Assembly (NCBI RefSeq): GCF_014636865.1
Contig: NZ_BMER01000001.1
Location: forward strand, 670,718-734,717
Origin: Parapedobacter pyrenivorans
GTDB lineage: Bacteria; Bacteroidota; Bacteroidia; Sphingobacteriales; Sphingobacteriaceae
Length of the DNA: 64,000 nucleotides
Reading direction: 5' to 3'
Each line of letters opens with the position of its first letter. Positions within the stretch are counted from its first letter, which is position 1. Made by a program: the position numbers and the translations under genes. Below, piece by piece: positions 1 through 64,000 of the stretch. Under the pieces are notes generated by a model that saw nothing but the letters and a program-made list of their open reading frames with translations, searched no databases and had not been told where the DNA came from.

Positions 1-1227
1 CCCATCTCCCCAATTGAGTGCATTTCCATCGGCTCCAAACCAGTGTCCCGGGGCGGCAGCCGTACTGTTCGGATTAAGCGTACCGTCGGGTTCGATGGCA
101 TAGTAGGTGATGTCCGAACCCAACTTGCCGACAATCTCGCTGGCAGGTAGTCCAAATACGCCTTCCAGCTCTGTCGGATCGAGGACGGCCGGCGTGGCTG
201 CATATCCCGCGCCTTCGGGCAGTGTCACATCCCGGGTAATCGTAACGACCTTCGCAACGGAACGTCTAACGGAATTCAACTTAAACCGGATAATATGCGT
301 TCCGGGTTTATAAAACCTAGCCGTGGTCGCCGTGTTGATGTTTTTTCCGATATCCACCGCATCACCCATGACGCGATAGTTGGCGACGGGGTTATCGGTG
401 TATTCACTCGCCCCCACGGTGATCCTATTCTTGACCGGATAAACCAATCCTTTAAAATAAGGGTATTCGTAGACGATTGCGGTGTCGGTAAGTTCCTCCG
501 GATGGAATGGCGACCAATCCGCGAAACTGGGCAACATAGCCCGCCGGATCACTTCACCGTCTGCGGGATTGAAGGGCTCACCCTCTTTATCCAACCACAT
601 GTAAATGATCTTATTCTCCGCCGATGGGCGGTGCTCGACCGTGACTGAATACTCGCTGCTGGGCATGGTAGTTGTGGCAGACTCCGATCCGATAACGCTG
701 GTATTGGCCGTTGCCGCAAAAAGCGAATCGGGTTTCATCGGAATGAGATTGATTTCCAGCGCATCTTTATAGATCTTGGTGCCAGATATGTTGCTCACCT
801 GCAAATCAATCGTATAAACACCTGGCGGGATATCTTCCGTAGCCGGAGAAAAGGTCACCTTGCCGCCGATGCTATTCACACCGATCGCAGGGGCCGAGCT
901 CATGCCAATCTTTGCGGCAAGCTGTTCCAAGGTAAGGTCTGCGGCACCGACCTCTGCCAAATACACGGAAAACTCTTTGGATACCAAAAACTCAGGCACC
1001 GCGGACCCCGTCGCTTTATTGCGCACTTCGAGCAGCTCCACCTGCATAGGCGTCGAACTGCCATTGGCAATCAACGGGTCCGTACTAATCGATGTTCCCT
1101 GCACCACCTGTATTTGGGCGACACTGTACCTTAAATGGTCATTTAGGTATCCGATCTGCTCCGGTTTGCACGCTTGCATGAGTACAAACGGAACCAGTAT
1201 CAATCGCCATAATTTTCTCGATTTCAT
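1..1227 (-). CDS. SusE/DUF5007-like lipoprotein with C-terminal DUF4859-type domain (3' end outside window)
   Basis: The minus frame is open from an ATG at 1227 to the window edge, giving at least 409 codons without a stop. The N-terminus is a signal peptide with a lipobox-like MQAC, so Cys20 is the probable lipidation site. The first part (DHLRYSVAQIQVVQG, LLEVRNKATGSAVPEF) resembles the DUF5007-like lipoprotein at 8977-9987. The last part (YYAIEPDGTLN, APGHWFGADGN) matches the C-terminal domain of the next gene and looks like DUF4859. It is the fourth gene of locus 1, 22 bp after the FAS1 lipoprotein. It is probably a surface-exposed accessory protein of the SusCD transporter. The family names are my recognition from motifs; the substrate is unknown. 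Confidence 0.75.
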   Translation of the reverse strand, partial: MKSRKLWRLILVPFVLMQACKPEQIGYLNDHLRYSVAQIQVVQGTSISTDPLIANGSSTPMQVELLEVRNKATGSAVPEFLVSKEFSVYLAEVGAADLTLEQLAAKIGMSSAPAIGVNSIGGKVTFSPATEDIPPGVYTIDLQVSNISGTKIYKDALEINLIPMKPDSLFAATANTSVIGSESATTTMPSSEYSVTVEHRPSAENKIIYMWLDKEGEPFNPADGEVIRRAMLPSFADWSPFHPEELTDTAIVYEYPYFKGLVYPVKNRITVGASEYTDNPVANYRVMGDAVDIGKNINTATTARFYKPGTHIIRFKLNSVRRSVAKVVTITRDVTLPEGAGYAATPAVLDPTELEGVFGLPASEIVGKLGSDITYYAIEPDGTLNPNSTAAAPGHWFGADGNALNWGDG

Positions 1228-1249
1228 ATGATTTAAGATTAAATTCCCG

Positions 1250-2386
1250 CTAAATAATGGTCACATTAAATACGAATTCGGCACGGATCTGCTCATTGCT
1301 TCGATTGGTATACACCATGGCTTGTTTGATCGTGTAGGTGTCACCTACGGCAGACCGATCCGGGAATTGCCCGATGGTGAATGTAAACGACGTTGCCGCA
1401 TATTCAGAAAACAGCCGTGCATCCGCACCCCAGGCTACTACATTACCATTGGCTCCGAACCAGTGTCCCGGTGCATTCGCCGTGGAAGTTCCGTTTAATG
1501 TGCCGTCGGGTTCAATGGCATAGAAGACAATCGAACTACCCAGCAAACCCGGTATTTCGTCCGCTTCCACACCGAATGCATCCGCAATCCAAGCACTCGA
1601 CGCCACGACCGAAGCACCGACGTAAGCACTGGCGGGCTTAAATTTGACGCTGTACGTAAAGCGTATCCCGCCATCTTCCAGATCCTCGATGAATGGGCCG
1701 CTATCGGCAGTCGGATTAAAATCGGCGATAAATGTGTGCCGATTCTCCAATACATTCAATATCGTACCCGAAGCCGTCTTTATGCCCGTCGTCTGGCACA
1801 GTACACGGGTATCTGCCAGGTCATTCCGGTCTACCCGTACACTGCCATCAGGTGCTGTGGCATCAGGCTCACCCCGCACCTTGATGTAATACAGATAATA
1901 GACATCCTGGTAAGACCATGCTCCTTGGGGAACCAACTGCTTATTATAGGCAAACCCATTGATCTCCGTGCCGTTATCCATGGTGGTATAATCGGTTTTT
2001 GCCGTATTCAAGCTATGCTGGCCATCTGTGTAGAGATAAGCCCGCACGGAGTCCACATTGATATCTTCCAGGAAATCGGCAAATTCGTAGGTGGCGTTTT
2101 CATTTTCTTCAAGAACCAAACCACGTTTCAGCTGATAGTACCTCGCAATCGAATAATCCGAAGGTACCCAAAAGGTTTTGGCATTGTTCACCTCGTCTTT
2201 CAGTCCAAAGTGATCGATCACCATCAGTAGCGTATCGAACATGTGGTTCGGGTGCGAGGCGAGGTAATCATATGTGTTTTGGCTGACTTCAGCGGTATGC
2301 AGTCCATCATCTGTCAGGTACGCTGCCTTCTTGCATGCCGAAAACCCGATCAAAACCGCCAGTAAAGTGATATATATGGCTTTCAT
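1250..2386 (-). CDS. Fasciclin (FAS1)-like lipoprotein with C-terminal DUF4859-type domain
   Basis: A 378-aa protein with a lipoprotein signal (FSAC, Cys18). Residues about 30-215 look like a FAS1 domain: NTYDYLASHP, a TFWVPSD box and a closing GTILNVLENRH. Residues about 255-378 form a second domain sharing YAIEPDGTLN and APGHWFGANGN with the preceding partial gene, so I call it DUF4859-like. It lies 18 bp after susD and belongs to the locus 1 operon. FAS1 domains usually serve adhesion or protein binding. In this setting it is likely an outer-membrane accessory lipoprotein. The locus 2 counterpart (10011-10730) has only the FAS1 part. Confidence 0.8.
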   Translation of the reverse strand: MKAIYITLLAVLIGFSACKKAAYLTDDGLHTAEVSQNTYDYLASHPNHMFDTLLMVIDHFGLKDEVNNAKTFWVPSDYSIARYYQLKRGLVLEENENATYEFADFLEDINVDSVRAYLYTDGQHSLNTAKTDYTTMDNGTEINGFAYNKQLVPQGAWSYQDVYYLYYIKVRGEPDATAPDGSVRVDRNDLADTRVLCQTTGIKTASGTILNVLENRHTFIADFNPTADSGPFIEDLEDGGIRFTYSVKFKPASAYVGASVVASSAWIADAFGVEADEIPGLLGSSIVFYAIEPDGTLNGTSTANAPGHWFGANGNVVAWGADARLFSEYAATSFTFTIGQFPDRSAVGDTYTIKQAMVYTNRSNEQIRAEFVFNVTII

Positions 2387-2404
2387 ACTGTATTTCTTAA
2401 TGTG

Positions 2405-3880
2405 TTATAAATTGACCGTAGACCAATAGGCAGTCTGCCGCAACAGCGGATTCAGGTTAAGCAAACTCGGATCGAACGGCCAGATGTATTTCCCCCGGTT
2501 AAACAATTCCTCACTCATCCGGGTGTTATTGAAGGCATAGTCTCCGCTATACTTGTACTGCCTCACCATATCATAGTACCGATGCCCTTCCAAAAACAGT
2601 TCCCGGGCCCGCTCACGGAAAATGGCAGCCGTAAGGTCTCCTTCGCCATCCCACGGTTGCAAACCAGCCTGTGCACGGATTTCATCCAAGATGGTACGGG
2701 CAGTTGCCGCAGCACCGGTCATCGCCAACCCCTCCGCCCGTAAGAGCTTGATATCGGAAAAGCGGAATATGATGATGTTGTTTTTGTAAATCCCTACCGC
2801 ATTGTTTGTTTCATCCGAATAGGTAAGGTTTGCGTATTTATTGCAGATGACAAAGCTATTATTGACCGTGGTATCGTAGGTATATTTCAACCGTTTGTCT
2901 TCTGGTTCGTCAAACAAGCTTTTGATATGCGCCTTTGTGGTGGTTAACTTCGGTGCGGTGTAGGTACGGTGGTATTTGGTACCCGCCAACGTGAAATCAC
3001 CAATCCCTATCCGGGTACCCTCATTGGCGGCACCCTGCGATATTTCGAAAATTCCCTCGGCGGACCGGCCCTCGAAAATCGTGTGGTAAGGGATGCTATC
3101 GCGCGATACATAATAGTACAAGCCGCTTTGGATAACCGAATCGGCAGCTGCCGCGGATGCTTCGTAATTGCCCGTCCATGCCTGTACATGTGCTTCCAAT
3201 GCAAATGCAGCTCCCTTATTGGCCCGCATGGCAAAGTCTGCCGAAGCTAGGTTTTGCCAATCCAACAGTTGCTTGGCTTTTTCAAGATCGGCCAGGGCTT
3301 GCGCAATCACCTCATCCGATGTTGCCGCCGGATGATTTTCCGCATAGATCGGGGCGACCGCTTCGGTAAGTACCGGAACCCCACCCCATATGCGGCTGAT
3401 GTAAAAATAAGTAAATGCGCGCATGTAATAGGCTTCGCCGAGTAGGTAATTCCGCGCACGCTGATTATCAAACACATTGGCATCCATTTCCGGCACATAC
3501 TTGATGACGCGGTTGGCCTGATCGATGACGCGATAGAACAGATCGTACCGCCGAAGCTGGTGCATCGGATTGCCGGTATCGTAAACGGAAAGCGGCAGCC
3601 CCCAGTTCATGCTGACCACATGCTGATAGGGGTACGTGTTTGACGTAGTGAATTCATCCGATGGCATATCGCCATACGCATAGAAGGCGACGCCATTAGC
3701 ACCATTAAATGCGCCACGGAGCAGGGAATACATCCCCGCTACGGCGCTGTTTGCGTCCGCTTGCGTCTTCCAGAAATTTTCATCCGTGGAAACGCTTTTC
3801 GGCGCTAAATCCAAAAAATCCTTGCATGACGTGATAACGAGCATGCTCATAAGAAGTACAACCAATTGATTTCTTTTCAT
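2405..3880 (-). CDS. RagB/SusD family nutrient-uptake outer membrane lipoprotein (locus 1)
   Basis: A 491-aa protein with a lipoprotein signal ending in ITSC, followed by the SusD start KDFLDLAPKS. The TPR-rich core (ANRVIKYVPEMDAN, GEAYYMRAFTYF) and the C-terminal RARELFLEGHRYYDMVR signature are typical of the SusD family. SusD proteins cap the SusC barrel at the cell surface and bind the substrate. The gene starts 12 bp after susC, the usual order and spacing of such a pair. The substrate cannot be told from the sequence. Confidence 0.95.
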   Translation of the reverse strand: MKRNQLVVLLMSMLVITSCKDFLDLAPKSVSTDENFWKTQADANSAVAGMYSLLRGAFNGANGVAFYAYGDMPSDEFTTSNTYPYQHVVSMNWGLPLSVYDTGNPMHQLRRYDLFYRVIDQANRVIKYVPEMDANVFDNQRARNYLLGEAYYMRAFTYFYISRIWGGVPVLTEAVAPIYAENHPAATSDEVIAQALADLEKAKQLLDWQNLASADFAMRANKGAAFALEAHVQAWTGNYEASAAAADSVIQSGLYYYVSRDSIPYHTIFEGRSAEGIFEISQGAANEGTRIGIGDFTLAGTKYHRTYTAPKLTTTKAHIKSLFDEPEDKRLKYTYDTTVNNSFVICNKYANLTYSDETNNAVGIYKNNIIIFRFSDIKLLRAEGLAMTGAAATARTILDEIRAQAGLQPWDGEGDLTAAIFRERARELFLEGHRYYDMVRQYKYSGDYAFNNTRMSEELFNRGKYIWPFDPSLLNLNPLLRQTAYWSTVNL

Positions 3881-3892
3881 GACCTCTTTCTC

Positions 3893-6800
3893 CTATAAAG
3901 TAATATCCAAACCAAATGTCCATTTCTTGGGTATCGGGTACCCATTTCCCGTTGAATACCCATTCGCTTCAACAGCCTCTGGATCCGGCACGGTAGACCA
4001 TGAAAAGATGGCGATGTTGTCTAAAACCGCGTAAAGCCGTACCGAACTCATCCCGAACCGTTTCGAAAAAGCCTGGGGCACCGTATAGCCCGCCCGTACG
4101 TTTTTGATCCGGATAAAGCTGGCGTTCTCTACGAAGGTACTGTTGGCGATATGCCAATTATCCACCGTGTTGTGGAACAAGGAGGGGAACCTGGTCTGAT
4201 CACCCGGCTTCATCCAGAAATCGGCCATCGTAAAATCTCCGGCAATAGCGGAGTTGGGCCCCCACGTATTGAACAACGTGGCAGAACCGGCATCCTGCAG
4301 CTTGTCCGACAGGTAACCGTTCCAGAGCGTGCGACCGAAAATGAAGGTGGTCAGTGCCGATAGCGACCAATTTTTGTACGTAAAGGTGTGGGTCATCCCG
4401 CCCATGAAATCGGGGTTAGGGTCGCCCATATCCACTTTGTCATTTTCGTCGATGCTGTAGTCCCCATTCATATCCAGACGCCTAGGATCGCCGGCCTGGT
4501 ACATGGTTCCACCATAATGCCGCATCCGGTCACCGGTGAGCGGATTAACGGGTACATCTTCATTGGTCGCATATACCCCATCGACTTTCCATACCTTAAA
4601 GGGGTACAGTGGCTGCCCGACATTCAGCGTACGTTCCATCCACGGCGGGCCGACTTTGATTTCCTGCCCTCCATTCGGTAGCCTGGTCACATAGTTTCGG
4701 TTATAGGAAATATTGAAATTAGTGTTCCACTGAAAGGTTGAGCGTGGCGACATGTTGCGCGAATTGAGGGTTAGCTCAACGCCCGAGTTGCGCACACTGA
4801 TAAAATTGGTGGAAATGTTCGAATAGCCGGAAGTCGCAGGCATCTGCAAGCCATACACCAAATCCTTGGAATCACGGATGTAATAATCGGCGTTGATGGC
4901 TATCCGGTCATTCAACAAATTCAGGTCGACGCCCGCATTGAATTGCGGGGAGCGTTCCCACTTGATGGTCGCCGATGTCGCATCGCTGTTATAGTTGGGA
5001 TAGTTGACATTGACGCCATTGTAGGTAAACTGACTTATTTCCAAACCATTATCTGTATTTTGACTGCCTGGCAAACCATTGTCGATGACCGATCCATAAT
5101 AAGCGCCGCTATAAGCCAACATGGTGTAGTGGGCATACTCCGAACCCGGATCCCGGCCAGTGAGGCCGTAGCTACCCCGGATCTTGAAGTAGGAAATAAA
5201 GCTTGTCCAGCCCTTGAAGAATTCCTCTTCGGTCAACGTCCACCCCGCTGAAATGGAAGGGAAGATACCCCACCGATTATCCGCATTATAACGGGATGAA
5301 GCGTCCATCCGATAACTTGCGGAAATCAGGTATCTGTCTTTATAATCATAACCGAATCGACCGAATACCGACATCCGCGAACGTTCCGCGATGTTCGAAT
5401 TGCCCGACAGGTTTGGACCAGGACCAACTCCAGTGACGGTCTTGATCGCTTCATTGTTATCGCTCCTGCCCCGCAAGTAGTTGTAATTGGCCACGTTCTT
5501 TTCCAAACCGTAACCCAATACACCCGAGACGGTATGCGCGTCATTTAGGGTTTTCGCATAGTTAACGTAACTTTCCCATTCCCAGCGGCGGTTTTGATTC
5601 ACCCAATTTTGAGCGATATTCTGGTTTCCCGTCAGCAGCTTCGGCCGATACAGGTCGCGGGTATTGTTGTTCACATTGAAAGAAAACTGAGACCGTAGGG
5701 ACAATTCGGGGACCAAAAACTCCTGAATCGTGCCCGCGATATTACCGTTGATACTGGTACTGCGGTCGTCATCCAACAATCCGTCATATCGACCCGTATA
5801 CACTTGCTCCTCCAAATCCGTAATCTGCCAAAATGACGAAGGGAATCCCCAAGTGGAGAACGGATATTTCGAACCATCTCCCGAACCATGTTTAGCTTTC
5901 GTAAAGCCCGCGAATATATTCGTCTCAAACTGGAGATTCTTCATGGGATTTACCTGAAGCAAGAGCCGAGGCGTCAAGCTTTGATTCTCGTAGCCCATCA
6001 TGACCCCCTCTTCGTAATAGTGCTGGGCCGAAATACGATAAAGAAATTTCTCCATCGTCGCACCGATACTGACATTGACATTGGTAATCGGCGCCGATTG
6101 CAAAAACAACCCCTGCCAATCCGTAGCTTGGTTATAGCCGGGATTCAAGCTGTCGGTCAGCATCTGGTGAATCTGCCCGTTCGAGAACCAATCGTATTCC
6201 CCGCCGGCATAAAGCAATCCCATTTTCATCCGGCGCTCCGCGGCTCCAACGGTAATCGGTTTCATCGCAGGCCGGCTAGAAATGCCCGTATACGCCGCGA
6301 TGCGAACCTCAGGTGTCCCTAACGCCGGCCGTTTCGTTTTGACGATAATCACCCCATTCGCCGCCCGGGCACCATAGATAGCCGAAGCTGATGCATCTTT
6401 CAGGATATCCACGGATTCGATATCATTCGGATTGATCGCCTGCAAGGGACTAGCATCGCCATAGGCCGCACGAATGTCGCTTACGTCATAAATAATCCCG
6501 TCGATGACGTAGAGTGGCGCTTGCAGCTGGTTATCCGCCAAGCCGAGGTTGCTGGATCCGCGGATGTTCACGATGTTGTTCGTCCCCGGTTCGCCCGACG
6601 TGCTCATTACAGCCAGACCAGCGACGCGTCCTTGCAGCATGGCATCAAAAGTAGCGTAGGGTGTATTCTCGAAATCCTTCCCCTTGACACTGGATACCGC
6701 CCCGGTCATCTTCCGCCGTTGAACGTCCTGATAGCCAACAACCACCACCTCATCCAGACTGGAAGCATCTTCCTTGAGCGTGATGTCCAAATTGGGATTA

Positions 6801-7081
6801 CTGCTGGTGGCTTCCCGCTCTTGGGGATGGAATCCGACATAGGAGAAAATAATCGCATTGCCCGGGGCGCTAAGTGTAATCACGAACTTCCCCAGGTCAT
6901 TCGTTATTACCGTATTGGAGCTCCCCTTCTCTTTTACTGTCACGCCTGCCAGTGGGGTCCCTCGTTCGTCTCTCACTGTACCCGATACAGACAGTTGCTG
7001 AGCAAAAACATTTGGAACACCCGACAGCAGATAAAGCATGAGCAGCGTGCATGGAATCTTTATTAAATGCAGACTTTTCAT
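3893..7081 (-). CDS. SusC/RagA family TonB-linked outer membrane transporter (locus 1)
   Basis: A 1062-aa protein with a signal peptide and an N-terminal carboxypeptidase-regulatory-like domain (SGTVRDERGTPLAGVTVKEK). A TonB box (LDEVVVVGYQ), the plug domain (GRVAGLAVMSTSGEPG, SASAIYGARAANGVIIVKTK) and a large beta-barrel ending in GLDITL follow. It imports large substrates through the outer membrane using TonB/ExbBD energy, with the adjacent SusD as lid. It is the first gene of locus 1. The promoter-like site lies about 340 bp upstream, implying a long 5' leader. No FecR-type sigma/anti-sigma pair is next to it. Confidence 0.96.
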   Translation of the reverse strand: MKSLHLIKIPCTLLMLYLLSGVPNVFAQQLSVSGTVRDERGTPLAGVTVKEKGSSNTVITNDLGKFVITLSAPGNAIIFSYVGFHPQEREATSSNPNLDITLKEDASSLDEVVVVGYQDVQRRKMTGAVSSVKGKDFENTPYATFDAMLQGRVAGLAVMSTSGEPGTNNIVNIRGSSNLGLADNQLQAPLYVIDGIIYDVSDIRAAYGDASPLQAINPNDIESVDILKDASASAIYGARAANGVIIVKTKRPALGTPEVRIAAYTGISSRPAMKPITVGAAERRMKMGLLYAGGEYDWFSNGQIHQMLTDSLNPGYNQATDWQGLFLQSAPITNVNVSIGATMEKFLYRISAQHYYEEGVMMGYENQSLTPRLLLQVNPMKNLQFETNIFAGFTKAKHGSGDGSKYPFSTWGFPSSFWQITDLEEQVYTGRYDGLLDDDRSTSINGNIAGTIQEFLVPELSLRSQFSFNVNNNTRDLYRPKLLTGNQNIAQNWVNQNRRWEWESYVNYAKTLNDAHTVSGVLGYGLEKNVANYNYLRGRSDNNEAIKTVTGVGPGPNLSGNSNIAERSRMSVFGRFGYDYKDRYLISASYRMDASSRYNADNRWGIFPSISAGWTLTEEEFFKGWTSFISYFKIRGSYGLTGRDPGSEYAHYTMLAYSGAYYGSVIDNGLPGSQNTDNGLEISQFTYNGVNVNYPNYNSDATSATIKWERSPQFNAGVDLNLLNDRIAINADYYIRDSKDLVYGLQMPATSGYSNISTNFISVRNSGVELTLNSRNMSPRSTFQWNTNFNISYNRNYVTRLPNGGQEIKVGPPWMERTLNVGQPLYPFKVWKVDGVYATNEDVPVNPLTGDRMRHYGGTMYQAGDPRRLDMNGDYSIDENDKVDMGDPNPDFMGGMTHTFTYKNWSLSALTTFIFGRTLWNGYLSDKLQDAGSATLFNTWGPNSAIAGDFTMADFWMKPGDQTRFPSLFHNTVDNWHIANSTFVENASFIRIKNVRAGYTVPQAFSKRFGMSSVRLYAVLDNIAIFSWSTVPDPEAVEANGYSTGNGYPIPKKWTFGLDITL

Positions 7082-7428
7082 TTTTTGATTGATTGGTTAA
7101 TTGATAAATACATGGTTAGTTAATTTATTTATACACCATTGAAAGGACTAAGCATCCACAGTTGACCTCCGGACAAGTTCCTGATCTTCTCACGTATAGT
7201 CACCCACTAATGAAATGTATGTTAAACACTTATTATAGTAGCCCGATAATGTTATCATCAGATTTAAGATTTCATTGTCTACTTCAGCTCCGTTACTGTA
7301 ACCTATATTGGCTACGTATTTTGGAAACATCCGCTCGCGGGCGGAATCTTCCATTAAAAAGTGACCTCAATGCTTGTTGGTCTATAGTTTGGTTATTAAA
7401 TAAAATGTCACAACGACATCTTATAATA
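7082..7428 (-). other. Untranslated leader of locus 1 susC
   Basis: About 345 nt between the predicted start of transcription and the susC start codon. I see no convincing gene here; the plus-strand reading frame at 7162-7497 is not protein-like and crosses the promoter. I could not recognise a riboswitch or small RNA. It is AT-rich in its 5' part. Confidence 0.4.
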
Positions 7429-7493
7429 CAAATATATAGTGTGTTTTGTTACCTAGCTAACCGCATATTAACAAATACCTGTCGTAAATTAAC
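7429..7493 (-). promoter_or_regulatory. Promoter and shared 37-bp operator-like element of locus 1
   Basis: On the minus strand TATATTTG (7429-7436) fits the Bacteroidota -7 consensus TAnnTTTG exactly. Twenty bases upstream begins a 37-bp element (7457-7493). It contains, in minus-strand order, GTTAATTTACG, then GTTAATATGCGGTTAG. The same element at the same spacing stands before locus 3 susC and the GH127 gene. Against the locus 3 copy 28 of 37 bases are identical. GTTA-type repeats begin at element positions 1, 22 and 33, close to whole helical turns, which suits direct-repeat binding by an AraC-type or response-regulator protein (inference). Confidence 0.7.
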
Positions 7494-7529
7494 ATAGGCG
7501 GAAAAATCCACCTATGTTAATTTACGACA
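7480..7529. repeat. Perfect 19-bp inverted repeat between loci 2 and 1
   Basis: The arms 7480-7498 and 7511-7529 are exact reverse complements (19 bp each) around a 12-nt spacer. The inner arm overlaps the distal part of the 37-bp element of locus 1, so part of that element is present a second time in inverted orientation. The repeat also lies about 40 bp beyond the last gene of locus 2. It could act as a terminator hairpin for that operon, although there is no T-run after it, or as a duplicated regulator site. Confidence 0.85.
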
Positions 7530-7567
7530 TACTTTTCAAATCATGTCTTACGATAGAATTTAATGGG

Positions 7568-8923
7568 CTAGGTTGACTCAGCGACAGTCGTTCCGGACAG
7601 CTTAATTTGATAAGGCCACCGTTCTTCCTTTGGCGCCTCAGCCTGCTGCCCCCTACGGCGCATCGGAAGCGACCAATGCTCGGTTGGCGCACCCATGACG
7701 ACTAGCCAAAGGTACTGGGTACCCTTTGGCACCTTAAACGTCGTCGTACCATCGGCGGCAGATTGTGTTTTGCCGTAGACGCGCTTGCCACTGGCGGTGT
7801 ATGCGACAAATCCATACCGCCAACCGGCTTTATCTACATTGTATGAAGTATATCCATCATGGCCGGCCAGGCCTTTGAATTGTAATTTCACCTTACTACC
7901 AGGCTTGGGCACTTCGAGTCTGATACCGTTATAGCCATAGTTCTGCGGGCATTTCGAACTGTCAATACGATGCCAACCGTTACCCATATCGACTAAGGAT
8001 GTGAAATGCTGGTTGGCATATGGACTGGCCACATCGCGGATACGGTCCATATCCCAAGTGATGAACCGGCGGCTCGCATCGAATAGTTCATCATTAAAAT
8101 CCGATTGATTAACAGTGTTCAGCCGTTTGTAGGTCATCACTGCGTCCTCACCCTCAACGGACTCACGCCACAGCCTGGAAACGAAGTCCTTCCCATGCTT
8201 GCTCGACCAGTATTCGAGCACATACGGCGTATGGTACATATTGGTGGGGTGTAGCAAAGCGAAGTGCGTTTTTTCCATAAAACTCACCAGGTGATAATTT
8301 TCGAACGTCATCCATTCGGGGTATACCTGCCACAGCATGTACTGTGAAGTCATTTCTGCCATCGACCCATGGGCTCCGTTCGCACCATCGGCACGGACCA
8401 AAAACTGGAACGAATGTCCCAATTCATGTGCCAGTGTGGCATATGGTGCCTTATTGATCCGGCCCGGAGGCGTCCAGAATATCCCTACATTTTCGCTTCC
8501 ACCACCGAATGCGGTACCGCCCCCGTCCTCACTGCCTATCACATACACTAAAATTTTATACTTGTCCGTCCATGAGCTTCCACGATCGGCAAATTTGAGT
8601 GTATCGATAAAAAAGCCATAGAATCGCTCCGCTTCGGCCAGTGCTTCCTTCAGATTAAACCGCATGGCCGGATTCGGATTCGTCATCGGGTCATCACCAT
8701 ATTGCTTTGACCAAAACGCGGCGAAATTCGGCGTTTCGACCATCCGTTGGTAGCTGAATTCGCTGTTGTTGTCGTTATAATCGTTGCTATCCGGTACGCG
8801 GTATACCTTGGTGGGGATATACAGTTCTTTTGAGTCAGCCTGCAATGATTGTTGCGCCTTTGCCAGACAACCCACTAAAACTAATCCGATAATTAGTATC
8901 ACGTTTTTCCTTGCTCGGTTCAT
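7568..8923 (-). CDS. Secreted HExxH-motif protein, putative metallopeptidase (DUF6055-like)
   Basis: A 451-aa protein with a signal peptide ending near AKAQQ. The core contains ATLAHELGHSFQFL, so His166-Glu167-His170 form a gluzincin-like zinc motif, preceded by a Gly-rich stretch (EDGGGTAFGGGSENVG). The C-terminal part (about 310-440) looks like a beta-sandwich domain (VPKGTQYLWLVVMGAP). The layout resembles proteins called DUF6055, but I am not certain of the family. It is the last gene of locus 2, 53 bp after the DUF5007-like gene. A peptidase here suggests that locus 2 also handles a protein or glycoprotein; activity is inferred from the motif only. Confidence 0.65.
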   Translation of the reverse strand: MNRARKNVILIIGLVLVGCLAKAQQSLQADSKELYIPTKVYRVPDSNDYNDNNSEFSYQRMVETPNFAAFWSKQYGDDPMTNPNPAMRFNLKEALAEAERFYGFFIDTLKFADRGSSWTDKYKILVYVIGSEDGGGTAFGGGSENVGIFWTPPGRINKAPYATLAHELGHSFQFLVRADGANGAHGSMAEMTSQYMLWQVYPEWMTFENYHLVSFMEKTHFALLHPTNMYHTPYVLEYWSSKHGKDFVSRLWRESVEGEDAVMTYKRLNTVNQSDFNDELFDASRRFITWDMDRIRDVASPYANQHFTSLVDMGNGWHRIDSSKCPQNYGYNGIRLEVPKPGSKVKLQFKGLAGHDGYTSYNVDKAGWRYGFVAYTASGKRVYGKTQSAADGTTTFKVPKGTQYLWLVVMGAPTEHWSLPMRRRGQQAEAPKEERWPYQIKLSGTTVAEST

Positions 8924-8976
8924 ATCATTGTCAATTAAAAAGACAACCGTTAAAGACTTGAGTTTGCTACACTTAC

Positions 8977-9987
8977 TTAGTTATCCATTGGTGGCGCACC
9001 CCCCGCAATCCGTGTGGTTTCCATCATCTTCACCTCGACCACATAAGTGCCCTCCATCTTGATCTGATAAGAAAATGCGGGGTTAGCGGCGCTGTTTGGT
9101 TGACCTTCTATAATCACGTATTGACTGGGAATGCGATAATAATGTAACCAACCCCAATCTGTTACGCCATCGTTATATGCGGCCAACGGGAAAGGGGCCA
9201 CTTCAAAATCACAGATCAGTGCCGTATCTGTAACAATCACTTCGTTGAATTTCGCATATGTTTCAAACATTGGCCTATCCCCACGCTTAATAATCTCACC
9301 TTCAGCAGGGTTAAACGCATCTCCGTTCCTGTCCACGATTTTGAGTATAACGCGCGCTCCATCGTTCGAAATTTTTGTAACGGAAAACCTAGGAGCCGAT
9401 AAGCCGGTAAAAACCTCTGCCGATGTAGAGGCATTATTTTGTAAAGTTGTCACTTCGTATAACTCGTCGTTTGTCGGATCGACTACATGTATTTCGGCAA
9501 AGGACTCATAAAACTTGGTTCCCCAACGATTTGATGCCTCGAGATCAAAAATATACTCCCCCAAAGGTAGGTTTGCCGACGCTCGGTTGAAACTAATCTG
9601 ACCACTGACTTCATTAAATTCCATGGGTGTCACCTGCTTCAATTCACGTTTCGCATTTAACAACTCTACTGTTGTATCCGTGGCCGCGTTGAACGTCATA
9701 CCATCTTTAAAAACCTCCACATCATACTCAGTAAAGAATTCAGACGGAGCGGGCTCACCAGTAGCCTTATGCCTCAAGTTGAGCATCTTGAATGTGAATG
9801 GTGGCGTTGAACCATCCGCATTGATACGGTCGGACAACGTCAGTGTCATACCGCGCTTAGCAAAAATTACATTATCGCGGTACCGAATGGTATCACTTAA
9901 GAAGCCCTGTTCAATTTTCGAACAAGAAAGGCTAAATGCGATTACAGCAATGATAGCCAAAAATTTAAATAATGTCTTTACTTTCAT
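8977..9987 (-). CDS. DUF5007/SusE-like lipoprotein (locus 2)
   Basis: A 336-aa lipoprotein. I chose the ATG at 9987 because the signal peptide (MKVKTLFKFLAIIAVIAF, then SLSC) starts there. An earlier in-frame ATG would overlap the FAS1 gene and add eight residues. The body has Ig-like beta-rich character (GFLSDTIRYRDNVIFAKRG, MLNLRHKATGEPAPSEF, LPLGEYIFDLEASNRWG), resembling DUF5007 and SusE-type proteins. The N-terminal half matches the locus 1 gene at 1-1227, but there is no DUF4859-type tail. It is probably a surface accessory lipoprotein of the SusCD system. Confidence 0.75.
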   Translation of the reverse strand: MKVKTLFKFLAIIAVIAFSLSCSKIEQGFLSDTIRYRDNVIFAKRGMTLTLSDRINADGSTPPFTFKMLNLRHKATGEPAPSEFFTEYDVEVFKDGMTFNAATDTTVELLNAKRELKQVTPMEFNEVSGQISFNRASANLPLGEYIFDLEASNRWGTKFYESFAEIHVVDPTNDELYEVTTLQNNASTSAEVFTGLSAPRFSVTKISNDGARVILKIVDRNGDAFNPAEGEIIKRGDRPMFETYAKFNEVIVTDTALICDFEVAPFPLAAYNDGVTDWGWLHYYRIPSQYVIIEGQPNSAANPAFSYQIKMEGTYVVEVKMMETTRIAGGAPPMDN

Positions 9988-10010
9988 CTTGCAGTAACTA
10001 TATATCATCA

Positions 10011-10730
10011 TTAATTTGCCGTAGATTGTTCATTGAAAAACAGCCTATGATAGCCATCCAATACATGTACGATTCCTGTAGTAGTGATGATACCGGAGGT
10101 CTGTACGTCGATCCGTGTATCTCGCAATTCTTCAGGAATGGCACTTTGATTTGATTCTTCACTATCGCGCGTACCTACCACTTTTGTATAATACAAATAA
10201 TCGACGTAGTCGACGTAATCGCTATAATCCCTGGTACGTCGTAACCCTAATAAAATTCGTGTATCATCCATCGGACCAAACAAACTTTCGTAATACGCAC
10301 CTTCTATGGCGAGCTGGTCGCGTTCGATAGCCCCTTCAAACAAATATATCTTCAGCGAATCGTTTAGTTCCTCTGCGTCCAGATCATCGATGCTGAAACT
10401 GATGTTTTCATCGCCATCCTCAATAATCCGCTCTTGCTTCTTCGCGCTCACATAATCGGCAACGCCCTCGTTGGTTGTCGCAAAAAAGGTAACGTTACTG
10501 TTGACCAGATCCTTTAGGCCCGCCTTGTCGATAATGCGCACTAACGAATCAAATTTGGGATGCGAATCGAGGAAATCATACGTTGTCATGTTGACATTGG
10601 GGTTGTGTACGCCACCATCGTTTATGTAGTCATCCTTATCGCATGAAACCAGTAATACGATTGCTAAGAGAAGCCCCGTAGGTACAATCAGCTTACCTAT
10701 GTATTTTATCATCTTTTTAATACCTATCAT
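10011..10730 (-). CDS. Fasciclin (FAS1)-domain lipoprotein (locus 2)
   Basis: A 239-aa lipoprotein (lipobox LVSC) with one FAS1 domain: MTTYDFLDSHPKFDSLVRI, a TFFATTN box and TTGIVHVLDGYHRLFF at the end. It lies 11 bp after susD, and the DUF5007-like gene follows. The locus 1 homologue carries an additional DUF4859-type domain, so the two loci differ by domain gain or loss. An in-frame repeat (DYSDYVDYVDYLYY) lies before the last strand. FAS1 usually mediates adhesion or protein binding; the role here is inferred from context. Confidence 0.85.
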   Translation of the reverse strand: MIGIKKMIKYIGKLIVPTGLLLAIVLLVSCDKDDYINDGGVHNPNVNMTTYDFLDSHPKFDSLVRIIDKAGLKDLVNSNVTFFATTNEGVADYVSAKKQERIIEDGDENISFSIDDLDAEELNDSLKIYLFEGAIERDQLAIEGAYYESLFGPMDDTRILLGLRRTRDYSDYVDYVDYLYYTKVVGTRDSEESNQSAIPEELRDTRIDVQTSGIITTTGIVHVLDGYHRLFFNEQSTAN

Positions 10731-10741
10731 TTTACTATTAA

Positions 10742-12358
10742 TTAAATTTTACCCCGCCAGTATTCGGTCTGTACCAAATATCGGTTTTCGCTAAAGAGTC
10801 TCGGATCTACTGGCCAAAAGAATCCGCCTTGTTTGAACCGAGTGTCTGTAAGCCATGGCACATAGTCAAAACATTTGCGCGTTCGGACTAAATCAAAAAA
10901 TAGATGACCCTCTAGATAAAGTTCCTTGCCCCGCTCCAAGATGTATTCCGTCATTATTTTTTCTTCAGACATATCGGCGGTGAGAAGCGAAGTCTCCGAT
11001 GCACCATAATGCTCTCTGAACCCGTTAATGACCTCGATTGCACGTGGCATGTTACCTTGATACAATGCGATTTCCGCTTGAAGCAACAAAATATCACTTA
11101 GCCGGAATAGCGTCATATTGTTGCTGAGATGAGGTTCCAATTCCTGGCCAGGGTTGCGAAAGATTACATTGCTATACTTCACGCACACCGGTCGCTCGGC
11201 CGAATAATCCTCAAAATTACTTCTAAACCGAATATCTTTTGTGTCCAACGCATTTACTAACACTTCCTCCCACACCCACTGTGCGATGTCCGCATGCCAA
11301 ACCCACTGCCATTCTGCCTTCAACTCATAAAAATGCGAAGTTAGATATCCAGGTTTCACGAAAAATGCCGCATCGGCACCGTATGTGGGAATGTAGTTAT
11401 TGTTCAAAAATTTCATCCCGATATGCCCATCAGTGCCCTCCAGTGTATTTTCACTCATATTGAGCTCAAATATTCCTTCGGACGACCGCCCGATAAAGAT
11501 ATTGTGATAATTCGCGGTGTCAGCTTGGGAATAGCCCCCCTCTGTCAATAATGTTAAAATCGTAGTATCCGCGCTAAACACATCCCTCACTTCCGGCTGG
11601 TTTGACGAGAGATCGCTGGTTGTTGCCCGCCACAGGTACATATGTGCCAATAAGGCATAAACGGAACCTTTGTTAACGATAACAGCCCTTTCCGAAGAAT
11701 TGGTATATCCCCAATCCAACAATGCTGCTGCCTTGTGGCAGTCGTCTTCAATCTGCTTGAGCACATCTGCTCGCGGGCTCCGCGGTAATTGTGGGGCATT
11801 GATTGGATCATCATACGCCTCCGTTACCAAAGGCACGTCACCCCATACCTTAGTGAGCATGAAGTAGGTAAACGCACGCAAGAAATAAGCTTGTCCCATA
11901 ATCTTCTGCCGGAACGCTTCCGGATTATCCTGCTCCAACAACAACACGTCTTCAGGCACTAACGGCATTTCCTTGAGGATGATGTTAGACATGGTAATCG
12001 ACTTATAAAACAGCGTCCAATTCCCATAGGATTGAACCATGTAATTGCTTGTATAGTTTCCATTTCCGATTTCGTTATGCCCATATCCATCGGAATGTAC
12101 GCCGATATACATGTTGGCCGTCATATCACCATACATGTAGTATCGGTTTCCTACGCCGGAAAACCCATCCATGAGCGCGTTTCGCATTAGCGCATAGTTA
12201 CCAGCAATTGCATTATTTCCAGCACGCGCGTCATCCCAAAACACTTCGTTGTAGGTGGAGTTTTTAGGCTCTTCTTCTAAAAATTTCTCACAGGAAGCCA
12301 ATAAAACAACCATCAAACTAAGCGGAAGTAGCCTCCATATTTTATGATTCGATACCAT
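10742..12358 (-). CDS. RagB/SusD family nutrient-uptake outer membrane lipoprotein (locus 2)
   Basis: A 538-aa protein when started at the ATG at 12358, where the lipoprotein signal begins (MVSNHKIWRLLPLSLMVV, then LLASCEKFLEEEP). The longer reading frame to 12460 would run into susC and lacks a signal. SusD signatures are present: GQAYFLRAFTYFMLTKVWG, and near the end RGKELYLEGHLFFDLVRTRK. It follows susC by 10 bp. It is the substrate-binding surface lipoprotein that pairs with SusC. Confidence 0.95.
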   Translation of the reverse strand: MVSNHKIWRLLPLSLMVVLLASCEKFLEEEPKNSTYNEVFWDDARAGNNAIAGNYALMRNALMDGFSGVGNRYYMYGDMTANMYIGVHSDGYGHNEIGNGNYTSNYMVQSYGNWTLFYKSITMSNIILKEMPLVPEDVLLLEQDNPEAFRQKIMGQAYFLRAFTYFMLTKVWGDVPLVTEAYDDPINAPQLPRSPRADVLKQIEDDCHKAAALLDWGYTNSSERAVIVNKGSVYALLAHMYLWRATTSDLSSNQPEVRDVFSADTTILTLLTEGGYSQADTANYHNIFIGRSSEGIFELNMSENTLEGTDGHIGMKFLNNNYIPTYGADAAFFVKPGYLTSHFYELKAEWQWVWHADIAQWVWEEVLVNALDTKDIRFRSNFEDYSAERPVCVKYSNVIFRNPGQELEPHLSNNMTLFRLSDILLLQAEIALYQGNMPRAIEVINGFREHYGASETSLLTADMSEEKIMTEYILERGKELYLEGHLFFDLVRTRKCFDYVPWLTDTRFKQGGFFWPVDPRLFSENRYLVQTEYWRGKI

Positions 12359-12368
12359 CGTTATTTCG

Positions 12369-15300
12369 TTAAAATTGCAATTCAATACCAAACGTAAACC
12401 TTGTCGGAATGGGATATCCATCACCGCTATATTCTCCCCAATAGTTGACGGCTTCGGCATCCGGCAACCTACTAGACCGTTGGAACATCGCTAGGTTATC
12501 GGCGATCCCGTATACCCTCACATTATCCATTCCTACGCGTGAGAGGAAACTACTCGGCAGGTTATAAGCAAGACTGACGCTTTTTATTCGGAGATAATCA
12601 CCCCTGTCCAAAAAGTAAGTTTGGCCGGCCACAGAATAATACCTAAACGAACCCAACGGGTAAGCGGGCACCTCTGCCTGATCACCTGGCTTACGCCAAA
12701 TATTTACTTTACTGAGATCAGGAATCGCATATTGCGCGTATGTCCCGGTGCCGTTGGTTCCAGCGCCGTTTTCATATAAATCGGATGCATAAAGATTTAA
12801 CACATCGCGATCAAATGCAAAGTTAAACAGTAGGCCCAAGGTGAAATTCTTCCAAGTAAAATTGTTTGTCCACCCCCCAGTCCATTTCGGATTAGGATCG
12901 CCAATTGGTAGCTTATCCGGGTTGATTCCATCGTTGAATGGATCAATTATAAAGTCACCATCTACATCGCGCAGGAACATATCGCCCGGTTGGTACGCGC
13001 CACCGCCGCTAAAGCGGTCGCCAGTCAGTGGATTGATGGGAATATCATCCACCGTTGAATAAATTCCAAGTGTCTCATACAGATAAAATGTATTGATAGG
13101 GCTTCCTACGGAGAGGATATGGGTCTTATCAAACCGTGAACCCGTAACTACTAAATCGCGACCTGAATTAGGCAGGTTCATAATCTTATTTCTAACATAT
13201 GAGATATTCAATCGGCTGAACCACTGCACGGGGCTTGTTCTGGGTAGCGGATTAGCCATCAAAATAGCCTCTGCACCGTAGTTACGTACACCGATGGAGT
13301 TGGTCAGCGCCCGATCATATCCCGTAGTAATGGGAAGCACCACATCAAACAACGATTGCTTGTTCTCCTTATTGAACACATCGAACGCGAATGAGAAACG
13401 ACCATTCGCCACTTCTCCGTCCACGCCAATGTTCCACTGTACGGACCGTTCCCAACTGATATTAGGCTGAGCTACACCATCGACCAAATTAGGGGTGATC
13501 GCCGTGATACCGTTATATGACGTAGCTCCATTATTCCCCCAGTAGTTACCAGCGTTTACACGGTACAAGTTATATTGCAGGTAGTTGTTGCCAGGCAATC
13601 CGCCTGAGGTACCCAAACTCGCGCGCAGTTTCAGCAATGAAAATGCAGAGTTTTCCATGAAACTTTCTTCGGAAGCAAGCCACGCCACTGATACCGAAGG
13701 AAAATAACCCCATTTGTTGTTTTTGCCGAAACGGGAAGAACCATCACCCCGTATGCTCGCGGATAATAAATACCTGGAATCGTAATCATACGCCAATCGG
13801 CTGTAGAACGAAGCCATACTATAGGCTTGGTAGTCTGAAGACGCGCTTAAATATCGTTGTTGGAAACCCTGGATTACTTGAATTTGGTCTGAGGATCCGT
13901 TAGTTGCACCAGCATCTACCGAACGGTACTGATTATATTCCAAATCCGATCCCAGAATCCCGCTCAAGTTGTGTTTCTGTAAACTCTTCGTATAGCTGAA
14001 ATAATTAGAAGAAAGGAAATTGACTTGATTATCCGAAAAAACATTCTGCTCGTTGCCGGTAAAATTAGTCACCGCATTAGGTTGACTGACGTCCCTGCGG
14101 CTATTCGAATAGATATAGGAAGTTTGCGATGTGAACTGCAAGGCCTTGCTAAACTCGTAGCCTAGGTTGAGATTGAACGTAAGCTGGTTACCAATATTGA
14201 CATCTAAATCCTCGTTGTACATTCCCAACAGGTAATCTCTCCGGGTATCGCTAAGGTTAAAATAAGATGCCGGTGTCCACCTTGCATCCGTTCTGATGCC
14301 TTCACCTCCTCCTCTCGACCGGTCCGTACGTGTATAGGCTACGATGGGATTAATCATCAGTTTCTCTTTTAAAGCCCTCGACATCAGATTTAGACGCATG
14401 GAATAACGTTTGAAGCCCGTTGCTTTCACAATCCCGTCCTCGTCGTACAGCCCTGCACTGAATCGGTAGTTCGTTCCTCCCGTTCCGCCTCCGCTCAAAC
14501 TCAGATCAGCACTATTGATACGTCCGGTCCGATAGAAAAGATCCTGCCAATCTGTTTGGCCGTTGAAAGCAGGATTTAAACTATCGGTTAGTAAATAAGA
14601 GAGCCTTCGATAGTCAATACCCCCACTCTCGCCGCCATCCCTTAGCGGTTTCAGGTCTTCCAGAAGTCGCATCTTTTGCCTCCGCTCCTCGGCTCCAACG
14701 ACGACATCTCGTAACTCAGGCCGAGAGGTTAGACCAGTGTACGCTGATACCATCACTTGTGGTTCCGTGCTACGACCTTTTTTAGTGGTGATCATAATGA
14801 CTCCATTTGCAGCCCGTGATCCATAGATTGCAGCTGCGGATGCATCTTTAAGCACATCAATGCTCTCAATATCCTGCGGGTTAATACCCGCAATAAAATT
14901 GGTTCCTGTGCCTGTCTGCGGACTGGTATACTGCTGTGGTGGTTGTGGCACACCATCTACCACATATAGTGGCGCATTACCAACGCTGAATTCATCATAC
15001 TCTCGACTTAAACTGGTATTCCCCCGCACCTGTACCACAGGTGTAGCTCCCGGCTCGCCAGTAAAATTCTGGACATTTACGCCCGCTAGACGCCCCTGCA
15101 AAAGTTGATCAAAGCTTGCCGCAGGCAAGTTGGCCAATTCTTTACCAGAAATGCTTGAAATAGCGGCTGTTGTCTTTTTCCGAGTTACTTGTTGGTACCC
15201 AATAATAACTACCTCATCCAGTGAACTTTGCGACTCATGAAGCTTTATTTCAATACTACTTCTGTTTTCAATATTTACAGACTGCTTATCAAAACCCATT

Positions 15301-15515
15301 AAAGAAAACTCCAACGTAGTATTTCTACCTGCGTCAATCACAAACATGCCTTCGTCATCCGTCTGCGTACCGCCAGGCGCTCCCTTTAAAGAAACGGTTA
15401 CGCCTGCCAACGGACTTCCGCTTTCATCAGTCACCACTCCCCTTATCGGCCCGGACTGGGCCCAACACCAAGCGTGCCAAATACAATAAAAAACAAGTAA
15501 AATATTTCTCTTCAT
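12369..15515 (-). CDS. SusC/RagA family TonB-linked outer membrane transporter (locus 2)
   Basis: A 1048-aa protein with a signal peptide ending at AWCWAQ, a carboxypeptidase-regulatory-like domain (GVVTDESGSPLAGVTVSLKG) and a TonB box region (LDEVVIIGYQ). The plug (GRLAGVNVQNFTGEPGATP, SAAAIYGSRAANGVIMITTK) and a barrel ending in TFGIELQF follow. Plug and barrel motifs resemble locus 1 SusC, so the two loci are likely ancient duplicates. It heads the five-gene locus 2 operon, with a promoter-like box about 170 bp upstream. Confidence 0.96.
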   Translation of the reverse strand: MKRNILLVFYCIWHAWCWAQSGPIRGVVTDESGSPLAGVTVSLKGAPGGTQTDDEGMFVIDAGRNTTLEFSLMGFDKQSVNIENRSSIEIKLHESQSSLDEVVIIGYQQVTRKKTTAAISSISGKELANLPAASFDQLLQGRLAGVNVQNFTGEPGATPVVQVRGNTSLSREYDEFSVGNAPLYVVDGVPQPPQQYTSPQTGTGTNFIAGINPQDIESIDVLKDASAAAIYGSRAANGVIMITTKKGRSTEPQVMVSAYTGLTSRPELRDVVVGAEERRQKMRLLEDLKPLRDGGESGGIDYRRLSYLLTDSLNPAFNGQTDWQDLFYRTGRINSADLSLSGGGTGGTNYRFSAGLYDEDGIVKATGFKRYSMRLNLMSRALKEKLMINPIVAYTRTDRSRGGGEGIRTDARWTPASYFNLSDTRRDYLLGMYNEDLDVNIGNQLTFNLNLGYEFSKALQFTSQTSYIYSNSRRDVSQPNAVTNFTGNEQNVFSDNQVNFLSSNYFSYTKSLQKHNLSGILGSDLEYNQYRSVDAGATNGSSDQIQVIQGFQQRYLSASSDYQAYSMASFYSRLAYDYDSRYLLSASIRGDGSSRFGKNNKWGYFPSVSVAWLASEESFMENSAFSLLKLRASLGTSGGLPGNNYLQYNLYRVNAGNYWGNNGATSYNGITAITPNLVDGVAQPNISWERSVQWNIGVDGEVANGRFSFAFDVFNKENKQSLFDVVLPITTGYDRALTNSIGVRNYGAEAILMANPLPRTSPVQWFSRLNISYVRNKIMNLPNSGRDLVVTGSRFDKTHILSVGSPINTFYLYETLGIYSTVDDIPINPLTGDRFSGGGAYQPGDMFLRDVDGDFIIDPFNDGINPDKLPIGDPNPKWTGGWTNNFTWKNFTLGLLFNFAFDRDVLNLYASDLYENGAGTNGTGTYAQYAIPDLSKVNIWRKPGDQAEVPAYPLGSFRYYSVAGQTYFLDRGDYLRIKSVSLAYNLPSSFLSRVGMDNVRVYGIADNLAMFQRSSRLPDAEAVNYWGEYSGDGYPIPTRFTFGIELQF

Positions 15516-15682
15516 ATGACAAGATTTAATTAATTATACAAGCGTCTTATAGAAATTTTTCTAGGCAAGAAGGCCGGTCGAACATTATCAGATGTCGCAA
15601 AAACACTTTTAATATAATAATAAGTACGCCCTCGCGAAATCTCAGTGATGATTTAAAATTGGTATTAGCGTTTATCTGATAG

Positions 15683-15720
15683 CAAAGGTACTTTTGCTTT
15701 AAACTACATTGTAGTCAAAT
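15683..15720 (-). promoter_or_regulatory. Promoter of locus 2 susC with a nearby palindrome
   Basis: On the minus strand TACCTTTG (15683-15690) matches TAnnTTTG. Upstream lies the palindrome ACTACATTGTAGT (15703-15715), flanked by TTTGAC (15714-15719). The 37-bp element of loci 1 and 3 is absent, so locus 2 is probably under different control. Beyond this, the 285-bp gap 15516-15800 shows only AT-rich leader sequence. Confidence 0.5.
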
Positions 15721-15800
15721 TTTCACCATTGCCAGGCAAATTTTGATTCACTATATTGATAACGTTTGGTCAAACCCTCACCAACCGATCGCATTGTCAT

Positions 15801-18125
15801 TTATCGCTTTACCGTTCTTGCTACGAACAACGGCCCCCCGCGGCTACCCGTATGGGGTGCAATTTTCACCTTGATACGATCTTTTCCACTGGTCAGTTCT
15901 TCCGGTATATCGTATTGCACAGCAACGAATGATCCATCTTTGAGTCCGCTGATGTTTTGGCTAGCAACGGTTTGGCTATCTACCTGGATATCGAATGTCT
16001 TGCTGCCCGTGTAGCCACCCCAATATTCGAAGACGAGTGCCATCGCGTGCTCAGGCAAAACTTCCATTTCGAAGCCAAACCATCCGCCACGCTCAGCTTG
16101 GCGTGCTTTGCGATCCTGTATCTGTACCACATAGGCTTCCTCACCGATGTAGTTATGATCGCGCTCCGGTTGCATTTCGCCGAGTTGGAAAAAGTCGTGC
16201 GTGATGGATTCCAGCCGGGCCCGTTCCTCCTTTTCCGCTTCATACTCGGCTTGGCGTTCTTCCCATTCCTGCTGGGTAAAGACATCCCAATAAACCGAAT
16301 AGCGTTCATCATAGACCGTATAAAAGGGCTGCATGTACACGTCACGTGGTTTACCTACGTCCTGTGTATGAAATGTGTTAACTGTTCCCGTGGGTTCAAC
16401 CCATGCTTTCGGATCGGTATTCTCGGTAAAAAATACAGGCACGAATTCCGGATCTTTCGCGTGTGGGTCGTGGACCTGCCCCAATTCGCCAGCCATCACC
16501 AGCGGACCGTATAACACCGCCAAGCGTGTGGGGTCATCCGGCATGTCTTCCTTTCGAAGCGAGAAGGGGAATTCCACTTCTACATGGTCACCGTCTTCCC
16601 AGACGCGGCTTATTGATACAAAGCTGCCCGGCCTATCGGCTATTGCCATAGCCTCGCCGTTTATCTTGATGGTCATTCCCCTATCCGCCCAATAAGGGTA
16701 GCGCACCTTCAAATCGAATTGCTGCTTATTGTCCAGATCGAAGGTCAGCGCCGTCCCTTGTTGTCGCGGAAAGTTCGTTTCCTGTTTCACAGCTAAACCT
16801 TTTTCCTCCCATTTTAGTTCTGAGGCTATAAATTGGCTAATGTATAATTCATCATCATTGTGATAGTAGATATGCCCGGCATACTTCGCATGGTTTTCCA
16901 TGCCCGTACCCACGCAACAAGTAAAGCCAAACGGATCCTGGTAATGCTTATGCCCCCCCATCTCCAAGGATAGGTTATAAGTAACATGGCCTGTTTCGGG
17001 GTGTTGTGAAGCCAGTATCTGATTGAATAACGACCGTTCGTAATAATCCGCCACTTCAGCATTTGGTTCCCACTGGAATATATGGTCTGAGAGCTTCAGC
17101 ATGTTATACACATTGCAGGTTTCCGTGGTCTCGTCACTCAACCGTTTGCTCAATTTATCCGGCTTTCCGAAGTATTCGTGGTTGGCGTTGCCACCAGTCA
17201 CGTAGGAATGGTGAAGCACCACCCGGTTCCAGAAAAACAATGCGGCATTGCGGTCATTATTATCTCCCGTCGCCTCGTAGCGGTTGGCCAATCCGATAAC
17301 TTTGGGAATCTGGGTATTGGCATGCAATCCGTTAAGCGAATCCTTGCCCTGCACCAGGTTGTCCAGCACGGCCCTGTGGTAAAAGGACCCGGCCATGTCG
17401 AGGTACTTTTGATCTTGCGTATAATGATATAAATCCACCAGCGCATCGTTTATACCACCGTGTTCGCAATGCAGTACCTGCTGCATCTGCTCGTCGGTAA
17501 GCGGATCGATGATCGTGCCTATCCAACCGGCAAAAAGGCTGGCCACGGTGAGGGCTTTCTCATTGCCAAGCAGCACATATGCGTCATTCAATCCGGCGAG
17601 CACTTTGTGGTGGGTGTAAAATGGTGCCCAGATACCGTTGAGATCAAATCCCTGTGAACGGATATTTCCCTTCGCAATTTCATGCTCAAAAACTTCTTTG
17701 CCATTGTCAAACGCCCCGATGTAACCGTTGCCGTCAGCCTCTTGGCATAGCGCAAGCTCGTCCACGATGTAGTCGGCGCGAGTTTTGAATTCCTTATTGC
17801 CCGTGCCATTATACATCAATGCGCATGCTGAAAGATAATGTCCCAAACTATGGCCCGCCAGCGATTGGGCTTCCCAGCCCCCATAGCTTTCGGCTTTGGG
17901 TTCTAGCCCGGCGTTTTGGCGGAATCGGGCCAGAAAGCGGTCGGGTTCGTATGCCAACAGGATTTTTTCATTCAATTCGGTAGCATGCTTAAAAGGACCG
18001 TCCAGAAGTTTCACCGCCGTCAACGGAAAGTTGGTCACTTCCCTAGGTATTTCGTCGTTGTTGCCTGAACAAGCTACTGCCGTTGCCATTACTGCAATAA
18101 TCATCACATGTGGAAATATCTTCAT
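15801..18125 (-). CDS. Glycoside hydrolase family 127 (DUF1680), beta-L-arabinofuranosidase-like lipoprotein
   Basis: A 774-aa protein from the ATG at 18125, chosen because a lipoprotein signal (MKIFPHVMIIAVMATAVACS) begins there; a frame extension to 18152 adds nine residues. The GH127 core is clear: GGWEAQSLAGHSLGHYLSAC, GIWAPFYTHHKVLAGL. The zinc-thiolate site known from HypBA1 appears conserved: Glu335 and Cys337 in TETCNVYN, and Cys403-Cys404 in GFTCCVGTGMENH. Glu317 in NHEYFG is a candidate acid/base. C-terminal domains (DUF4986-like and a beta-sandwich) follow. GH127 enzymes release beta-L-arabinofuranose, for example from hydroxyproline-linked arabino-oligosaccharides. It stands alone but carries the same upstream element as loci 1 and 3. 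Confidence 0.9.
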   Translation of the reverse strand: MKIFPHVMIIAVMATAVACSGNNDEIPREVTNFPLTAVKLLDGPFKHATELNEKILLAYEPDRFLARFRQNAGLEPKAESYGGWEAQSLAGHSLGHYLSACALMYNGTGNKEFKTRADYIVDELALCQEADGNGYIGAFDNGKEVFEHEIAKGNIRSQGFDLNGIWAPFYTHHKVLAGLNDAYVLLGNEKALTVASLFAGWIGTIIDPLTDEQMQQVLHCEHGGINDALVDLYHYTQDQKYLDMAGSFYHRAVLDNLVQGKDSLNGLHANTQIPKVIGLANRYEATGDNNDRNAALFFWNRVVLHHSYVTGGNANHEYFGKPDKLSKRLSDETTETCNVYNMLKLSDHIFQWEPNAEVADYYERSLFNQILASQHPETGHVTYNLSLEMGGHKHYQDPFGFTCCVGTGMENHAKYAGHIYYHNDDELYISQFIASELKWEEKGLAVKQETNFPRQQGTALTFDLDNKQQFDLKVRYPYWADRGMTIKINGEAMAIADRPGSFVSISRVWEDGDHVEVEFPFSLRKEDMPDDPTRLAVLYGPLVMAGELGQVHDPHAKDPEFVPVFFTENTDPKAWVEPTGTVNTFHTQDVGKPRDVYMQPFYTVYDERYSVYWDVFTQQEWEERQAEYEAEKEERARLESITHDFFQLGEMQPERDHNYIGEEAYVVQIQDRKARQAERGGWFGFEMEVLPEHAMALVFEYWGGYTGSKTFDIQVDSQTVASQNISGLKDGSFVAVQYDIPEELTSGKDRIKVKIAPHTGSRGGPLFVARTVKR

Positions 18126-18222
18126 AACACTGTGTACTTTGCCTATATCCAATGATGCATGTACCCTTGTCGTATAGTTAGTTTATCATGGTTACGTATG
18201 CCCAATACGCATCGGGTAGATA

Positions 18223-18287
18223 CAAAGGTAAAGGCATAGGTTATACAACACTAACCGGATATTAGCGGAAAGGGGTAGAAATTTAAC
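18223..18287 (-). promoter_or_regulatory. Promoter and shared 37-bp operator-like element of the GH127 gene
   Basis: On the minus strand TACCTTTG (18223-18230) is a full -7 match. Twenty bases upstream begins the 37-bp element (18251-18287), which includes GTTAAATTTC and CCGCTAATATCCGGTTAG on the minus strand. It shares 27 of 37 bases with the locus 3 copy. The predicted leader is about 90 nt. The divergent gene at 18374 starts 87 bp beyond the element and might share it. Confidence 0.7.
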
Positions 18288-18373
18288 AGGCTTATCATCC
18301 GAGCGCCTCCTCCATATTTTTTCATATATTAGTGGCATGATAAACCATAACTAACCATTTTTAACGTTGTTAT

Positions 18374-21064
18374 ATGCGGTTCTTTTTCTTGGGCATCTGC
18401 CTGCTGTCGTCTCATTTAACAGCCGCGCAAAACAACGGCGAGATTAAAGGCATTGTGGTGGATGCGAACCGACAACCGCTGGAAAAGGCGACGATAGCGA
18501 TTGTTGGCGTCAAGGATTCTACCGTAATCACTTACTCCTTATCGGACACTGACGGTCAGTTCGATCTGGTAAAAATACCGGCATCGCAAGCGTTGATCAT
18601 ACACATCACACATGTTAGCAGTTCACCTTTTAGCCGCGAACTCTCCCTAAAGCCGAAGGAGATCTTGTCGCTTGACACCGTAGCGTTGGAAGGGGTCAAT
18701 TTGGATGAGGTCGTTGTAACGCACGTAGCACCCATCCGGTTAAATGGTGATACCCTCGAATACCGGGCCGACTACTTCAAGACGCGCCCCAACGCCAATG
18801 TGGAGGAATTACTGCAACTGTTACCCGGTTTGCAGGTCAATGTAGATGGAACGATCTACTACCAAGGCAGGCAAGTTTCGGGAATACGGGTCAACAATAA
18901 AGATTTCTTTGCCCAAGACCTCACGATGGCGACCCGCAATCTGGACGCTTCACTGATTGACATCGTACAGGTAATCAAAGATAAAGGCGAATCCAAACGG
19001 GAAATACTGGATGACTCGGAGCTGCCCATCGTAATCAACCTGAAGACCAAAAAAGATTTTGTTAAGGCTGATTTCGGCAAGTTTTACGGCAGCGGCGGTA
19101 CGCGCGATCGCTATGAAGCGGGAGCGCTGGTCAATACTTTTCGGGATACCCTGCAGATAAGCTTTATCGGCTATGCCAATAACATCAGTAGACAGGGTTT
19201 TGATTATAGCGAACTGGCGCAGTATGGCGGAATGAGCCGCGCAGAAAACAACTCATATAGCTACATGAGTTATGGCGGCTTGCAAAATAAGATCTCCCTT
19301 GGCGTAAACGCAAATTACGATATCGCCAAAAAGCTGAAGACAAATTTGATGTACACATTTGAGCAACAGAACGACTATGTGGACAACAGGGGGACGAACT
19401 CGAATTTCTATGAAACAATAACCGAAATCGCAAACAGCCACAACAATTCAACCTTCAATAACTATGCGCACCGTCTCCGTGCATTTGTGCGCTATGCACC
19501 GGATACGACATCAACGGTTTCCTTGGATGCTCATGTGGAGCTTGGCCGGAACGTAAATGACCACTTCGGCAATTCGAGCAGGATCCGGGAGGAGGGAGCG
19601 AGCGTTCAGGATGGCGAAAACATCAGCAACAGTATGGCAAACAACCGAAATTACCGATATAATCTGCAAGCTGAAAAAAAGCTGACCGCTTCAAAGATAC
19701 TTCTGTCGTTTAACCAAAACACCAACATTCGGCAAACGGAAAATAACAACATTCGAAATACCATCAACCGATATTATTTATTTAATGACAGTATTGTAGA
19801 CCAAGGCATATTGCAGCTAACCAACGGCGATAATATGAGCATTGGAAATACGCTAAACGTTCAAGTGCCCATCCGCAAACAGTTGAATTGGGACACTTAT
19901 GCCCGCTACAACTGGGAGCTGAATCGAAACATAGAAGAAATAGATAATAAAATCAATGCGGACGCATTCTCGAATCGGAATGACGTAGCCAACAACAAGC
20001 AGGGGCGGTTCGGATCTGTCTATTTCGGCACGCGGGCAAACGCCTCCCTGTTCAAGGAAAAGCTGAAAATTTCAGCCGGCGTGGAGTGGTTGGATCTAAG
20101 TCGCAGTTATCACTATTATGGGAAAGCCACCGACCTGGATGATCGCAACCGCTATTGGCTGCCGAACGCTTCATTGAGCTATAGCGGTCTCACGCTATCG
20201 TACAACAAACAGGTGAGGTTGCCTTCGTTTTACCAGATTGTTGCAGTAAATTCAGACCTGTACCCGACTTCGCTGACTATAGCCAGCCCTTATTTTAGTA
20301 ATCAACTAGAGCAGGCCATCAGTTTTCGCTATTTCAAATGGTTTGCAAGTAGCAAGGTAAATTTAAATGCTTCGATAGGCTATACGACCTATGACTCGTC
20401 TATTGGATCAAACACCACGTATGACGTTTCTAGCTCGGAAACCGTCAGTGAATACTATCAGGCACCGGGTACCAATCGGTTGTACGTAAATGCATACCTA
20501 TCGAAGCGCTTCGTGCAAAACAAGGTGTGGAATATCAGCTGGAACCTCTCCGGGTATGGTTCGACGAGCAACTCGTATTCGATTGTGAATCGCGAGGAAA
20601 ATAAATCACAATCGTTATATGGCAATCTCGACAACAGCCTAAACATCAGCTATAAAAACAAAGTGACCCTCATACCGACTTATGGCCTTAACGCGAATAG
20701 GGTCCGGAATGAACAGCAAACGGTAAACTTCCGGGATATCTCGAATATCAACCACAGTGTGGGTGCGATGCTGAGGCTGGATGATGTTGGTAAATTTCGT
20801 CTCGAGACTTCATATACGGTGCGAAACCAACCTCAAAGCTTACGTAACGACCGTACTAACCTGCACCTCGTCAATGCGTCGCTGTACTATCCGATCATGC
20901 AGCGGAAGGGCGAATTGAAGTTTACCGCGTTTGACATCCTCAACCAGAATCAAAATATCTGGATGGGTAGCTACGGCAACACCAACTATTACCAGGAACA
21001 ACTAACCCTGCGTCAATATTTTATGCTGGGGTTGGTGTATAAATTCCTAGCTACACCGAAGTGA
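18374..21064 (+). CDS. Outer-membrane beta-barrel protein, TonB-receptor-like (OMP_b-brl_3 type)
   Basis: An 896-aa protein with a signal peptide ending at LTAAQ. It has a carboxypeptidase-regulatory-like domain (GEIKGIVVDANRQPLEKATI), a LDEVVVTH segment, a plug-like domain (VEELLQLLPGLQVNVDGTI, GIRVNNKDFF) and a long beta-barrel. It has no SusD partner and is shorter than SusC, fitting the outer membrane beta-barrel family related to TonB receptors (PF14905-type). Function is unknown; transport or surface display are both possible. It is transcribed away from the GH127 gene and converges with the S9 peptidase gene, leaving only 9 bp between the stops. Confidence 0.85.
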   Translation: MRFFFLGICLLSSHLTAAQNNGEIKGIVVDANRQPLEKATIAIVGVKDSTVITYSLSDTDGQFDLVKIPASQALIIHITHVSSSPFSRELSLKPKEILSLDTVALEGVNLDEVVVTHVAPIRLNGDTLEYRADYFKTRPNANVEELLQLLPGLQVNVDGTIYYQGRQVSGIRVNNKDFFAQDLTMATRNLDASLIDIVQVIKDKGESKREILDDSELPIVINLKTKKDFVKADFGKFYGSGGTRDRYEAGALVNTFRDTLQISFIGYANNISRQGFDYSELAQYGGMSRAENNSYSYMSYGGLQNKISLGVNANYDIAKKLKTNLMYTFEQQNDYVDNRGTNSNFYETITEIANSHNNSTFNNYAHRLRAFVRYAPDTTSTVSLDAHVELGRNVNDHFGNSSRIREEGASVQDGENISNSMANNRNYRYNLQAEKKLTASKILLSFNQNTNIRQTENNNIRNTINRYYLFNDSIVDQGILQLTNGDNMSIGNTLNVQVPIRKQLNWDTYARYNWELNRNIEEIDNKINADAFSNRNDVANNKQGRFGSVYFGTRANASLFKEKLKISAGVEWLDLSRSYHYYGKATDLDDRNRYWLPNASLSYSGLTLSYNKQVRLPSFYQIVAVNSDLYPTSLTIASPYFSNQLEQAISFRYFKWFASSKVNLNASIGYTTYDSSIGSNTTYDVSSSETVSEYYQAPGTNRLYVNAYLSKRFVQNKVWNISWNLSGYGSTSNSYSIVNREENKSQSLYGNLDNSLNISYKNKVTLIPTYGLNANRVRNEQQTVNFRDISNINHSVGAMLRLDDVGKFRLETSYTVRNQPQSLRNDRTNLHLVNASLYYPIMQRKGELKFTAFDILNQNQNIWMGSYGNTNYYQEQLTLRQYFMLGLVYKFLATPK

Positions 21065-21073
21065 ACAGGGTAC

Positions 21074-23332
21074 CTAAAACACCGCTTTCTGCCCTTCCCA
21101 TACCGGTGGATCTACGCCCAACAGGTATTTCACAAAAAAGTCGCGTCGCTTCTTCTCACCATATTCCCCGCCCGAAGTATGGCCAGCGCCGGGCAATACA
21201 ACCAATTCGTGTTCTTTATTGGCCTTGATCAGCGCATCCACGACCTGCATGGTAGAAGCAGGGTCTACGTTGTCGTCCACCTCGCCCACGATAAGCATCA
21301 GCTTCCCTTCCAGTTTATGTGCATTGACGACATTTGAGCATTCGGCATATTGCGGACCAATGGGATAACCCATCCACTGCTCATTCCACCACATCTTGTC
21401 CATCCGGTTGTCATGGCAACCACACGAAGACACGGCGACCTTATAGAACTCTGGATGGAACAGCACCGCTCCCGCAGCATTCTGTCCGCCAGCGGAAGTA
21501 CCGTATATCCCCACCCGGCCGAGGTCCATATAGGTGTACCGCTGCGCAGCTGCCTGCATCCACAAAATCCGATCGGGAAATCCGGCATCCTTAAGATCTT
21601 TCCAACACACGTCATGGAATGCCTTTGATCGGTTGGATGTACCCATCCCATCAATCTGCACGACGATAAAACCCAGTTCGGCCAGCGCGGCCATCCCCTG
21701 TTGCGTACCGAAATTCTTAGGCACGAAAGAACCCTGCGGCCCGGCATAGATATTTTCGATGACGGGATAGGATTTGTTGGGGTCGAAATTCGAAGGCCGG
21801 ATGACAACACCCCATATATCCGTCTCTCCATCACGCCCTTTGGCATGGAATACTTCGGGATATTTCCAACCGGTTGCCAACAACGCGCTGGCGTCCGCTT
21901 TTTCCAGTTCAAACAATATGTTGCCGTCCGTCGCGCTGCGCAATACCGATACCGGAGGAGCGTCGACCCGTGAATAAGTATCTACGAACGTCGAGAAATC
22001 CGAAGAAAACGACGCCCGGTGATTGCCGTCTTCCGTCGTTAGTGGCCTAAACCCCGAACCATCGAAATTAACCCGGTAGTATTGGATAAAATACGGATCT
22101 TGGCCGGCCTCCTTGCCGCTTCCGGCAAAAATGATGTACCGATGCTCTTCGTCTACATACGCCACCTCACGCACTACCCATTCGCCCTTGGTAATCTGGT
22201 TTTTCACCTTGCCGGTTTGCCCGTCGTAAAGATACAGGTGATTCCAGCCATCGCGCTCCGACGCCCAGATGATTTCCTGGCCATCATGGATGTCCTTTCG
22301 GTATTTTTTGCCGCTATATTCGACAAAGGTCTTACTGGTTTCCGTAATCAGTGCTTTCACCTCGCCATTGTTGGCATCTACGGACATAACTTCATAACGC
22401 TGGTGCCCGCGCTGATTGTACTCAAACGTAAACGCCCGACTATCTTCGCGCCATTCCAGACGCGAGATGCTGTATTGGTTGGGTATCCGCTCAGGGTCTA
22501 TCGGTACCGATTGCTTGCTCTCCAGAAGGAAAAGCACCGGCTGGCTTTGTGGGAGCGCATCGCCGGGTTTCAAATAGTTCCGTTCTTGAAGGATTGGCTG
22601 CAGTTGCGCGCTCGGCGACGACTCGACAAAATAGATTTTGTGAGGTGTGTTGGGCCTGACCTTGTTGACAGCAAGTTTTTTGGAATCAGGTGACCAAGCG
22701 ATCTGGGACGAATAGTGATGACCAAGCGCACCGTCGTAGCTCAGCTGAATTTCGTCTTTGCCATCACCCCGCTCGCGGATGTACACATTATGGTTCTTAA
22801 TATAAGCTACCCAGTTGCTATCCGGCGAAGGGATTTCCCGGCTTTCATTTTCTTCGCGGTTGCCCCAATAACCCCGTCGGCCCCTAGGCTCAGGTTTCCT
22901 TCCGGTGTCTGAAACCTTATAATCAGCTAAATTCGCGCTCCAAACTTTGCCGTACGCATCAAACTCGATCCGGTTGGTTCCCTTATAGGCAATACTATAA
23001 AATGGAAGGCTGTCGGCATCGACCACTTCATCACTGGCCATTGCGAGCGCCGTAGCAAGCTTCGCATGGTCGAATGCTTCCGCCTTTTGCTTTTTGGAGG
23101 CATCTACGAATATAAACCGCCTTCCCGCCGGCGTTTCATGCACATACCATAATCGTTGTTGGTCTTCCAACCAAGAAAAAGCCGTTGGCGCATAAAATAC
23201 TTTATTCCGGGTTGTTTCGCCAAAGGCGTTTGCTCGTTTGTAATCTGCCACGGCACCTTGTGCGAAAGCGCCGTCGACGGTAAGCAGCCCACCGAACATT
23301 AGGCAGATGGCTAGATAATTTATTGTCTTCAT
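21074..23332 (-). CDS. S9-family serine peptidase (DPP4/prolyl oligopeptidase-like), secreted
   Basis: A 752-aa protein from the ATG at 23332, where the signal peptide (MKTINYLAICLMFGGLL, ending GAFAQG) begins. The N-terminal beta-propeller (DPPIV_N-like: SPDSNWVAYIKNHNVYIRE, WSPDSKKLAV) is followed by an alpha/beta-hydrolase domain. Catalytic residues by motif are Ser613 (GIYGTSAGGQNAAG), Asp686 or Asp687 (GEVDDNVDP) and His718 (GAGHTSGGE). S9 enzymes are exo- or endopeptidases that often act next to proline. It is the last gene of the locus 3 operon, 29 bp after a DUF885 gene. It probably degrades peptides in the periplasm. Confidence 0.92.
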   Translation of the reverse strand: MKTINYLAICLMFGGLLTVDGAFAQGAVADYKRANAFGETTRNKVFYAPTAFSWLEDQQRLWYVHETPAGRRFIFVDASKKQKAEAFDHAKLATALAMASDEVVDADSLPFYSIAYKGTNRIEFDAYGKVWSANLADYKVSDTGRKPEPRGRRGYWGNREENESREIPSPDSNWVAYIKNHNVYIRERGDGKDEIQLSYDGALGHHYSSQIAWSPDSKKLAVNKVRPNTPHKIYFVESSPSAQLQPILQERNYLKPGDALPQSQPVLFLLESKQSVPIDPERIPNQYSISRLEWREDSRAFTFEYNQRGHQRYEVMSVDANNGEVKALITETSKTFVEYSGKKYRKDIHDGQEIIWASERDGWNHLYLYDGQTGKVKNQITKGEWVVREVAYVDEEHRYIIFAGSGKEAGQDPYFIQYYRVNFDGSGFRPLTTEDGNHRASFSSDFSTFVDTYSRVDAPPVSVLRSATDGNILFELEKADASALLATGWKYPEVFHAKGRDGETDIWGVVIRPSNFDPNKSYPVIENIYAGPQGSFVPKNFGTQQGMAALAELGFIVVQIDGMGTSNRSKAFHDVCWKDLKDAGFPDRILWMQAAAQRYTYMDLGRVGIYGTSAGGQNAAGAVLFHPEFYKVAVSSCGCHDNRMDKMWWNEQWMGYPIGPQYAECSNVVNAHKLEGKLMLIVGEVDDNVDPASTMQVVDALIKANKEHELVVLPGAGHTSGGEYGEKKRRDFFVKYLLGVDPPVWEGQKAVF

Positions 23333-23361
23333 ATGGTCTAATTTGTTGAAATCACCCATGG

Positions 23362-25110
23362 TTATTTCCAGAATGGGGCTTGTTCATAAAATTTCCAGCT
23401 CGTCTTGAAATTCTTGTCCAAAGGCTGTTCTGTAAGGATAGCTCGCACCATTTCCACCGGCATCGCGTTTAAGGTCAACACCTTATCATGAAATTCCTTA
23501 ATGGGCATTTTCCCACTATCCACCAACTCCCGTTTCAGTCCGGAAAATTGCAAGCCACCCATCATATAAGCCAGTTGGTACAGCGGCGTTATACGCAGGC
23601 CGAATGACCTCCTAACCTCAGCTTCGGCGTTTGCGCGTTCGAAGACGACGCGGTCTACCAAAAAGTCGATACACTCCTGAGGTGTCCATTTACCCAGATG
23701 GTAGTTGAGCGAGAAGATTACCCGGGCACACCGGTGCATCCGCCAAAAAAGCATGCCGAGCCGATCTTCCGGCGATTGCGGAAAGTCCATATCATAGAGC
23801 AGGAACTCCCAGTACAATGCCCATCCCTCGGTCCAGAATGGCGTTCCAAATGAGCGGTAGGTACGGTATCTGTTGGTCATCATCCGCTGGTAGTGATGGC
23901 CCACGATCGATTCGTGATGCACGGTTGCCCGCGAAAAATGGGGATTATTGCCGCGCATGCTCATCATCCGGTCTTCAACCTCCATGGTGTTGGTTGGATA
24001 CGATATGCTGATTGAAGTTCCGCCAGTGAAAAAGGGATTCACCAGTTGACGCTCCGGCGACATCATCCGCAATCCCCAGACCTCTACGGCCAACGGATCG
24101 ATCGTTGCTAGATCATGCGCTTTGATGAAATCGAGCGATTCATTGAACAGCCTACGGATAAGTGCTGGCTTACCTCCCGCCGGCACATACGTTTCCTTTA
24201 CTTTCTCTTGTGCGGCTTTCCAATCGTCACCGAAGCCCATTTCCCGTGAAGCTTTCAAGGCTTCGGCATCGCACCACTCAAACTCCTTCATGGCGATATC
24301 AATCAATTCCTCGGGCGTGTAGGGAATGAAATCGTATCGCAAAAGCTTGATAAGCTCCTCCCTACCAACGGGTTTGCCTACGATACCACTGTCGTCCATT
24401 TGAAGACGGCCTGCAACCAATTGTTCCCCGAAATCGTCGGCATATCCCGACAATTCCCTCACGAGGTTTTCGTATGGCAGGGGTACCCACCAGGTGTATA
24501 GCGGATCGTAGCCATTGTAAAACTCATAGGCGCTGCGCAAAGCCGTTTGTAATCCGGTAATGATATTGCCAGCGGTATAGATATCCAGCACATTCAGGCT
24601 TTCGTCGGTTTTTAGTTGGGCCCGCAACGCCTTGATCTGCTTTATCATATCCGTATAACGCAACGCGATTTGTTTGGAGTCGGGTATGTCACTGCCGTCG
24701 CGCCTGAAGCGCTCTTCGTCGTAAATAGCCTCCGCAAAAGGAAACCACTTGGTGATTTTTTCAACGGCCTCCCGCTCGGCCTGCGAAAGCCGGAGCTGTT
24801 CTTCGCGATCCCGTTTGAACAGGATATAGTCAACCTGGCACTCCTGCGATAAACTCGAAAAATCAATCTTCGACAATTTATCCAAATAATCCCGATCGTG
24901 CTTTTCAAAGCGTGCCCGGCGCTCCGGCGAATATTCAACGATATAGGCTATCCGCAGGGATGCCAGGTCGGCATCGTAGCGTGTAATCAGTTGGGGCATG
25001 ACCTGGCAGGGTACAAATTCATTGTCCGCTTGTGCCGGTGCACGTCCGGGCGCCAACAGAAGTAATGCAGCCACTATAACCCGGCTGCGGAGTAGGGATG
25101 TTCTCATCAT
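23362..25110 (-). CDS. DUF885-family putative metallopeptidase, secreted (locus 3, second copy)
   Basis: A 582-aa protein with a signal peptide (VAALLLLAPGRAPAQ). DUF885 hallmarks are FYNGYDPLYTWW, SMRGNNPHFSRATVHHE, the HExxxGHHxQ segment (HHESIVGHHYQRMM) and EGWALYWEFLLYD. The histidines and glutamates fit a zinc peptidase site. The usual Pro before the GH is Val here, unlike the two other copies (IPGH and VPGH), so specificity or activity may differ. It starts 8 bp after the first DUF885 gene and precedes the S9 peptidase. The likely role is cleavage of imported peptides in the periplasm. Confidence 0.85.
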   Translation of the reverse strand: MMRTSLLRSRVIVAALLLLAPGRAPAQADNEFVPCQVMPQLITRYDADLASLRIAYIVEYSPERRARFEKHDRDYLDKLSKIDFSSLSQECQVDYILFKRDREEQLRLSQAEREAVEKITKWFPFAEAIYDEERFRRDGSDIPDSKQIALRYTDMIKQIKALRAQLKTDESLNVLDIYTAGNIITGLQTALRSAYEFYNGYDPLYTWWVPLPYENLVRELSGYADDFGEQLVAGRLQMDDSGIVGKPVGREELIKLLRYDFIPYTPEELIDIAMKEFEWCDAEALKASREMGFGDDWKAAQEKVKETYVPAGGKPALIRRLFNESLDFIKAHDLATIDPLAVEVWGLRMMSPERQLVNPFFTGGTSISISYPTNTMEVEDRMMSMRGNNPHFSRATVHHESIVGHHYQRMMTNRYRTYRSFGTPFWTEGWALYWEFLLYDMDFPQSPEDRLGMLFWRMHRCARVIFSLNYHLGKWTPQECIDFLVDRVVFERANAEAEVRRSFGLRITPLYQLAYMMGGLQFSGLKRELVDSGKMPIKEFHDKVLTLNAMPVEMVRAILTEQPLDKNFKTSWKFYEQAPFWK

Positions 25111-25118
25111 CGGTACGT

Positions 25119-26870
25119 TTATTTTATTATTTTCAAGTCGTTATCGTCGTAGAACCGCCATTGGGTTTTGTATTCCTTCGTTAATGGCCGACCGGTTAAG
25201 ACTGCCCGTATCATTTCCATCGGCATGGCATTCAACTTGATAATCCCATCATGGAAATCACGATAGCTCAGCTGCCCACCATCAACCAGCTCCTTTTTCA
25301 TGTGCATCATCTGGATACCACCCAGCAAATAAGCGATCTGATAAAGTGGCGCGCCCCGTGTACCCGCACTGAGCGGCCCCCTGATTTCGCTTATCGCATT
25401 TTCGCGCTCGTGCCCCACTTCATCCACCAGGTAATCGATGCACTGCTGGGGCGTCCATTTCCCCAAATGGAAATTCAGGGAAAAGATGATACGCGCACAG
25501 CGGTGTCTCCGCCAGAACAGCATGCCTATTCTATCCTCGGGCGTTTGCGGGAATTTCTTGTCCCACAGCAACAATTCCCAGTATAGCGCCCAGCCTTCCA
25601 TCCAGAACGGTGTGGAAAACTCCGACCGATAGGTCCGGTACCGGTCGCGCATGAAAAATTGGAGATTATGCCCGGGAATCAACTCGTGATGTACCGTAGC
25701 CCGAGAGAAATGTGGATTATTGCCCCGCATGCTCATAAGCCGTTGGTCGATATCCATCGTATTCGTGGGGTAGGATATGCTGATTTCCCACCCACCCGTG
25801 AAAAACGCCGTGTACCGTTGCCGCTGGGGCGTCATCATGATCATGCCCCACGTCTCCTCCGCTAAAGGCGGAATCGTTATCAAATCGTTGGATTTGATAA
25901 AATCAATCGATTCGTTGTACAATCGCAATATCGTTTCGGGTTGCTTACCGGGGTCCACGTATTGCTCTTTTACATACTCATTGGCTTTTCGCCAATCATC
26001 GCCGAAGCCAAGTTCGCGCGACGCCTTGATCAATTCCTGATCGCACCACGCCATCTCTTTCTGCGCAATCTCATAGATTTCCTCGGGCGTATAGGGAATC
26101 ATTTCGTAGGTAAATAGCTTCACCAGCTCATCACGTCCCACGGGTTCCCTAGAGATGATGCCATTCTGGTCAGCGGGTGGCAGCTTCGATTCAAACTGCG
26201 TTGCAAACCGACTTAACGTGCTGTCCAATTGCTTGTAAGGACGCTCCGCCCACCAGGTAAACGAAGGGTCGTAGCCGTTGTAAAACTCGAATACGCTGGT
26301 CAATGCGGTCTGGAACCCAGCGATGGTCTGTTTGGCCGTGAGAATCTCACCCGTAGTAAACTGTGCGTCGCTTTCCACGAACCGTTCATTGAGCTGCCTA
26401 ACTTCCTTGGCAAGATTGTTCCAATAGATCGCCACACGTTTGGCATCTATACTTGCACCCCGTCTACGCTTTTTTTCCAAAGCATAGACCGAATCGGCAA
26501 AGGGAAACCAAGTCACAACCTTCTTGAATTCTTCTTCTTCCTTCTTTGCAAAGCGGATATACTCGTTTAAATTCCTTCGGAAAAGCAGGTAATCCACCTT
26601 ACATTCTTGGTTCAATACATTGAAATCCAGCCCATCCAAAGCCGTCAGGTAATCGTTGTATAACAAAATAAGCCGCTCGCGGCGCTCGGGAGACATGCCC
26701 ACTGTATAAAACCGGTTGACGGCCCGTCGATCTGCAGTAAACTGCTGAATAAGGTGGGGTACTTCCTGGCAGGGCACCGCTGAAAGCTCTTGCTGTGCGC
26801 TACTGGGCAGTGTACTGATTACAAATAGGATAAGTGCTATTATGCCTTTTATTTTCACGATGTGTGTCAT
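25119..26870 (-). CDS. DUF885-family putative metallopeptidase, secreted (locus 3, first copy)
   Basis: A 583-aa protein with a signal peptide ending at PSSAQQ. It shares the same landmarks as its two paralogues in the window: FYNGYDPSFTWW, SMRGNNPHFSRATVHHE, HELIPGHNLQFFM and EGWALYWELLLWD. The zinc-binding HExxPGH motif is intact. It lies 23 bp after susD and 8 bp before the next DUF885 gene, in one operon. DUF885 members are mostly uncharacterised; peptidase function rests on the motif and on the neighbouring S9 peptidase. Confidence 0.88.
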   Translation of the reverse strand: MTHIVKIKGIIALILFVISTLPSSAQQELSAVPCQEVPHLIQQFTADRRAVNRFYTVGMSPERRERLILLYNDYLTALDGLDFNVLNQECKVDYLLFRRNLNEYIRFAKKEEEEFKKVVTWFPFADSVYALEKKRRRGASIDAKRVAIYWNNLAKEVRQLNERFVESDAQFTTGEILTAKQTIAGFQTALTSVFEFYNGYDPSFTWWAERPYKQLDSTLSRFATQFESKLPPADQNGIISREPVGRDELVKLFTYEMIPYTPEEIYEIAQKEMAWCDQELIKASRELGFGDDWRKANEYVKEQYVDPGKQPETILRLYNESIDFIKSNDLITIPPLAEETWGMIMMTPQRQRYTAFFTGGWEISISYPTNTMDIDQRLMSMRGNNPHFSRATVHHELIPGHNLQFFMRDRYRTYRSEFSTPFWMEGWALYWELLLWDKKFPQTPEDRIGMLFWRRHRCARIIFSLNFHLGKWTPQQCIDYLVDEVGHERENAISEIRGPLSAGTRGAPLYQIAYLLGGIQMMHMKKELVDGGQLSYRDFHDGIIKLNAMPMEMIRAVLTGRPLTKEYKTQWRFYDDNDLKIIK

Positions 26871-26893
26871 AAGCTATTACGAACTTGTTTTTA

Positions 26894-28285
26894 TCAGGGT
26901 TGATCCCACCATATACGGTCCGTCAACGTTGCGGTATGTTGCGATTGCGGGTTGGTAGAGACCTCAATCAATGGGTAAATCAACCGTCTTGGGATATCGG
27001 AAAGTGCATTTTCCACTTTCGCCATAACCGGAAAGCCCGTGCGCCGCCAATCGTTGAAGTTCTCAGCCGAAAGGAAATTAGCAACCTTTTTATCTTCCAT
27101 GATGCGTTGTAAAGCATTGCCGGCGGTAAGTGGTAACCGTGTAGACAGGTAGGTCTGTACGTCCGCATCGTCACGAGACAAGCCCACCTGTTCCATATTG
27201 GCCAATATGGCCTCCCGGAATATCGGTTCAGCAGCCGCATGCCCTGAAACAATAAGCGTTGCTTCGGCTTCAATGAATAACGCTTCGGAGTAAGTCAGCA
27301 AATGCACGCTGGCGTCCTGCCCCCCATAGTAATCCCCTAATATGGAATACGATTCCAAACTACCAATTCCCTGTTGCCCTAAAGGTCGTCCCCGGTACTC
27401 GCCATCGCTCTTTGCCGGAGTGACCAACAGCGGAAGGCGCGGGTCATTCCGGGACACGAGTGTATCCACGGCATTGGCAGCAAGCACGATGGTCTCGATG
27501 GGCAACATCCGCGTAAACCACCGGCTCTGCGTACCAGCGCCACCCGGGTAATCAAACTCCATGTTTTCGGCATTGCTCCCATACCCTTGCGCCAGCGCCT
27601 GAAGGGCTTGCGTGGCCTGTTGTACCGCATCATATCCGGGAGCATCGGTGAGGTGCATATGAAAGCGAGCTTTCATGGTATAAGCAGCTTTTACCCAATT
27701 CTCCATGTTCCCAACGAAGAAAAAATCATCGTTGCCGGGCGTCAGCCCGATATTTCTACCAATGTCAGCAATCCCTTCATCCAGCAGTTGCTGGATGGAT
27801 TGATAAATGGATTCCTGAGCGTCATATGCGGGTGTGAAATTGCCTTCGCCTTGCAAGCTTTCCGAATACGGGATATCTCCCCAAAAAGAGGTCCCCAGCC
27901 CAAGGCAATAGGCAGTCAATATCTTGGCGATACCTGCATAATGAAAATTCTGGCGCTCTTCGGCTTGCAGCTTCAGGATGTTCAAATTTTTTAAACTGGT
28001 CGCATACAATGCCGTCCACGGCGCATCCAGCTCACTTGGCACCAGCAAATAGGTACCATGATTGGGAATGGGCTGGTTCAAGGCGATATTCTGCATATAG
28101 TAATTGACGAACAGCGTACCGTTGCCCGCCGTGATGTTATGCGCAATCTGATAGCAAAGGGGAGCCAGCAGCAGCTTCTCATCCACCTTGGTAGGGGCAT
28201 TCGGATTCTCGTTGACATCTATAAAGTTTTCACAACCAGCAAACAATACTACTGCAAAAATGAAAGAAAAAATACGCGTCTTCAT
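26894..28285 (-). CDS. SusD-like lipoprotein of the SusD-like_2 type (locus 3)
   Basis: A 463-aa lipoprotein (FAGCENFIDVNENPNAPT after the signal). The DVNxNPN start and motifs such as LNILKLQAEERQNFHYAGIA, AYCLGLGTSFWGDIPYSESL and a late FNDWRRTGFP fit the second SusD family (SusD-like_2). This form is frequent in pairs not linked to glycan enzymes. It sits 11 bp after susC and directly before peptidase genes. That gene order points to a peptide substrate. Confidence 0.9.
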   Translation of the reverse strand: MKTRIFSFIFAVVLFAGCENFIDVNENPNAPTKVDEKLLLAPLCYQIAHNITAGNGTLFVNYYMQNIALNQPIPNHGTYLLVPSELDAPWTALYATSLKNLNILKLQAEERQNFHYAGIAKILTAYCLGLGTSFWGDIPYSESLQGEGNFTPAYDAQESIYQSIQQLLDEGIADIGRNIGLTPGNDDFFFVGNMENWVKAAYTMKARFHMHLTDAPGYDAVQQATQALQALAQGYGSNAENMEFDYPGGAGTQSRWFTRMLPIETIVLAANAVDTLVSRNDPRLPLLVTPAKSDGEYRGRPLGQQGIGSLESYSILGDYYGGQDASVHLLTYSEALFIEAEATLIVSGHAAAEPIFREAILANMEQVGLSRDDADVQTYLSTRLPLTAGNALQRIMEDKKVANFLSAENFNDWRRTGFPVMAKVENALSDIPRRLIYPLIEVSTNPQSQHTATLTDRIWWDQP

Positions 28286-28296
28286 CAGCTTTTAGT

Positions 28297-31284
28297 TTAG
28301 AAATTCACGGATAGGGTAAAATTGTAAGATCTGGCTGTCGGTACGGAATAGGCGTACACCCCTTGGGAACCATTGGAAGAACCAAAGCTGCTTACTTCTG
28401 GATCGGATCCCGTAAAATTCGGAGCATAAATCCATAAATTCCTGCCGGTCGCGGCGAGGGACACTGCACTAAACGGCGTCCTACTGATCCATTTTTCAGG
28501 AAACTGATATCGGATAGACGCATTGCGCAGCTTCAGGAAAGTTCCATCCTGTATGATGGATTCGTAAATCAGATTCAGCCGTTGGTAGTAATCTTGTGCC
28601 TGTACTTCTACCGTATTCGGCTGGTTGTCCACAACGCTTATTCCCGGTATCACGCGCGGCTCTCGGTTTTCTGTCACCTTGGGTGTCCCGTAGAAAAATC
28701 CGTACCGCTCATCCGAATTGAAGATATCGCCGCCCTTTTTGAAATCAAAGAAGAAATCAAAAGAAAGGTTGCGGTACCTGAAATTATTCGTTATGCCGGC
28801 CAGCCATTTTGGCTGTATGTTACCGATCATCTGCAATTCGTTGCTAACCATGGGTAGTCCACCTGCATCGATAAGGATTTCATTTGCTTCATTCCGGCTG
28901 TAGCCATAGTTATAGAACGCCCCGTAAGGCTGGTTGAGGAAAGCCCATGTTTCGCCGATCTGCAGCCGATCCTGGTCGCCATATATCCGGGTTACGTTAT
29001 TCCTTATCCGCGAGAAGTTAACGGTCATATCCCATGAAAAATTTGCGTTTTTAATAGGTGATCCGTTGACGATCAATTCAATGCCCTTGTTGGTCATATC
29101 ACCTGCATTGAGTGTCGTGGAACTATAGCCCGTTGCCGGCGAGATCGGAATATTCGACGTCAGCAATTCCACATGATTTCGATTGAAATAGCTAAACTCA
29201 AAACCCAATCTAGTCTTCAGGAATTGCATTTCAAGGCCAACCTCATATTCCTTCGTCTTTTCGTTTACCAAACTATTGTTGCCCAGGGTGTTGCCCATCA
29301 GAAAACCGCTCCGGTTGTTGAACGGGAAATTACCAGCAATCTGGAAAGGCGTTTGTAGGCTATACGGGCCGATGTTATCGTTGCCCACTATGGAATAGGA
29401 GGCCCTAAGCTTACCGAACGTGATGGCCGGTACATCCAGCAGTTCCGAAAACACGAACGAAGAAGACATCGAACCATAAGGGTAATACCGATTGCCGACG
29501 TTCAAGACCGAGCTACCATCATAGCGGCCGGTCAGGGAAAGGTTGAGGAAGCGCCTGAATTCGATATTGGCCTGCGAATAAAATCCGACTTTTCGCTGGA
29601 GGTAGTGGCTTTCCGTGCTGACCTGCCGTTCGGAATTGCTGACATTTTTAAAGTCCTCGATGGTCAGCCCGGTTCCTTCGATCTGATAATTCTGGCTGTA
29701 GGTGGATAATATGTTGTTTCCCAGCATCAGGCTGATATCCCAATCCTCACCAAATTGCTTCCGGGCCTCAACGATAAGGTCGTGATTGAACTGGCGGAAG
29801 TTGTTGTTGCGATCGCGGATCACACCGAGTGTCTGCAAGGTATTGCTCCGCGCTTCATAGTACTTGGTCTGTTCCGCAAAAATATCCGCACCGATGCGTT
29901 CGGTAACCGTTAACCAAGTGAATGGTTTGTATGTGAACGTGGCGACCGGGAGGAACCGATGGACAATCGACTCATTATTGATATGATTCAACACCCAGTA
30001 CGGATTATTCCTGGAGAAACGGAAAACCCGCTGGTTGCCGTTTTCGTCTAGGTAAGGTAACGGATTCCAGGTCCGGGGAGCTGTATAGATCGTCCACAAT
30101 GGGCTTTCCAGCCCGTGACCTTCCGGCACCCGGTCTGAGGACGACGTGGTATAGTTCAGTTGGATGGTACTCGACAGCTTTTCGGAGATCTCAGTCGTGT
30201 ATTTCGCAAACATGGCATGCCGGTCGTAGGCAGACTCGGGCACCACGCCTCCCTGATTGACAAACGAATAGGATAGGAAATAATTGGATCGCGCACTTCC
30301 CCCATCGATGCTCAACGAATTGGTTGCGGTCTTTCCCGTCCGGAAAAATTCTTCCATCGGGTTTTTATTATACGTGACTAGGCCGCTGGCCAGGAGTTCC
30401 GCGATTGGCGGCCCCCAAACGGTACTTGTCTTTCGCTCATCGCCGTCATAATATTCCCCGCGATCTCCCAGCGCATATTTTTCTTGTACCTCAGGGAGGA
30501 TCGGATTTTCCAATGAGTACTGGGAAGTAAACGAAATAGTAGGTTTGCGATCCTTCGACCCATTTTTTGTAGTAATCATCACCACGCCCCGCGCGGCTTT
30601 CGAACCATATAATGCAGCGGCAGCCGACCCTTTCAACACGTTGATGGACTCAATAATAGCTGGGTCGATATCGGAAATACGGCTTATCCCTGCTCCGGGT
30701 CCGGCATTGCCGCCCTCATCATTGTTTATGGGGACACCGTCCAGCACGATCAGTGCTTCATTCTCCCCCAATAACGAACTGGTGCCACGGATAACGATGC
30801 GTGACGAACTTCCCGGCTGGCCACTGGATGACGTAATCTGGACACCCGATACTTTGCCGGTAAGCGCATTCAGTACATTCGGTTCTTTTGAATTCGCAAC
30901 GGATTCACCGCTGACCTGCTGGGTGCTATAAGTGAGCTGTCTTCGCTCCCTTCTTATCCCAAGGGCAGTTACCACTACCTCATCCAGATCGGTCGATTCG
31001 CCAATCAGGCGAATCTCATAATCATCTCGGTTGTCGATAGAAAATGTGGCTGGCTGATAACCCACCGAAGTGACCGAAACGGTACTACCGACATTACTGA
31101 CCAACGAAAACATGCCTTCTTCATCGGTTTGACTCGTCGCCGAAGTGCCCAGAACCTGTATGGTCACCGATGCAATCGGAATTCCATCTTCCGACATTAC
31201 TTTGCCGGTAATGGTCTTCTGTTGGCTATAGGCAATCGAGCAACAAACCGCACAAAATAAGATAAGTGAAGTGATTCTTTTCAT
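28297..31284 (-). CDS. SusC/RagA family TonB-linked outer membrane transporter (locus 3)
   Basis: A 995-aa protein with a signal peptide, a carboxypeptidase-regulatory-like domain (GKVMSEDGIPIASVTIQVLG), a TonB box region (LDEVVVTALGI), the plug (GKVSGVQITSSSGQPGSSSR, SAAAALYGSKAARGVVMITTK-like) and a barrel ending in NFTLSVNF. The TALGI form of the box differs from the VGYQ/IGYQ form of loci 1 and 2, so it is a different SusC lineage. It heads the operon susC-susD-DUF885-DUF885-S9. Confidence 0.96.
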   Translation of the reverse strand: MKRITSLILFCAVCCSIAYSQQKTITGKVMSEDGIPIASVTIQVLGTSATSQTDEEGMFSLVSNVGSTVSVTSVGYQPATFSIDNRDDYEIRLIGESTDLDEVVVTALGIRRERRQLTYSTQQVSGESVANSKEPNVLNALTGKVSGVQITSSSGQPGSSSRIVIRGTSSLLGENEALIVLDGVPINNDEGGNAGPGAGISRISDIDPAIIESINVLKGSAAAALYGSKAARGVVMITTKNGSKDRKPTISFTSQYSLENPILPEVQEKYALGDRGEYYDGDERKTSTVWGPPIAELLASGLVTYNKNPMEEFFRTGKTATNSLSIDGGSARSNYFLSYSFVNQGGVVPESAYDRHAMFAKYTTEISEKLSSTIQLNYTTSSSDRVPEGHGLESPLWTIYTAPRTWNPLPYLDENGNQRVFRFSRNNPYWVLNHINNESIVHRFLPVATFTYKPFTWLTVTERIGADIFAEQTKYYEARSNTLQTLGVIRDRNNNFRQFNHDLIVEARKQFGEDWDISLMLGNNILSTYSQNYQIEGTGLTIEDFKNVSNSERQVSTESHYLQRKVGFYSQANIEFRRFLNLSLTGRYDGSSVLNVGNRYYPYGSMSSSFVFSELLDVPAITFGKLRASYSIVGNDNIGPYSLQTPFQIAGNFPFNNRSGFLMGNTLGNNSLVNEKTKEYEVGLEMQFLKTRLGFEFSYFNRNHVELLTSNIPISPATGYSSTTLNAGDMTNKGIELIVNGSPIKNANFSWDMTVNFSRIRNNVTRIYGDQDRLQIGETWAFLNQPYGAFYNYGYSRNEANEILIDAGGLPMVSNELQMIGNIQPKWLAGITNNFRYRNLSFDFFFDFKKGGDIFNSDERYGFFYGTPKVTENREPRVIPGISVVDNQPNTVEVQAQDYYQRLNLIYESIIQDGTFLKLRNASIRYQFPEKWISRTPFSAVSLAATGRNLWIYAPNFTGSDPEVSSFGSSNGSQGVYAYSVPTARSYNFTLSVNF

Positions 31285-31420
31285 AATTTTTTGGATTCAT
31301 TTTGTAACGTCAGTAAACATTGAAAAATTAACTCGCCTTGCGTCACGTTCGAAAGTGACCATAGTTAAATCCCGGCCTCGTTTAATAATTGAATAATTGG
31401 TTGAAAATGTCAAAAAGACA

Positions 31421-31443
31421 CCCACTATTGCAAATATAGTGGG
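31421..31443. repeat. Inverted repeat over the -7 box of locus 3
   Basis: CCCACTAT (31421-31428) and ATAGTGGG (31436-31443) are perfect 8-bp arms around a 7-nt spacer, and pairing can extend outward with one bulged G. The repeat covers the TATATTTG box and the likely transcription start of susC. It could bind a repressor. The other copies of the promoter do not have it. Confidence 0.6.
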
Positions 31444-31495
31444 GTGTATAGGACGAGCCTAACCGCATATTGGCGGATACAAACCGTAATTTAAC
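31431..31495 (-). promoter_or_regulatory. Promoter and shared 37-bp operator-like element of locus 3
   Basis: On the minus strand TATATTTG (31431-31438) is a full -7 match. Exactly 20 bp upstream begins the 37-bp element (31459-31495), with GTTAAATTACGG and CCGCCAATATGCGGTTAG on the minus strand. CCGC-N6-GCGG within it is a small palindrome (31463-31476). The leader to susC is about 140 nt. Confidence 0.72.
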
Positions 31496-31531
31496 TCAAT
31501 ATATTCGACCTTGGGAAATGCGGCTGAATAT

Positions 31532-31560
31532 AAAAAAGGTCGACGTAGCCGCCAACCTTT
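31532..31560 (-). terminator. Rho-independent-type terminator after the APC permease gene
   Basis: On the minus strand AAAGGT pairs with ACCTTT, with further pairing inside (including GU pairs) around a short loop, followed by a run of T. It begins about 20 nt after the permease stop codon. Confidence 0.7.
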
Positions 31561-31581
31561 GGTTATTTCGTTTGCCCTGCA

Positions 31582-33003
31582 CTATGAGTTTTCAGGCATC
31601 GATTTTTTACGAATCAAATAATATACTGGAATACCTAATAATGCAATGATGATTCCCGGCCATGTATAATTAGGCTTGTAAATAGTCATCAACACGATAA
31701 ATGAAATACCCATCACGATGTAAATCATGGGCAATACCGGATAGCCAAAAGCCTTATACGGCCGCGGTATATCCGGCCGTGACTTACGCAATCGGAAAAT
31801 ACCGATTATAGCCAGTACGTAAAAGATAACCACCACACTGGAAATCATGTCCAACAGATCGCCATACTTGCCGCTTAAACACCATAATGATGCAAAAATA
31901 CACTGCAACCAAAGGGCCACGCCCGGAACGGCAGATTTATTGAGCCGCCCTACTTTCTTGAAGAAAAGCCCATCCTGAGCCATCGAATAGTAAACCCTCG
32001 CACCAGCCATAATCAGTCCATTGTTGCATCCGAAAGTGGAAACCATGATCATCACGGCAATGATGATAATACCGACAGTACCGAAGATTTCCTGCGCGGC
32101 TGTCATCGCTACCCGATCTTTATCGGATGCCGCCATCTGTTCCATCGTCAGTACACCGGTGTACATGAGGTTGGTGAGCAGATAAACAACGGTGACAATG
32201 ATGGTACCCAAAGCTAAGCTGAGCCCCACATTCCGGCTTGGGTTTTTGATCTCTCCGGCCACAGACGACGATGCATGCCACGAGTCGCTGCTAAATATGG
32301 CACCCACCATACCCGCGGCGATAGCTCCTAATGCCGCAAATGTCGTGTAGTCGGCCAACGAGCCATCTGCATTCAGCCTCCGAAGATTCCACGCATCGCC
32401 CGATAGCCAATTGGCTTGCCATACCTCGCCATTGAAGGCAAATAGGCCGAAAAGGACCAATCCCGAAAGACTAACAATTTTTACAACAGTGATGGACGTC
32501 TGCACGGCCTTACCGCTGTTGACCCCGCGGGTATTGACAATCGTAAGCAGCAAAATAACCACAATGGAAACCAGCTGGGCAGACGACAGCTGTAAAAAGC
32601 CGAGGTCCATCAGGATGACGTCTTCATCCAGCAGTGGGAGGAGATAAGCCGTAAACTTGGCGAAGGCCACCCCCACCGCAGCGATCGTAGCGGTTTGAAT
32701 AACGGTAAAAAAAGTCCAACCAAAAACGAAGCTGACAAGGGGATTGTAGGCTTCCCGTAAGTAAATGTACTGACCTCCGGCTTTAGGGAACATGGCACTC
32801 AGCTCTCCATAGCTCAATGCGGCGGTCAGCGTCATGAATCCAGTAATCAACCATACGGCCATCAGCCAACCAGCGCTGCCTGTATTGCGTGCAATATCCG
32901 CGCTAACGATAAAAATCCCAGAACCGATCATACTCCCCGCCACCAGCATCGTGGCATCCATCAGCCCCAATGATGACTTAAATCCACTAGTTGTCGTACC
33001 CAT
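31582..33003 (-). CDS. APC-superfamily amino-acid permease
   Basis: A 473-aa protein of about 12 membrane segments. It opens with LMDATMLVAGSMIGSGIFIV, the conserved TM1 glycine motif of amino acid-polyamine-organocation carriers. LSYGELSAMFPKAGGQYIYL is also typical, and the C-terminal RPDIPRPYKAFGYPVLP loop is characteristic of the LAT/SteT branch. It moves amino acids across the inner membrane by antiport or proton symport. It lies 23 bp after the third DUF885 gene. Cleavage products are therefore probably taken up by this carrier. Confidence 0.93.
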   Translation of the reverse strand: MGTTTSGFKSSLGLMDATMLVAGSMIGSGIFIVSADIARNTGSAGWLMAVWLITGFMTLTAALSYGELSAMFPKAGGQYIYLREAYNPLVSFVFGWTFFTVIQTATIAAVGVAFAKFTAYLLPLLDEDVILMDLGFLQLSSAQLVSIVVILLLTIVNTRGVNSGKAVQTSITVVKIVSLSGLVLFGLFAFNGEVWQANWLSGDAWNLRRLNADGSLADYTTFAALGAIAAGMVGAIFSSDSWHASSSVAGEIKNPSRNVGLSLALGTIIVTVVYLLTNLMYTGVLTMEQMAASDKDRVAMTAAQEIFGTVGIIIIAVMIMVSTFGCNNGLIMAGARVYYSMAQDGLFFKKVGRLNKSAVPGVALWLQCIFASLWCLSGKYGDLLDMISSVVVIFYVLAIIGIFRLRKSRPDIPRPYKAFGYPVLPMIYIVMGISFIVLMTIYKPNYTWPGIIIALLGIPVYYLIRKKSMPENS

Positions 33004-33026
33004 CGTAATTTGCCTTGATTGTTAGA

Positions 33027-34808
33027 TCAGTTAAAGTCATAAAACTTCCAGTTCGGTTCATAATCTCGTTTCAGCTTTTGGTTGGTCAACGTGGCATGCA
33101 CCATTTCCATAGGCAGATAATTTTCTTTGATGACCGCCTCATGGAACGCCTTGAAAGTCATTTTTCCACTATCTACCAGTTCTTTTTTGATACTGTAGAG
33201 CTGTAATCCGCCAACGAGGTATGCCAATTGGTACAATGGACTGTAATTGGCCTCAAACGAGCGCTTCACTTCGCCATGTGCATTGGCGGGTTCATGCCCT
33301 ACACGGTTTACCAAGTAGTCGATACATTGTTGTGGGGTCCATTCGCCGAGATGGTATTTGATGGAAAAGGTTATGCGGGCGCACCGGTGCATCCGCCAGA
33401 ATAGCATGCCGATGCGCTCTTCCGGTGTTTTGGCAAATCCCTTATTATATAGGAGTAATTCCCAATAGAGGGTCCATCCCTCCGTCCAAAACGGTGTGTT
33501 GAATGCTTCACGGCGATACGTTTTATACCGGCTATTCATGAAATATTGCAGGTGATGCCCCGGTACCAATTCATGTTGCACTGTACCACGGGAGAAGTAA
33601 GGGTTATTGCCACGCATGCTCATCAACTTCTGGTCATGCGACATCGTGTTGGTGGGGTAAGAGACACTAATCTCCCGACCGCCGGTAAAGAATGGATTTA
33701 CCAGCTGCCTTTCGGGCGTCATCATGATCATGCCCCAGGTTTCCTCGGCAAGTGGCGGCAAATCCATCAGTTCATGCTGTTTGATGAATTGCATTGCGTC
33801 GTCATTGAGCTTAATGATCAATTCGGGCTGTTTGCCGGGCGCCACATAGCTATTCTTTACTTTTTCCTGCGCGGCTTTCCAATCATCTCCAAAACCCATC
33901 TCACGGGAAGCCTTTAGCAATTCCGCCTCGCACCAAGCAAACTCCTTATCCGCGAGTTCCAGTAGCTCATCCGCCGTATAAGCGATCAGTTCTTCCTGCA
34001 ATTGGCGATTGAGTTCTTCACGCCCGATGGGCTGCCCAGCAATATTGCTGCCATCGTCGAATACCTTTGCATCACTTTTCGAACGGATGACCTTCAAATA
34101 GCTATCTAGCGCTTCATCAAGTGCCTTATAAGGCTCGGGTACCCACCACGTAAACAACGGATCGTAGCCGTTATAAAAATCGTAGGCACTTTTCAGGCGA
34201 GACTTCAGTCCTTCCAGTACACCGGCCAAAAAGGTCGCGTCGTTTTGGTCGATTTTATCCAATTTTTCCACGGCATCTCTGGCCACCTCCAATGCTGCCA
34301 GTGCATCGTCCAGCTGCTGAGCAAAGGCAGCACCGTCTACACTCGTACCCCGGCGGCGCTTCGCTTCAACATCATAGATGGTTTCGGAAAAAGGAATATA
34401 TTGCTCAACACGCCGGTATTGCACCGCTTCTTCTTCAAGATCTTTGAGACTGGCCTCGATTTTCCGCTTTAACAGCACATAGTCGACCTGCCCATGGATA
34501 CTCATGCCATCGAAGTCCAGTCGATTCAGCTTATCGAGGTATTCGTTATCCAATTTAAGCATCCTCTCCCGTTGTTCGGGCGAATTGGCTGAAGAACTCC
34601 CCCAACGACTATATCCACCTGATGACATGGGGCCATAGAAATAGGCGATGGCCCGTGTATCTTGGCCATATTGTACCACCAAGCCCGACACTTCGCTCGC
34701 CTGCTCGTATAAGCTGGTTAATTGGGTCGTTTGCTGCGCAACCGCAAAAGCAGGAATAAAAATCCCATAGCATAATGCGGCAAACGTATTTCGTAACTTA
34801 CATGTCAT
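33027..34808 (-). CDS. DUF885-family putative metallopeptidase, secreted (third copy)
   Basis: A 593-aa protein. I chose the ATG at 34808; a TTG three codons upstream also opens the frame. The signal peptide ends near FAVAQQ. DUF885 landmarks are FYNGYDPLFTWW, SMRGNNPYFSRGTVQHE, HELVPGHHLQYFM and EGWTLYWELLLYN. It is the first gene of a two-gene unit with the APC permease. It shows long, clear similarity to the two locus 3 copies, suggesting duplication. Confidence 0.88.
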   Translation of the reverse strand: MTCKLRNTFAALCYGIFIPAFAVAQQTTQLTSLYEQASEVSGLVVQYGQDTRAIAYFYGPMSSGGYSRWGSSSANSPEQRERMLKLDNEYLDKLNRLDFDGMSIHGQVDYVLLKRKIEASLKDLEEEAVQYRRVEQYIPFSETIYDVEAKRRRGTSVDGAAFAQQLDDALAALEVARDAVEKLDKIDQNDATFLAGVLEGLKSRLKSAYDFYNGYDPLFTWWVPEPYKALDEALDSYLKVIRSKSDAKVFDDGSNIAGQPIGREELNRQLQEELIAYTADELLELADKEFAWCEAELLKASREMGFGDDWKAAQEKVKNSYVAPGKQPELIIKLNDDAMQFIKQHELMDLPPLAEETWGMIMMTPERQLVNPFFTGGREISVSYPTNTMSHDQKLMSMRGNNPYFSRGTVQHELVPGHHLQYFMNSRYKTYRREAFNTPFWTEGWTLYWELLLYNKGFAKTPEERIGMLFWRMHRCARITFSIKYHLGEWTPQQCIDYLVNRVGHEPANAHGEVKRSFEANYSPLYQLAYLVGGLQLYSIKKELVDSGKMTFKAFHEAVIKENYLPMEMVHATLTNQKLKRDYEPNWKFYDFN

Positions 34809-34880
34809 AATGAACAATTTAAAAATAGCCGCTCCGAATCAAAAAGCAACAGGTTTACTAAAATGGGTTAGCAATTGGAG

Positions 34881-34946
34881 CAAATATAGGATAAGATACG
34901 CGAGCAAAGGTAATCACATATTAACTTATCATGCCCCGATTTGAGC
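34881..34946 (-). promoter_or_regulatory. Promoter and weaker copy of the shared element before DUF885-permease
   Basis: The minus strand has TATATTTG at 34881-34888. Starting 21 bp upstream (34910-34946) is a sequence matching the proximal 16 bases of the locus 1 element at 13 positions, including the block GTTAATATG. The distal half is poorly kept. A second -7-like box, TACCTTTG, lies at 34905-34912 and would be an alternative. Confidence 0.45.
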
Positions 34947-34988
34947 AAGGCATGTAACATCGTTATGGCATAAGGAATGAGTTGCCGC

Positions 34989-35927
34989 TTACCCGGCCAC
35001 CGATTCGTATGCCAAAAGTGCGGCTGCCAAATCTTCAATGGCCAGCCCTGCTGATTTGAAGAGTGTGATTTCGTTTGGGGTGATTCTACCGATATGTGCT
35101 CGCTTGCATAGCGCTACGATATCAGCTTGTACATCCTTAGGATCGAATACGCCATTGGCAATCGGGATAGCGAGTTCGCCGGTTTCGTGGAGCGCGCCCT
35201 CCCGGGAATCAACAAACACATTGCTCCTACGAATAGCTTCATCATCTGCCTCCCGTGTTTTCGGCATGTGCGAGCCAATCAGGTCTAGGTGTGTACCGGG
35301 CTTCAGCCACGCGCCTTTTATTAGCGGCGACGGCGACAATGTTGCGCATGAGATCACATCGGCCTCACGTGCAGCTTCCTCCAGATTCTCAGCAACGTCT
35401 ACCGAATATCCTTCTGCTGCCAGCTGATCCACAAAGGCTTGCGATTTATGCATGTCGCGTGTCCAAACCATTATGTGTTTATACGGCCGCACCGTTGCGT
35501 GCGCTTGCACGAGGTGGTGCGCTACCTTACCACTACCTACCACCAGCAATGACGCCGCGTCCTCGCGTGCCAGATAGGAAGCCGCGAGGGCCGATGTGCA
35601 TGCTGTACGCCGCGACGTGAGCTGTGCAGCATCCAGGTGTGCCAATGGCACGCCCGTCCGAACATCCAAAAGGGTATAGCTAGCATGAATGGCGGGCAGT
35701 TTCTTATCATTGTTCGCTGGTGCCACTACCACCTGTTTGATGCCTAGGTAATCGTCATTCCAAGCGGGCATCAGAATAAGGGTATTTTCGATATCTTTAT
35801 CGGTACGGTAGAAATGATGATGACGTACCGGCATGGTGTAATTCGACAGGAACATGCGACGCAATGCATCGATCAGTAAGCTATAGTCCAACGCAGCAAC
35901 AACCTGCTCACCGGAAATGTGAATCAT
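34989..35927 (-). CDS. Ornithine cyclodeaminase / mu-crystallin family protein
   Basis: A 312-aa protein beginning at an ATG at 35927. Family features are the N-terminal MIHISGEQVVAALDYSLLID, the LTSRRTACTSALAASYLA segment, and the NAD(P)-binding turn LLVVGSGKVAHHLVQAH; ending with the FKSAGLAIEDLAAALLAYE block. Members include ornithine cyclodeaminase, alanine dehydrogenase and ketimine (pyrroline-2-carboxylate) reductases that make proline. The exact reaction cannot be told here. It lies upstream of the DUF885-permease pair on the same strand, 180 bp away, so a link with amino-acid use, possibly proline, is plausible. Confidence 0.88.
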   Translation of the reverse strand: MIHISGEQVVAALDYSLLIDALRRMFLSNYTMPVRHHHFYRTDKDIENTLILMPAWNDDYLGIKQVVVAPANNDKKLPAIHASYTLLDVRTGVPLAHLDAAQLTSRRTACTSALAASYLAREDAASLLVVGSGKVAHHLVQAHATVRPYKHIMVWTRDMHKSQAFVDQLAAEGYSVDVAENLEEAAREADVISCATLSPSPLIKGAWLKPGTHLDLIGSHMPKTREADDEAIRRSNVFVDSREGALHETGELAIPIANGVFDPKDVQADIVALCKRAHIGRITPNEITLFKSAGLAIEDLAAALLAYESVAG

Positions 35928-36041
35928 GATGGTTCAATTTCATTAAAAGGTGCCTAATCACTTTTTCGGAAAGGGTAAAGATAACCGATAAAACTGATGA
36001 AGACCACCCCAAAATTGGCCGTTTCCGACCACATTTTCACA

Positions 36042-37184
36042 TCAATCCTTCAATAATTCCCTGGATATCACCATTCGCTGGATTTCCGAGGTACCTTCGT
36101 AGATCTGGGTAATCTTGGCATCACGCATCAAGCGCTCCACATGATACTCCTTTACATAACCATATCCACCATGGATCTGCACGGCTTCCACGGTAGTTCT
36201 CATGGCCACTTCGGAGGCAAAAAGCTTGGCCATGGATGCCGCTTGGGTGTAGGGTTGTCCATTATCTTTGAGCCACGCCGCTTTAAGGCATAGCAGTCTT
36301 GCAGCTTCAATCTGCGTGGCCATGTCGGCCAGTTTGAACTGGATAGCTTGGTGCTGGGCTAGGGGCTTGCCAAATGTCTGGCGCTCTTTGGCATAGTTGA
36401 GCGCCAATTCATACGCTCCAGCGGCAATACCAAGGGCCTGCGCCGCAATACCGATACGGCCACCTTCTAGCGTTTTCATCGCGAATCTGAAGCCAAAGCC
36501 ATCCTCGCCGATTCGATTCGCCTTTGGCACCTTTACATCGTTGAATAGTAAGGAATGAGTATCTGACCCTCGAATACCCAATTTATTCTCTTTTGGCCCT
36601 ATCGTGAAACCCGCCATACCCCTTTCCACAATGAGTACGTTGATACCGTGGTGACCCTTTTTGGGATAGGTTTGCGCAATTACGAGGTAGGTAGATGCAC
36701 TACTTCCATTGGTAATCCAGTTTTTCGTCCCGTTGAGCAGGTAGTGGTCACCTTTGTCTTCCGCCGTGGTGTGCTGGGAGGTCGCATCAGATCCCGCCTC
36801 CGGCTCCGATAGACAAAAGGCCCCGATACATGCTCCGCTGGCCAAGGGCTTCAGGTATTTTTCTTTCTGCTCTTCGGTGCCATATTTTTCAAGACCATAG
36901 CAAACCAATGAATTGTTAACAGATACCACCACCGAAGCCGATGCGTCGATTTTGGATAATTCTTCCATGACCAATACGTAGGATGCTGTGTCCAATCCAG
37001 CTCCGTTGTACTTCGGGTCAACCATCATTCCCAAAAATCCCAATTCGCCCATTTTTTTTACCTGCTCGACAGGGAATTGCTGGTGTTCATCGCGCTCAAT
37101 AACACCCGGTTTCAGTTCTTGCTGGGCAAAATCACGGGCGGCATCCCGTATCATCCGTTGTTCTTCGGTGAGTTCGAATATCAT
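36042..37184 (-). CDS. Acyl-CoA dehydrogenase
   Basis: A 380-aa protein, the normal family length. It shows the FAD-binding and substrate motifs: GAFCLSEPEAGSDATSQHT, KNWITNGSSA, QTFGKPLAQHQAIQFKLADM, and the late IHGGYGYVKEYHVERLMRD with catalytic-type glutamate in YEGTSEIQRMVISREL. It resembles short-chain (butyryl-CoA) dehydrogenases. It catalyses alpha,beta-dehydrogenation of acyl-CoA with electron transfer to ETF. A TACCTTTG box lies at 37222-37229, 37 bp upstream of the start, followed by a short palindrome (AGGTAT-N5-ATACCT) in the leader. Confidence 0.95.
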   Translation of the reverse strand: MIFELTEEQRMIRDAARDFAQQELKPGVIERDEHQQFPVEQVKKMGELGFLGMMVDPKYNGAGLDTASYVLVMEELSKIDASASVVVSVNNSLVCYGLEKYGTEEQKEKYLKPLASGACIGAFCLSEPEAGSDATSQHTTAEDKGDHYLLNGTKNWITNGSSASTYLVIAQTYPKKGHHGINVLIVERGMAGFTIGPKENKLGIRGSDTHSLLFNDVKVPKANRIGEDGFGFRFAMKTLEGGRIGIAAQALGIAAGAYELALNYAKERQTFGKPLAQHQAIQFKLADMATQIEAARLLCLKAAWLKDNGQPYTQAASMAKLFASEVAMRTTVEAVQIHGGYGYVKEYHVERLMRDAKITQIYEGTSEIQRMVISRELLKD

Positions 37185-37221
37185 AACTGTGCGGTTAATA
37201 AGGTATCAGCTATACCTAAGG

Positions 37222-37229
37222 CAAAGGTA
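37222..37229 (-). promoter_or_regulatory. -7 box of the acyl-CoA dehydrogenase gene
   Basis: TACCTTTG on the minus strand. Between it and the gene lies AGGTATCAGCTATACCT-like inverted sequence (about 37201-37217) that could be an operator. Confidence 0.5.
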
Positions 37230-37273
37230 ACAAAAAAATACTATGCAAGCATAGTATTACAATCACTTTGCCG

Positions 37274-37741
37274 TTATTCGGCCGCTCCTGAATACTTCAC
37301 GATATCAATGCCGATCCCATTGGGATCTTCGATCGCAAAGTGCCGATCCCCCCACGGTTCATCGCGAAGGCTGATTTTGATCGTAACGCCCTTCGCTATC
37401 ATTTTTTCATGCCATGCATCCACATCATCCACCTCTATGGTGAGGTACACACCCTGCCCCTGAAAGGGCGGCTGGAAGAGTGGTTGCTGCGAAGGATGGT
37501 TGGGCAATAAGAAGCTGATTTCAGCGGTTCGATCGGGCGTATGGAGCAAGAGATAAAACTCGTTCTCGAACGTCACGCCGAAACCCATTATTTCGGTGTA
37601 AAAGGACTTGGTTTCCGCTAGCTTTTCGGTAATGACTCCTGCGTTTAATTTCATCGTCGTTTGATTTTTGATGCTGTCCGCATGCTGGGCGTTTGCGCTG
37701 GAAACGGCATATGCTACAGACAGTAAGGTGAATAAATGCAT
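37274..37741 (-). CDS. VOC-family (glyoxalase/bleomycin-resistance-like) protein
   Basis: A 155-aa protein whose VOC fold begins at LNAGVITEKLAETKSFYTEI and ends with HFAIEDPNGIGIDIVKY. The start at 37741 gives a possible signal peptide (LLSVAYAVSSANAQ), while an internal ATG at 37654 would give a cytoplasmic 126-aa form. I kept the longer start, but the choice is open. The family includes glyoxalases, dioxygenases and resistance proteins, and the substrate is unknown. Confidence 0.75.
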   Translation of the reverse strand: MHLFTLLSVAYAVSSANAQHADSIKNQTTMKLNAGVITEKLAETKSFYTEIMGFGVTFENEFYLLLHTPDRTAEISFLLPNHPSQQPLFQPPFQGQGVYLTIEVDDVDAWHEKMIAKGVTIKISLRDEPWGDRHFAIEDPNGIGIDIVKYSGAAE

Positions 37742-37817
37742 AATTCTTTCGTTTTAACTATGCAAAGTTGCCCTAAAACGTCGAATCACAATTGTAAAAA
37801 TCGGACAAGTTCCGCCA

Positions 37818-38309
37818 CTAATCCAACTCACGCAACAATCCTTCCAAGTCCAGCGCCCGCGTGTACATTGTCAGCGAGCCGTCAGGCAGGTGGGGCCATT
37901 GCTCCTTAGGCCGGTCCCAATACAATTCCACGCCGTTACGGTCTGGGTCATCCAAATACAGCGCCTCCGACACACCATGATCACTTGCTCCGGTCAGCGG
38001 ATAGTCTGCCCGCTGCAACCGGTCAAAAATGACAGCGAGATCCTTTCTTTCTGGATATACAATAGCCGTATGAAACAGTCCCACGCCATATGTTGGCGCA
38101 GGTGGAGCACCTTCGCTATGCCAGGTATTCAGTCCGATGTGGTGATGGTACCCGCCGGCCGAGATGAAAGCCGCCTGCCCGCCATAGCGTGTTGTTAGCT
38201 CAAAGCCTAATAAATCACAATAAAACGCTAGCGAACGCTCGAGGTCCGACACTTTGAGATGGACGTGCCCGATCCGTGTTTGGGACGGGATGACATAATG
38301 TTCATTCAT
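37818..38309 (-). CDS. VOC-family protein, catechol-2,3-dioxygenase-like
   Basis: A 163-aa protein from the ATG at 38309. That start is supported by a TAAGTTTG box ending 5 nt upstream. Motifs are IGHVHLKVSDLERSLAFYCD, GGYHHHIGLNTW and DPDRNGVELYWDRP. The latter two hold the metal-ligand-type His and Glu. It resembles one half of an extradiol dioxygenase and CatE-like proteins. Substrate is unknown. Confidence 0.8.
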   Translation of the reverse strand: MNEHYVIPSQTRIGHVHLKVSDLERSLAFYCDLLGFELTTRYGGQAAFISAGGYHHHIGLNTWHSEGAPPAPTYGVGLFHTAIVYPERKDLAVIFDRLQRADYPLTGASDHGVSEALYLDDPDRNGVELYWDRPKEQWPHLPDGSLTMYTRALDLEGLLRELD

Positions 38310-38314
38310 AACAA

Positions 38315-38322
38315 CAAACTTA
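38315..38322 (-). promoter_or_regulatory. -7 box of the VOC gene, close to the start codon
   Basis: TAAGTTTG on the minus strand, only 5 nt before the ATG at 38309. It implies a leaderless or nearly leaderless mRNA. Confidence 0.5.
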
Positions 38323-38406
38323 GCTAAACTACCCTTTATATCCAACAACGAGGAGCCCATGGTGGATCCGTGGCCACCGCAAAATATTTGCTATCTTGCC
38401 AACCTT

Positions 38407-38829
38407 ATGGAGATCTTTCAACAACAGGTGACACTACGGGAACGACCGAGGGGCTTCCATCTCATCACCCGCGAAATAGCCGATTGTTTATCCGCCATAT
38501 CGCATTGGAAAGTAGGGATATGCCATGTTTTCATCCAACACACTTCTGCGTCACTTACCATCAATGAAGACGCCGACCCAACTGTCAGGATGGATTTCGA
38601 AACTTACTTCAATAAGGCAGTCCCCGAAAATGATCCTGATTATCGCCACGACTATGAAGGATCGGATGATATGCCTGCACACATCAAGTCCTCGCTGATG
38701 GGCGTATCGGTAACGATTCCCATCCAAAATGGGAAACTGGCTTTAGGTACCTGGCAAGGGATATACGTTTGCGAACACCGCAATCACGGTGGTAGCCGAC
38801 GGCTAATGGTAACTGCTTGGGGTAATTAA
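38407..38829 (+). CDS. YjbQ family (UPF0047) secondary thiamine-phosphate synthase-like protein
   Basis: A 140-aa protein from the ATG at 38407, the family's usual length; the frame could open earlier at 38359 but that adds non-conserved residues. Hallmark motifs are FIQHTSASLTINEDADPTVR and HIKSSLMGVSVTIPI, then LGTWQGIYVCEHRNHGG. Members have weak thiamine-phosphate synthase activity in vitro; the true role is unclear. It is transcribed divergently from the VOC gene. Confidence 0.93.
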   Translation: MEIFQQQVTLRERPRGFHLITREIADCLSAISHWKVGICHVFIQHTSASLTINEDADPTVRMDFETYFNKAVPENDPDYRHDYEGSDDMPAHIKSSLMGVSVTIPIQNGKLALGTWQGIYVCEHRNHGGSRRLMVTAWGN

Positions 38830-38833
38830 AAAA

Positions 38834-38858
38834 TGCGGCCACACAGACGTGGGCCGCA
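38834..38858 (-). terminator. Hairpin between YjbQ and OmpA genes
   Basis: TGCGGCC (38834-38840) pairs with GGCCGCA (38852-38858). On the minus strand the stem is followed by a run of six T, fitting a terminator for the OmpA gene. In the plus direction the T-run is missing. Confidence 0.7.
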
Positions 38859-38883
38859 CTCTTCGATTTGATGTAATAGCCCG

Positions 38884-39582
38884 CTATGTGCCAGCTTGAT
38901 TCTTTGCTTCTTCTATCATCTTATCATTGGCTACGATCACGATTTCCACCCGGCGGTTCTGGGCCCGTCCCGCGTCCGTATCATTGTCGGCAATCGGCTC
39001 ATGGAAGCTTCTTCCTTCGGTTTTGACCCGACGCCCAGCCAGACCTTGTGAAACAGCATAACTCTTTACCGACCGCGCCCTGCGTTCCGAAAGCCCTTGA
39101 TTATAGTTATCCGTGCCTTTGTTATCAGTATGGCCGATAACCAAGATATCGGTATCTGGATTATTATTCATCGATTCAACCAATTTTGCGATATTATCTT
39201 GCGCTGCCGGTTTCAAATCCGTTTTGTCAAAATCAAACAGGATCCCCGAATCAAATTTCACGATAATACCCTCATCAGCCTTGATAACCTCTGCTCCAGC
39301 AACCGTACGTTCGATCTCTGCAGCTTGTTTATCCATCTTTCTACCGATAAGCCCACCAGCTACACCACCTATCGCAGCGCCCGCAAGCGCACCCACAGCA
39401 GTATTGCCTGCCTTGTTACCGATAAGTGCACCCAATGCACCACCTGCTACCGCACCTGTGGCGGCACCTTTTTGCGTATTACTCATCGACTGGATTGTAC
39501 CACAGCTGCCCAACAGCATCGCCGATGTAGCTACCGAAAGTCCCAATAAGGCTAGTCTTCTATTCGTCATCATGATGTTCAT
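38884..39582 (-). CDS. OmpA-family lipoprotein with glycine-zipper segment
   Basis: A 232-aa protein with a lipobox LLGSC. Residues about 38-83 are Gly/Ala rich (GAVAGGALGALIGNKAGN and similar), a glycine-zipper likely inserted in or near a membrane. The C-terminal OmpA domain has FDSGILFDFDKTDLKP, VIGHTDNKGTDNYNQGLSER and RRVEIVI. Such proteins link the outer membrane to peptidoglycan. It is a single gene with a terminator at its 3' end. ATG codons at residues 4 and 5 are alternative starts. Confidence 0.93.
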   Translation of the reverse strand: MNIMMTNRRLALLGLSVATSAMLLGSCGTIQSMSNTQKGAATGAVAGGALGALIGNKAGNTAVGALAGAAIGGVAGGLIGRKMDKQAAEIERTVAGAEVIKADEGIIVKFDSGILFDFDKTDLKPAAQDNIAKLVESMNNNPDTDILVIGHTDNKGTDNYNQGLSERRARSVKSYAVSQGLAGRRVKTEGRSFHEPIADNDTDAGRAQNRRVEIVIVANDKMIEEAKNQAGT

Positions 39583-39654
39583 CTTTTATTTACAACGAAG
39601 GAGTGCAAACCCAATGCCAAAAATGCATACCGAGGCACCGATGAGGTAAAGCCG

Positions 39655-40404
39655 TTACTGGTTGAGCTCAGCTTCCAGCTTGGGCAGCTTCGGCGCAGCG
39701 GGTCGGCCATCGCGGTCAAATTGCTTGAAGGATTGAACAATGTAGTTGGTAATATCATACTCACCCCAATATTGGGCTTTCTCATAGGATGGTCGATACC
39801 AGATCATGAAATTGGTAAGATCGTCGCCGCTCAGACCCGTCAGCTCCTGGATTTTCCGGCTGCTGAATTTCTGGTCTACCTCCGTTTCGGCAAGCTCGCG
39901 CTCCATATAATTACCAAAACGCCGGGCATTCCGCGGCGTACGGCCAAACAGTTCGTAAAGCGATGTAATGGGGTTAAAAATATAGGCTAATGCGGGTGGC
40001 TTACCGTCAAAATAGACCCCTTGCTTACGATAGCCGCGCATGACATCACGGAGTTCAGCTTCTTTACTCATCCGGTTTACATCTACCTGATCTAAAAGAA
40101 TGCTTCCAGGACTCATATCAATAAGGATGTCACTTAGTGTCTTAATTTCGGTCGTAGCAGTTTGATAACCCATAAGGGTCGCCACGAGTGAATCTCCCAC
40201 CGAAGCCCATAGCTCAAAGGTACCCAAACTCCCTGAAGCAGCGGCCTGGCCGGTAGTTTTATTCGTGATGGTCACGCTCCCCAGGCGCTTGCTAGATCCG
40301 GCCTCCACCACGATACCACGGACAATTCCGGACTCTTGTGCAAAGAGCCAAGTCGGCAATATCAACAAGGAAATAAACAGTACTATTTTATCAAGATTAC
40401 CCAT
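39655..40404 (-). CDS. Carboxypeptidase-regulatory-like domain protein, secreted
   Basis: A 249-aa protein with a signal peptide ending at WLFAQ. Residues about 25-100 are a CarboxypepD_reg-like beta-sandwich (GIVRGIVVEAGSSKRLGSVT, GTFELWASVGDSLVATLMGY). The rest (AYIFNPITSLYELFGRTPRN) is a helical part known from similar Bacteroidota proteins of unknown role. No barrel or plug follows, so it is not a transporter. Function unknown. Confidence 0.75.
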   Translation of the reverse strand: MGNLDKIVLFISLLILPTWLFAQESGIVRGIVVEAGSSKRLGSVTITNKTTGQAAASGSLGTFELWASVGDSLVATLMGYQTATTEIKTLSDILIDMSPGSILLDQVDVNRMSKEAELRDVMRGYRKQGVYFDGKPPALAYIFNPITSLYELFGRTPRNARRFGNYMERELAETEVDQKFSSRKIQELTGLSGDDLTNFMIWYRPSYEKAQYWGEYDITNYIVQSFKQFDRDGRPAAPKLPKLEAELNQ

Positions 40405-40471
40405 ACGCTTACTTCCATTTGACTGCTTTTTACTTCAAACGTTTAAACGGCACGTCATCTTGTATCAATTA

Positions 40472-40870
40472 TCAAGCTTTATACGGATAAAATACAAAAT
40501 TGGCGCCTTCCGGTACAACAACAAATAGACACATAAAATCCTCCGGCTTTTTGTATTTCTTGACGAAATGTGCTTGTCGATCTTCCTTGATGATTCCGCG
40601 TTCTACCAACTCCTCCAACGTGGAAGCCTGGATAGACCAATTTGTTCCCAGTTCGTCCTTATTCAGTATCAGTTCCCCTAAGCTTACTTCATGCTGATGG
40701 GCGATAAAGATAGGGTAAGCAGACAGTCCTTCGGCCATGATCTCTACGGCAATTTCCTTAATGGATTCGCTGTAAAAATCTAAATCCGCCTGAAGGCTCT
40801 TCAACGGGCTCTCCTTTTTCGGTTGCCCGTCGTCATCGGCTTGCGCGCCAAGCAAATCTCTTAATTCCAT
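40472..40870 (-). CDS. Conserved hypothetical protein
   Basis: A 132-aa soluble, acidic protein with no signal or membrane segment. It starts at MELRDLLGAQADDD and ends in PEGANFVFYPYKA. I do not recognise a characterised family; the protein-like composition and operon position, 37 bp after rlmD on the same strand, support a real gene. Confidence 0.7.
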   Translation of the reverse strand: MELRDLLGAQADDDGQPKKESPLKSLQADLDFYSESIKEIAVEIMAEGLSAYPIFIAHQHEVSLGELILNKDELGTNWSIQASTLEELVERGIIKEDRQAHFVKKYKKPEDFMCLFVVVPEGANFVFYPYKA

Positions 40871-40907
40871 AAAAAATCAAGTCAAAAAAACCAACAACCC
40901 AGCCGTA

Positions 40908-42320
40908 CTACTTCTTCAACATCAGCAACACGACGTTTTCGACGTGCTGTGTATGGGGGAACATATCAACAGGGCGTATCCGCCGGACCTCATATTTTTC
41001 GCCGAGCAACGCCAAATCCCGGGCCTGTGTGGCTGCATTGCAGCTTACATACACAATCTTAGGTGCCGCCATGGCTAACAATCGGGCTACTACATCGGCA
41101 TGCATCCCGGCTCGGGGCGGATCAACAATAACGACGTCGGGTTCACCATGTTCCAGAATAAAATCCGCCGTGAGGACATCTTTCATATCCCCCGCAAAGA
41201 ACTTCGTGTTGCCGATGTTGTTTAGCTCCGAATTGATTTTCGCATCGTCGATTGCCGACGGTACGTATTCCACACCGATAACTTCGTGTACATCCCGTGC
41301 TATAAAATTGGCTATTGTTCCGGCACCGGTATACAAGTCATACACCCGCTCATCTCCTCGAAAAGCGGCAAAGTCGCGGGCTATCTTATAGAGTTGGTAT
41401 GCTTGTGCTGAATTTGTCTGATAAAATGACTTAGCACCGATTTTAAAACGCAGCCCTTCCATTTCCTCGAAAATATGGTCGCGACCCGCATAGACGTGGA
41501 TGTCCTGGTCAAATATCGTATCGTTCTTCTTGTGGTTTAGCACATACAGCAGCGAGCTAATCGATGGAAATTCCTGATGCAGAAAGGCCATTGTCCTTTT
41601 AACGGTGTCCTCGTCTGCATAGGCAAATATCACGATGACCATCAGTTCGCCCGTAGAGGCCGTACGGATGATGAGGTTGCGTAGGGCGCCTTCATGTTGC
41701 CGCAAGTCATAAAATGAAATGCTATTTTCCAATGCGAAAGACCGCAGCTTGTTGCGAATGGCGTTTGAAGGATCTTGCTGCAAAAAACAATGTTCGATGT
41801 CGAGGATTTTATCAAACCGCGAAGGCACGTGAAAACCCAGCGCATTCATTTGCAAGCCTTCTTGCGCATCATCTATATTGGTTAGCCACCGTTTATTGGA
41901 GAAGGTATACTCCAGCTTATTACGGTAATACTGCGTCTGAGGTGCCGCTAATATGGCCTCCATGGCTGAGGTATCGACCTTCCCCAGGCGGGTAAGGGCA
42001 TTGCTTACACCCTGCTGTTTGTAGCGAAGTTGAGCGTCGTAATCCATGTGCTGCCATTTGCAGCCACCGCATACACCAAAATGCTCGCAAAATGGCAATG
42101 TCCGATGGGATGATGCTTTCTTGAGTTGGTGTACCCGTGCCTCCGCAAAATTCTTTTTCTTGCGCAGCAATTCTACGTCTACCACATCACCTGGAATGGC
42201 TTTGTCTACAAAAACAACCAACTCGTCAACCTTGGCTACGCCCTTACCCTCTTCAGCAATGTCTACAATCGAAATATCAGCTAGCAATCGCTGTTCGGGT
42301 GGAATCCTTCTTCTGCTCAT
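40908..42320 (-). CDS. rlmD: 23S rRNA (uracil-5-)-methyltransferase RlmD/RumA-type
   Basis: A 470-aa protein. An N-terminal TRAM domain is followed by the [4Fe-4S] cysteines: Cys78, Cys84 and Cys87 in FCEHFGVCGGCKWQH, with the later IEHC as fourth ligand. The SAM-dependent methyltransferase core has VYDLYTGAGTIANFIA, VIVDPPRAGMH and VSCNAATQARD, in which Cys is the catalytic nucleophile. It makes m5U in 23S rRNA. The exact target (U1939 or another) is not certain, because Bacteroidota paralogues vary. A TACCTTTG box sits 7 nt before the ATG. Confidence 0.92.
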   Translation of the reverse strand: MSRRRIPPEQRLLADISIVDIAEEGKGVAKVDELVVFVDKAIPGDVVDVELLRKKKNFAEARVHQLKKASSHRTLPFCEHFGVCGGCKWQHMDYDAQLRYKQQGVSNALTRLGKVDTSAMEAILAAPQTQYYRNKLEYTFSNKRWLTNIDDAQEGLQMNALGFHVPSRFDKILDIEHCFLQQDPSNAIRNKLRSFALENSISFYDLRQHEGALRNLIIRTASTGELMVIVIFAYADEDTVKRTMAFLHQEFPSISSLLYVLNHKKNDTIFDQDIHVYAGRDHIFEEMEGLRFKIGAKSFYQTNSAQAYQLYKIARDFAAFRGDERVYDLYTGAGTIANFIARDVHEVIGVEYVPSAIDDAKINSELNNIGNTKFFAGDMKDVLTADFILEHGEPDVVIVDPPRAGMHADVVARLLAMAAPKIVYVSCNAATQARDLALLGEKYEVRRIRPVDMFPHTQHVENVVLLMLKK

Positions 42321-42327
42321 AGGGATG

Positions 42328-42335
42328 CAAAGGTA
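42328..42335 (-). promoter_or_regulatory. -7 box of rlmD, close to the start codon
   Basis: TACCTTTG on the minus strand with 7 nt to the ATG at 42320, implying a leaderless or nearly leaderless transcript. Confidence 0.5.
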
Positions 42336-42352
42336 CGGGTTTTTTACAACAC

Positions 42353-42928
42353 CTACTCTACAGTGGCTTTAACAAGGTAAGGGAGGATTTCCTTTTGGAA
42401 AGAGACGAAGTTTTTGCGGACGTCGGCCTCGCTCACCGAAGTGAAAGCAAATGAAAAAACGATGTTTTTACTGGCTTTGATCAGAAAGGTCAACTTTTCG
42501 GGCGCTACGGCTTTACCAATCTCCGCATTATTGATAAAGGAGCTGATGAGCAGAAATTCCAAGTCGTCAGACAGCGTACGCAGGTATTCTTGCGTATTGG
42601 TAGATTCACGGATAAAATCCCATCCCAAAAATTCATTGCATATCGTATACGTAAGGCGGCTCACCCTCAAGATCGTGTTACCCAAATAGGTTTCCAAGTC
42701 TGCCTGATTGTTATATTTGCTCAGTAAATCCGCCACACTTTCACGGATATAATCCATGAGTATAGCATGCAAAACCAGTTCTTTGCTATCGAAGTATTTA
42801 TAAATGGTAGCTTTGGCGATTTTTGCCCGGCGGGCAATTTCATTGACACTGGTTTTCTTATAACCGTATCTCCTGAAAAGGTCCCGGGCAGCTTTCTTGA
42901 TTGATTCTTTTACTTTATCAGCTTCCAT
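42353..42928 (-). CDS. TetR/AcrR-family transcriptional regulator
   Basis: A 191-aa protein. The N-terminal helix-turn-helix is clear (KKAARDLFRRYGYKKTSVN, IARRAKIAKATIYKYFDSKE). The C-terminal ligand-binding part shows no known signature. It is the third gene of a run pheS, Rieske-like lipoprotein, tetR with gaps of 0 and 3 bp, so it is probably cotranscribed. Its target and ligand are unknown. Confidence 0.93.
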   Translation of the reverse strand: MEADKVKESIKKAARDLFRRYGYKKTSVNEIARRAKIAKATIYKYFDSKELVLHAILMDYIRESVADLLSKYNNQADLETYLGNTILRVSRLTYTICNEFLGWDFIRESTNTQEYLRTLSDDLEFLLISSFINNAEIGKAVAPEKLTFLIKASKNIVFSFAFTSVSEADVRKNFVSFQKEILPYLVKATVE

Positions 42929-42931
42929 TTA

Positions 42932-43354
42932 TTAATTTGAAACAATTAAAATGTCCTGATTTCTCCTCACGTGGTAAGGCCTCAGGGGGCATTCGGCAAC
43001 AGCTGATGGGGAGCCGTTGGTTAAAATATACTTTGCTCCCGAGCATGGGTCAATGGCCAATGGCGCGCCTTTTTCGAGTTCGACGGCGCATTGCCGCTGC
43101 GGATTGACCGTACTGCATCGATCAAATGCTACATATTGTCCATCGCTTACCTGCATAATAAGGAGTCCCGCAACCCCGCCGTGTTCGGCGCCCAGGGCGA
43201 CGGGTTGCATGAGTAAGCGCAATTCATTAAACTCCACTAACGATATCGTTGTATTAAACGGGCGATAGTCAACCACATTGCATCCACCCTTTTTGCAGGC
43301 CGTAGGTAACAGCGAGACGGCTGAGAACGCAATACACCAAACGACCTTGCCCAT
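42932..43354 (-). CDS. Lipoprotein resembling a Rieske domain that has lost its cluster ligands
   Basis: A 140-aa protein with a signal and lipobox-like PTAC (Cys20). Residues about 70-138 look like the Rieske fold: DGQYVAFDRCSTVNPQRQC, then IDPCSGAKYILTNGSP and LRPYHV. In a true Rieske protein the pairs would read CxH and CxxH. Here the His positions are Thr82 and Ser105, and the second Cys position is Asp102. Only the disulfide-type cysteines (about Cys89 and Cys104) remain. It begins right after the pheS stop codon. A [2Fe-2S] cluster is unlikely. Confidence 0.65.
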   Translation of the reverse strand: MGKVVWCIAFSAVSLLPTACKKGGCNVVDYRPFNTTISLVEFNELRLLMQPVALGAEHGGVAGLLIMQVSDGQYVAFDRCSTVNPQRQCAVELEKGAPLAIDPCSGAKYILTNGSPSAVAECPLRPYHVRRNQDILIVSN

Positions 43355-44392
43355 CTAAATCAATTCCGTTTCAAACTGGCTCAGAAAACGCACGTCATTC
43401 TCGGAAAAAAGCCGCAAATCTTTGATTTCATATTTGAGGTTGGTAATACGTTCGATACCCATGCCGAACGCAAAACCACTGTATTTCGACGCGTCGATCC
43501 CGCAATTTTCGAGCACATTGGGGTCTACCATGCCGCAACCCAATATCTCTACCCACCCTGTTCCTTTGCACAGCGCACACCCCTTACCCTTACATATCGT
43601 ACAGCTGATATCCATTTCCGCAGATGGCTCGGTAAAGGGGAAGTAAGAGGGTCTGAACCGAACTTTCGTATCCTCACCGAATAACTCCTGTACAAAGTAG
43701 TATAACGTCTGTTTCAAGTCGGCAAAAGAAACATCCTCATCTACATAAAGCCCCTCCACTTGATGGAAAAAGCAGTGCGCCCGCGCTGATATCGCCTCGT
43801 TTCTATACACCCTGCCGGGCATAATAGCACGGAAAGGGGGTTGGCCATTTTCCATCATTCTTACCTGTACCGATGATGTGTGTGTACGCAGCGCGATATC
43901 ATTACCATCTTGCTTCTTGATGAAAAACGTATCCTGCATATCCCGAGCGGGGTGCTCCGGCGGAAAATTGAGTGCCGTGAAATTGTGCCAATCGTCTTCT
44001 ATCTCCGGCCCTTCAGCTACCGAAAACCCCAACTTCTTGAATATTTCCACAATTTCCTTCCGCACCAAAGACAACGGATGCCGCGAGCCAACCACAAATC
44101 CTTCGCCCGGCAAGGTGAGGTCATCCTCATCTCGCTTGCGGGCCTCCATTCCTGATGAAAATTGCGCTTGTAATATTTTATATTTTTGTTCGGCAGTCTG
44201 CTTTAAATCGTTCAATGATTTCCCAAGCACACGCTTTTGATCGGGCGATACCGATTTAAACGCTTCGAAAAGGTTGCGGACCGCTCCCTTGGTCACCAGG
44301 TATTTCAAACGGAATGCTTCTACATCCTCGTGCGATTGGGCGACAAACTGGTTAATTTCTTGGGTATACTCTGCTATTTTCTCGTGCAACAT
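43355..44392 (-). CDS. pheS: Phenylalanyl-tRNA synthetase alpha subunit
   Basis: A 345-aa protein of normal length. The N-terminal coiled-coil is followed by the class II core: GSRHPLSLVRKEIVEIFKKLG, HPARDMQDTFFI, RTHTSSVQVRMM, PGRVYRNEAISA and the motif 3 region GFAFGMGIERITNLKYEI. It charges tRNA-Phe as an alpha2-beta2 enzyme; pheT is not in this window, so the subunit genes are separated. A TATCTTTG box lies 5 nt before the ATG. Confidence 0.98.
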   Translation of the reverse strand: MLHEKIAEYTQEINQFVAQSHEDVEAFRLKYLVTKGAVRNLFEAFKSVSPDQKRVLGKSLNDLKQTAEQKYKILQAQFSSGMEARKRDEDDLTLPGEGFVVGSRHPLSLVRKEIVEIFKKLGFSVAEGPEIEDDWHNFTALNFPPEHPARDMQDTFFIKKQDGNDIALRTHTSSVQVRMMENGQPPFRAIMPGRVYRNEAISARAHCFFHQVEGLYVDEDVSFADLKQTLYYFVQELFGEDTKVRFRPSYFPFTEPSAEMDISCTICKGKGCALCKGTGWVEILGCGMVDPNVLENCGIDASKYSGFAFGMGIERITNLKYEIKDLRLFSENDVRFLSQFETELI

Positions 44393-44397
44393 GACGC

Positions 44398-44405
44398 CAA
44401 AGATA
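44398..44405 (-). promoter_or_regulatory. -7 box of pheS, close to the start codon
   Basis: TATCTTTG on the minus strand, 5 nt before the pheS ATG. A leader-based attenuation of pheS is thus unlikely here. Confidence 0.5.
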
Positions 44406-44460
44406 CGAAATTTTCTTTTTTTAGCTGTCTGTGGACTGTTTTCGGAGCTTAGTTATTTTT

Positions 44461-44922
44461 TTAAAAAAGTGCATCATCTTCACCCTCATTTTCCTTAAAA
44501 TTAACCTCGGAGCTGCTACCGTCGCTCTTCTTGGCGACCTGCTCGCCCGTTCCGTCAACTGTATTCGTGGGATTACTTGGGGCATCAAAGTCGCTCTTAC
44601 GGCCCAATAAAGTAAAGTTTTCGGCAACCACCTCCGTCGTATAGCGCCTTATCCCTTCCTTGTCTTCGTACGTCCGTGTTCTCAACTTACCCTCCACGTA
44701 CACCAATTTACCTTTGAAGAGGTATTTTGCCGCAACTTCCGCCAATCCACGCCACATTACGATATTGTGCCATTCGGTCTGTTCCACCCTTCGACCATCT
44801 TTGTTATACATTTCGGAAGTCGCCAACGGGAAACTCGCCACGGTAACATTGCCTTCCAGGTGTCGGATTTCCGGGTCCTTCCCCAAGTGGCCGACTAAAA
44901 TAACTTTGTTGATGCCTGACAT
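44461..44922 (-). CDS. ssb: Single-stranded DNA-binding protein
   Basis: A 153-aa protein with the OB-fold start NKVILVGHLGKDPEIRHL and the motifs VASFPLATSE, TEWHNIVMWRGLAEVAAKYL and KGKLVYVEGKLRTRTYEDKE. The tail is acidic and ends EGEDDALF, a form of the usual DDDIPF-type interaction tip. It coats ssDNA in replication and repair. It lies 25 bp after mutY on the same strand. Confidence 0.97.
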   Translation of the reverse strand: MSGINKVILVGHLGKDPEIRHLEGNVTVASFPLATSEMYNKDGRRVEQTEWHNIVMWRGLAEVAAKYLFKGKLVYVEGKLRTRTYEDKEGIRRYTTEVVAENFTLLGRKSDFDAPSNPTNTVDGTGEQVAKKSDGSSSEVNFKENEGEDDALF

Positions 44923-44947
44923 AATAATTTAGGTGTATTTTGATGAA

Positions 44948-46000
44948 TCATTCAAACATATAATCCTTTAAAAAAGAATAAATAAGCTTCGGTTTAGCTA
45001 ATGTACCTAAATCTTTGATAAAAACATAACCCCATTTCATTTTTTTGTCGCCAATGCCTCCATTCACATGCACGGCGATGAATTGTGCAAAGAGGTTTTG
45101 GTGGCTCAATACATGCTTCACCGGTCCTGCCAACAATCGCAACGCTGCGGTTGCACCGAAACATGCAACAACTGCCGGGGTGCTCGCCAGTTCGTGCGTT
45201 TCCATCTGATAGGGCGTCTCGATCAACGGCAATTCGTAGAGGTTTTCCCAGATATCTCCCCGCCCCCGTTTATTCATTAAAATACGATCCCCATCCACCA
45301 TCACGAAATAATTGAAATAGCGGTTACGGCTTGGTTTACTCTTTATTTTCACCGGTAGCTGGGCTACGCGTCCTTCCCGCCGTGCCTTACAGTCCAATTG
45401 CAGGACACAGGTGGCGCAATCCGGGTTTTTGGGTTTGCATTGCATAGCACCAAATTCCATGACCGCTTGGTTGTAAATGCCGGGTTGTGTAACCTCAAGT
45501 AACTCTTGCGCCAGTGCGAGAAAAAGCTTCTTGCCTTTTGACGAATTGATGGGCGCATCGATTCCAAAGTATCGGGCCAATGTCCGAAATACATTGCCAT
45601 CTACCACAGCCTTTGCTTCGTTACCAGCAAAGGAGGCAATCGCAGCCGCTGTATATTCGCCAACCCCCTTAAGTTTGATGAGATCATCATACCGGGCTGG
45701 AAAAATACCCGCATATTCCGCCACGACAGTTTTTGCAGCCCTATGCATATTGCGTGCCCTCGAATAATACCCCAGTCCCTGCCAATGGAGTAGTATTTCG
45801 TCCTCCGGAGCTTCGGCAAAGGACGTCACATCGGGATAACGCGAAAGGAACCGATGAAAATAAGGGAGCCCTTGTTCCACTCGGGTTTGCTGAAGGATGA
45901 CCTCGGAAAGCCAAATGACATAAGGATCTTGGGTATGCCGCCACGGCAGATCCCGCTTATTCAGATTATACCAAGCAATGATTTCACTGGAAAATGCCAT
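44948..46000 (-). CDS. mutY: A/G-specific adenine glycosylase
   Basis: A 350-aa protein from the ATG at 46000. The frame extends to 46192, but those residues overlap the EcsC gene and are not conserved. The catalytic glutamate is Glu33 (SEVILQQTRV), the helix-hairpin-helix LKGVGEYTAAAIASFAG leads to Asp134 in AVVDGNVFR, and the [4Fe-4S] ligands are Cys188, Cys195, Cys198 and Cys204. A C-terminal NUDIX-like part recognises 8-oxoG. It removes adenine mispaired with 8-oxoguanine. Confidence 0.97.
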   Translation of the reverse strand: MAFSSEIIAWYNLNKRDLPWRHTQDPYVIWLSEVILQQTRVEQGLPYFHRFLSRYPDVTSFAEAPEDEILLHWQGLGYYSRARNMHRAAKTVVAEYAGIFPARYDDLIKLKGVGEYTAAAIASFAGNEAKAVVDGNVFRTLARYFGIDAPINSSKGKKLFLALAQELLEVTQPGIYNQAVMEFGAMQCKPKNPDCATCVLQLDCKARREGRVAQLPVKIKSKPSRNRYFNYFVMVDGDRILMNKRGRGDIWENLYELPLIETPYQMETHELASTPAVVACFGATAALRLLAGPVKHVLSHQNLFAQFIAVHVNGGIGDKKMKWGYVFIKDLGTLAKPKLIYSFLKDYMFE

Positions 46001-46020
46001 ACGGCAAAGGTCCTGTTTTT

Positions 46021-46770
46021 TTAGTTTGCCTCCAACATTCGCATCCGATAACAATTCATCACTGTTGTACCCAATTGCTGCACGAGTCGGTAATTGACCA
46101 CCGCGCCGACAGCGGCGCCAATCACAGGAACCAATTGAGCCATTTTGGCCAAGTCGATGTAATCCCGATATTCCAATTGAAACGTACGCCAATCGAAGCT
46201 ATCCACATCGTCGGGTAACCCTTCGGCATATGCATCCCAGGAAAGTAGCCGTTCATATACCTCAGTCCGGTATTTGTGGCTGGAAAATGCCAGTTGAAAT
46301 ACAGTAAGCAAGAAAAGTCGTTCTTTATACTGTTTTACGTCGTACCCATAGGTAACTGCGATATCGAATAACATTTTCATTTTGATGGCCAATAATACCG
46401 GAAAATCCGCCATACCCATCAGGAGTCCCCCTGCACCGGTGACAGCCCCTTCCACAGAAGCGGTCTTTTTGTAGGTCTCAATAAACTTCCTTACGTATGC
46501 CTCCCGCAATTGGAAGCTACCGGATACCCTCGGGGATGTCGTGGTGTATTTCGCCCCGAAAAGCACGCCCTTCACCATCTTTTCAATGGTGAAAGTAACT
46601 GCTTGATGAACTTTTTCAGGGATCAGGTTATTGAGTTTCGTTTGTATGTTTTTAGCCCATACGCTACCCACCGCTTGCTTCTTTGTCATTTTGTGCTTCC
46701 AAAATGCCAGTTCAATTGTTACCTTTTTGCGGTATAATGGCGACATGTCAGCGCCCCACGCTTCTTCCAT
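46021..46770 (-). CDS. EcsC-family protein
   Basis: A 249-aa protein from the ATG at 46770; a longer start at 46821 is possible but less likely. Features typical of EcsC are the Gly/Ala-rich segment GAVTGAGGLLMGMADFPVLL and the late MAQLVPVIGAAVGAVVNYRL. It lies 20 bp before mutY on the same strand. EcsC homologues are linked to membranes and secretion in Firmicutes, but their function is not settled. Confidence 0.88.
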   Translation of the reverse strand: MEEAWGADMSPLYRKKVTIELAFWKHKMTKKQAVGSVWAKNIQTKLNNLIPEKVHQAVTFTIEKMVKGVLFGAKYTTTSPRVSGSFQLREAYVRKFIETYKKTASVEGAVTGAGGLLMGMADFPVLLAIKMKMLFDIAVTYGYDVKQYKERLFLLTVFQLAFSSHKYRTEVYERLLSWDAYAEGLPDDVDSFDWRTFQLEYRDYIDLAKMAQLVPVIGAAVGAVVNYRLVQQLGTTVMNCYRMRMLEAN

Positions 46771-46868
46771 GTTTTTTTGACGGGTAAAAATTAATTTTGT
46801 TACGATAAGTTTTACCATCACATCGTCATAAAATAATAGCAGAATCTTTTAATTGTGACAAAACCTAC

Positions 46869-46876
46869 TAACTTTG
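46869..46876 (+). promoter_or_regulatory. -7 box of the peroxiredoxin gene
   Basis: TAACTTTG on the plus strand fits TAnnTTTG, about 32 bp before the ATG. Confidence 0.5.
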
Positions 46877-46893
46877 TAGACTACAAACTAATT

Positions 46894-46900
46894 AAGGAGG
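46894..46900 (+). promoter_or_regulatory. Strong Shine-Dalgarno sequence of the peroxiredoxin gene
   Basis: AAGGAGG followed by 8 nt to the ATG at 46909. It is the only near-perfect Shine-Dalgarno I noticed in the window, where most genes have none. Confidence 0.75.
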
Positions 46901-46908
46901 AGTAAAAC

Positions 46909-47544
46909 ATGAGTTTAAGATTAGGTGATACCGCGCCGAATTTCAAGGCGGTAACGACAATCGGAGAAATCGATTTTTACGACTACACAGAAAACAGCTG
47001 GGTAGTTTTGTTTTCACATCCCGCGGACTACACTCCCGTATGTACCACTGAATTGGGTCGTACTGCACAGCTGAATGCGGAATTCGAGAAACGTAACACC
47101 AAGGTTTTGGCAGTAAGCGTCGATCCTATTGATAGCCATCATGGCTGGATCAAGGATATCAATGAAACGCAAAACACCAATGTGGAATTCCCGATTATCG
47201 CGGATGCCGACCGCAAAGTGGCTGAATTGTATGACATGATCCACCCCAACGCATCCGCCACGGCAACTGTACGCTCGGTGTTCATTATCGGTCCAGACAG
47301 GAAAATCAAGCTGACCCTTACGTATCCAGCGTCGACAGGACGGAATTTTTTGGAAATCCTACGGGTAATTGATTCGTTGCAACTGACAGCCGATTATAGT
47401 GTAGCCACACCGGCAGATTGGGAGCATGGTCAAGATGTCATCGTAGTGCCCGCCATTCCAACGGAAGAAATCCCTGCAAAATTCCCGAAAGGTCACAAAG
47501 TCATCAAGCCATACCTCCGTACCACCCCCCAGCCGAATATCTAA
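46909..47544 (+). CDS. Peroxiredoxin of the Prx6 (1-Cys) type
   Basis: A 211-aa protein, the Prx6 length. It opens with MSLRLGDTAPNFKA and carries the active site HPADYTPVCTTELGR with peroxidatic Cys45. The C-terminal arm ends RTTPQPN, typical of Prx6. No clear resolving Cys is seen. It reduces peroxides with thiols. It has its own promoter, an unusually strong ribosome-binding site and a terminator, suggesting high expression. Confidence 0.96.
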   Translation: MSLRLGDTAPNFKAVTTIGEIDFYDYTENSWVVLFSHPADYTPVCTTELGRTAQLNAEFEKRNTKVLAVSVDPIDSHHGWIKDINETQNTNVEFPIIADADRKVAELYDMIHPNASATATVRSVFIIGPDRKIKLTLTYPASTGRNFLEILRVIDSLQLTADYSVATPADWEHGQDVIVVPAIPTEEIPAKFPKGHKVIKPYLRTTPQPNI

Positions 47545-47577
47545 TATCCGTCGGCCAATTACAAAGTTAACTCACTA

Positions 47578-47612
47578 AAAAAGCGGCTGATCTTGGAGAT
47601 CTACCGCTTTTT
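47578..47612. terminator. Bidirectional terminator between peroxiredoxin and protease genes
   Basis: AAAAAGCGG (47578-47586) pairs with CCGCTTTTT (47604-47612), with GATCT/AGATC pairing inside and a 3-nt loop. Both sides carry T-runs, so it serves the convergent genes. Confidence 0.9.
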
Positions 47613-47636
47613 CCTTTATTTCACAAAGTCCCTAAC

Positions 47637-48740
47637 TTAATAGACCTTCACCAGGTAAACGTAATCCTGTATCTTTTTTATTTGCTCAGTCCGCTTCAAT
47701 CCATTGAGCGCGTTCTTTTTATTGATGGTTAACTTGCTTTCCAGTGAATCTGCTGGTACCGCCGATATCGATTTCAATAGCGCTTCCGTTTTGATAGCAA
47801 ACGAGGCTCCATCAATACCCGTTTGCTTGCCACTGATAATACCGATTACGTTGCCTTTGCTATCCAATACAGGCCCACCGCTATTGCCCGGATTGACCGG
47901 GATAGATATTTGATATGCTGTGGTATCACCAGCGTAGCCGGTACGCGAACTGAGGTAACCCTGCCCGTATACCACTTCATCCCTTGGATAACCGATAGTA
48001 TATACATCCTCCCCAAGGTCCGAGGCGGATTCCTTGAATGTATAAGGCACATTTTTCATACCGGTAAACGTACTGTCATTGATATGCAGCATCGCTAGGT
48101 CATGGGTAGGATCGATGTAGATTACCTTTGCCTTGAACGACTCCCCTTTTGTGTTTTGTAAGTGGACTGAATCTGCTCCCCTCACGACGTGATAATTGGT
48201 TACCACATAGCCATTGGCGGAAATAATAAAACCAGTAGCGCCAAAATGACTTGCTGACTGCTCGCCTTTTTGTTTCTCGTTGTTAATATTACGAATCACA
48301 GCATTCTGGGCATTCACATTTTTCTTCACGGTATTCATATCCCGTCGCAATGCACTATAATTGGTCGTGGTGTTTTCAATGGTCTTGTAATACCCTGATA
48401 ACCACAATGTGGAGAATACGGCAAAAATGGCCACACTCGCGGCAACCAATGAATTCACTTTGAACTTATTCCAAAGTGTAATCACAAACGGCTCGATGCG
48501 ATCCACCGATGGTCGCATAGCCCCTGCTTGGTATTTTGCTGCTGCTGACGCTAATGTACGCTTAAAGGCTTTTCGGTCAGCATGATCTTTAAGTTGCTGT
48601 AAAAATAACCGATGCGTGGCCAACTGTTCGGCCGCGGCTGCATTTTCCTGACAATATTGTTCAAAGACAATCCGCTCGGAACCATCCATCTCACCGTTCA
48701 GGTATCTATCGGCCTGCACTATGAATTCCTGCTCATTCAT
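47637..48740 (-). CDS. Membrane protein: anti-sigma-like N-terminus fused to periplasmic trypsin-like (S1C) protease
   Basis: A 367-aa protein from the ATG at 48740 (48743 also possible); the frame to 48800 would overlap the sigma gene. Residues 1-75 have the ADRYLNGEMDGSERIVFEQY and LATHRLFLQQL pattern of Bacteroidota anti-sigma factors. One membrane segment lies at about 96-117 (SLVAASVAIFAVFSTLWLSG), then a coiled-coil-like linker. The trypsin-like domain holds His184 (TNYHVVRG), Asp214 (THDLAMLHI) and Ser287 (NPGNSGGP). There is no PDZ domain. It follows the ECF sigma gene by 14 bp and probably controls that sigma factor. Confidence 0.85.
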   Translation of the reverse strand: MNEQEFIVQADRYLNGEMDGSERIVFEQYCQENAAAAEQLATHRLFLQQLKDHADRKAFKRTLASAAAKYQAGAMRPSVDRIEPFVITLWNKFKVNSLVAASVAIFAVFSTLWLSGYYKTIENTTTNYSALRRDMNTVKKNVNAQNAVIRNINNEKQKGEQSASHFGATGFIISANGYVVTNYHVVRGADSVHLQNTKGESFKAKVIYIDPTHDLAMLHINDSTFTGMKNVPYTFKESASDLGEDVYTIGYPRDEVVYGQGYLSSRTGYAGDTTAYQISIPVNPGNSGGPVLDSKGNVIGIISGKQTGIDGASFAIKTEALLKSISAVPADSLESKLTINKKNALNGLKRTEQIKKIQDYVYLVKVY

Positions 48741-48754
48741 CATATCCGTTTCAC

Positions 48755-49330
48755 TTACGTTGTTGTGGTAAAAAACAATTTCTTTAGCCGTTGCAGACAC
48801 TTGTACTTCTGTGTCTTGGCGTTATCCGTATTGGTGTAGCCGAATTTTTCGCAAATCTCCTGCATCGACAAATTCATGATATAAAAATCATGGATAATCG
48901 TCCGGCATGGCTCGCCCAATTTGTCCAATGCCTGTTCCATCACGGTCAGTTGAAGGTCCTTTTCCACATGTTTAGCCAAATCTTCTTCAACTGGAATGAC
49001 GTCCTCATAATTGCTGACATCATGGAAAGTGCGACCCTTGTTTCCTAACTGTTTGAGCCAAAGCCTTCGGCATACGGAGTAAATATAGGTTTTCAATTTG
49101 CTGCTCAGCGCAAAATCACCTTGCTTAACCTTGTCGTAAAGGACGATGATCGCTTCTTGAAAAACATCTTTTGCTTCATCTTCCGTACCACTATTCTGAA
49201 CAACCATATTTAGTACCATCGGAAAATAATCGTGATATAATCCCTCCAAGGTAACTGCATCACCGTGCGCAATGCCATCGATGATTCTCAGATCTGCTCC
49301 CGGTACAGCAGGTTTGCTCAATTTACTCAC
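48755..49330 (-). CDS. ECF-type RNA polymerase sigma factor
   Basis: A 191-aa protein. Region 2 is LYHDYFPMVLNMVVQNSG and AKDVFQEAIIVLYDKVK; region 4 is MEQALDKLGEPCRTIIHDFY and MSLQEICEKFGYTNTDNAKT-like. It belongs to the sigma-70 family without regions 1 and 3. Its partner is the protease/anti-sigma fusion directly downstream. The signal and regulon are unknown; envelope protein stress is a reasonable guess. Confidence 0.92.
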   Translation of the reverse strand: MSKLSKPAVPGADLRIIDGIAHGDAVTLEGLYHDYFPMVLNMVVQNSGTEDEAKDVFQEAIIVLYDKVKQGDFALSSKLKTYIYSVCRRLWLKQLGNKGRTFHDVSNYEDVIPVEEDLAKHVEKDLQLTVMEQALDKLGEPCRTIIHDFYIMNLSMQEICEKFGYTNTDNAKTQKYKCLQRLKKLFFTTTT

Positions 49331-49455
49331 TGATTAATACGCTTATGCTCGAATAGTAACCCATATATCCCTTCAAACCTACCACATTTTTTTTGATTTT
49401 GAAATGCCCCACCATTGGCGTGGATATTCCTATCTTAGCCAAAAATTAGAGCCCC

Positions 49456-50430
49456 ATGTACGACACCGGCGCATTGCAGCAACGGATTACCGAAAGATTG
49501 TCAGAACTCGGTATTCCTCAACTTCCTGGTAATCTCTACGATCCCATCCGCTATATGTTGCAAATTGGTGGTAAACGTATCCGGCCATTACTTACCCTCA
49601 TGGCGGCCGACCTTTTTTCTGTCGCTGACATCGAAGAGGCAGTACCGGCAGCACTGGCAATCGAGTTGTTCCATAATTTTTCGCTCGTGCATGATGACAT
49701 CATGGACAATGCCCCATTGAGACGTGGACACCAGACCGTACATGAAAAATGGAATCCCAACATCGCTATCCTTTCAGGCGATAATCTACTGATTATGGCC
49801 TATGGACAATTGGCGAACTGTCCTGCCGACAACTTGCCAGCAATCCTGAAAACCTTCAATACCATGGCCGCTGAAGTATGCGAAGGACAACAGTCGGACA
49901 TGGATTTCGAGCGGACCGATATAGTCAGCATCGATGAATACCTCAACATGATTCGGCTCAAAACTTCCGTGCTGTTGGGAGCGGCGCTAAAAATGGGGGC
50001 GCTAATTGCCGGTGCTGACCAAACGAACGCACAGTCCATCTATAGCTTTGGCGTTGACGTGGGCATCGCCTTTCAATTGCAGGACGACATTCTCGACGTA
50101 TATGGAGATCCCGAGCAATTCGGCAAGCAACGGGGAGGAGATATCCTTGCCAACAAAAAGACATACTTATTGGTGAAGGCAATGGAGATGGCTGATGTTG
50201 CGACCCGAACCGAATTACGCGCTTGGTTAGCAGATACCGACCATCCTACGGACAAAATTGACCGGATAACGGCCATATACAATAATCTAGGTGTAAGAAG
50301 TGAGGTGGAGTCCGCCAAGCAATTACACATTGAGCGGGCCTATACCGCCTTAGACACTATCCCTGTCCAATCTAATCGCAAGACACCGCTGCGGCAATTG
50401 GCGCAAGCGCTGTTAAACCGGCGGCAATAG
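49456..50430 (+). CDS. Polyprenyl diphosphate synthase
   Basis: A 324-aa protein with both aspartate-rich motifs: DDIMD at 80-84 (LVHDDIMDNAPLRRG) and DDILD at 210-214 (FQLQDDILDVYGD). GGKRIRPLLTLMAADLF is also conserved. It condenses isopentenyl diphosphate to make medium-chain prenyl chains, either geranylgeranyl/farnesyl-type or quinone side chains; product length cannot be read with confidence. TATCTTAG, a near -7 box, lies about 25 bp upstream. Confidence 0.93.
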   Translation: MYDTGALQQRITERLSELGIPQLPGNLYDPIRYMLQIGGKRIRPLLTLMAADLFSVADIEEAVPAALAIELFHNFSLVHDDIMDNAPLRRGHQTVHEKWNPNIAILSGDNLLIMAYGQLANCPADNLPAILKTFNTMAAEVCEGQQSDMDFERTDIVSIDEYLNMIRLKTSVLLGAALKMGALIAGADQTNAQSIYSFGVDVGIAFQLQDDILDVYGDPEQFGKQRGGDILANKKTYLLVKAMEMADVATRTELRAWLADTDHPTDKIDRITAIYNNLGVRSEVESAKQLHIERAYTALDTIPVQSNRKTPLRQLAQALLNRRQ

Positions 50431-50782
50431 GCAACTGCCTCATCCCATGTTATTCGCTTGCCCTTTCAACCTGCTTTTCCTATAGGTTAACTATTGGCTT
50501 GCTAATTCCATTCCAAATTATTGGTTTATTATAGGGTAATAATAGGGGTTTCATAGGTAAAAACACCTATAATTACCGGATTATAAATCATTAATACCTT
50601 ATTTGCATTATAGTTAACTTAGGAAACATGCTGAAAATATTGACAAGCAAGGCGACGGCGGGCCGCCGTATATAACTGGCAGTATAATTGCAGCAATACG
50701 ACCTATCAGTTTTAGTTTTGATGATTTATTACTAACTTGTGCTTTTGCACGCTACAGAATATAGACACCATACCTCATCAAT
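50431..50782 (+). other. 352-bp gap before the omega-amidase gene
   Basis: AT-rich. It contains an imperfect repeat TAGGGTAATAATAGG and a small inverted pair CATAGGT/ACCTATA near 50570-50595. I see no gene, RNA or clear terminator. A promoter for the following gene is expected near its 3' end, but no full TAnnTTTG is present. Confidence 0.3.
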
Positions 50783-51562
50783 ATGGATGCATTAAAAATC
50801 ACGACTTTCCAAGCGTATCTTTTTTGGGAGAATATCGACAAAAACCTAAACAACCTCGCGTTGAAACTGTCGGGCATCCGCGAAAAGACCGATTTGATTG
50901 TATTGCCGGAGATGTTCAATACCGGATTTACGATGAATGTGGAGCGATGTGCCGAGAGGCCAGATGGGAAAACCATGCATTGGATGCTGGAAATGGCACA
51001 AAAATACAATTGTGTTGTAGCAGGGAGCCTCATTATTGAAGAGGATGGCAATTATTATAATCGGTTCGTATGGATGACCAAAGACGGTGATTATGTTAAA
51101 TATGATAAACGTCATCTTTTCGGCATGGCCAAGGAAGACACCGTATTTACCGCCGGGACCCAACGGGTCATCGTAGACCTCCACGGTTGGAAGATATGCC
51201 CAATGATCTGTTACGACCTTCGCTTTCCGGTTTGGTCGCGCAACCTCGATGGGGCATATGATATCTTGCTTTATATCGCGAGCTGGCCGGACAAACGATC
51301 AGCACATTGGCGCAGCTTAATCCCTGCCCGCGCCATCGAAAATCAAGCGTTTGTCATCGGTGTAAATCGGGTAGGACATGATGGAAATGAGATTTACTAT
51401 TCCGGAGGTTCCATGTGCATTTCCCCTGTAGGAGACGTTGTATATTATAAACCGGAATATGAAGACCTCTACACATTTACAATTTATCGGAAAGACCTGG
51501 ATGATACCCGGCAGGGCTTGCCTTTCCTAAAAGATATGGATAATTTCAATTTGGAAATCTAG
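50783..51562 (+). CDS. Omega-amidase (nitrilase superfamily, YafV-like)
   Basis: A 259-aa protein with the nitrilase triad: Glu43 (VLPEMFNTGF), Lys109 (YVKYDKRHLF) and Cys143 (PMICYDLRFPVW). YafV/Nit2-like features include SWPDKRSAHWRSLIPARAIE. It hydrolyses omega-amides such as 2-oxoglutaramate and 2-oxosuccinamate, a repair reaction after glutamine transamination. It is a single gene. Confidence 0.92.
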   Translation: MDALKITTFQAYLFWENIDKNLNNLALKLSGIREKTDLIVLPEMFNTGFTMNVERCAERPDGKTMHWMLEMAQKYNCVVAGSLIIEEDGNYYNRFVWMTKDGDYVKYDKRHLFGMAKEDTVFTAGTQRVIVDLHGWKICPMICYDLRFPVWSRNLDGAYDILLYIASWPDKRSAHWRSLIPARAIENQAFVIGVNRVGHDGNEIYYSGGSMCISPVGDVVYYKPEYEDLYTFTIYRKDLDDTRQGLPFLKDMDNFNLEI

Positions 51563-51582
51563 TATCCGCCTTCAATTGTTGG

Positions 51583-51969
51583 CTATCGATATGGCCGCTC
51601 GAGGATAACTGACTTAATAATGGCATCGCGCAGGTCGAATTTTGCCGTATCGAATGTGGCTTGATCGTGCGTTTCTTCACTAATTGCCAGTCGTGTGGGT
51701 ATTGCCGGACGTTGGCCACTTTTATATACACGTGTTGCCCCCTCTGCATCCATTACACCCGAATACGCCTCAAACTCGGTATTTACGGGTGTTGCCGGCT
51801 GTTGGGCAGGCATGGGTGGGATGTGAGCACGTCGATCCGCATTATCTTCCGGCAACGGGGGTTGGCCCAGGTTTCGTTTTTGTGCCTTTTCCTGCTCTTT
51901 CTGGAAGTTTGAATACGCCTGAAATGCAAAAATTACGACTGCGATAAGTATCGGTATAATGGTCTCCAT
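51583..51969 (-). CDS. Hypothetical membrane-anchored protein
   Basis: A 128-aa protein with one N-terminal membrane segment (ETIIPILIAVVIFAFQAYS), a Lys/Glu-rich stretch (KEQEKAQKRN), a Pro/Ala-rich region and a conserved-looking C-terminus (DLRDAIIKSVILERPYR). I do not recognise a family. Its end resembles short tails found in Bacteroidota hypothetical proteins. It lies alone between the omega-amidase and a sigma gene. Confidence 0.65.
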   Translation of the reverse strand: METIIPILIAVVIFAFQAYSNFQKEQEKAQKRNLGQPPLPEDNADRRAHIPPMPAQQPATPVNTEFEAYSGVMDAEGATRVYKSGQRPAIPTRLAISEETHDQATFDTAKFDLRDAIIKSVILERPYR

Positions 51970-52025
51970 GGTATAAAGTTACGGAAATTTTTGATAACGA
52001 AACGAAACACCTGCTTTCCATAGCC

Positions 52026-52033
52026 TACATTTG
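52026..52033 (+). promoter_or_regulatory. -7 box of the second sigma-factor gene
   Basis: TACATTTG on the plus strand, 45 bp before the ATG at 52079. Confidence 0.45.
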
Positions 52034-52078
52034 TAACATCGGGTAATGATGAGTGTCTAATCCATGTAACTGCCGTAC

Positions 52079-52576
52079 ATGAGTAGCCAACGACAACTAT
52101 TCCAGAAATTATTTGAAGACAACTCCAAGCGGGTGTATCACCTTTGTTACGGCTATACCGGCGACAGCGATTCGGCCAATGATCTGATGCAGGAAACCTT
52201 TATCAAGGTCTGGCAAAACCTCGATAAATTCCGTAACCAATCACAGTTCTCGACGTGGATATACCGGATCGCGGTAAACACCTGCCTCTCTTATTTACGG
52301 ACAGCAAAGCGCCGGACAACGGATGAACTCAACGAAAACATCATTGAAAATTATACAGAGGAGCCTTCGGAAAAACAAGAACAGATCGCGCTGCTATACA
52401 AATCCATCGCGCAGTTGGAAGAAAATGAACGGATTATCATCACCATGGTACTCGATGAGGTTCCTTATCCCGAGATTGCGGATGTGGCTGGTATTTCCGA
52501 AGGTAACCTGCGCGTGAAAATACACCGGATAAAGCACAAGCTAACAGAAATATACAACAGCAATGAAAGGGTTTGA
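52079..52576 (+). CDS. ECF-type RNA polymerase sigma factor
   Basis: A 165-aa protein with region 2 (HLCYGYTGDSDSANDLMQET, FIKVWQNLDKFRNQSQFSTW, IYRIAVNTCLSYLR) and region 4 (IAQLEENERIIITMVLDEV, PYPEIADVAGISEGNLRVKI). It overlaps the next gene by 14 bp, so the two are translationally linked. It is probably regulated by that gene's product. Confidence 0.95.
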   Translation: MSSQRQLFQKLFEDNSKRVYHLCYGYTGDSDSANDLMQETFIKVWQNLDKFRNQSQFSTWIYRIAVNTCLSYLRTAKRRTTDELNENIIENYTEEPSEKQEQIALLYKSIAQLEENERIIITMVLDEVPYPEIADVAGISEGNLRVKIHRIKHKLTEIYNSNERV

Positions 52577-53165
52577 TGAGATACAACAACTTTGGCAAGG
52601 GCAGGCACCCGACCCAAACGTTAGCTTTGAGGCCATGTTGATGCGCATTAAGGGTAATCGGTCTGCACTCGCTAGGAAATTGTTCTGGCAGAGTATAGCT
52701 GTAGGTATCGGTGTGGTAATCTTACTTTGGATGTGCGTAGCCGTTGATTTTTCGACCTGGACAACGTACCTTGCGTTGGTCATTATGATTGGCTGTATCT
52801 GCTATTACTTCGTAAACCAATTGAGTGACTACCGTGCCATTAGCAACAGCCATCATCTGCTGTCCAAACCACAGGATTACATCAACTACCTAAAGGTTTT
52901 CCAGCAACGGCGCAATCGCTTTAATACACGAAGTTATACCGTTTATGAAATCTGCATCGCAATCGCCTTCGCTTTGTATGGCGTTGAAATGTATTTTGCA
53001 CTGCCACTTTGGACATTTGTCGGTGCCATTGTCTTTATCATCTTCTGGTTCCTGATTTGCCATTTCGTCTTCATGAAACAGTACATCCATAACGAAAATG
53101 CACGCATCGAGGAAATGATCGATAATTTGGAACGGATTAAGGGTCAGTTTTACGACCCCAACTAA
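52563..53165 (+). CDS. Membrane protein, probable anti-sigma partner of the preceding sigma factor
   Basis: A 200-aa protein. The N-terminal cytoplasmic part (FDEIQQLWQGQAPDPNVSFE) is followed by four membrane segments: about 42-58 and 66-82, then 130-145 and 148-166. Its start lies inside the sigma gene. This arrangement is typical for Bacteroidota anti-sigma or sigma-linked membrane proteins, though no zinc-finger motif is seen. The role is inferred from context. Confidence 0.75.
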   Translation: MKGFDEIQQLWQGQAPDPNVSFEAMLMRIKGNRSALARKLFWQSIAVGIGVVILLWMCVAVDFSTWTTYLALVIMIGCICYYFVNQLSDYRAISNSHHLLSKPQDYINYLKVFQQRRNRFNTRSYTVYEICIAIAFALYGVEMYFALPLWTFVGAIVFIIFWFLICHFVFMKQYIHNENARIEEMIDNLERIKGQFYDPN

Positions 53166-53941
53166 ACTTTTCCAGACACTCCTTTTCCACCAATTCGGAA
53201 GCTTAGCGTTTCGTATATAGCTTTGAGGTCTGGCTGATTTTCCAACAACTCCATGTGTTTCTGCATCGTGCGCTCATCATTCCGTATTGCCGGGCCGGTC
53301 TGCACATCCCTGGGCTGATGGTCCATTACCTTTTCGGCAGTTTCGAGGATCAGCGGCCGGAGGAGGTCAACATCCAAGCCGTATTCCTCAAGCAAGTCTG
53401 CGGCAATCGAATACAAGTGATTGGTGAAGTTGCAGGCAAACACCGCGGCCACGTGGATGGATAGCCGCTGTTTGGAGTCACAACGGAAAACCTGGCCGGA
53501 CAAGTTACCTGCCAGCCGTGCGATCCACCCGTACGTTTCTTCGTCGGATCCCTCCACGGCGACAGGGATGGTTGAAAAGTCGACTACCTTCGCCTTGGAG
53601 AAGGTCTGCACGGGATACAATACGCCATACCGAACAACACGCGCCCCAAAAACTTCGATACCGACACTCCCTGCCGTGTGCATCACCACGCCTCGCAAAG
53701 GCGACGGCAGTTGCGCGACCACCGATGCAATCGCATCGTCTTTTACCGCGATGATGTAACCGTCAGCCTCTTTAGTGAGTGTACCGAAATCGCTAATCGC
53801 CTGCGCACGCAGCGTACGGGCCAATGCGTCGGCATGGGCCTGTGCACGGCTATATACCTGCAATATTTTATGCCCCTCATTTAAAAGAGCATGGCCAAGG
53901 TGCGTGGCCACATTGCCGCTACCCAGCAACACGACCTCCAT
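53162..53941 (-). CDS. DUF2520 / Rossmann-like oxidoreductase
   Basis: A 259-aa protein with an N-terminal Rossmann fold (MEVVLLGSGNVATHLGHALL) and a C-terminal DUF2520 helical domain (HVAAVFACNFTNHLYSIAAD, LETAEKVMDHQPRDVQTGPA). It resembles F420-dependent NADP oxidoreductases and pyrroline-5-carboxylate reductases in fold; the reaction is unknown. Its start codon is 1 bp from the ccmF stop, so it is probably cotranscribed with ccmE-ccmF. Confidence 0.9.
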   Translation of the reverse strand: MEVVLLGSGNVATHLGHALLNEGHKILQVYSRAQAHADALARTLRAQAISDFGTLTKEADGYIIAVKDDAIASVVAQLPSPLRGVVMHTAGSVGIEVFGARVVRYGVLYPVQTFSKAKVVDFSTIPVAVEGSDEETYGWIARLAGNLSGQVFRCDSKQRLSIHVAAVFACNFTNHLYSIAADLLEEYGLDVDLLRPLILETAEKVMDHQPRDVQTGPAIRNDERTMQKHMELLENQPDLKAIYETLSFRIGGKGVSGKV

Positions 53942-53942
53942 C

Positions 53943-56393
53943 TCAGACGTGCTTGGATTTGACTTCCTTATTGCGACGTAGAATGGACAGGAAGAAGCCG
54001 ATGGTCATAACAATGGCACCACACCAGAAGAAATTGATATATGGGAATTTGATGGCCTTGAAAACCACCCACCGCTTTTCGGGAACTGGCTTTTGATAAA
54101 CCATCAATTCCAGTTTGTCCTTCTGAGGCATGATGTTGCTGAACCGGAACCGCAATCCTTGCTCCTTGACGTCTTTGAACAAGTCGAACGTCGTACCGCC
54201 CCGGATGAGAAATACCGGCTCGGCATCGTAGGTATCTCCACTGGCGGCGTGGACCTTGAGTTTTAGGCCAACGATGACATCATCCGCTTCACGCGGGATG
54301 TTCTGTACCGTAGCATTACGATTAATTCCCTCCACGACGATGAAGCCATTACGATAGCGCAAGGTATCACCGATATTGGTTTCATAGACCGCTGGCTCCT
54401 CGTAGTCTTCAAAACCGGTCTGTTCTCCATCCCCTTGTCCTTGCTGATGCGTGTCGGCCATCGCTGCGGTGATGAGCGTATAAACATCGTGCGTGAGGTA
54501 ATGCTTGGTATCAGGCGTACCGATAAGACCACCCATATCAGGATTGTTCTGCGCAAAGGGACGCAGTTGGAAACTATCTGTTACCCTCCCCGTCTCTTCA
54601 TCTACTTCTTCATAGTTAATCTTATAATACACATTGGGCGGAGCCACACTATCACCCACGTAGGTAATGCGGTAATCCCCCATCTGCACGGGTTCACCTT
54701 CGGTGAGAAATAAGTTATCCCCGGGCTTTTCGACTTGGTCGAAACCCGCCACGGCAATGTAATTGCTACTGTTTACGGAAATTACTTCGTTGGTAGCTGC
54801 CGCTACGAGTGCGCCGATAAGCAAGAGCCCGAACCCGATGTGGGCTACGGCCGATCCGGTGAGCTTCCATTTACCCCTGATGGCGTCACCCAGTATTTTT
54901 CCATTGGCGACAATCGTATATGCCGCAGAAAATACCAGCAGGATATACATGAAGTTGGCGTACACCTTGGTCACGTACACTACAATGGCTGTAACAACCG
55001 CCGCCACGACCAACGACGCGATGGCTGCCGCGTAGAATTTACGGATATCCGTCCGTTTGTATTTCATGAACTGCGTGAATGCGGAAAGCAATCCCACAAC
55101 CACTGCAAAGCCCGCTTGCCATTTGTTATAATGTGCTATCGGATCAATCGGAGGAGCCACTTTCGTTCCAAAAACCGCATTGAATACCGGGATAGAAGTA
55201 GATGCGATGATCTGCACACAAGCTACAGCGAGCACCAATGCGCCGATGAATAGCCAAAATTCGCGCGAGTAAATGTCTTCCTCTTTCTGGGTGGACGGCA
55301 TCTCTTTCTTGCGCCTAACCAGCAGGTATACCATGATGCCCAAGAAAATCAGATTGAACGCCACGAGTTGCCAATATAAGCCCAAATCGGTGAATGAATG
55401 CACCGATGTTTCGCCCAATACACCACTTCGCGTAAGAAAAGATGCATAAATGACCAGCACGAAACTCACCATGACCAAAAACGTAGCGGTGAAATAAGAG
55501 TGTCCAGAATTTTTATAGGCAACCATTACGTGTACAGCCGCGATGAGCGTAAACCAAGGGATAATAGACGCATTTTCGACTGGGTCCCAAGCCCAAAAGC
55601 CACCAAAATTGAGCGCTTCGTACGCCCAAAAAGACCCCATGATAATACCAGCGCCTAAGGTCATCACGGCGAAGAGTGCCCAAGGTAGACCAGGCGTAAT
55701 CCACTCTTTAAACCGCCGTTGCCATAGCCCCGCTACAGCATAGGCAAACGGCACAATCATGGCAGCGAATCCCAAGAAGAGCGTAGGTGGATGGATAACC
55801 ATCCAATAATTCTGCAGCAAAGCATTCAGGCCGCGGCCATCAACAATCATCCCGAGATAATTGGGATCCGACAAAATCGGAAAGTCCATTGCTTCCCGCA
55901 GCAGAATGAAAGGTGAGCTGCCCACACGCTCCCCGAAAATGGCTATACCGATCAGCATGGAACCCAGCACGGCCTGGCACAGCATCACCACGGCCATTAC
56001 CGGGCTTTCCCAGCTCTTGGCTTTAAAAAGTAACACGGTACCCAGTACCGCCTGCCAGAACATCCACAACCAAAAGCTTCCCTCCTGTCCTTCCCAAAAA
56101 CTCGAAATGATGTAATGGGTAGGCAACGACATGGAAGAATGGGCCCATGCGTAATGGTATTCAAATAAATGGTTGTAAATAATATAGAATAGGCAACTGC
56201 CAATTGCCACTACCGACACGACGTTGGTCCAAAAGGAAATCCGCGCTATACGCAGCCACGAACGGTCTTCGCGTTGCTTTGCCGCAAAGTAATAGGCCAC
56301 ACACGACAACAATGCGGAGCCGAAAGAAAGAATGACAAAGAACTGGCCGATTTTACCAGGCAAAAGGCTTTCACCTACATAAGTTATATCCAT
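53943..56393 (-). CDS. Cytochrome c maturation heme lyase CcmF/CcsA-type
   Basis: An 816-aa polytopic membrane protein. It carries the heme-handling WWD region of CcmF (FGGFWAWDPVENASIIPW, residues about 263-280) and the conserved GLNALLQNYWMVIHPPTLFL segment. A large periplasmic C-terminal domain follows. It attaches heme to apocytochrome c using heme delivered by CcmE. It lies 9 bp after ccmE. A separate CcmH-type thiol reductase gene is not visible in this window. Confidence 0.95.
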   Translation of the reverse strand: MDITYVGESLLPGKIGQFFVILSFGSALLSCVAYYFAAKQREDRSWLRIARISFWTNVVSVVAIGSCLFYIIYNHLFEYHYAWAHSSMSLPTHYIISSFWEGQEGSFWLWMFWQAVLGTVLLFKAKSWESPVMAVVMLCQAVLGSMLIGIAIFGERVGSSPFILLREAMDFPILSDPNYLGMIVDGRGLNALLQNYWMVIHPPTLFLGFAAMIVPFAYAVAGLWQRRFKEWITPGLPWALFAVMTLGAGIIMGSFWAYEALNFGGFWAWDPVENASIIPWFTLIAAVHVMVAYKNSGHSYFTATFLVMVSFVLVIYASFLTRSGVLGETSVHSFTDLGLYWQLVAFNLIFLGIMVYLLVRRKKEMPSTQKEEDIYSREFWLFIGALVLAVACVQIIASTSIPVFNAVFGTKVAPPIDPIAHYNKWQAGFAVVVGLLSAFTQFMKYKRTDIRKFYAAAIASLVVAAVVTAIVVYVTKVYANFMYILLVFSAAYTIVANGKILGDAIRGKWKLTGSAVAHIGFGLLLIGALVAAATNEVISVNSSNYIAVAGFDQVEKPGDNLFLTEGEPVQMGDYRITYVGDSVAPPNVYYKINYEEVDEETGRVTDSFQLRPFAQNNPDMGGLIGTPDTKHYLTHDVYTLITAAMADTHQQGQGDGEQTGFEDYEEPAVYETNIGDTLRYRNGFIVVEGINRNATVQNIPREADDVIVGLKLKVHAASGDTYDAEPVFLIRGGTTFDLFKDVKEQGLRFRFSNIMPQKDKLELMVYQKPVPEKRWVVFKAIKFPYINFFWCGAIVMTIGFFLSILRRNKEVKSKHV

Positions 56394-56402
56394 CTACGTA
56401 TG

Positions 56403-56840
56403 CTATCGATTACTGGCTGATGGCCCAACAAAACCCATGGTTTTTGCCGTTGACGCCTCGATCACTTCTACTTCACCATCATTGTATTTTGACGGACATT
56501 TCATCAGAATCTTACTGGCATGGAACTCATCCCCCATCATCTTGCCCGTTAAGACGATTTGCTCCGAGCGCTCGATGTCCTGCGGTTTAGCACCCCGGAA
56601 TATCACCCGGCATTCCGTGCTGTCATTGTCGTACATATAGAACGAAAAATGATTGGCGTCTTCAACGGGATTATAATGTAAATCCTTTTCTTTGTTAAGG
56701 ACACCCACCACGTACAATTCAGATTGCTTCTCCTTGGCTTCGCTGAATGTGGAGTAGGTACTCGAATCTGCGTAGATCACTACAATCATCGCAATAGCTA
56801 TCGCGATAATGATAATACCTATTACTGAACTTTTCTTCAT
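56403..56840 (-). CDS. ccmE: Cytochrome c maturation chaperone CcmE, Cys-type (CxxxY)
   Basis: A 145-aa protein from the ATG at 56840; the frame reaches 56876 but the membrane anchor (MKKSSVIGIIIIAIAIAMIV) begins at 56840. The OB-fold body includes LYVVGVLNKEKDLHYNP and VLTGKMMGDEFHASKILMKC. The heme-binding motif is CPSKY (Cys115, Tyr119) instead of the His-based HxxxY of proteobacterial CcmE. The CxxxY variant is known from archaea and Desulfovibrio. It carries heme to CcmF in the periplasm. A TAATTTTG box lies at 56874-56881. Confidence 0.93.
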   Translation of the reverse strand: MKKSSVIGIIIIAIAIAMIVVIYADSSTYSTFSEAKEKQSELYVVGVLNKEKDLHYNPVEDANHFSFYMYDNDSTECRVIFRGAKPQDIERSEQIVLTGKMMGDEFHASKILMKCPSKYNDGEVEVIEASTAKTMGFVGPSASNR

Positions 56841-56873
56841 GTCATTATCCCCCAACGGATTAATACTGGAATA

Positions 56874-56881
56874 CAAAATTA
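56874..56881 (-). promoter_or_regulatory. -7 box of the ccmE-ccmF-DUF2520 unit
   Basis: TAATTTTG on the minus strand fits TAnnTTTG, 33 bp before the ccmE ATG. Confidence 0.45.
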
Positions 56882-56965
56882 CGAATTGGAAAATGAAGCT
56901 ACGAATATTGCAAGTGATTGCAGTTTTTTAGAATTATTCTAAACAAAGAAGGGGAAAAAATTCCG

Positions 56966-56973
56966 TATGTTTG
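56966..56973 (+). promoter_or_regulatory. -7 box of the LpxR-type gene
   Basis: TATGTTTG on the plus strand, 34 bp before the ATG at 57008. It supports that start over the longer frame opening at 56918, which would begin upstream of this box. Confidence 0.5.
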
Positions 56974-57007
56974 CTTCAGGAGAATTTGCAGCACCATTCG
57001 TTTTATA

Positions 57008-57970
57008 ATGACCAAAAGGCTATATCGCGTTGGTAAAAACAGCGTTACGCTTGTGCTACTGTTTGCGTATACCGTATGTATTGCCCAGCATATCCCCCGG
57101 GCGGAGTTTAACTTCCGTAATGACAATGATCTATACCTATTCAACAAACAAGACCAATATTACACTAACGGTATATTCTTCAATTTACGCAGAGCAGTAG
57201 ACACCGCCCGCTTAGCTACTGATGAAACCAACAGGCTATGGGGAATAACGTTGGGGCAGAAAATGTACAATGCGTATACCGCCAGTATCCGGTATATCGA
57301 AGAAGTAGATCGGCCTATCACGGCCTATCTTTTTGTTGCCGCCAATGTGGATCGCTATTTTGCCAATGAAACATTCTTATTGCTGACCGCAGAAGCGGGT
57401 ACTATCGGGCAACGGGCACTGGGCCGGCAGTTTCAGGAGAGCGTTCATAAAGTATTCCGCCTTTACGATATTACGGGGTGGGAATACCAATTGGAGAATG
57501 CCTTTGGCATTGATGTTTCCGCTCGATACGGCGGGCTACTATATCGCAACACGCCCCGCTGGTTCGATATATCAGGTGATGCAAAGGCAACACTGGGGCT
57601 CAATCATACGGGTTTATCCATGACATCCACATTGCGATTTGGCCGGATAAACGCTATTGGCCAATCCGCTTATACCTCCAGCCGACTGCAAGCCAGGGGC
57701 AAATCCGTTGGAAGAGAACTCTTCTTTTACTATAGTCCGCAATTGAATTTTGTCGCCTATGATGCTACGCTCCAGGGTGGGCTATTTTTACGCAATAAAG
57801 GGCCAGTGACCTATACACCCGCTCGCTGGGTGTGGTACAATCAAGTCGGCATAATGTATGCAAAAAATGCGCTTTCTTTACACTTGCAATACATCTTCTA
57901 TACCAAGGAAGTACCGGGTATGTTTTTCCGCCACCGCTATGGCTCGGTGGGTATGGGCTATCGGTTTTAG
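57008..57970 (+). CDS. LpxR-family lipid A deacylase-like outer membrane protein
   Basis: A 320-aa protein from the ATG at 57008, where a signal peptide ending at CIAQ begins. The NDNDLYLF and DQYYTNGIFF motifs match the LpxR Asn-Asp and Thr/Ser-Asn-Gly sites. A conserved His lies in GRQFQESVHKVF. The rest is a 12-strand barrel ending in GMGYRF. LpxR removes the 3'-acyloxyacyl chain of lipid A in the outer membrane. Bacteroidota carry many homologues of unproven activity. Its stop overlaps the convergent arfB stop by 4 bp. Confidence 0.85.
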   Translation: MTKRLYRVGKNSVTLVLLFAYTVCIAQHIPRAEFNFRNDNDLYLFNKQDQYYTNGIFFNLRRAVDTARLATDETNRLWGITLGQKMYNAYTASIRYIEEVDRPITAYLFVAANVDRYFANETFLLLTAEAGTIGQRALGRQFQESVHKVFRLYDITGWEYQLENAFGIDVSARYGGLLYRNTPRWFDISGDAKATLGLNHTGLSMTSTLRFGRINAIGQSAYTSSRLQARGKSVGRELFFYYSPQLNFVAYDATLQGGLFLRNKGPVTYTPARWVWYNQVGIMYAKNALSLHLQYIFYTKEVPGMFFRHRYGSVGMGYRF

Positions 57971-58386
57971 GACCAATCTTTCCTTCTATTGATTTTACGC
58001 AGCGCCTGCTTACGCTTGGTATCGAGGCGTTTCTGCACAGCGGCTTTGGAAGGCCTGGTAGCTTTACGCGGCTTTTCCTCCTTAAGCGCACCCAAAAGCA
58101 ATGCTACCAGCTTTTGAAGTGCGATCTCCTTATTCTGCAATTGGCTGCGGGTCTCCTGGCTACTGACCTGCAGGAGGCCTTCGGCCTGCAATCGGTTGGA
58201 TAGCCGCCTCCTTATACGCGCTTTCTCTTCGTTGGAAAATACGGTAGCTGCCGCAATGTCAAACAACAGGGTAACCTTCGTTTCCACTTTATTCACATGC
58301 TGCCCACCTGCACCGCCGCTCCGCGATGTTTGGAATTGCACGAAGGGCAGAAGTAAACCAGTGTCAATCCGTTCCATCTGCGTCAT
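57967..58386 (-). CDS. arfB: Alternative ribosome-rescue factor ArfB (peptidyl-tRNA hydrolase)
   Basis: A 139-aa protein with the release-factor GGQ motif at 27-29 (SGGAGGQHVNKVETKV) and a basic C-terminal tail (KEEKPRKATRPSKAAVQK, ending in RKQALRKINRRKDWS) that enters the mRNA channel. It hydrolyses peptidyl-tRNA on stalled ribosomes. Its start overlaps the end of the symporter gene by 23 bp (14 bp if the Met at residue 4 is used), so the two are probably translationally coupled. Confidence 0.94.
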   Translation of the reverse strand: MTQMERIDTGLLLPFVQFQTSRSGGAGGQHVNKVETKVTLLFDIAAATVFSNEEKARIRRRLSNRLQAEGLLQVSSQETRSQLQNKEIALQKLVALLLGALKEEKPRKATRPSKAAVQKRLDTKRKQALRKINRRKDWS

Positions 58387-59641
58387 CAGTGTTCAATCCA
58401 TCGGCCGCGCTCAACGTACCCCGTGCGCCGGCAAACTTCGCCACCAGCATCGCAGCTACATTATCCCCTGTCGCATTCAACAACGTGGCCATCGGATCTA
58501 CCAAGGTACCGATGATCATAACGGCCGGAATCGCTTCGGTGGGAAGTCCGTATACTGAAATCATCAACATCTCGCCGATGTATCCGCCATTTGGAATGCC
58601 GCCGGCCACGATGCTGACCAGTATCGTGATACCGAGGGCAGTAAGCAAGGTCATCGGGTCAAAAAAATCCCAACCGATGAGCACGAAGGCTACATAAATC
58701 TTAACGATGCTGGACATCGATGACCCGTCTTTGTGCAAGGTTGTCCCCAAGGGGATCACCACATTTGCCACTGCTGCCGGAATACCCATTTTAGGGGCCA
58801 CGGAAAGATTGACGGGCATCGTAGCGATACTGCTGCATGTACTGATGGCGGTAGCCGAGGGCAGGATGTTGTTTCTCCAAAAACGGTTTACACCGTGTTT
58901 TCCGCCCGCAGCATAAGCATATAGGCTAAAAAAAACAATGAAATAGAAAGCACCAAGGATATAATATAATCCCAGTGGTTTGGCATAGAATCCGAAGAGT
59001 TCGGGGCCAATCGTGCCCACTTGATAGGCAAAATAGGCACCAAGACCGATAGGTGCTATTTTCATGATTAGAATCAGCAGTTGCTTCATCACTTCATTAC
59101 CCGATATCAGGAATTTTCTGAAGGATGCGCCCGTCTCACCCGACCGCATGGCCGCAATCCCCACGAGAAACGAAAAAATCACGAAAGCCAGCATGTTCTC
59201 CCGCGACAACAGCTTGTAAAACTCATCTACCGTAACAAACCTCACCAACTTATCGCCCCAGGTATCACCGGGATTGCCCTGTAAGAGTTCGTCTGCGGTC
59301 TCCTGCGCCACCTGTGGAGCATCGACCGGGAAAAACCACAGCACGATGATCGTACATAGCGCAGCGATAATAACGGTACCCAAGAATACACCCGCCATCG
59401 TGGAGATGATGCGTCCCAATTTCTGCGAGCCGTCGATATTGGCCACCGCCGAAGCAATAGCAAAAAATAGCAATGGAATGACGGCAGCAAACAATAGGTT
59501 AAGGAAAATATCGCCAAGCGGCTTGAGCCAGGCCACAATTTCGGGGAAAAAGCCACCGACAATGCTTCCAACTACAATACCGAGCAATAAGAGCAAAATG
59601 CTTCCGTAATTCTTCAAGAAATTGGGCAACTGCCTTTCCAT
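58364..59641 (-). CDS. Dicarboxylate/amino acid:cation symporter (DAACS)
   Basis: A 425-aa membrane protein of the glutamate/aspartate transporter fold. Typical parts are PLGDIFLNLLFAAVIPLLFF near the start, the serine-rich hairpin LPSATAISTCSSIATMPVNL, VVIPLGTTLHKDGSSM and the late GTLVDPMATLLNATGDNVAA. It uses Na+ or H+ gradients to import acidic or small neutral amino acids or dicarboxylates. It is a normal-length family member. Confidence 0.95.
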   Translation of the reverse strand: MERQLPNFLKNYGSILLLLLGIVVGSIVGGFFPEIVAWLKPLGDIFLNLLFAAVIPLLFFAIASAVANIDGSQKLGRIISTMAGVFLGTVIIAALCTIIVLWFFPVDAPQVAQETADELLQGNPGDTWGDKLVRFVTVDEFYKLLSRENMLAFVIFSFLVGIAAMRSGETGASFRKFLISGNEVMKQLLILIMKIAPIGLGAYFAYQVGTIGPELFGFYAKPLGLYYILGAFYFIVFFSLYAYAAGGKHGVNRFWRNNILPSATAISTCSSIATMPVNLSVAPKMGIPAAVANVVIPLGTTLHKDGSSMSSIVKIYVAFVLIGWDFFDPMTLLTALGITILVSIVAGGIPNGGYIGEMLMISVYGLPTEAIPAVMIIGTLVDPMATLLNATGDNVAAMLVAKFAGARGTLSAADGLNTDDADGTD

Positions 59642-59671
59642 ATTTACGTCACTAAAGTACTGGATTTATTT

Positions 59672-59679
59672 TAAGTTTG
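59672..59679 (+). promoter_or_regulatory. -7 box of the mnmD gene, close to the start codon
   Basis: TAAGTTTG on the plus strand with 6 nt to the ATG at 59686, again a leaderless-type layout. This supports 59686 rather than the TTG at 59677. Confidence 0.5.
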
Positions 59680-59685
59680 CACAAG

Positions 59686-60360
59686 ATGCTAGAATTTGTT
59701 ATCACATCCGATGGGTCCAAAACGCTATATCATCCGGCGATCGGCGAGCATTATCACTCTCGCCATGGCGCAGTGCAAGAGAGCCAGCACGTATTTTTGG
59801 GTAGGGGGCTGGCGTATTTCCTGGAGACACATCGATCAGAAGCTGTGTCCATATTGGAAATCGGATTTGGCACCGGGCTCAATTTCCTATTGAGTGCAGA
59901 TTACTGCCAAAAAAAAGGCATACAACTGGATTATACCGGTGTGGAGGCCTACCCTATAGCTATGGATTTACTCGCACAAACCGGCTATGAGGCTTATGTA
60001 GCGCCGACATTATGGGAATCTTTTCTACAGCATTATACAGCTAGTTTACAAGCTGCACAAGCTATTCTCGTGGGTTGCTCATTAGAAATCGCTCCCTGCC
60101 AAGCATTGCAGTTTGCTACGGAAAAGCGGTATGACGTATTGTATTTCGATGCCTTCGCCGCCGCCCATCAACCGGATATGTGGACAGCAGAAACCTTGCG
60201 GCATGTAAGTGCCTTTTTAAAGCCTGGAGGAATATTTGTGACTTATGCGATTACCGGGCACCTCAAGCGGACGCTGAAATCTTTTGGGTTTACCATTGAA
60301 AAAGTACCCGGAGCACCAGGGAAAAGAGAAATGCTCCGGGCAATAAACGATCATCAATGA
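59686..60360 (+). CDS. mnmD: tRNA U34 methyltransferase MnmD-type (MnmC methyltransferase domain)
   Basis: A 224-aa protein. It has the DUF752/MnmC2 features: GEHYHSRHGAVQESQHVFLG near the N-terminus, the SAM-binding ILEIGFGTGLNFLLSA and YDVLYFDAFAAAHQPDMW. It lacks the FAD oxidase half of MnmC, so it is a stand-alone MnmD. It methylates nm5(s2)U34 in tRNA. The gene overlaps the convergent slyD-like gene by 7 bp at the 3' ends. Confidence 0.92.
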   Translation: MLEFVITSDGSKTLYHPAIGEHYHSRHGAVQESQHVFLGRGLAYFLETHRSEAVSILEIGFGTGLNFLLSADYCQKKGIQLDYTGVEAYPIAMDLLAQTGYEAYVAPTLWESFLQHYTASLQAAQAILVGCSLEIAPCQALQFATEKRYDVLYFDAFAAAHQPDMWTAETLRHVSAFLKPGGIFVTYAITGHLKRTLKSFGFTIEKVPGAPGKREMLRAINDHQ

Positions 60361-60851
60361 TGATGCGAGCCGTCCGGCCCATGTGAGTGGCCGTGGGCCA
60401 ATTCGTCAGCCGTTGCTTCGCGCACCGACAAGACTTCGATGGCGAAGTGCAGGTTTTGCCCGGCCATCGGATGGTTGAGGTCAACCACAACGGTTTCAGG
60501 GCTCACTTCAGTCACCCTACCACGGAATTGGTTGCCTTGGTTATCCTGCAAAGGCAATATTTCATCCACAGCGGGTATACCACTTTCCTTAAACATATCA
60601 GCCGGGAGTGTAGCGATCGCTTGTTCATTGACCTCGCCATAAGCGTCTTCGGCAGCTAACTCGAAATCCGTAGTATCTCCGGCTTCCAAACCGGAAATAT
60701 GCTCTTCAAACTTCGGCAACATCATGCCTACACCGAACAGAAAATCCAACGGATTGTCCTTGCCGGCTTCTTCAACAAAAGTTCTTTCGCCATTTTCGAT
60801 GGTGTGGAGTTTGTAAGTCAGCGTAACCACGCTATTGGGTGCTATCGTCAT
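60354..60851 (-). CDS. SlyD-like FKBP-type peptidyl-prolyl isomerase
   Basis: A 165-aa protein with the split FKBP/IF domain order of SlyD: NSVVTLTYKLHTIENGERTF, LDFLFGVGMMLPKFEEHISG, GDTTDFELAAEDAYGEVNEQ and DLNHPMAGQNLHFAIEVLSV. The His-rich tail (HGHSHGPDGSHHH) is a metal-binding SlyD feature. It is a chaperone-isomerase. A -7-like TAACTTTA (60857-60864) ends 5 nt before the ATG. Confidence 0.95.
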   Translation of the reverse strand: MTIAPNSVVTLTYKLHTIENGERTFVEEAGKDNPLDFLFGVGMMLPKFEEHISGLEAGDTTDFELAAEDAYGEVNEQAIATLPADMFKESGIPAVDEILPLQDNQGNQFRGRVTEVSPETVVVDLNHPMAGQNLHFAIEVLSVREATADELAHGHSHGPDGSHHH

Positions 60852-60890
60852 TGTGTTAAAGTTATGGGCATGGCACGCATGCCCTAGTTA

Positions 60891-62897
60891 TCATTTTGTA
60901 ATTAATTGCAATAATTCATCCGTATGCTCCACCGGTAAGCTACACGTTTTGTTGCGACATACGTATGCCCTGGTTGCATTGCCTATCCGCCCTGCCAACA
61001 ATGGCAGGCTGCCTTTTGTTCCGCCCAATATCATTTTATTGGGTAGGTAATGGATATCCAATTCTTTACGCATGGCCTGCCACCCAGGGCCGGTAAGCAT
61101 AATTTCGAAGCTTCCATACACTTCTTCCAGCAATTGGATAGCCCAATTGGAATAAGCAGATCCGTATGACGAAATGTGCGGGACTACATTTGCCAGCAGT
61201 TGCCTGGCAATTTCCAAATACCGCCGTTCGTCAAAAATCAACCCCAATCGATAGAGCTGCCGGACGATTGTTGAGGTGGAGGACGGAATCACGTTATCCA
61301 TGATTTCCTGTTTGCGGGCGATGAGTTGTTCAGCATGCGTCGATGTGTAATAAAACGCCGACGCCTCCCTTTCATAGAAATAGCTCAATACATATTCCAT
61401 CAGACGCTTCGCCTCGTGCAGCCACAGCTCATCAAAAGTAGCCTCATACAAGGCGATATACGCCTCGATACTGAATGCATAATCATCGAGGAAGCCAGCA
61501 ATCGCCTTACCGTTAGCTTCGGGCTGGTGCAATAAGCCGCCATCTTCCGCATAGAGTTTCTGACGTATAAATCCGGCATTCTCGAGTGCCACGTTCAAAT
61601 ATTCCGGCACATCAAAAACCCGGTAAGCATCTACAAAACCTTTAAGCATCAGCGCATTCCACGAGGTCAGCAACTTATCGTCCAAACCGGGATGCACGCG
61701 CTTATTCCGATAATCAAGCAGTTTCCGTTTGCCTTCGGCAAGGTATGCCTCCCATTCCTCAGCAGAAAAGCCGGCCTCTTGGGCCATCTTGTCCGCTTCG
61801 GCATCGATTTTCAGTACATTGGTTTGCTCCTCTTCCCAGTTGCCCTCATCCGTGGCACCAAAGTAACGCGTAAATAACTCGGCATCTTCGCCGAGTATGG
61901 TTTCGATTTCAGCGAGCTGAAACGTATAGAATTTCCCTTCCACACCCTCGCTATCGGCATCCAACGCGCAATAAAAGCCTCCGTCTGGACTGGTCATTTC
62001 GCGTTGTATCCACGCCAATGTTTCGACCACCACGCGTTTGTACTGGTCGGTTGGCCGTTGCTGCCAAGCTTCAGCATAGAGGCTTACCAATTGCGCATTG
62101 TCATAGAGCATCTTTTCAAAATGCGGGATATGCCAGCGACCATCCACGGAATACCGGGCAAAACCACCGCCCACGTGGTCGTAAATTCCACCCGAAGCGA
62201 CTTTCCCGAGGGTAAAATGGACATGCTCCAGCACTTCCCGATCATCTACCAATACGCCATAGCGAAGCAGAAACAGCCAGTTGTTGGGTAGCGGAAATTT
62301 GGGCACCCGTGTATGTCCGCCATCCTTTGCATCAAACAGGCTTTTCCAAGGAGTCACTACTGCTGCCAAATCTTGCGCAGTGTAGGTTTCGGGGATGCGA
62401 TTGATTGGAAGTTGCTCGCTCTTTCGGATACCTGAGGTAAGTCGATCGGCATAGTCAAGGGCTACCTCGGGTTTATCCCTCCACATGTTTGCTAATTGCA
62501 GCAACACGTTTTGCCAGTCGGCAGGCCGGAAATAGGTTCCTCCATAAATCGGACGCCCATCGGGTAGGCAAATGCAGTTAAGCGGCCACCCCCCCTGCCC
62601 CGTCATCAGTTGCGCGGCAATCATGTATATCTGATCAATATCGGGCCGTTCCTCGCGGTCGACTTTAACGGAAACAAAGTGCGCATTCATCACCGCCGCA
62701 ATCTCTTCATCTTCGAAGCTTTCACGTTCCATCACATGGCACCAATGGCACGCTGAATAACCAATACTGACGATAAGAAGTTTGTTTTCTGCTTTCGCCT
62801 TGTGCAAGGCCTCATCTCCCCAGGGATACCATTCAACGGGATTAAACTGATGTTGCCGCAAATAGGGCGAAGTTTCGCTATGGAGCTTATTCGGCAT
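60891..62897 (-). CDS. Thioredoxin-domain protein of the YyaL/DUF255 (SSP411) family
   Basis: A 668-aa protein. The N-terminus is the conserved [20 protein letters not shown] and [17 protein letters not shown] with a CxxC site. A 6-hairpin glycosidase-like all-helical domain follows ([35 protein letters not shown]). It is the usual full length. Homologues may have cellobiose epimerase-like or thiol-related roles; the function is unknown. A TACCTTTA box lies 7 nt before the ATG. Confidence 0.94.
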
Positions 62898-62904
62898 GTG
62901 GGGG

Positions 62905-62912
62905 TAAAGGTA
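62905..62912 (-). promoter_or_regulatory. -7-like box of the yyaL-type gene
   Basis: TACCTTTA on the minus strand, one base off TAnnTTTG, 7 nt before the ATG. Confidence 0.4.
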
Positions 62913-62926
62913 AGGTTTTCTGCTAA

Positions 62927-63424
62927 CTAATTCGTATCGTCGGGCCTAGCAAACCAAGCGTTAGTTCCGGTGCCTCCACTTACCGACACCCAATCCGTCA
63001 GGTCATCAAACCGAATGTGTACAATACCGCAGGTAGGGAGGTTATAAATATGCTCGTCAGCTAGGTAATTCACCAATAAAGTGAGACCGGGATTGTGTCC
63101 GAAAAAGGCTACACTCTCATAATCATTGTCCAACTCATTAATAACCTGCAGCAAAGTATTCGGCAAGGCCTCGTATATCCGCTCGTCCGTTTGAATCGCG
63201 TTCACAGGCAGCGCTAGGTGCTCAGCAAATATCTGAGCGGTAGTGATCGCCCGCTTAGCGGGGCTACTAATCAATTGTTGGGGTTGAACAGGATACTGAG
63301 CTAGCCACATGGCCATTTTTGGTGCATTTTTGAATCCGCGCGGATTGAGCGGCCGGTCAAAATCACTTACATCAAAACTCCAATCCGACTTTGCGTGCCT
63401 AATAATAAATAAGTGCTTTGCCAT
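62927..63424 (-). CDS. SixA-type histidine phosphatase
   Basis: A 165-aa protein with the phosphohistidine site [28 protein letters not shown], and the second catalytic His in [13 protein letters not shown]. It is the typical SixA length. SixA removes phosphate from HPt histidines in some bacteria; the target in Bacteroidota is unknown. It lies 29 bp before the YyaL-type gene. Confidence 0.92.
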
Positions 63425-63519
63425 AATCTGCTGCCCCCTAGTTTATTTACCCCAAGTAATAGTAGCAACCGCCGTACCGATTTGGCAAAAATGCGGATAA
63501 AAACAAACAAAAAGAAGCG

Positions 63520-63548
63520 TTGCATACATCATTTTTGTTATACTTTTG
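63520..63548 (+). promoter_or_regulatory. Promoter of the Stealth-family gene
   Basis: TTG at 63520-63522 (-33 type) and TACTTTTG at 63541-63548 (-7 type, TAnnTTTG) are separated by 18 bp. The start codon follows about 37 bp later. Confidence 0.5.
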
Positions 63549-63585
63549 TAGCCTTTAGCATGTTGTAATTGAGCGCCATGCTGAA

Positions 63586-64000
63586 ATGAAATCATCAAAA
63601 ATGGACGATCAGCGCTTCGAAATTGATTTGGTTTATCTTTGGGTAGATGGCAACGACCCGAAATGGCAAGCCAAAAAGCGGGCGTTTACCGGTGTGGTGA
63701 GCGACGATTCCGAGACCAACAACAAGGGGCGGTACGTGAGTAACGACGAACTGCGCTACGCGTTGCGGTCGGCCGAGAAGCATGCCCCCTGGATAAGGCG
63801 GATCTTTATCGTAACGGACGACCAGCGCCCGGATTGGTTGGATGCAGACCATCCGCGTATACAGGTAGTAGACCATAAGGAAATCATGCCTGATACTGCA
63901 CTCCCCTGTTTCAATTCGACGGTTATTGAATATTTCCTGTACCGCATTCCAGGGTTATCGGAGCGCTTTCTGTTTGCCAATGACGACATGTTTTTCAACG
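63586..64000 (+). CDS. Stealth-family sugar-phosphate transferase (5' part; 3' end outside window)
   Basis: The plus frame is open from the ATG at 63586 (or 63601, in frame) to the window edge, about 138 codons. Stealth conserved region 1 is IDLVYLWVDGNDPKW. Region 2 is seen as GRYVSNDELRYALRSAEKHA, PWIRRIFIVTDDQRPDWL and QVVDHKEIMP, followed by LFANDDMFFN. These proteins are N-acetylglucosamine-1-phosphotransferase-like enzymes used for capsule or surface polysaccharide. A three-codon ORF starting at 63578 (MLK) lies just before and overlaps the start. Confidence 0.92.
   Translation, partial: MKSSKMDDQRFEIDLVYLWVDGNDPKWQAKKRAFTGVVSDDSETNNKGRYVSNDELRYALRSAEKHAPWIRRIFIVTDDQRPDWLDADHPRIQVVDHKEIMPDTALPCFNSTVIEYFLYRIPGLSERFLFANDDMFFN

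Follow-up and report, generated by a model that had tools for sequence, protein, structure and literature searches.

The window analysed here, a stretch of 64,000 nucleotides from Parapedobacter pyrenivorans, raises the question of why three separate promoters, two in front of SusC genes and one in front of a GH127 gene, carry the same 37-bp element at the same distance from a promoter box, and which regulator would read it. The initial annotation had proposed that distinct loci form one regulon under a direct-repeat-binding activator reaching -33, and judging from the sequence this looks to be the case. The genes concerned are:

2405-3880, minus strand: SusD of locus 1, followed by two DUF4859 proteins
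3893-7081, minus strand: SusC-type TonB receptor of locus 1, predicted target of element E1
7568-8923, minus strand: DUF6055 protein with an HExxH motif, a remote match to the Svx and MXAN_6640 metallopeptidase models
12369-15515, minus strand: SusC of locus 2
15801-18152, minus strand: GH127 beta-L-arabinofuranosidase family protein (putative, by family membership only), predicted target of element E2
21074-31284, minus strand: locus 3 with SusC, SusD-like_2, two DUF885 proteins and a DPP-IV (S9) peptidase, predicted target of element E3
31582-34817, minus strand: amino-acid permease and DUF885 protein
34989-35927, minus strand: Delta1-pyrroline-2-carboxylate reductase (NCBIfam equivalog, 410 bits against a cut-off of 322)

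The three elements and their boxes are placed as follows:

7457-7493, minus strand: element E1 (16-bp half-site, 5-bp spacer, 16-bp half-site), upstream of SusC 3893-7081
7429-7436, minus strand: -7 type box TATATTTG, 20 bp after E1
18251-18287, minus strand: element E2, upstream of the GH127 gene 15801-18152
18223-18230, minus strand: box TACCTTTG, 20 bp after E2
31459-31495, minus strand: element E3, upstream of SusC 28297-31284
31431-31438, minus strand: box TATATTTG, 20 bp after E3

Recomputed positions bore out the earlier description of three ungapped elements of equal length, each separated by exactly 20 bp from a perfect TAnnTTTG box and all retaining the block AATATsCGGTTAG. The pairwise identities are 26, 28, and 27 of 37, so that the range of 27-28 given before holds for two pairs but not for the lowest one; all three elements share 23 columns. 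E1-E3 are direct repeats of 16-bp half-sites with a period of 21 bp: lag 21 is the best lag in these elements alone as well as in the other site sets, with an identity of 0.54 in E1-E3, where the other lags average 0.26, and of 0.55 over all 12 strong sites. The GTTA repeats first noticed at positions 1, 22, and 33 do reflect a direct repeat, but only those at 1 and 22 are half-site starts, while that at 33 is where the second half-site ends. A direct repeat with a long spacer before a SusC gene is thus present at E1 and E3. The counterpart of E2 in genome G007 precedes a GH127 gene whose product has 78% identity to that of P. pyrenivorans (G000). No RNA family reached the Rfam gathering threshold anywhere in the window.

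That the three elements are chance similarities, or recently duplicated promoter DNA that has no function, would agree with the presence of only three strong copies in the window, but this explanation is hardly credible and is contradicted by a pattern search in 150 genomes, a scan of site geometry, and the avoidance of open reading frames (ORFs). Over 12 sites, the mean majority letter count is 9.5 in the element versus 5.5 in the 20-bp spacer, and copies occur in other genera. Random matches throughout the genome, which the initial annotation had named as speaking against a regulon, were not seen: the 37-bp consensus with up to three mismatches retrieved E1-E3 only from the 5.93-Mb genome (reversed-pattern control, one match), and the reversed control of the pattern extended by spacer and box gave one match in total in the 150 genomes. 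In a profile search of 0.83 Mb, which is 92% ORF and was partly chosen on account of motif matches, ORFs covered less than half of each of the 39 non-training matches and did not overlap 38 of them at all; the mirrored profile gave two matches and permuted profiles 1.1 on average. The geometry scan of 608,530 bases around the window and AraC genes, none of them chosen for a motif match, found 10 non-training sites with period 21 and gap 20 versus four in 230 other combinations. This is the fair figure, because the scan over all regions (30 sites versus nine elsewhere once duplicates were removed, 31 versus nine with them) includes regions picked for motif matches. Put as site pairs, the unselected scan has a gap of 20 in 10 of 14, a count that leaves out the further training sites since those had been found with the gap fixed.

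Besides E1-E3, the pattern with spacer and box detected a fourth copy (E4) at C1:668459-668523, 2.2 kb to the left of the window, and weaker copies occur within it:

15683-15747, minus strand: diverged copy and box TACCTTTG before the locus 2 SusC gene 12369-15515, with exact geometry and a weak score of 8.6 (threshold 8)
34881-34946, minus strand: weak copy (element 34910-34946) with a 21-bp gap to TATATTTG, before the DUF885 gene 33027-34817 and the permease gene 31582-33003
35976-36040, minus strand: weak copy with box TATCTTTA, score 22.4, before the pyrroline-2-carboxylate reductase gene

The locus 2 promoter, which had been described as devoid of the element, hence does carry a diverged copy, with a counterpart at G007 C1:493478. 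Both this copy and the one at 35976-36040 are also profile-model matches, but belonged to the training set of the model. The weaker copy reported earlier at 34910 stands in so far as it matches the profile model with an E-value of 0.1 and has counterparts in G007 and G043, both of which are in the training set of that model; its gap to the box, however, is 21 and not 20.

A search of 399 genomes of the family with model R1 (E <= 0.01) yielded 47 matches, comprising 12 training sites, 11 full-length matches, and 24 partial ones, where full length means a model start <= 3 and an end >= 63 and the strict filters lost some weak matches. Six of the 11 full-length matches (G058, G377, G248, G426, G214, G278) are located either in the hydroxyproline operon promoter or between the hydroxyproline AraC gene and its neighbor, three precede SusC loci (G004, G022, G338), and two are seemingly unrelated (G374, G379). 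The six hydroxyproline-linked matches represent perhaps three lineages, as G377 and G248 share the same site and G214 and G278 have nearly the same one. Of the 24 partial matches, 14 were examined. Single ones stand before a GH127 gene in G265, before an ECF-sigma-like and anti-sigma-like pair at G000 C2:641536, before an apparent TonB-type gene on G338 C9, and beside a different AraC gene in G006; no link was seen for the remainder of these 14.

The regulator had been left without a name and placed outside the window. Outside is probably correct, but it can be named with fair support: we consider it likely, on these genomic associations, that an AraC-family activator uses the elements as its operators and that this activator is the cupin-AraC encoded at C1:749804-750682, 15 kb to the right of the window. 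Its gene adjoins a 4-hydroxyproline catabolic operon, which would give the regulon a biological theme. A motif copy is adjacent to the cupin-AraC gene in G058, G377, G248, G214, and G278, whereas in G426, where the AraC gene is at the end of the operon, the distance is approximately 5 kb; weaker copies are found beside it in G000, G003, G004, and G007. Across the motif-bearing genera the putative recognition helices, whose limits we placed ourselves, are kept at 12-14 of 15 and 12-13 of 13 positions, at an overall identity of 43-46%. Within the genus, G000, G002, G003, G004, and G007 possess both the AraC orthologue and 4-hydroxyproline epimerase, which are absent from G001, G005, G006, and G008; the AraC orthologues of G003 and G007 are 88% identical to that of G000. 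The motif pattern occurs in four of these five carriers and only once among the non-carriers, in G006 with three mismatches. In G002, the AraC (78%) and the genes are present, but there is only a weak site (score 10.7) and no strict-model match.

The best motif scores at 30 hydroxyproline-AraC loci and 20 paralogous AraC loci did not differ overall (medians -0.8 and 0.4; Mann-Whitney p = 0.47), although the top scores belong to orthologue loci (34, 24, and 23) and the paralogue maximum is 13.8. Many distant AraC orthologues lack a recognizable motif copy, and several paralogues have the same layout with other half-sites. In P. pyrenivorans itself the site of the hydroxyproline operon scores 24 versus 53-76 for E1-E4 and has GGGTGG in place of the GGTTAG of E1-E3, which leaves room for two regulators.

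Another AraC paralogue could be the one that binds the elements, in particular that encoded at C1:651140-652024, whose gene ends the operon following E4. This protein is present in all four motif-bearing members of the genus, its gene lies near the cluster in G000, G003, G004, and G002, and its divergent neighbor has a site of the same layout. Its putative recognition helices, however, match at only 7 of 15 and 7 of 13 positions, and its own site scores 4.5 versus 12-24 for the hydroxyproline-operon sites in the four motif-bearing genus members. It is also encoded in G005, G006, and G008 (71-87% identity), which are devoid of strong motifs, while outside the genus 10 of the 11 genomes with the motif lack a match at E <= 1e-60, the remaining one, G076, having a match of 38%. 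On this genome distribution it was set aside, and a paralogue as the regulator seems unlikely; the comparison covered this one protein out of about 70 first-look AraC candidates in the genome.

Membrane-bound hybrid two-component regulators (HTCS), which act at typical polysaccharide loci, also have AraC-type DNA-binding domains, and SusC/D genes are among the predicted targets. Moreover, in the HTCS_Man motifs of Bacteroides a 5-bp spacer separates two 16-bp direct repeats, which likewise adds up to 37 bp (PMC3878776). We nevertheless regard such a regulator as improbable. No match to the Y_Y_Y sensor domain (PF07495), the sole domain searched for and one without which an HTCS would escape, was found in G000 C1:590718-764717, the nearest being at C1:783033, nor on the G043 contigs C54 and C85, which carry the motif or the AraC. 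In other genera the motif matches adjoin the cupin-AraC, and no HTCS was seen in the stretches viewed, in which few proteins were scanned.

With the cupin-AraC as activator, two 16-bp half-sites spaced by 21 bp, or two helical turns, would place a dimer on the same side of the helix. Ending 20 bp before TAnnTTTG, the proximal half-site would cover -33, which would allow the activator to recruit RNA polymerase directly. The signal sensed is presumably hydroxyproline or one of its products.

The gene content suits a function in the use of hydroxyproline-rich glycoproteins such as extensin: GH127, SusC/D, DUF885, DPP-IV, and the permease, together with the linked DUF6055 metallopeptidase-like proteins, could all contribute, and the activator probably switches on jointly the genes for using hydroxyproline-rich proteins of the plant cell wall. 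In Pseudomonas aeruginosa, hydroxyproline genes are known to be under an AraC activator, LhpR (PMC6608401). Genes for 4-hydroxyproline epimerase (equivalog, 586 versus 376 bits), a DHDPS-like deaminase, an aldehyde dehydrogenase, and an FAD dehydrogenase are present with the linked regulator gene. Of 150 genomes, 12 encode a DUF6055 that scores above the cut-off, and every one of these 12 is among the 33 epimerase carriers; the motif is also present in G003, G043, and G076, where no DUF6055 exceeds the cut-off. Svx cleaves extensins (PMC13164431). The link from Svx to DUF6055 is remote: the protein encoded at 7568-8923, whose HExxH lies at residue 166, matches the NCBIfam Svx model partially, with 65.7 bits and below the cut-off of 625. 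In G002, a single run comprises the hydroxyproline operon, Xaa-Pro aminopeptidase, AraC, DUF885, permease, DPP-IV, a weak site, SusC/D, DUF6055, GH127, and DUF5695.

The same regulator might instead serve the use of animal collagen, or of peptide-bound hydroxyproline generally, since hydroxyproline catabolism, DPP-IV, and Xaa-Pro aminopeptidase fit any proline-rich peptide. The HypR regulon of Streptomyces contains a collagenase (PMC6608401). We consider this substrate possible but doubtful, because glycosidases recur at the motif loci or near the hydroxyproline operon: a site precedes GH127 in G000 and G007 and a partial site does so in G265, the motif locus of G043 contains a GH127 gene, and G426 and G002 have one close to the hydroxyproline operon, while GH43 is found within the motif loci of G004 and G338. 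Collagen is not known to contain beta-L-arabinofuranose.

Taken as plant-directed, the system could be the first regulon in Bacteroidota dedicated to hydroxyproline-rich glycoproteins of plants (extensins), a proposition to which, on sequence grounds, we give even chances. In it, one soluble cupin-AraC, and not a membrane HTCS, SusR, or an ECF sigma factor, would run several SusC/D loci and, with them, Svx-like extensin metallopeptidases, beta-L-arabinofuranosidases, proline-peptide peptidases, and hydroxyproline catabolism via a strict 16-5-16 repeat 20 bp before a -7 box. Among the titles and abstract openings listed from an open-access library, none reported a Bacteroidota regulon for extensin. 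A motif spotted by eye has in this way become a testable regulon with a named regulator, promoters, and substrate class. If true, it would show a route by which a member of the Bacteroidota dismantles the protein part of the plant wall and a control of SusC/D loci by a soluble AraC regulator, and DUF6055, DUF5695, DUF885, and DUF4859 would share a role in the breakdown of arabinosylated hydroxyproline peptides. The rule of a 16-5-16 repeat, a gap of 20, and TAnnTTTG may offer a general finder of AraC-controlled promoters in the family, because several paralogous AraC loci have the same layout with other letters.

Among known systems, the HTCS_Man motifs of Bacteroides thetaiotaomicron resemble the elements in layout: a 16-bp direct repeat with a 5-bp spacer precedes SusC/D and is read by an AraC-type DNA-binding domain, but by that of a membrane HTCS, in contrast to the soluble cupin-AraC predicted here (PMC3878776). 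LhpR of P. aeruginosa shares the AraC family and the hydroxyproline catabolic genes; unlike for the targets predicted here, SusC/D or glycosidase genes are not mentioned in the sections available (PMC6608401). The Svx peptidase of Pectobacterium atrosepticum has the HExxH in common with DUF6055, and extensin cleavage is shown for Svx (PMC9266454, PMC13164431), whose model DUF6055 matches partially and far under the cut-off. Finally, HypAA-HypBA2-HypBA1 of Bifidobacterium longum shares GH127, and in relatives GH43, for arabinosylated hydroxyproline glycoproteins, but combines it with an ABC importer and GH121, where P. pyrenivorans has SusC/D, peptidases, and hydroxyproline catabolism (PMC7263609).

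The three 37-bp elements first noticed by eye (E1-E3) were borne out by reading of the sequence, all on the minus strand and without gaps, and each is followed after exactly 20 bp by a perfect TAnnTTTG box, a -7 type promoter box, as the initial annotation had claimed. Its pairwise figure of 27-28 matching bases of 37 holds for two pairs (28 and 27) and not for the third (26); 23 columns are common to all three. The genome-wide motif search did not return random positions: with up to three mismatches, the consensus pattern occurs in the 5.93-Mb genome at these three known places only (reversed control: one match). Extended by spacer and box, the pattern also detected a fourth copy (E4), and further, weaker sites lie nearby (C1 denotes the contig of the window, which spans C1:670718-734717):

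7457-7493, minus strand, element E1
18251-18287, minus strand, element E2
31459-31495, minus strand, element E3
C1:668459-668523, element E4, just left of the window, 5' of another SusC gene
15683-15747, weak diverged copy with exact geometry, 5' of the locus 2 SusC gene (12369-15515)
34910-34946, weaker copy at the DUF885-permease pair
35976-36040, minus strand, weak site 5' of the Delta1-pyrroline-2-carboxylate reductase gene

Contrary to the initial annotation, the locus 2 promoter thus carries a weak copy of the element, and in G007, a genome of the same genus, a copy also precedes the corresponding SusC gene. The copy at the DUF885-permease pair has a gap to the box of 21 bp and not 20; its counterparts are found in G007 with a 20-bp gap and in G043 5' of the permease gene.

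Twelve strong sites, on which we built the sequence model R1, align without gaps. Identity peaks at a lag of 21 (0.54 for E1-E3 alone and 0.55 for the 12 sites, versus 0.26 on average for the remaining lags), and the element is therefore a direct repeat of two 16-bp half-sites separated by a 5-bp spacer, with the half-site consensus GTTAATATGCGGTTAG (n=24 half-sites). The consensus of Bacteroidota promoters includes a -33 element; since the proximal half-site ends 20 bp 5' of the box, its GTTAG would occupy that position. This geometry was recovered with the half-site profile only, excluding the 12 training sites, in 608,530 bases chosen for their proximity to the window or to AraC genes and not for a motif match: among 231 period/gap combinations of half-site pairs 5' of TAnnTTTG, period 21 with gap 20 yielded 10 sites, versus 4 in the other 230 pooled. 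A 65-position profile gave 39 non-training matches in 827,691 bases, a part of which had been selected on account of a motif match (mirrored profile: 2; 30 permuted profiles: 1.1 on average). All 39 were less than half covered by ORFs and 38 lay wholly outside them, while ORFs make up 92% of the sequence. Judged from sequence, the elements are very probably AraC-type operators.

An inverted repeat at 7480-7529 (23 nt, 96% complementary, 4-nt loop) has the appearance of a terminator for the DUF6055 gene. Its stem contains most of the distal half-site of E1 (7478-7493), so that terminator and operator have bases in common. At 31408-31445 an imperfect hairpin with T residues behind it is visible by eye; it overlaps the box after E3 and went unreported when inverted repeats were searched for with the chosen settings.

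As proposed initially, the regulator is probably not encoded in the window: a Pfam scan of 29 window proteins detected neither an AraC nor an HTCS regulator. A cupin-AraC gene lies 15 kb to the right (C1:749804-750682), followed by genes for a DHDPS-like protein, an aldehyde dehydrogenase, a 4-hydroxyproline epimerase (586 bits, cut-off 376) and an FAD oxidoreductase. This hydroxyproline operon has a weaker site copy at C1:750693 (score 24 versus 53-76 for E1-E4). When three mismatches at most are allowed, the full pattern is present in 10 of 150 genomes (reversed control: one match), with four copies each in the own genome and G004, two each in G003 and G007 and one each in G006, G043, G058, G067, G076 and G105. 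Copies cluster (four within 43 kb in G004, two within 12 kb in G007 and two within 9 kb in G003, the latter two belonging to the same genus as the window). The epimerase is encoded by 8 of these 10 genomes versus 33 of all 150 (p=8e-5, or 6e-4 if restricted to the family; both values ignore kinship). Within the genus, the AraC orthologue is present in G000 (the own genome), G002, G003, G004 and G007 and absent from G001, G005, G006 and G008, and the epimerase shows an identical split.

The most telling search on the regulator is that with R1 over 399 family genomes, which gave 35 non-training matches at E<=0.01, 11 of them full length (those in G058 and G004 were known beforehand from the pattern search). 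Six of the 11 adjoin the orthologous AraC gene or sit in the hydroxyproline operon promoter (G058, G377, G248, G426, G214, G278). Three precede SusC loci: in G004, in G022 at 40 kb from its AraC gene, and in G338 within a locus DUF6055-site-GH43-SusC-SusD-DUF4859 that resembles locus 1 of the window. The remaining two, one within an ORF of G374 and one in G379, seem to have no connection. Across these genera the putative recognition helices of the AraC hardly vary. A partial copy (E 4e-4; C2:641536-641589 of the own genome) precedes an ECF-sigma-like and then an anti-sigma-like gene, named by eye.

Other results weigh against assigning the elements to the cupin-AraC. The site of its own operon has a proximal half-site unlike that of E1-E4. 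The best motif scores of 30 orthologous AraC loci were overall not above those of 20 paralogous loci (p=0.47), and G002 possesses the AraC and the genes, yet has no strict-model match. Moreover, layout alone cannot name the regulator, because several paralogous AraC loci have the identical layout with other half-sites. The nearby AraC at C1:651140-652024 is a rival, but its distribution fits that of the motif poorly. We consider the cupin-AraC the likely regulator. The AraC loci that combine 16-5-16, gap 20 and a TAnnTTTG-like box with different half-site letters are at C1:650868 and in several of the stretches L229-L244, which suggests that AraC-controlled promoters of the family follow a general rule.

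In the window, the sites precede genes for GH127, SusC/D pairs, DUF885 proteins, a DPP-IV type peptidase and an amino-acid permease; relatives add DUF5695, Xaa-Pro aminopeptidase and GH43. G002 holds a single run: Xaa-Pro aminopeptidase, FAD dehydrogenase, epimerase, aldehyde dehydrogenase, DHDPS-like protein, AraC, DUF885, permease, DPP-IV, a weak site, SusC, SusD, a further three genes of which DUF6055-DUF4859 form the end, and then GH127 and DUF5695. Linked DUF6055 proteins contain HExxH and give weak matches to two metallopeptidase models, Svx and MXAN_6640. Of 150 genomes, 12 have DUF6055 above the cut-off, and every one of them belongs to the 33 epimerase carriers (p=2e-9, ignoring kinship); counting against the reading, G003, G043 and G076 bear the motif and have no DUF6055 above the cut-off. 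Extensin hydroxyprolines bear beta-linked L-arabinofuranose, in whose processing the GH127 enzyme HypBA1 takes part (PMC7263609), and extensins are cleaved by Svx (PMC13164431; PMC9266454). Together with the putatively controlled genes, this points to hydroxyproline-rich glycoproteins as the putative substrate; collagen is a possible alternative. A regulon for hydroxyproline-rich glycoproteins under the cupin-AraC is, as a whole, the best explanation and a fairly probable one. DUF5695 proteins recur in motif-bearing or AraC-linked loci (C1:624656 and C1:654525 in the own genome; stretches L081, L248, L254 and L144) and could act as enzymes in the same pathway. At C1:615711-622257, some 50 kb to the left of the window, what looks, from sequence beginnings only, like a NUDIX-type regulator adjoins arabinose catabolic genes, an arrangement that would agree with consumption of the arabinose set free.

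Among the open-access literature matches listed, none describes a single soluble AraC regulator that governs SusC/D loci and a beta-arabinofuranosidase together with peptidases and hydroxyproline catabolism. Precedents exist for the layout and for the type of control: the 16-5-16 layout of E1-E3 is that of the HTCS_Man motifs (PMC3878776), and Pseudomonas LhpR is an AraC regulator of hydroxyproline genes (PMC6608401), as proposed here for the cupin-AraC.
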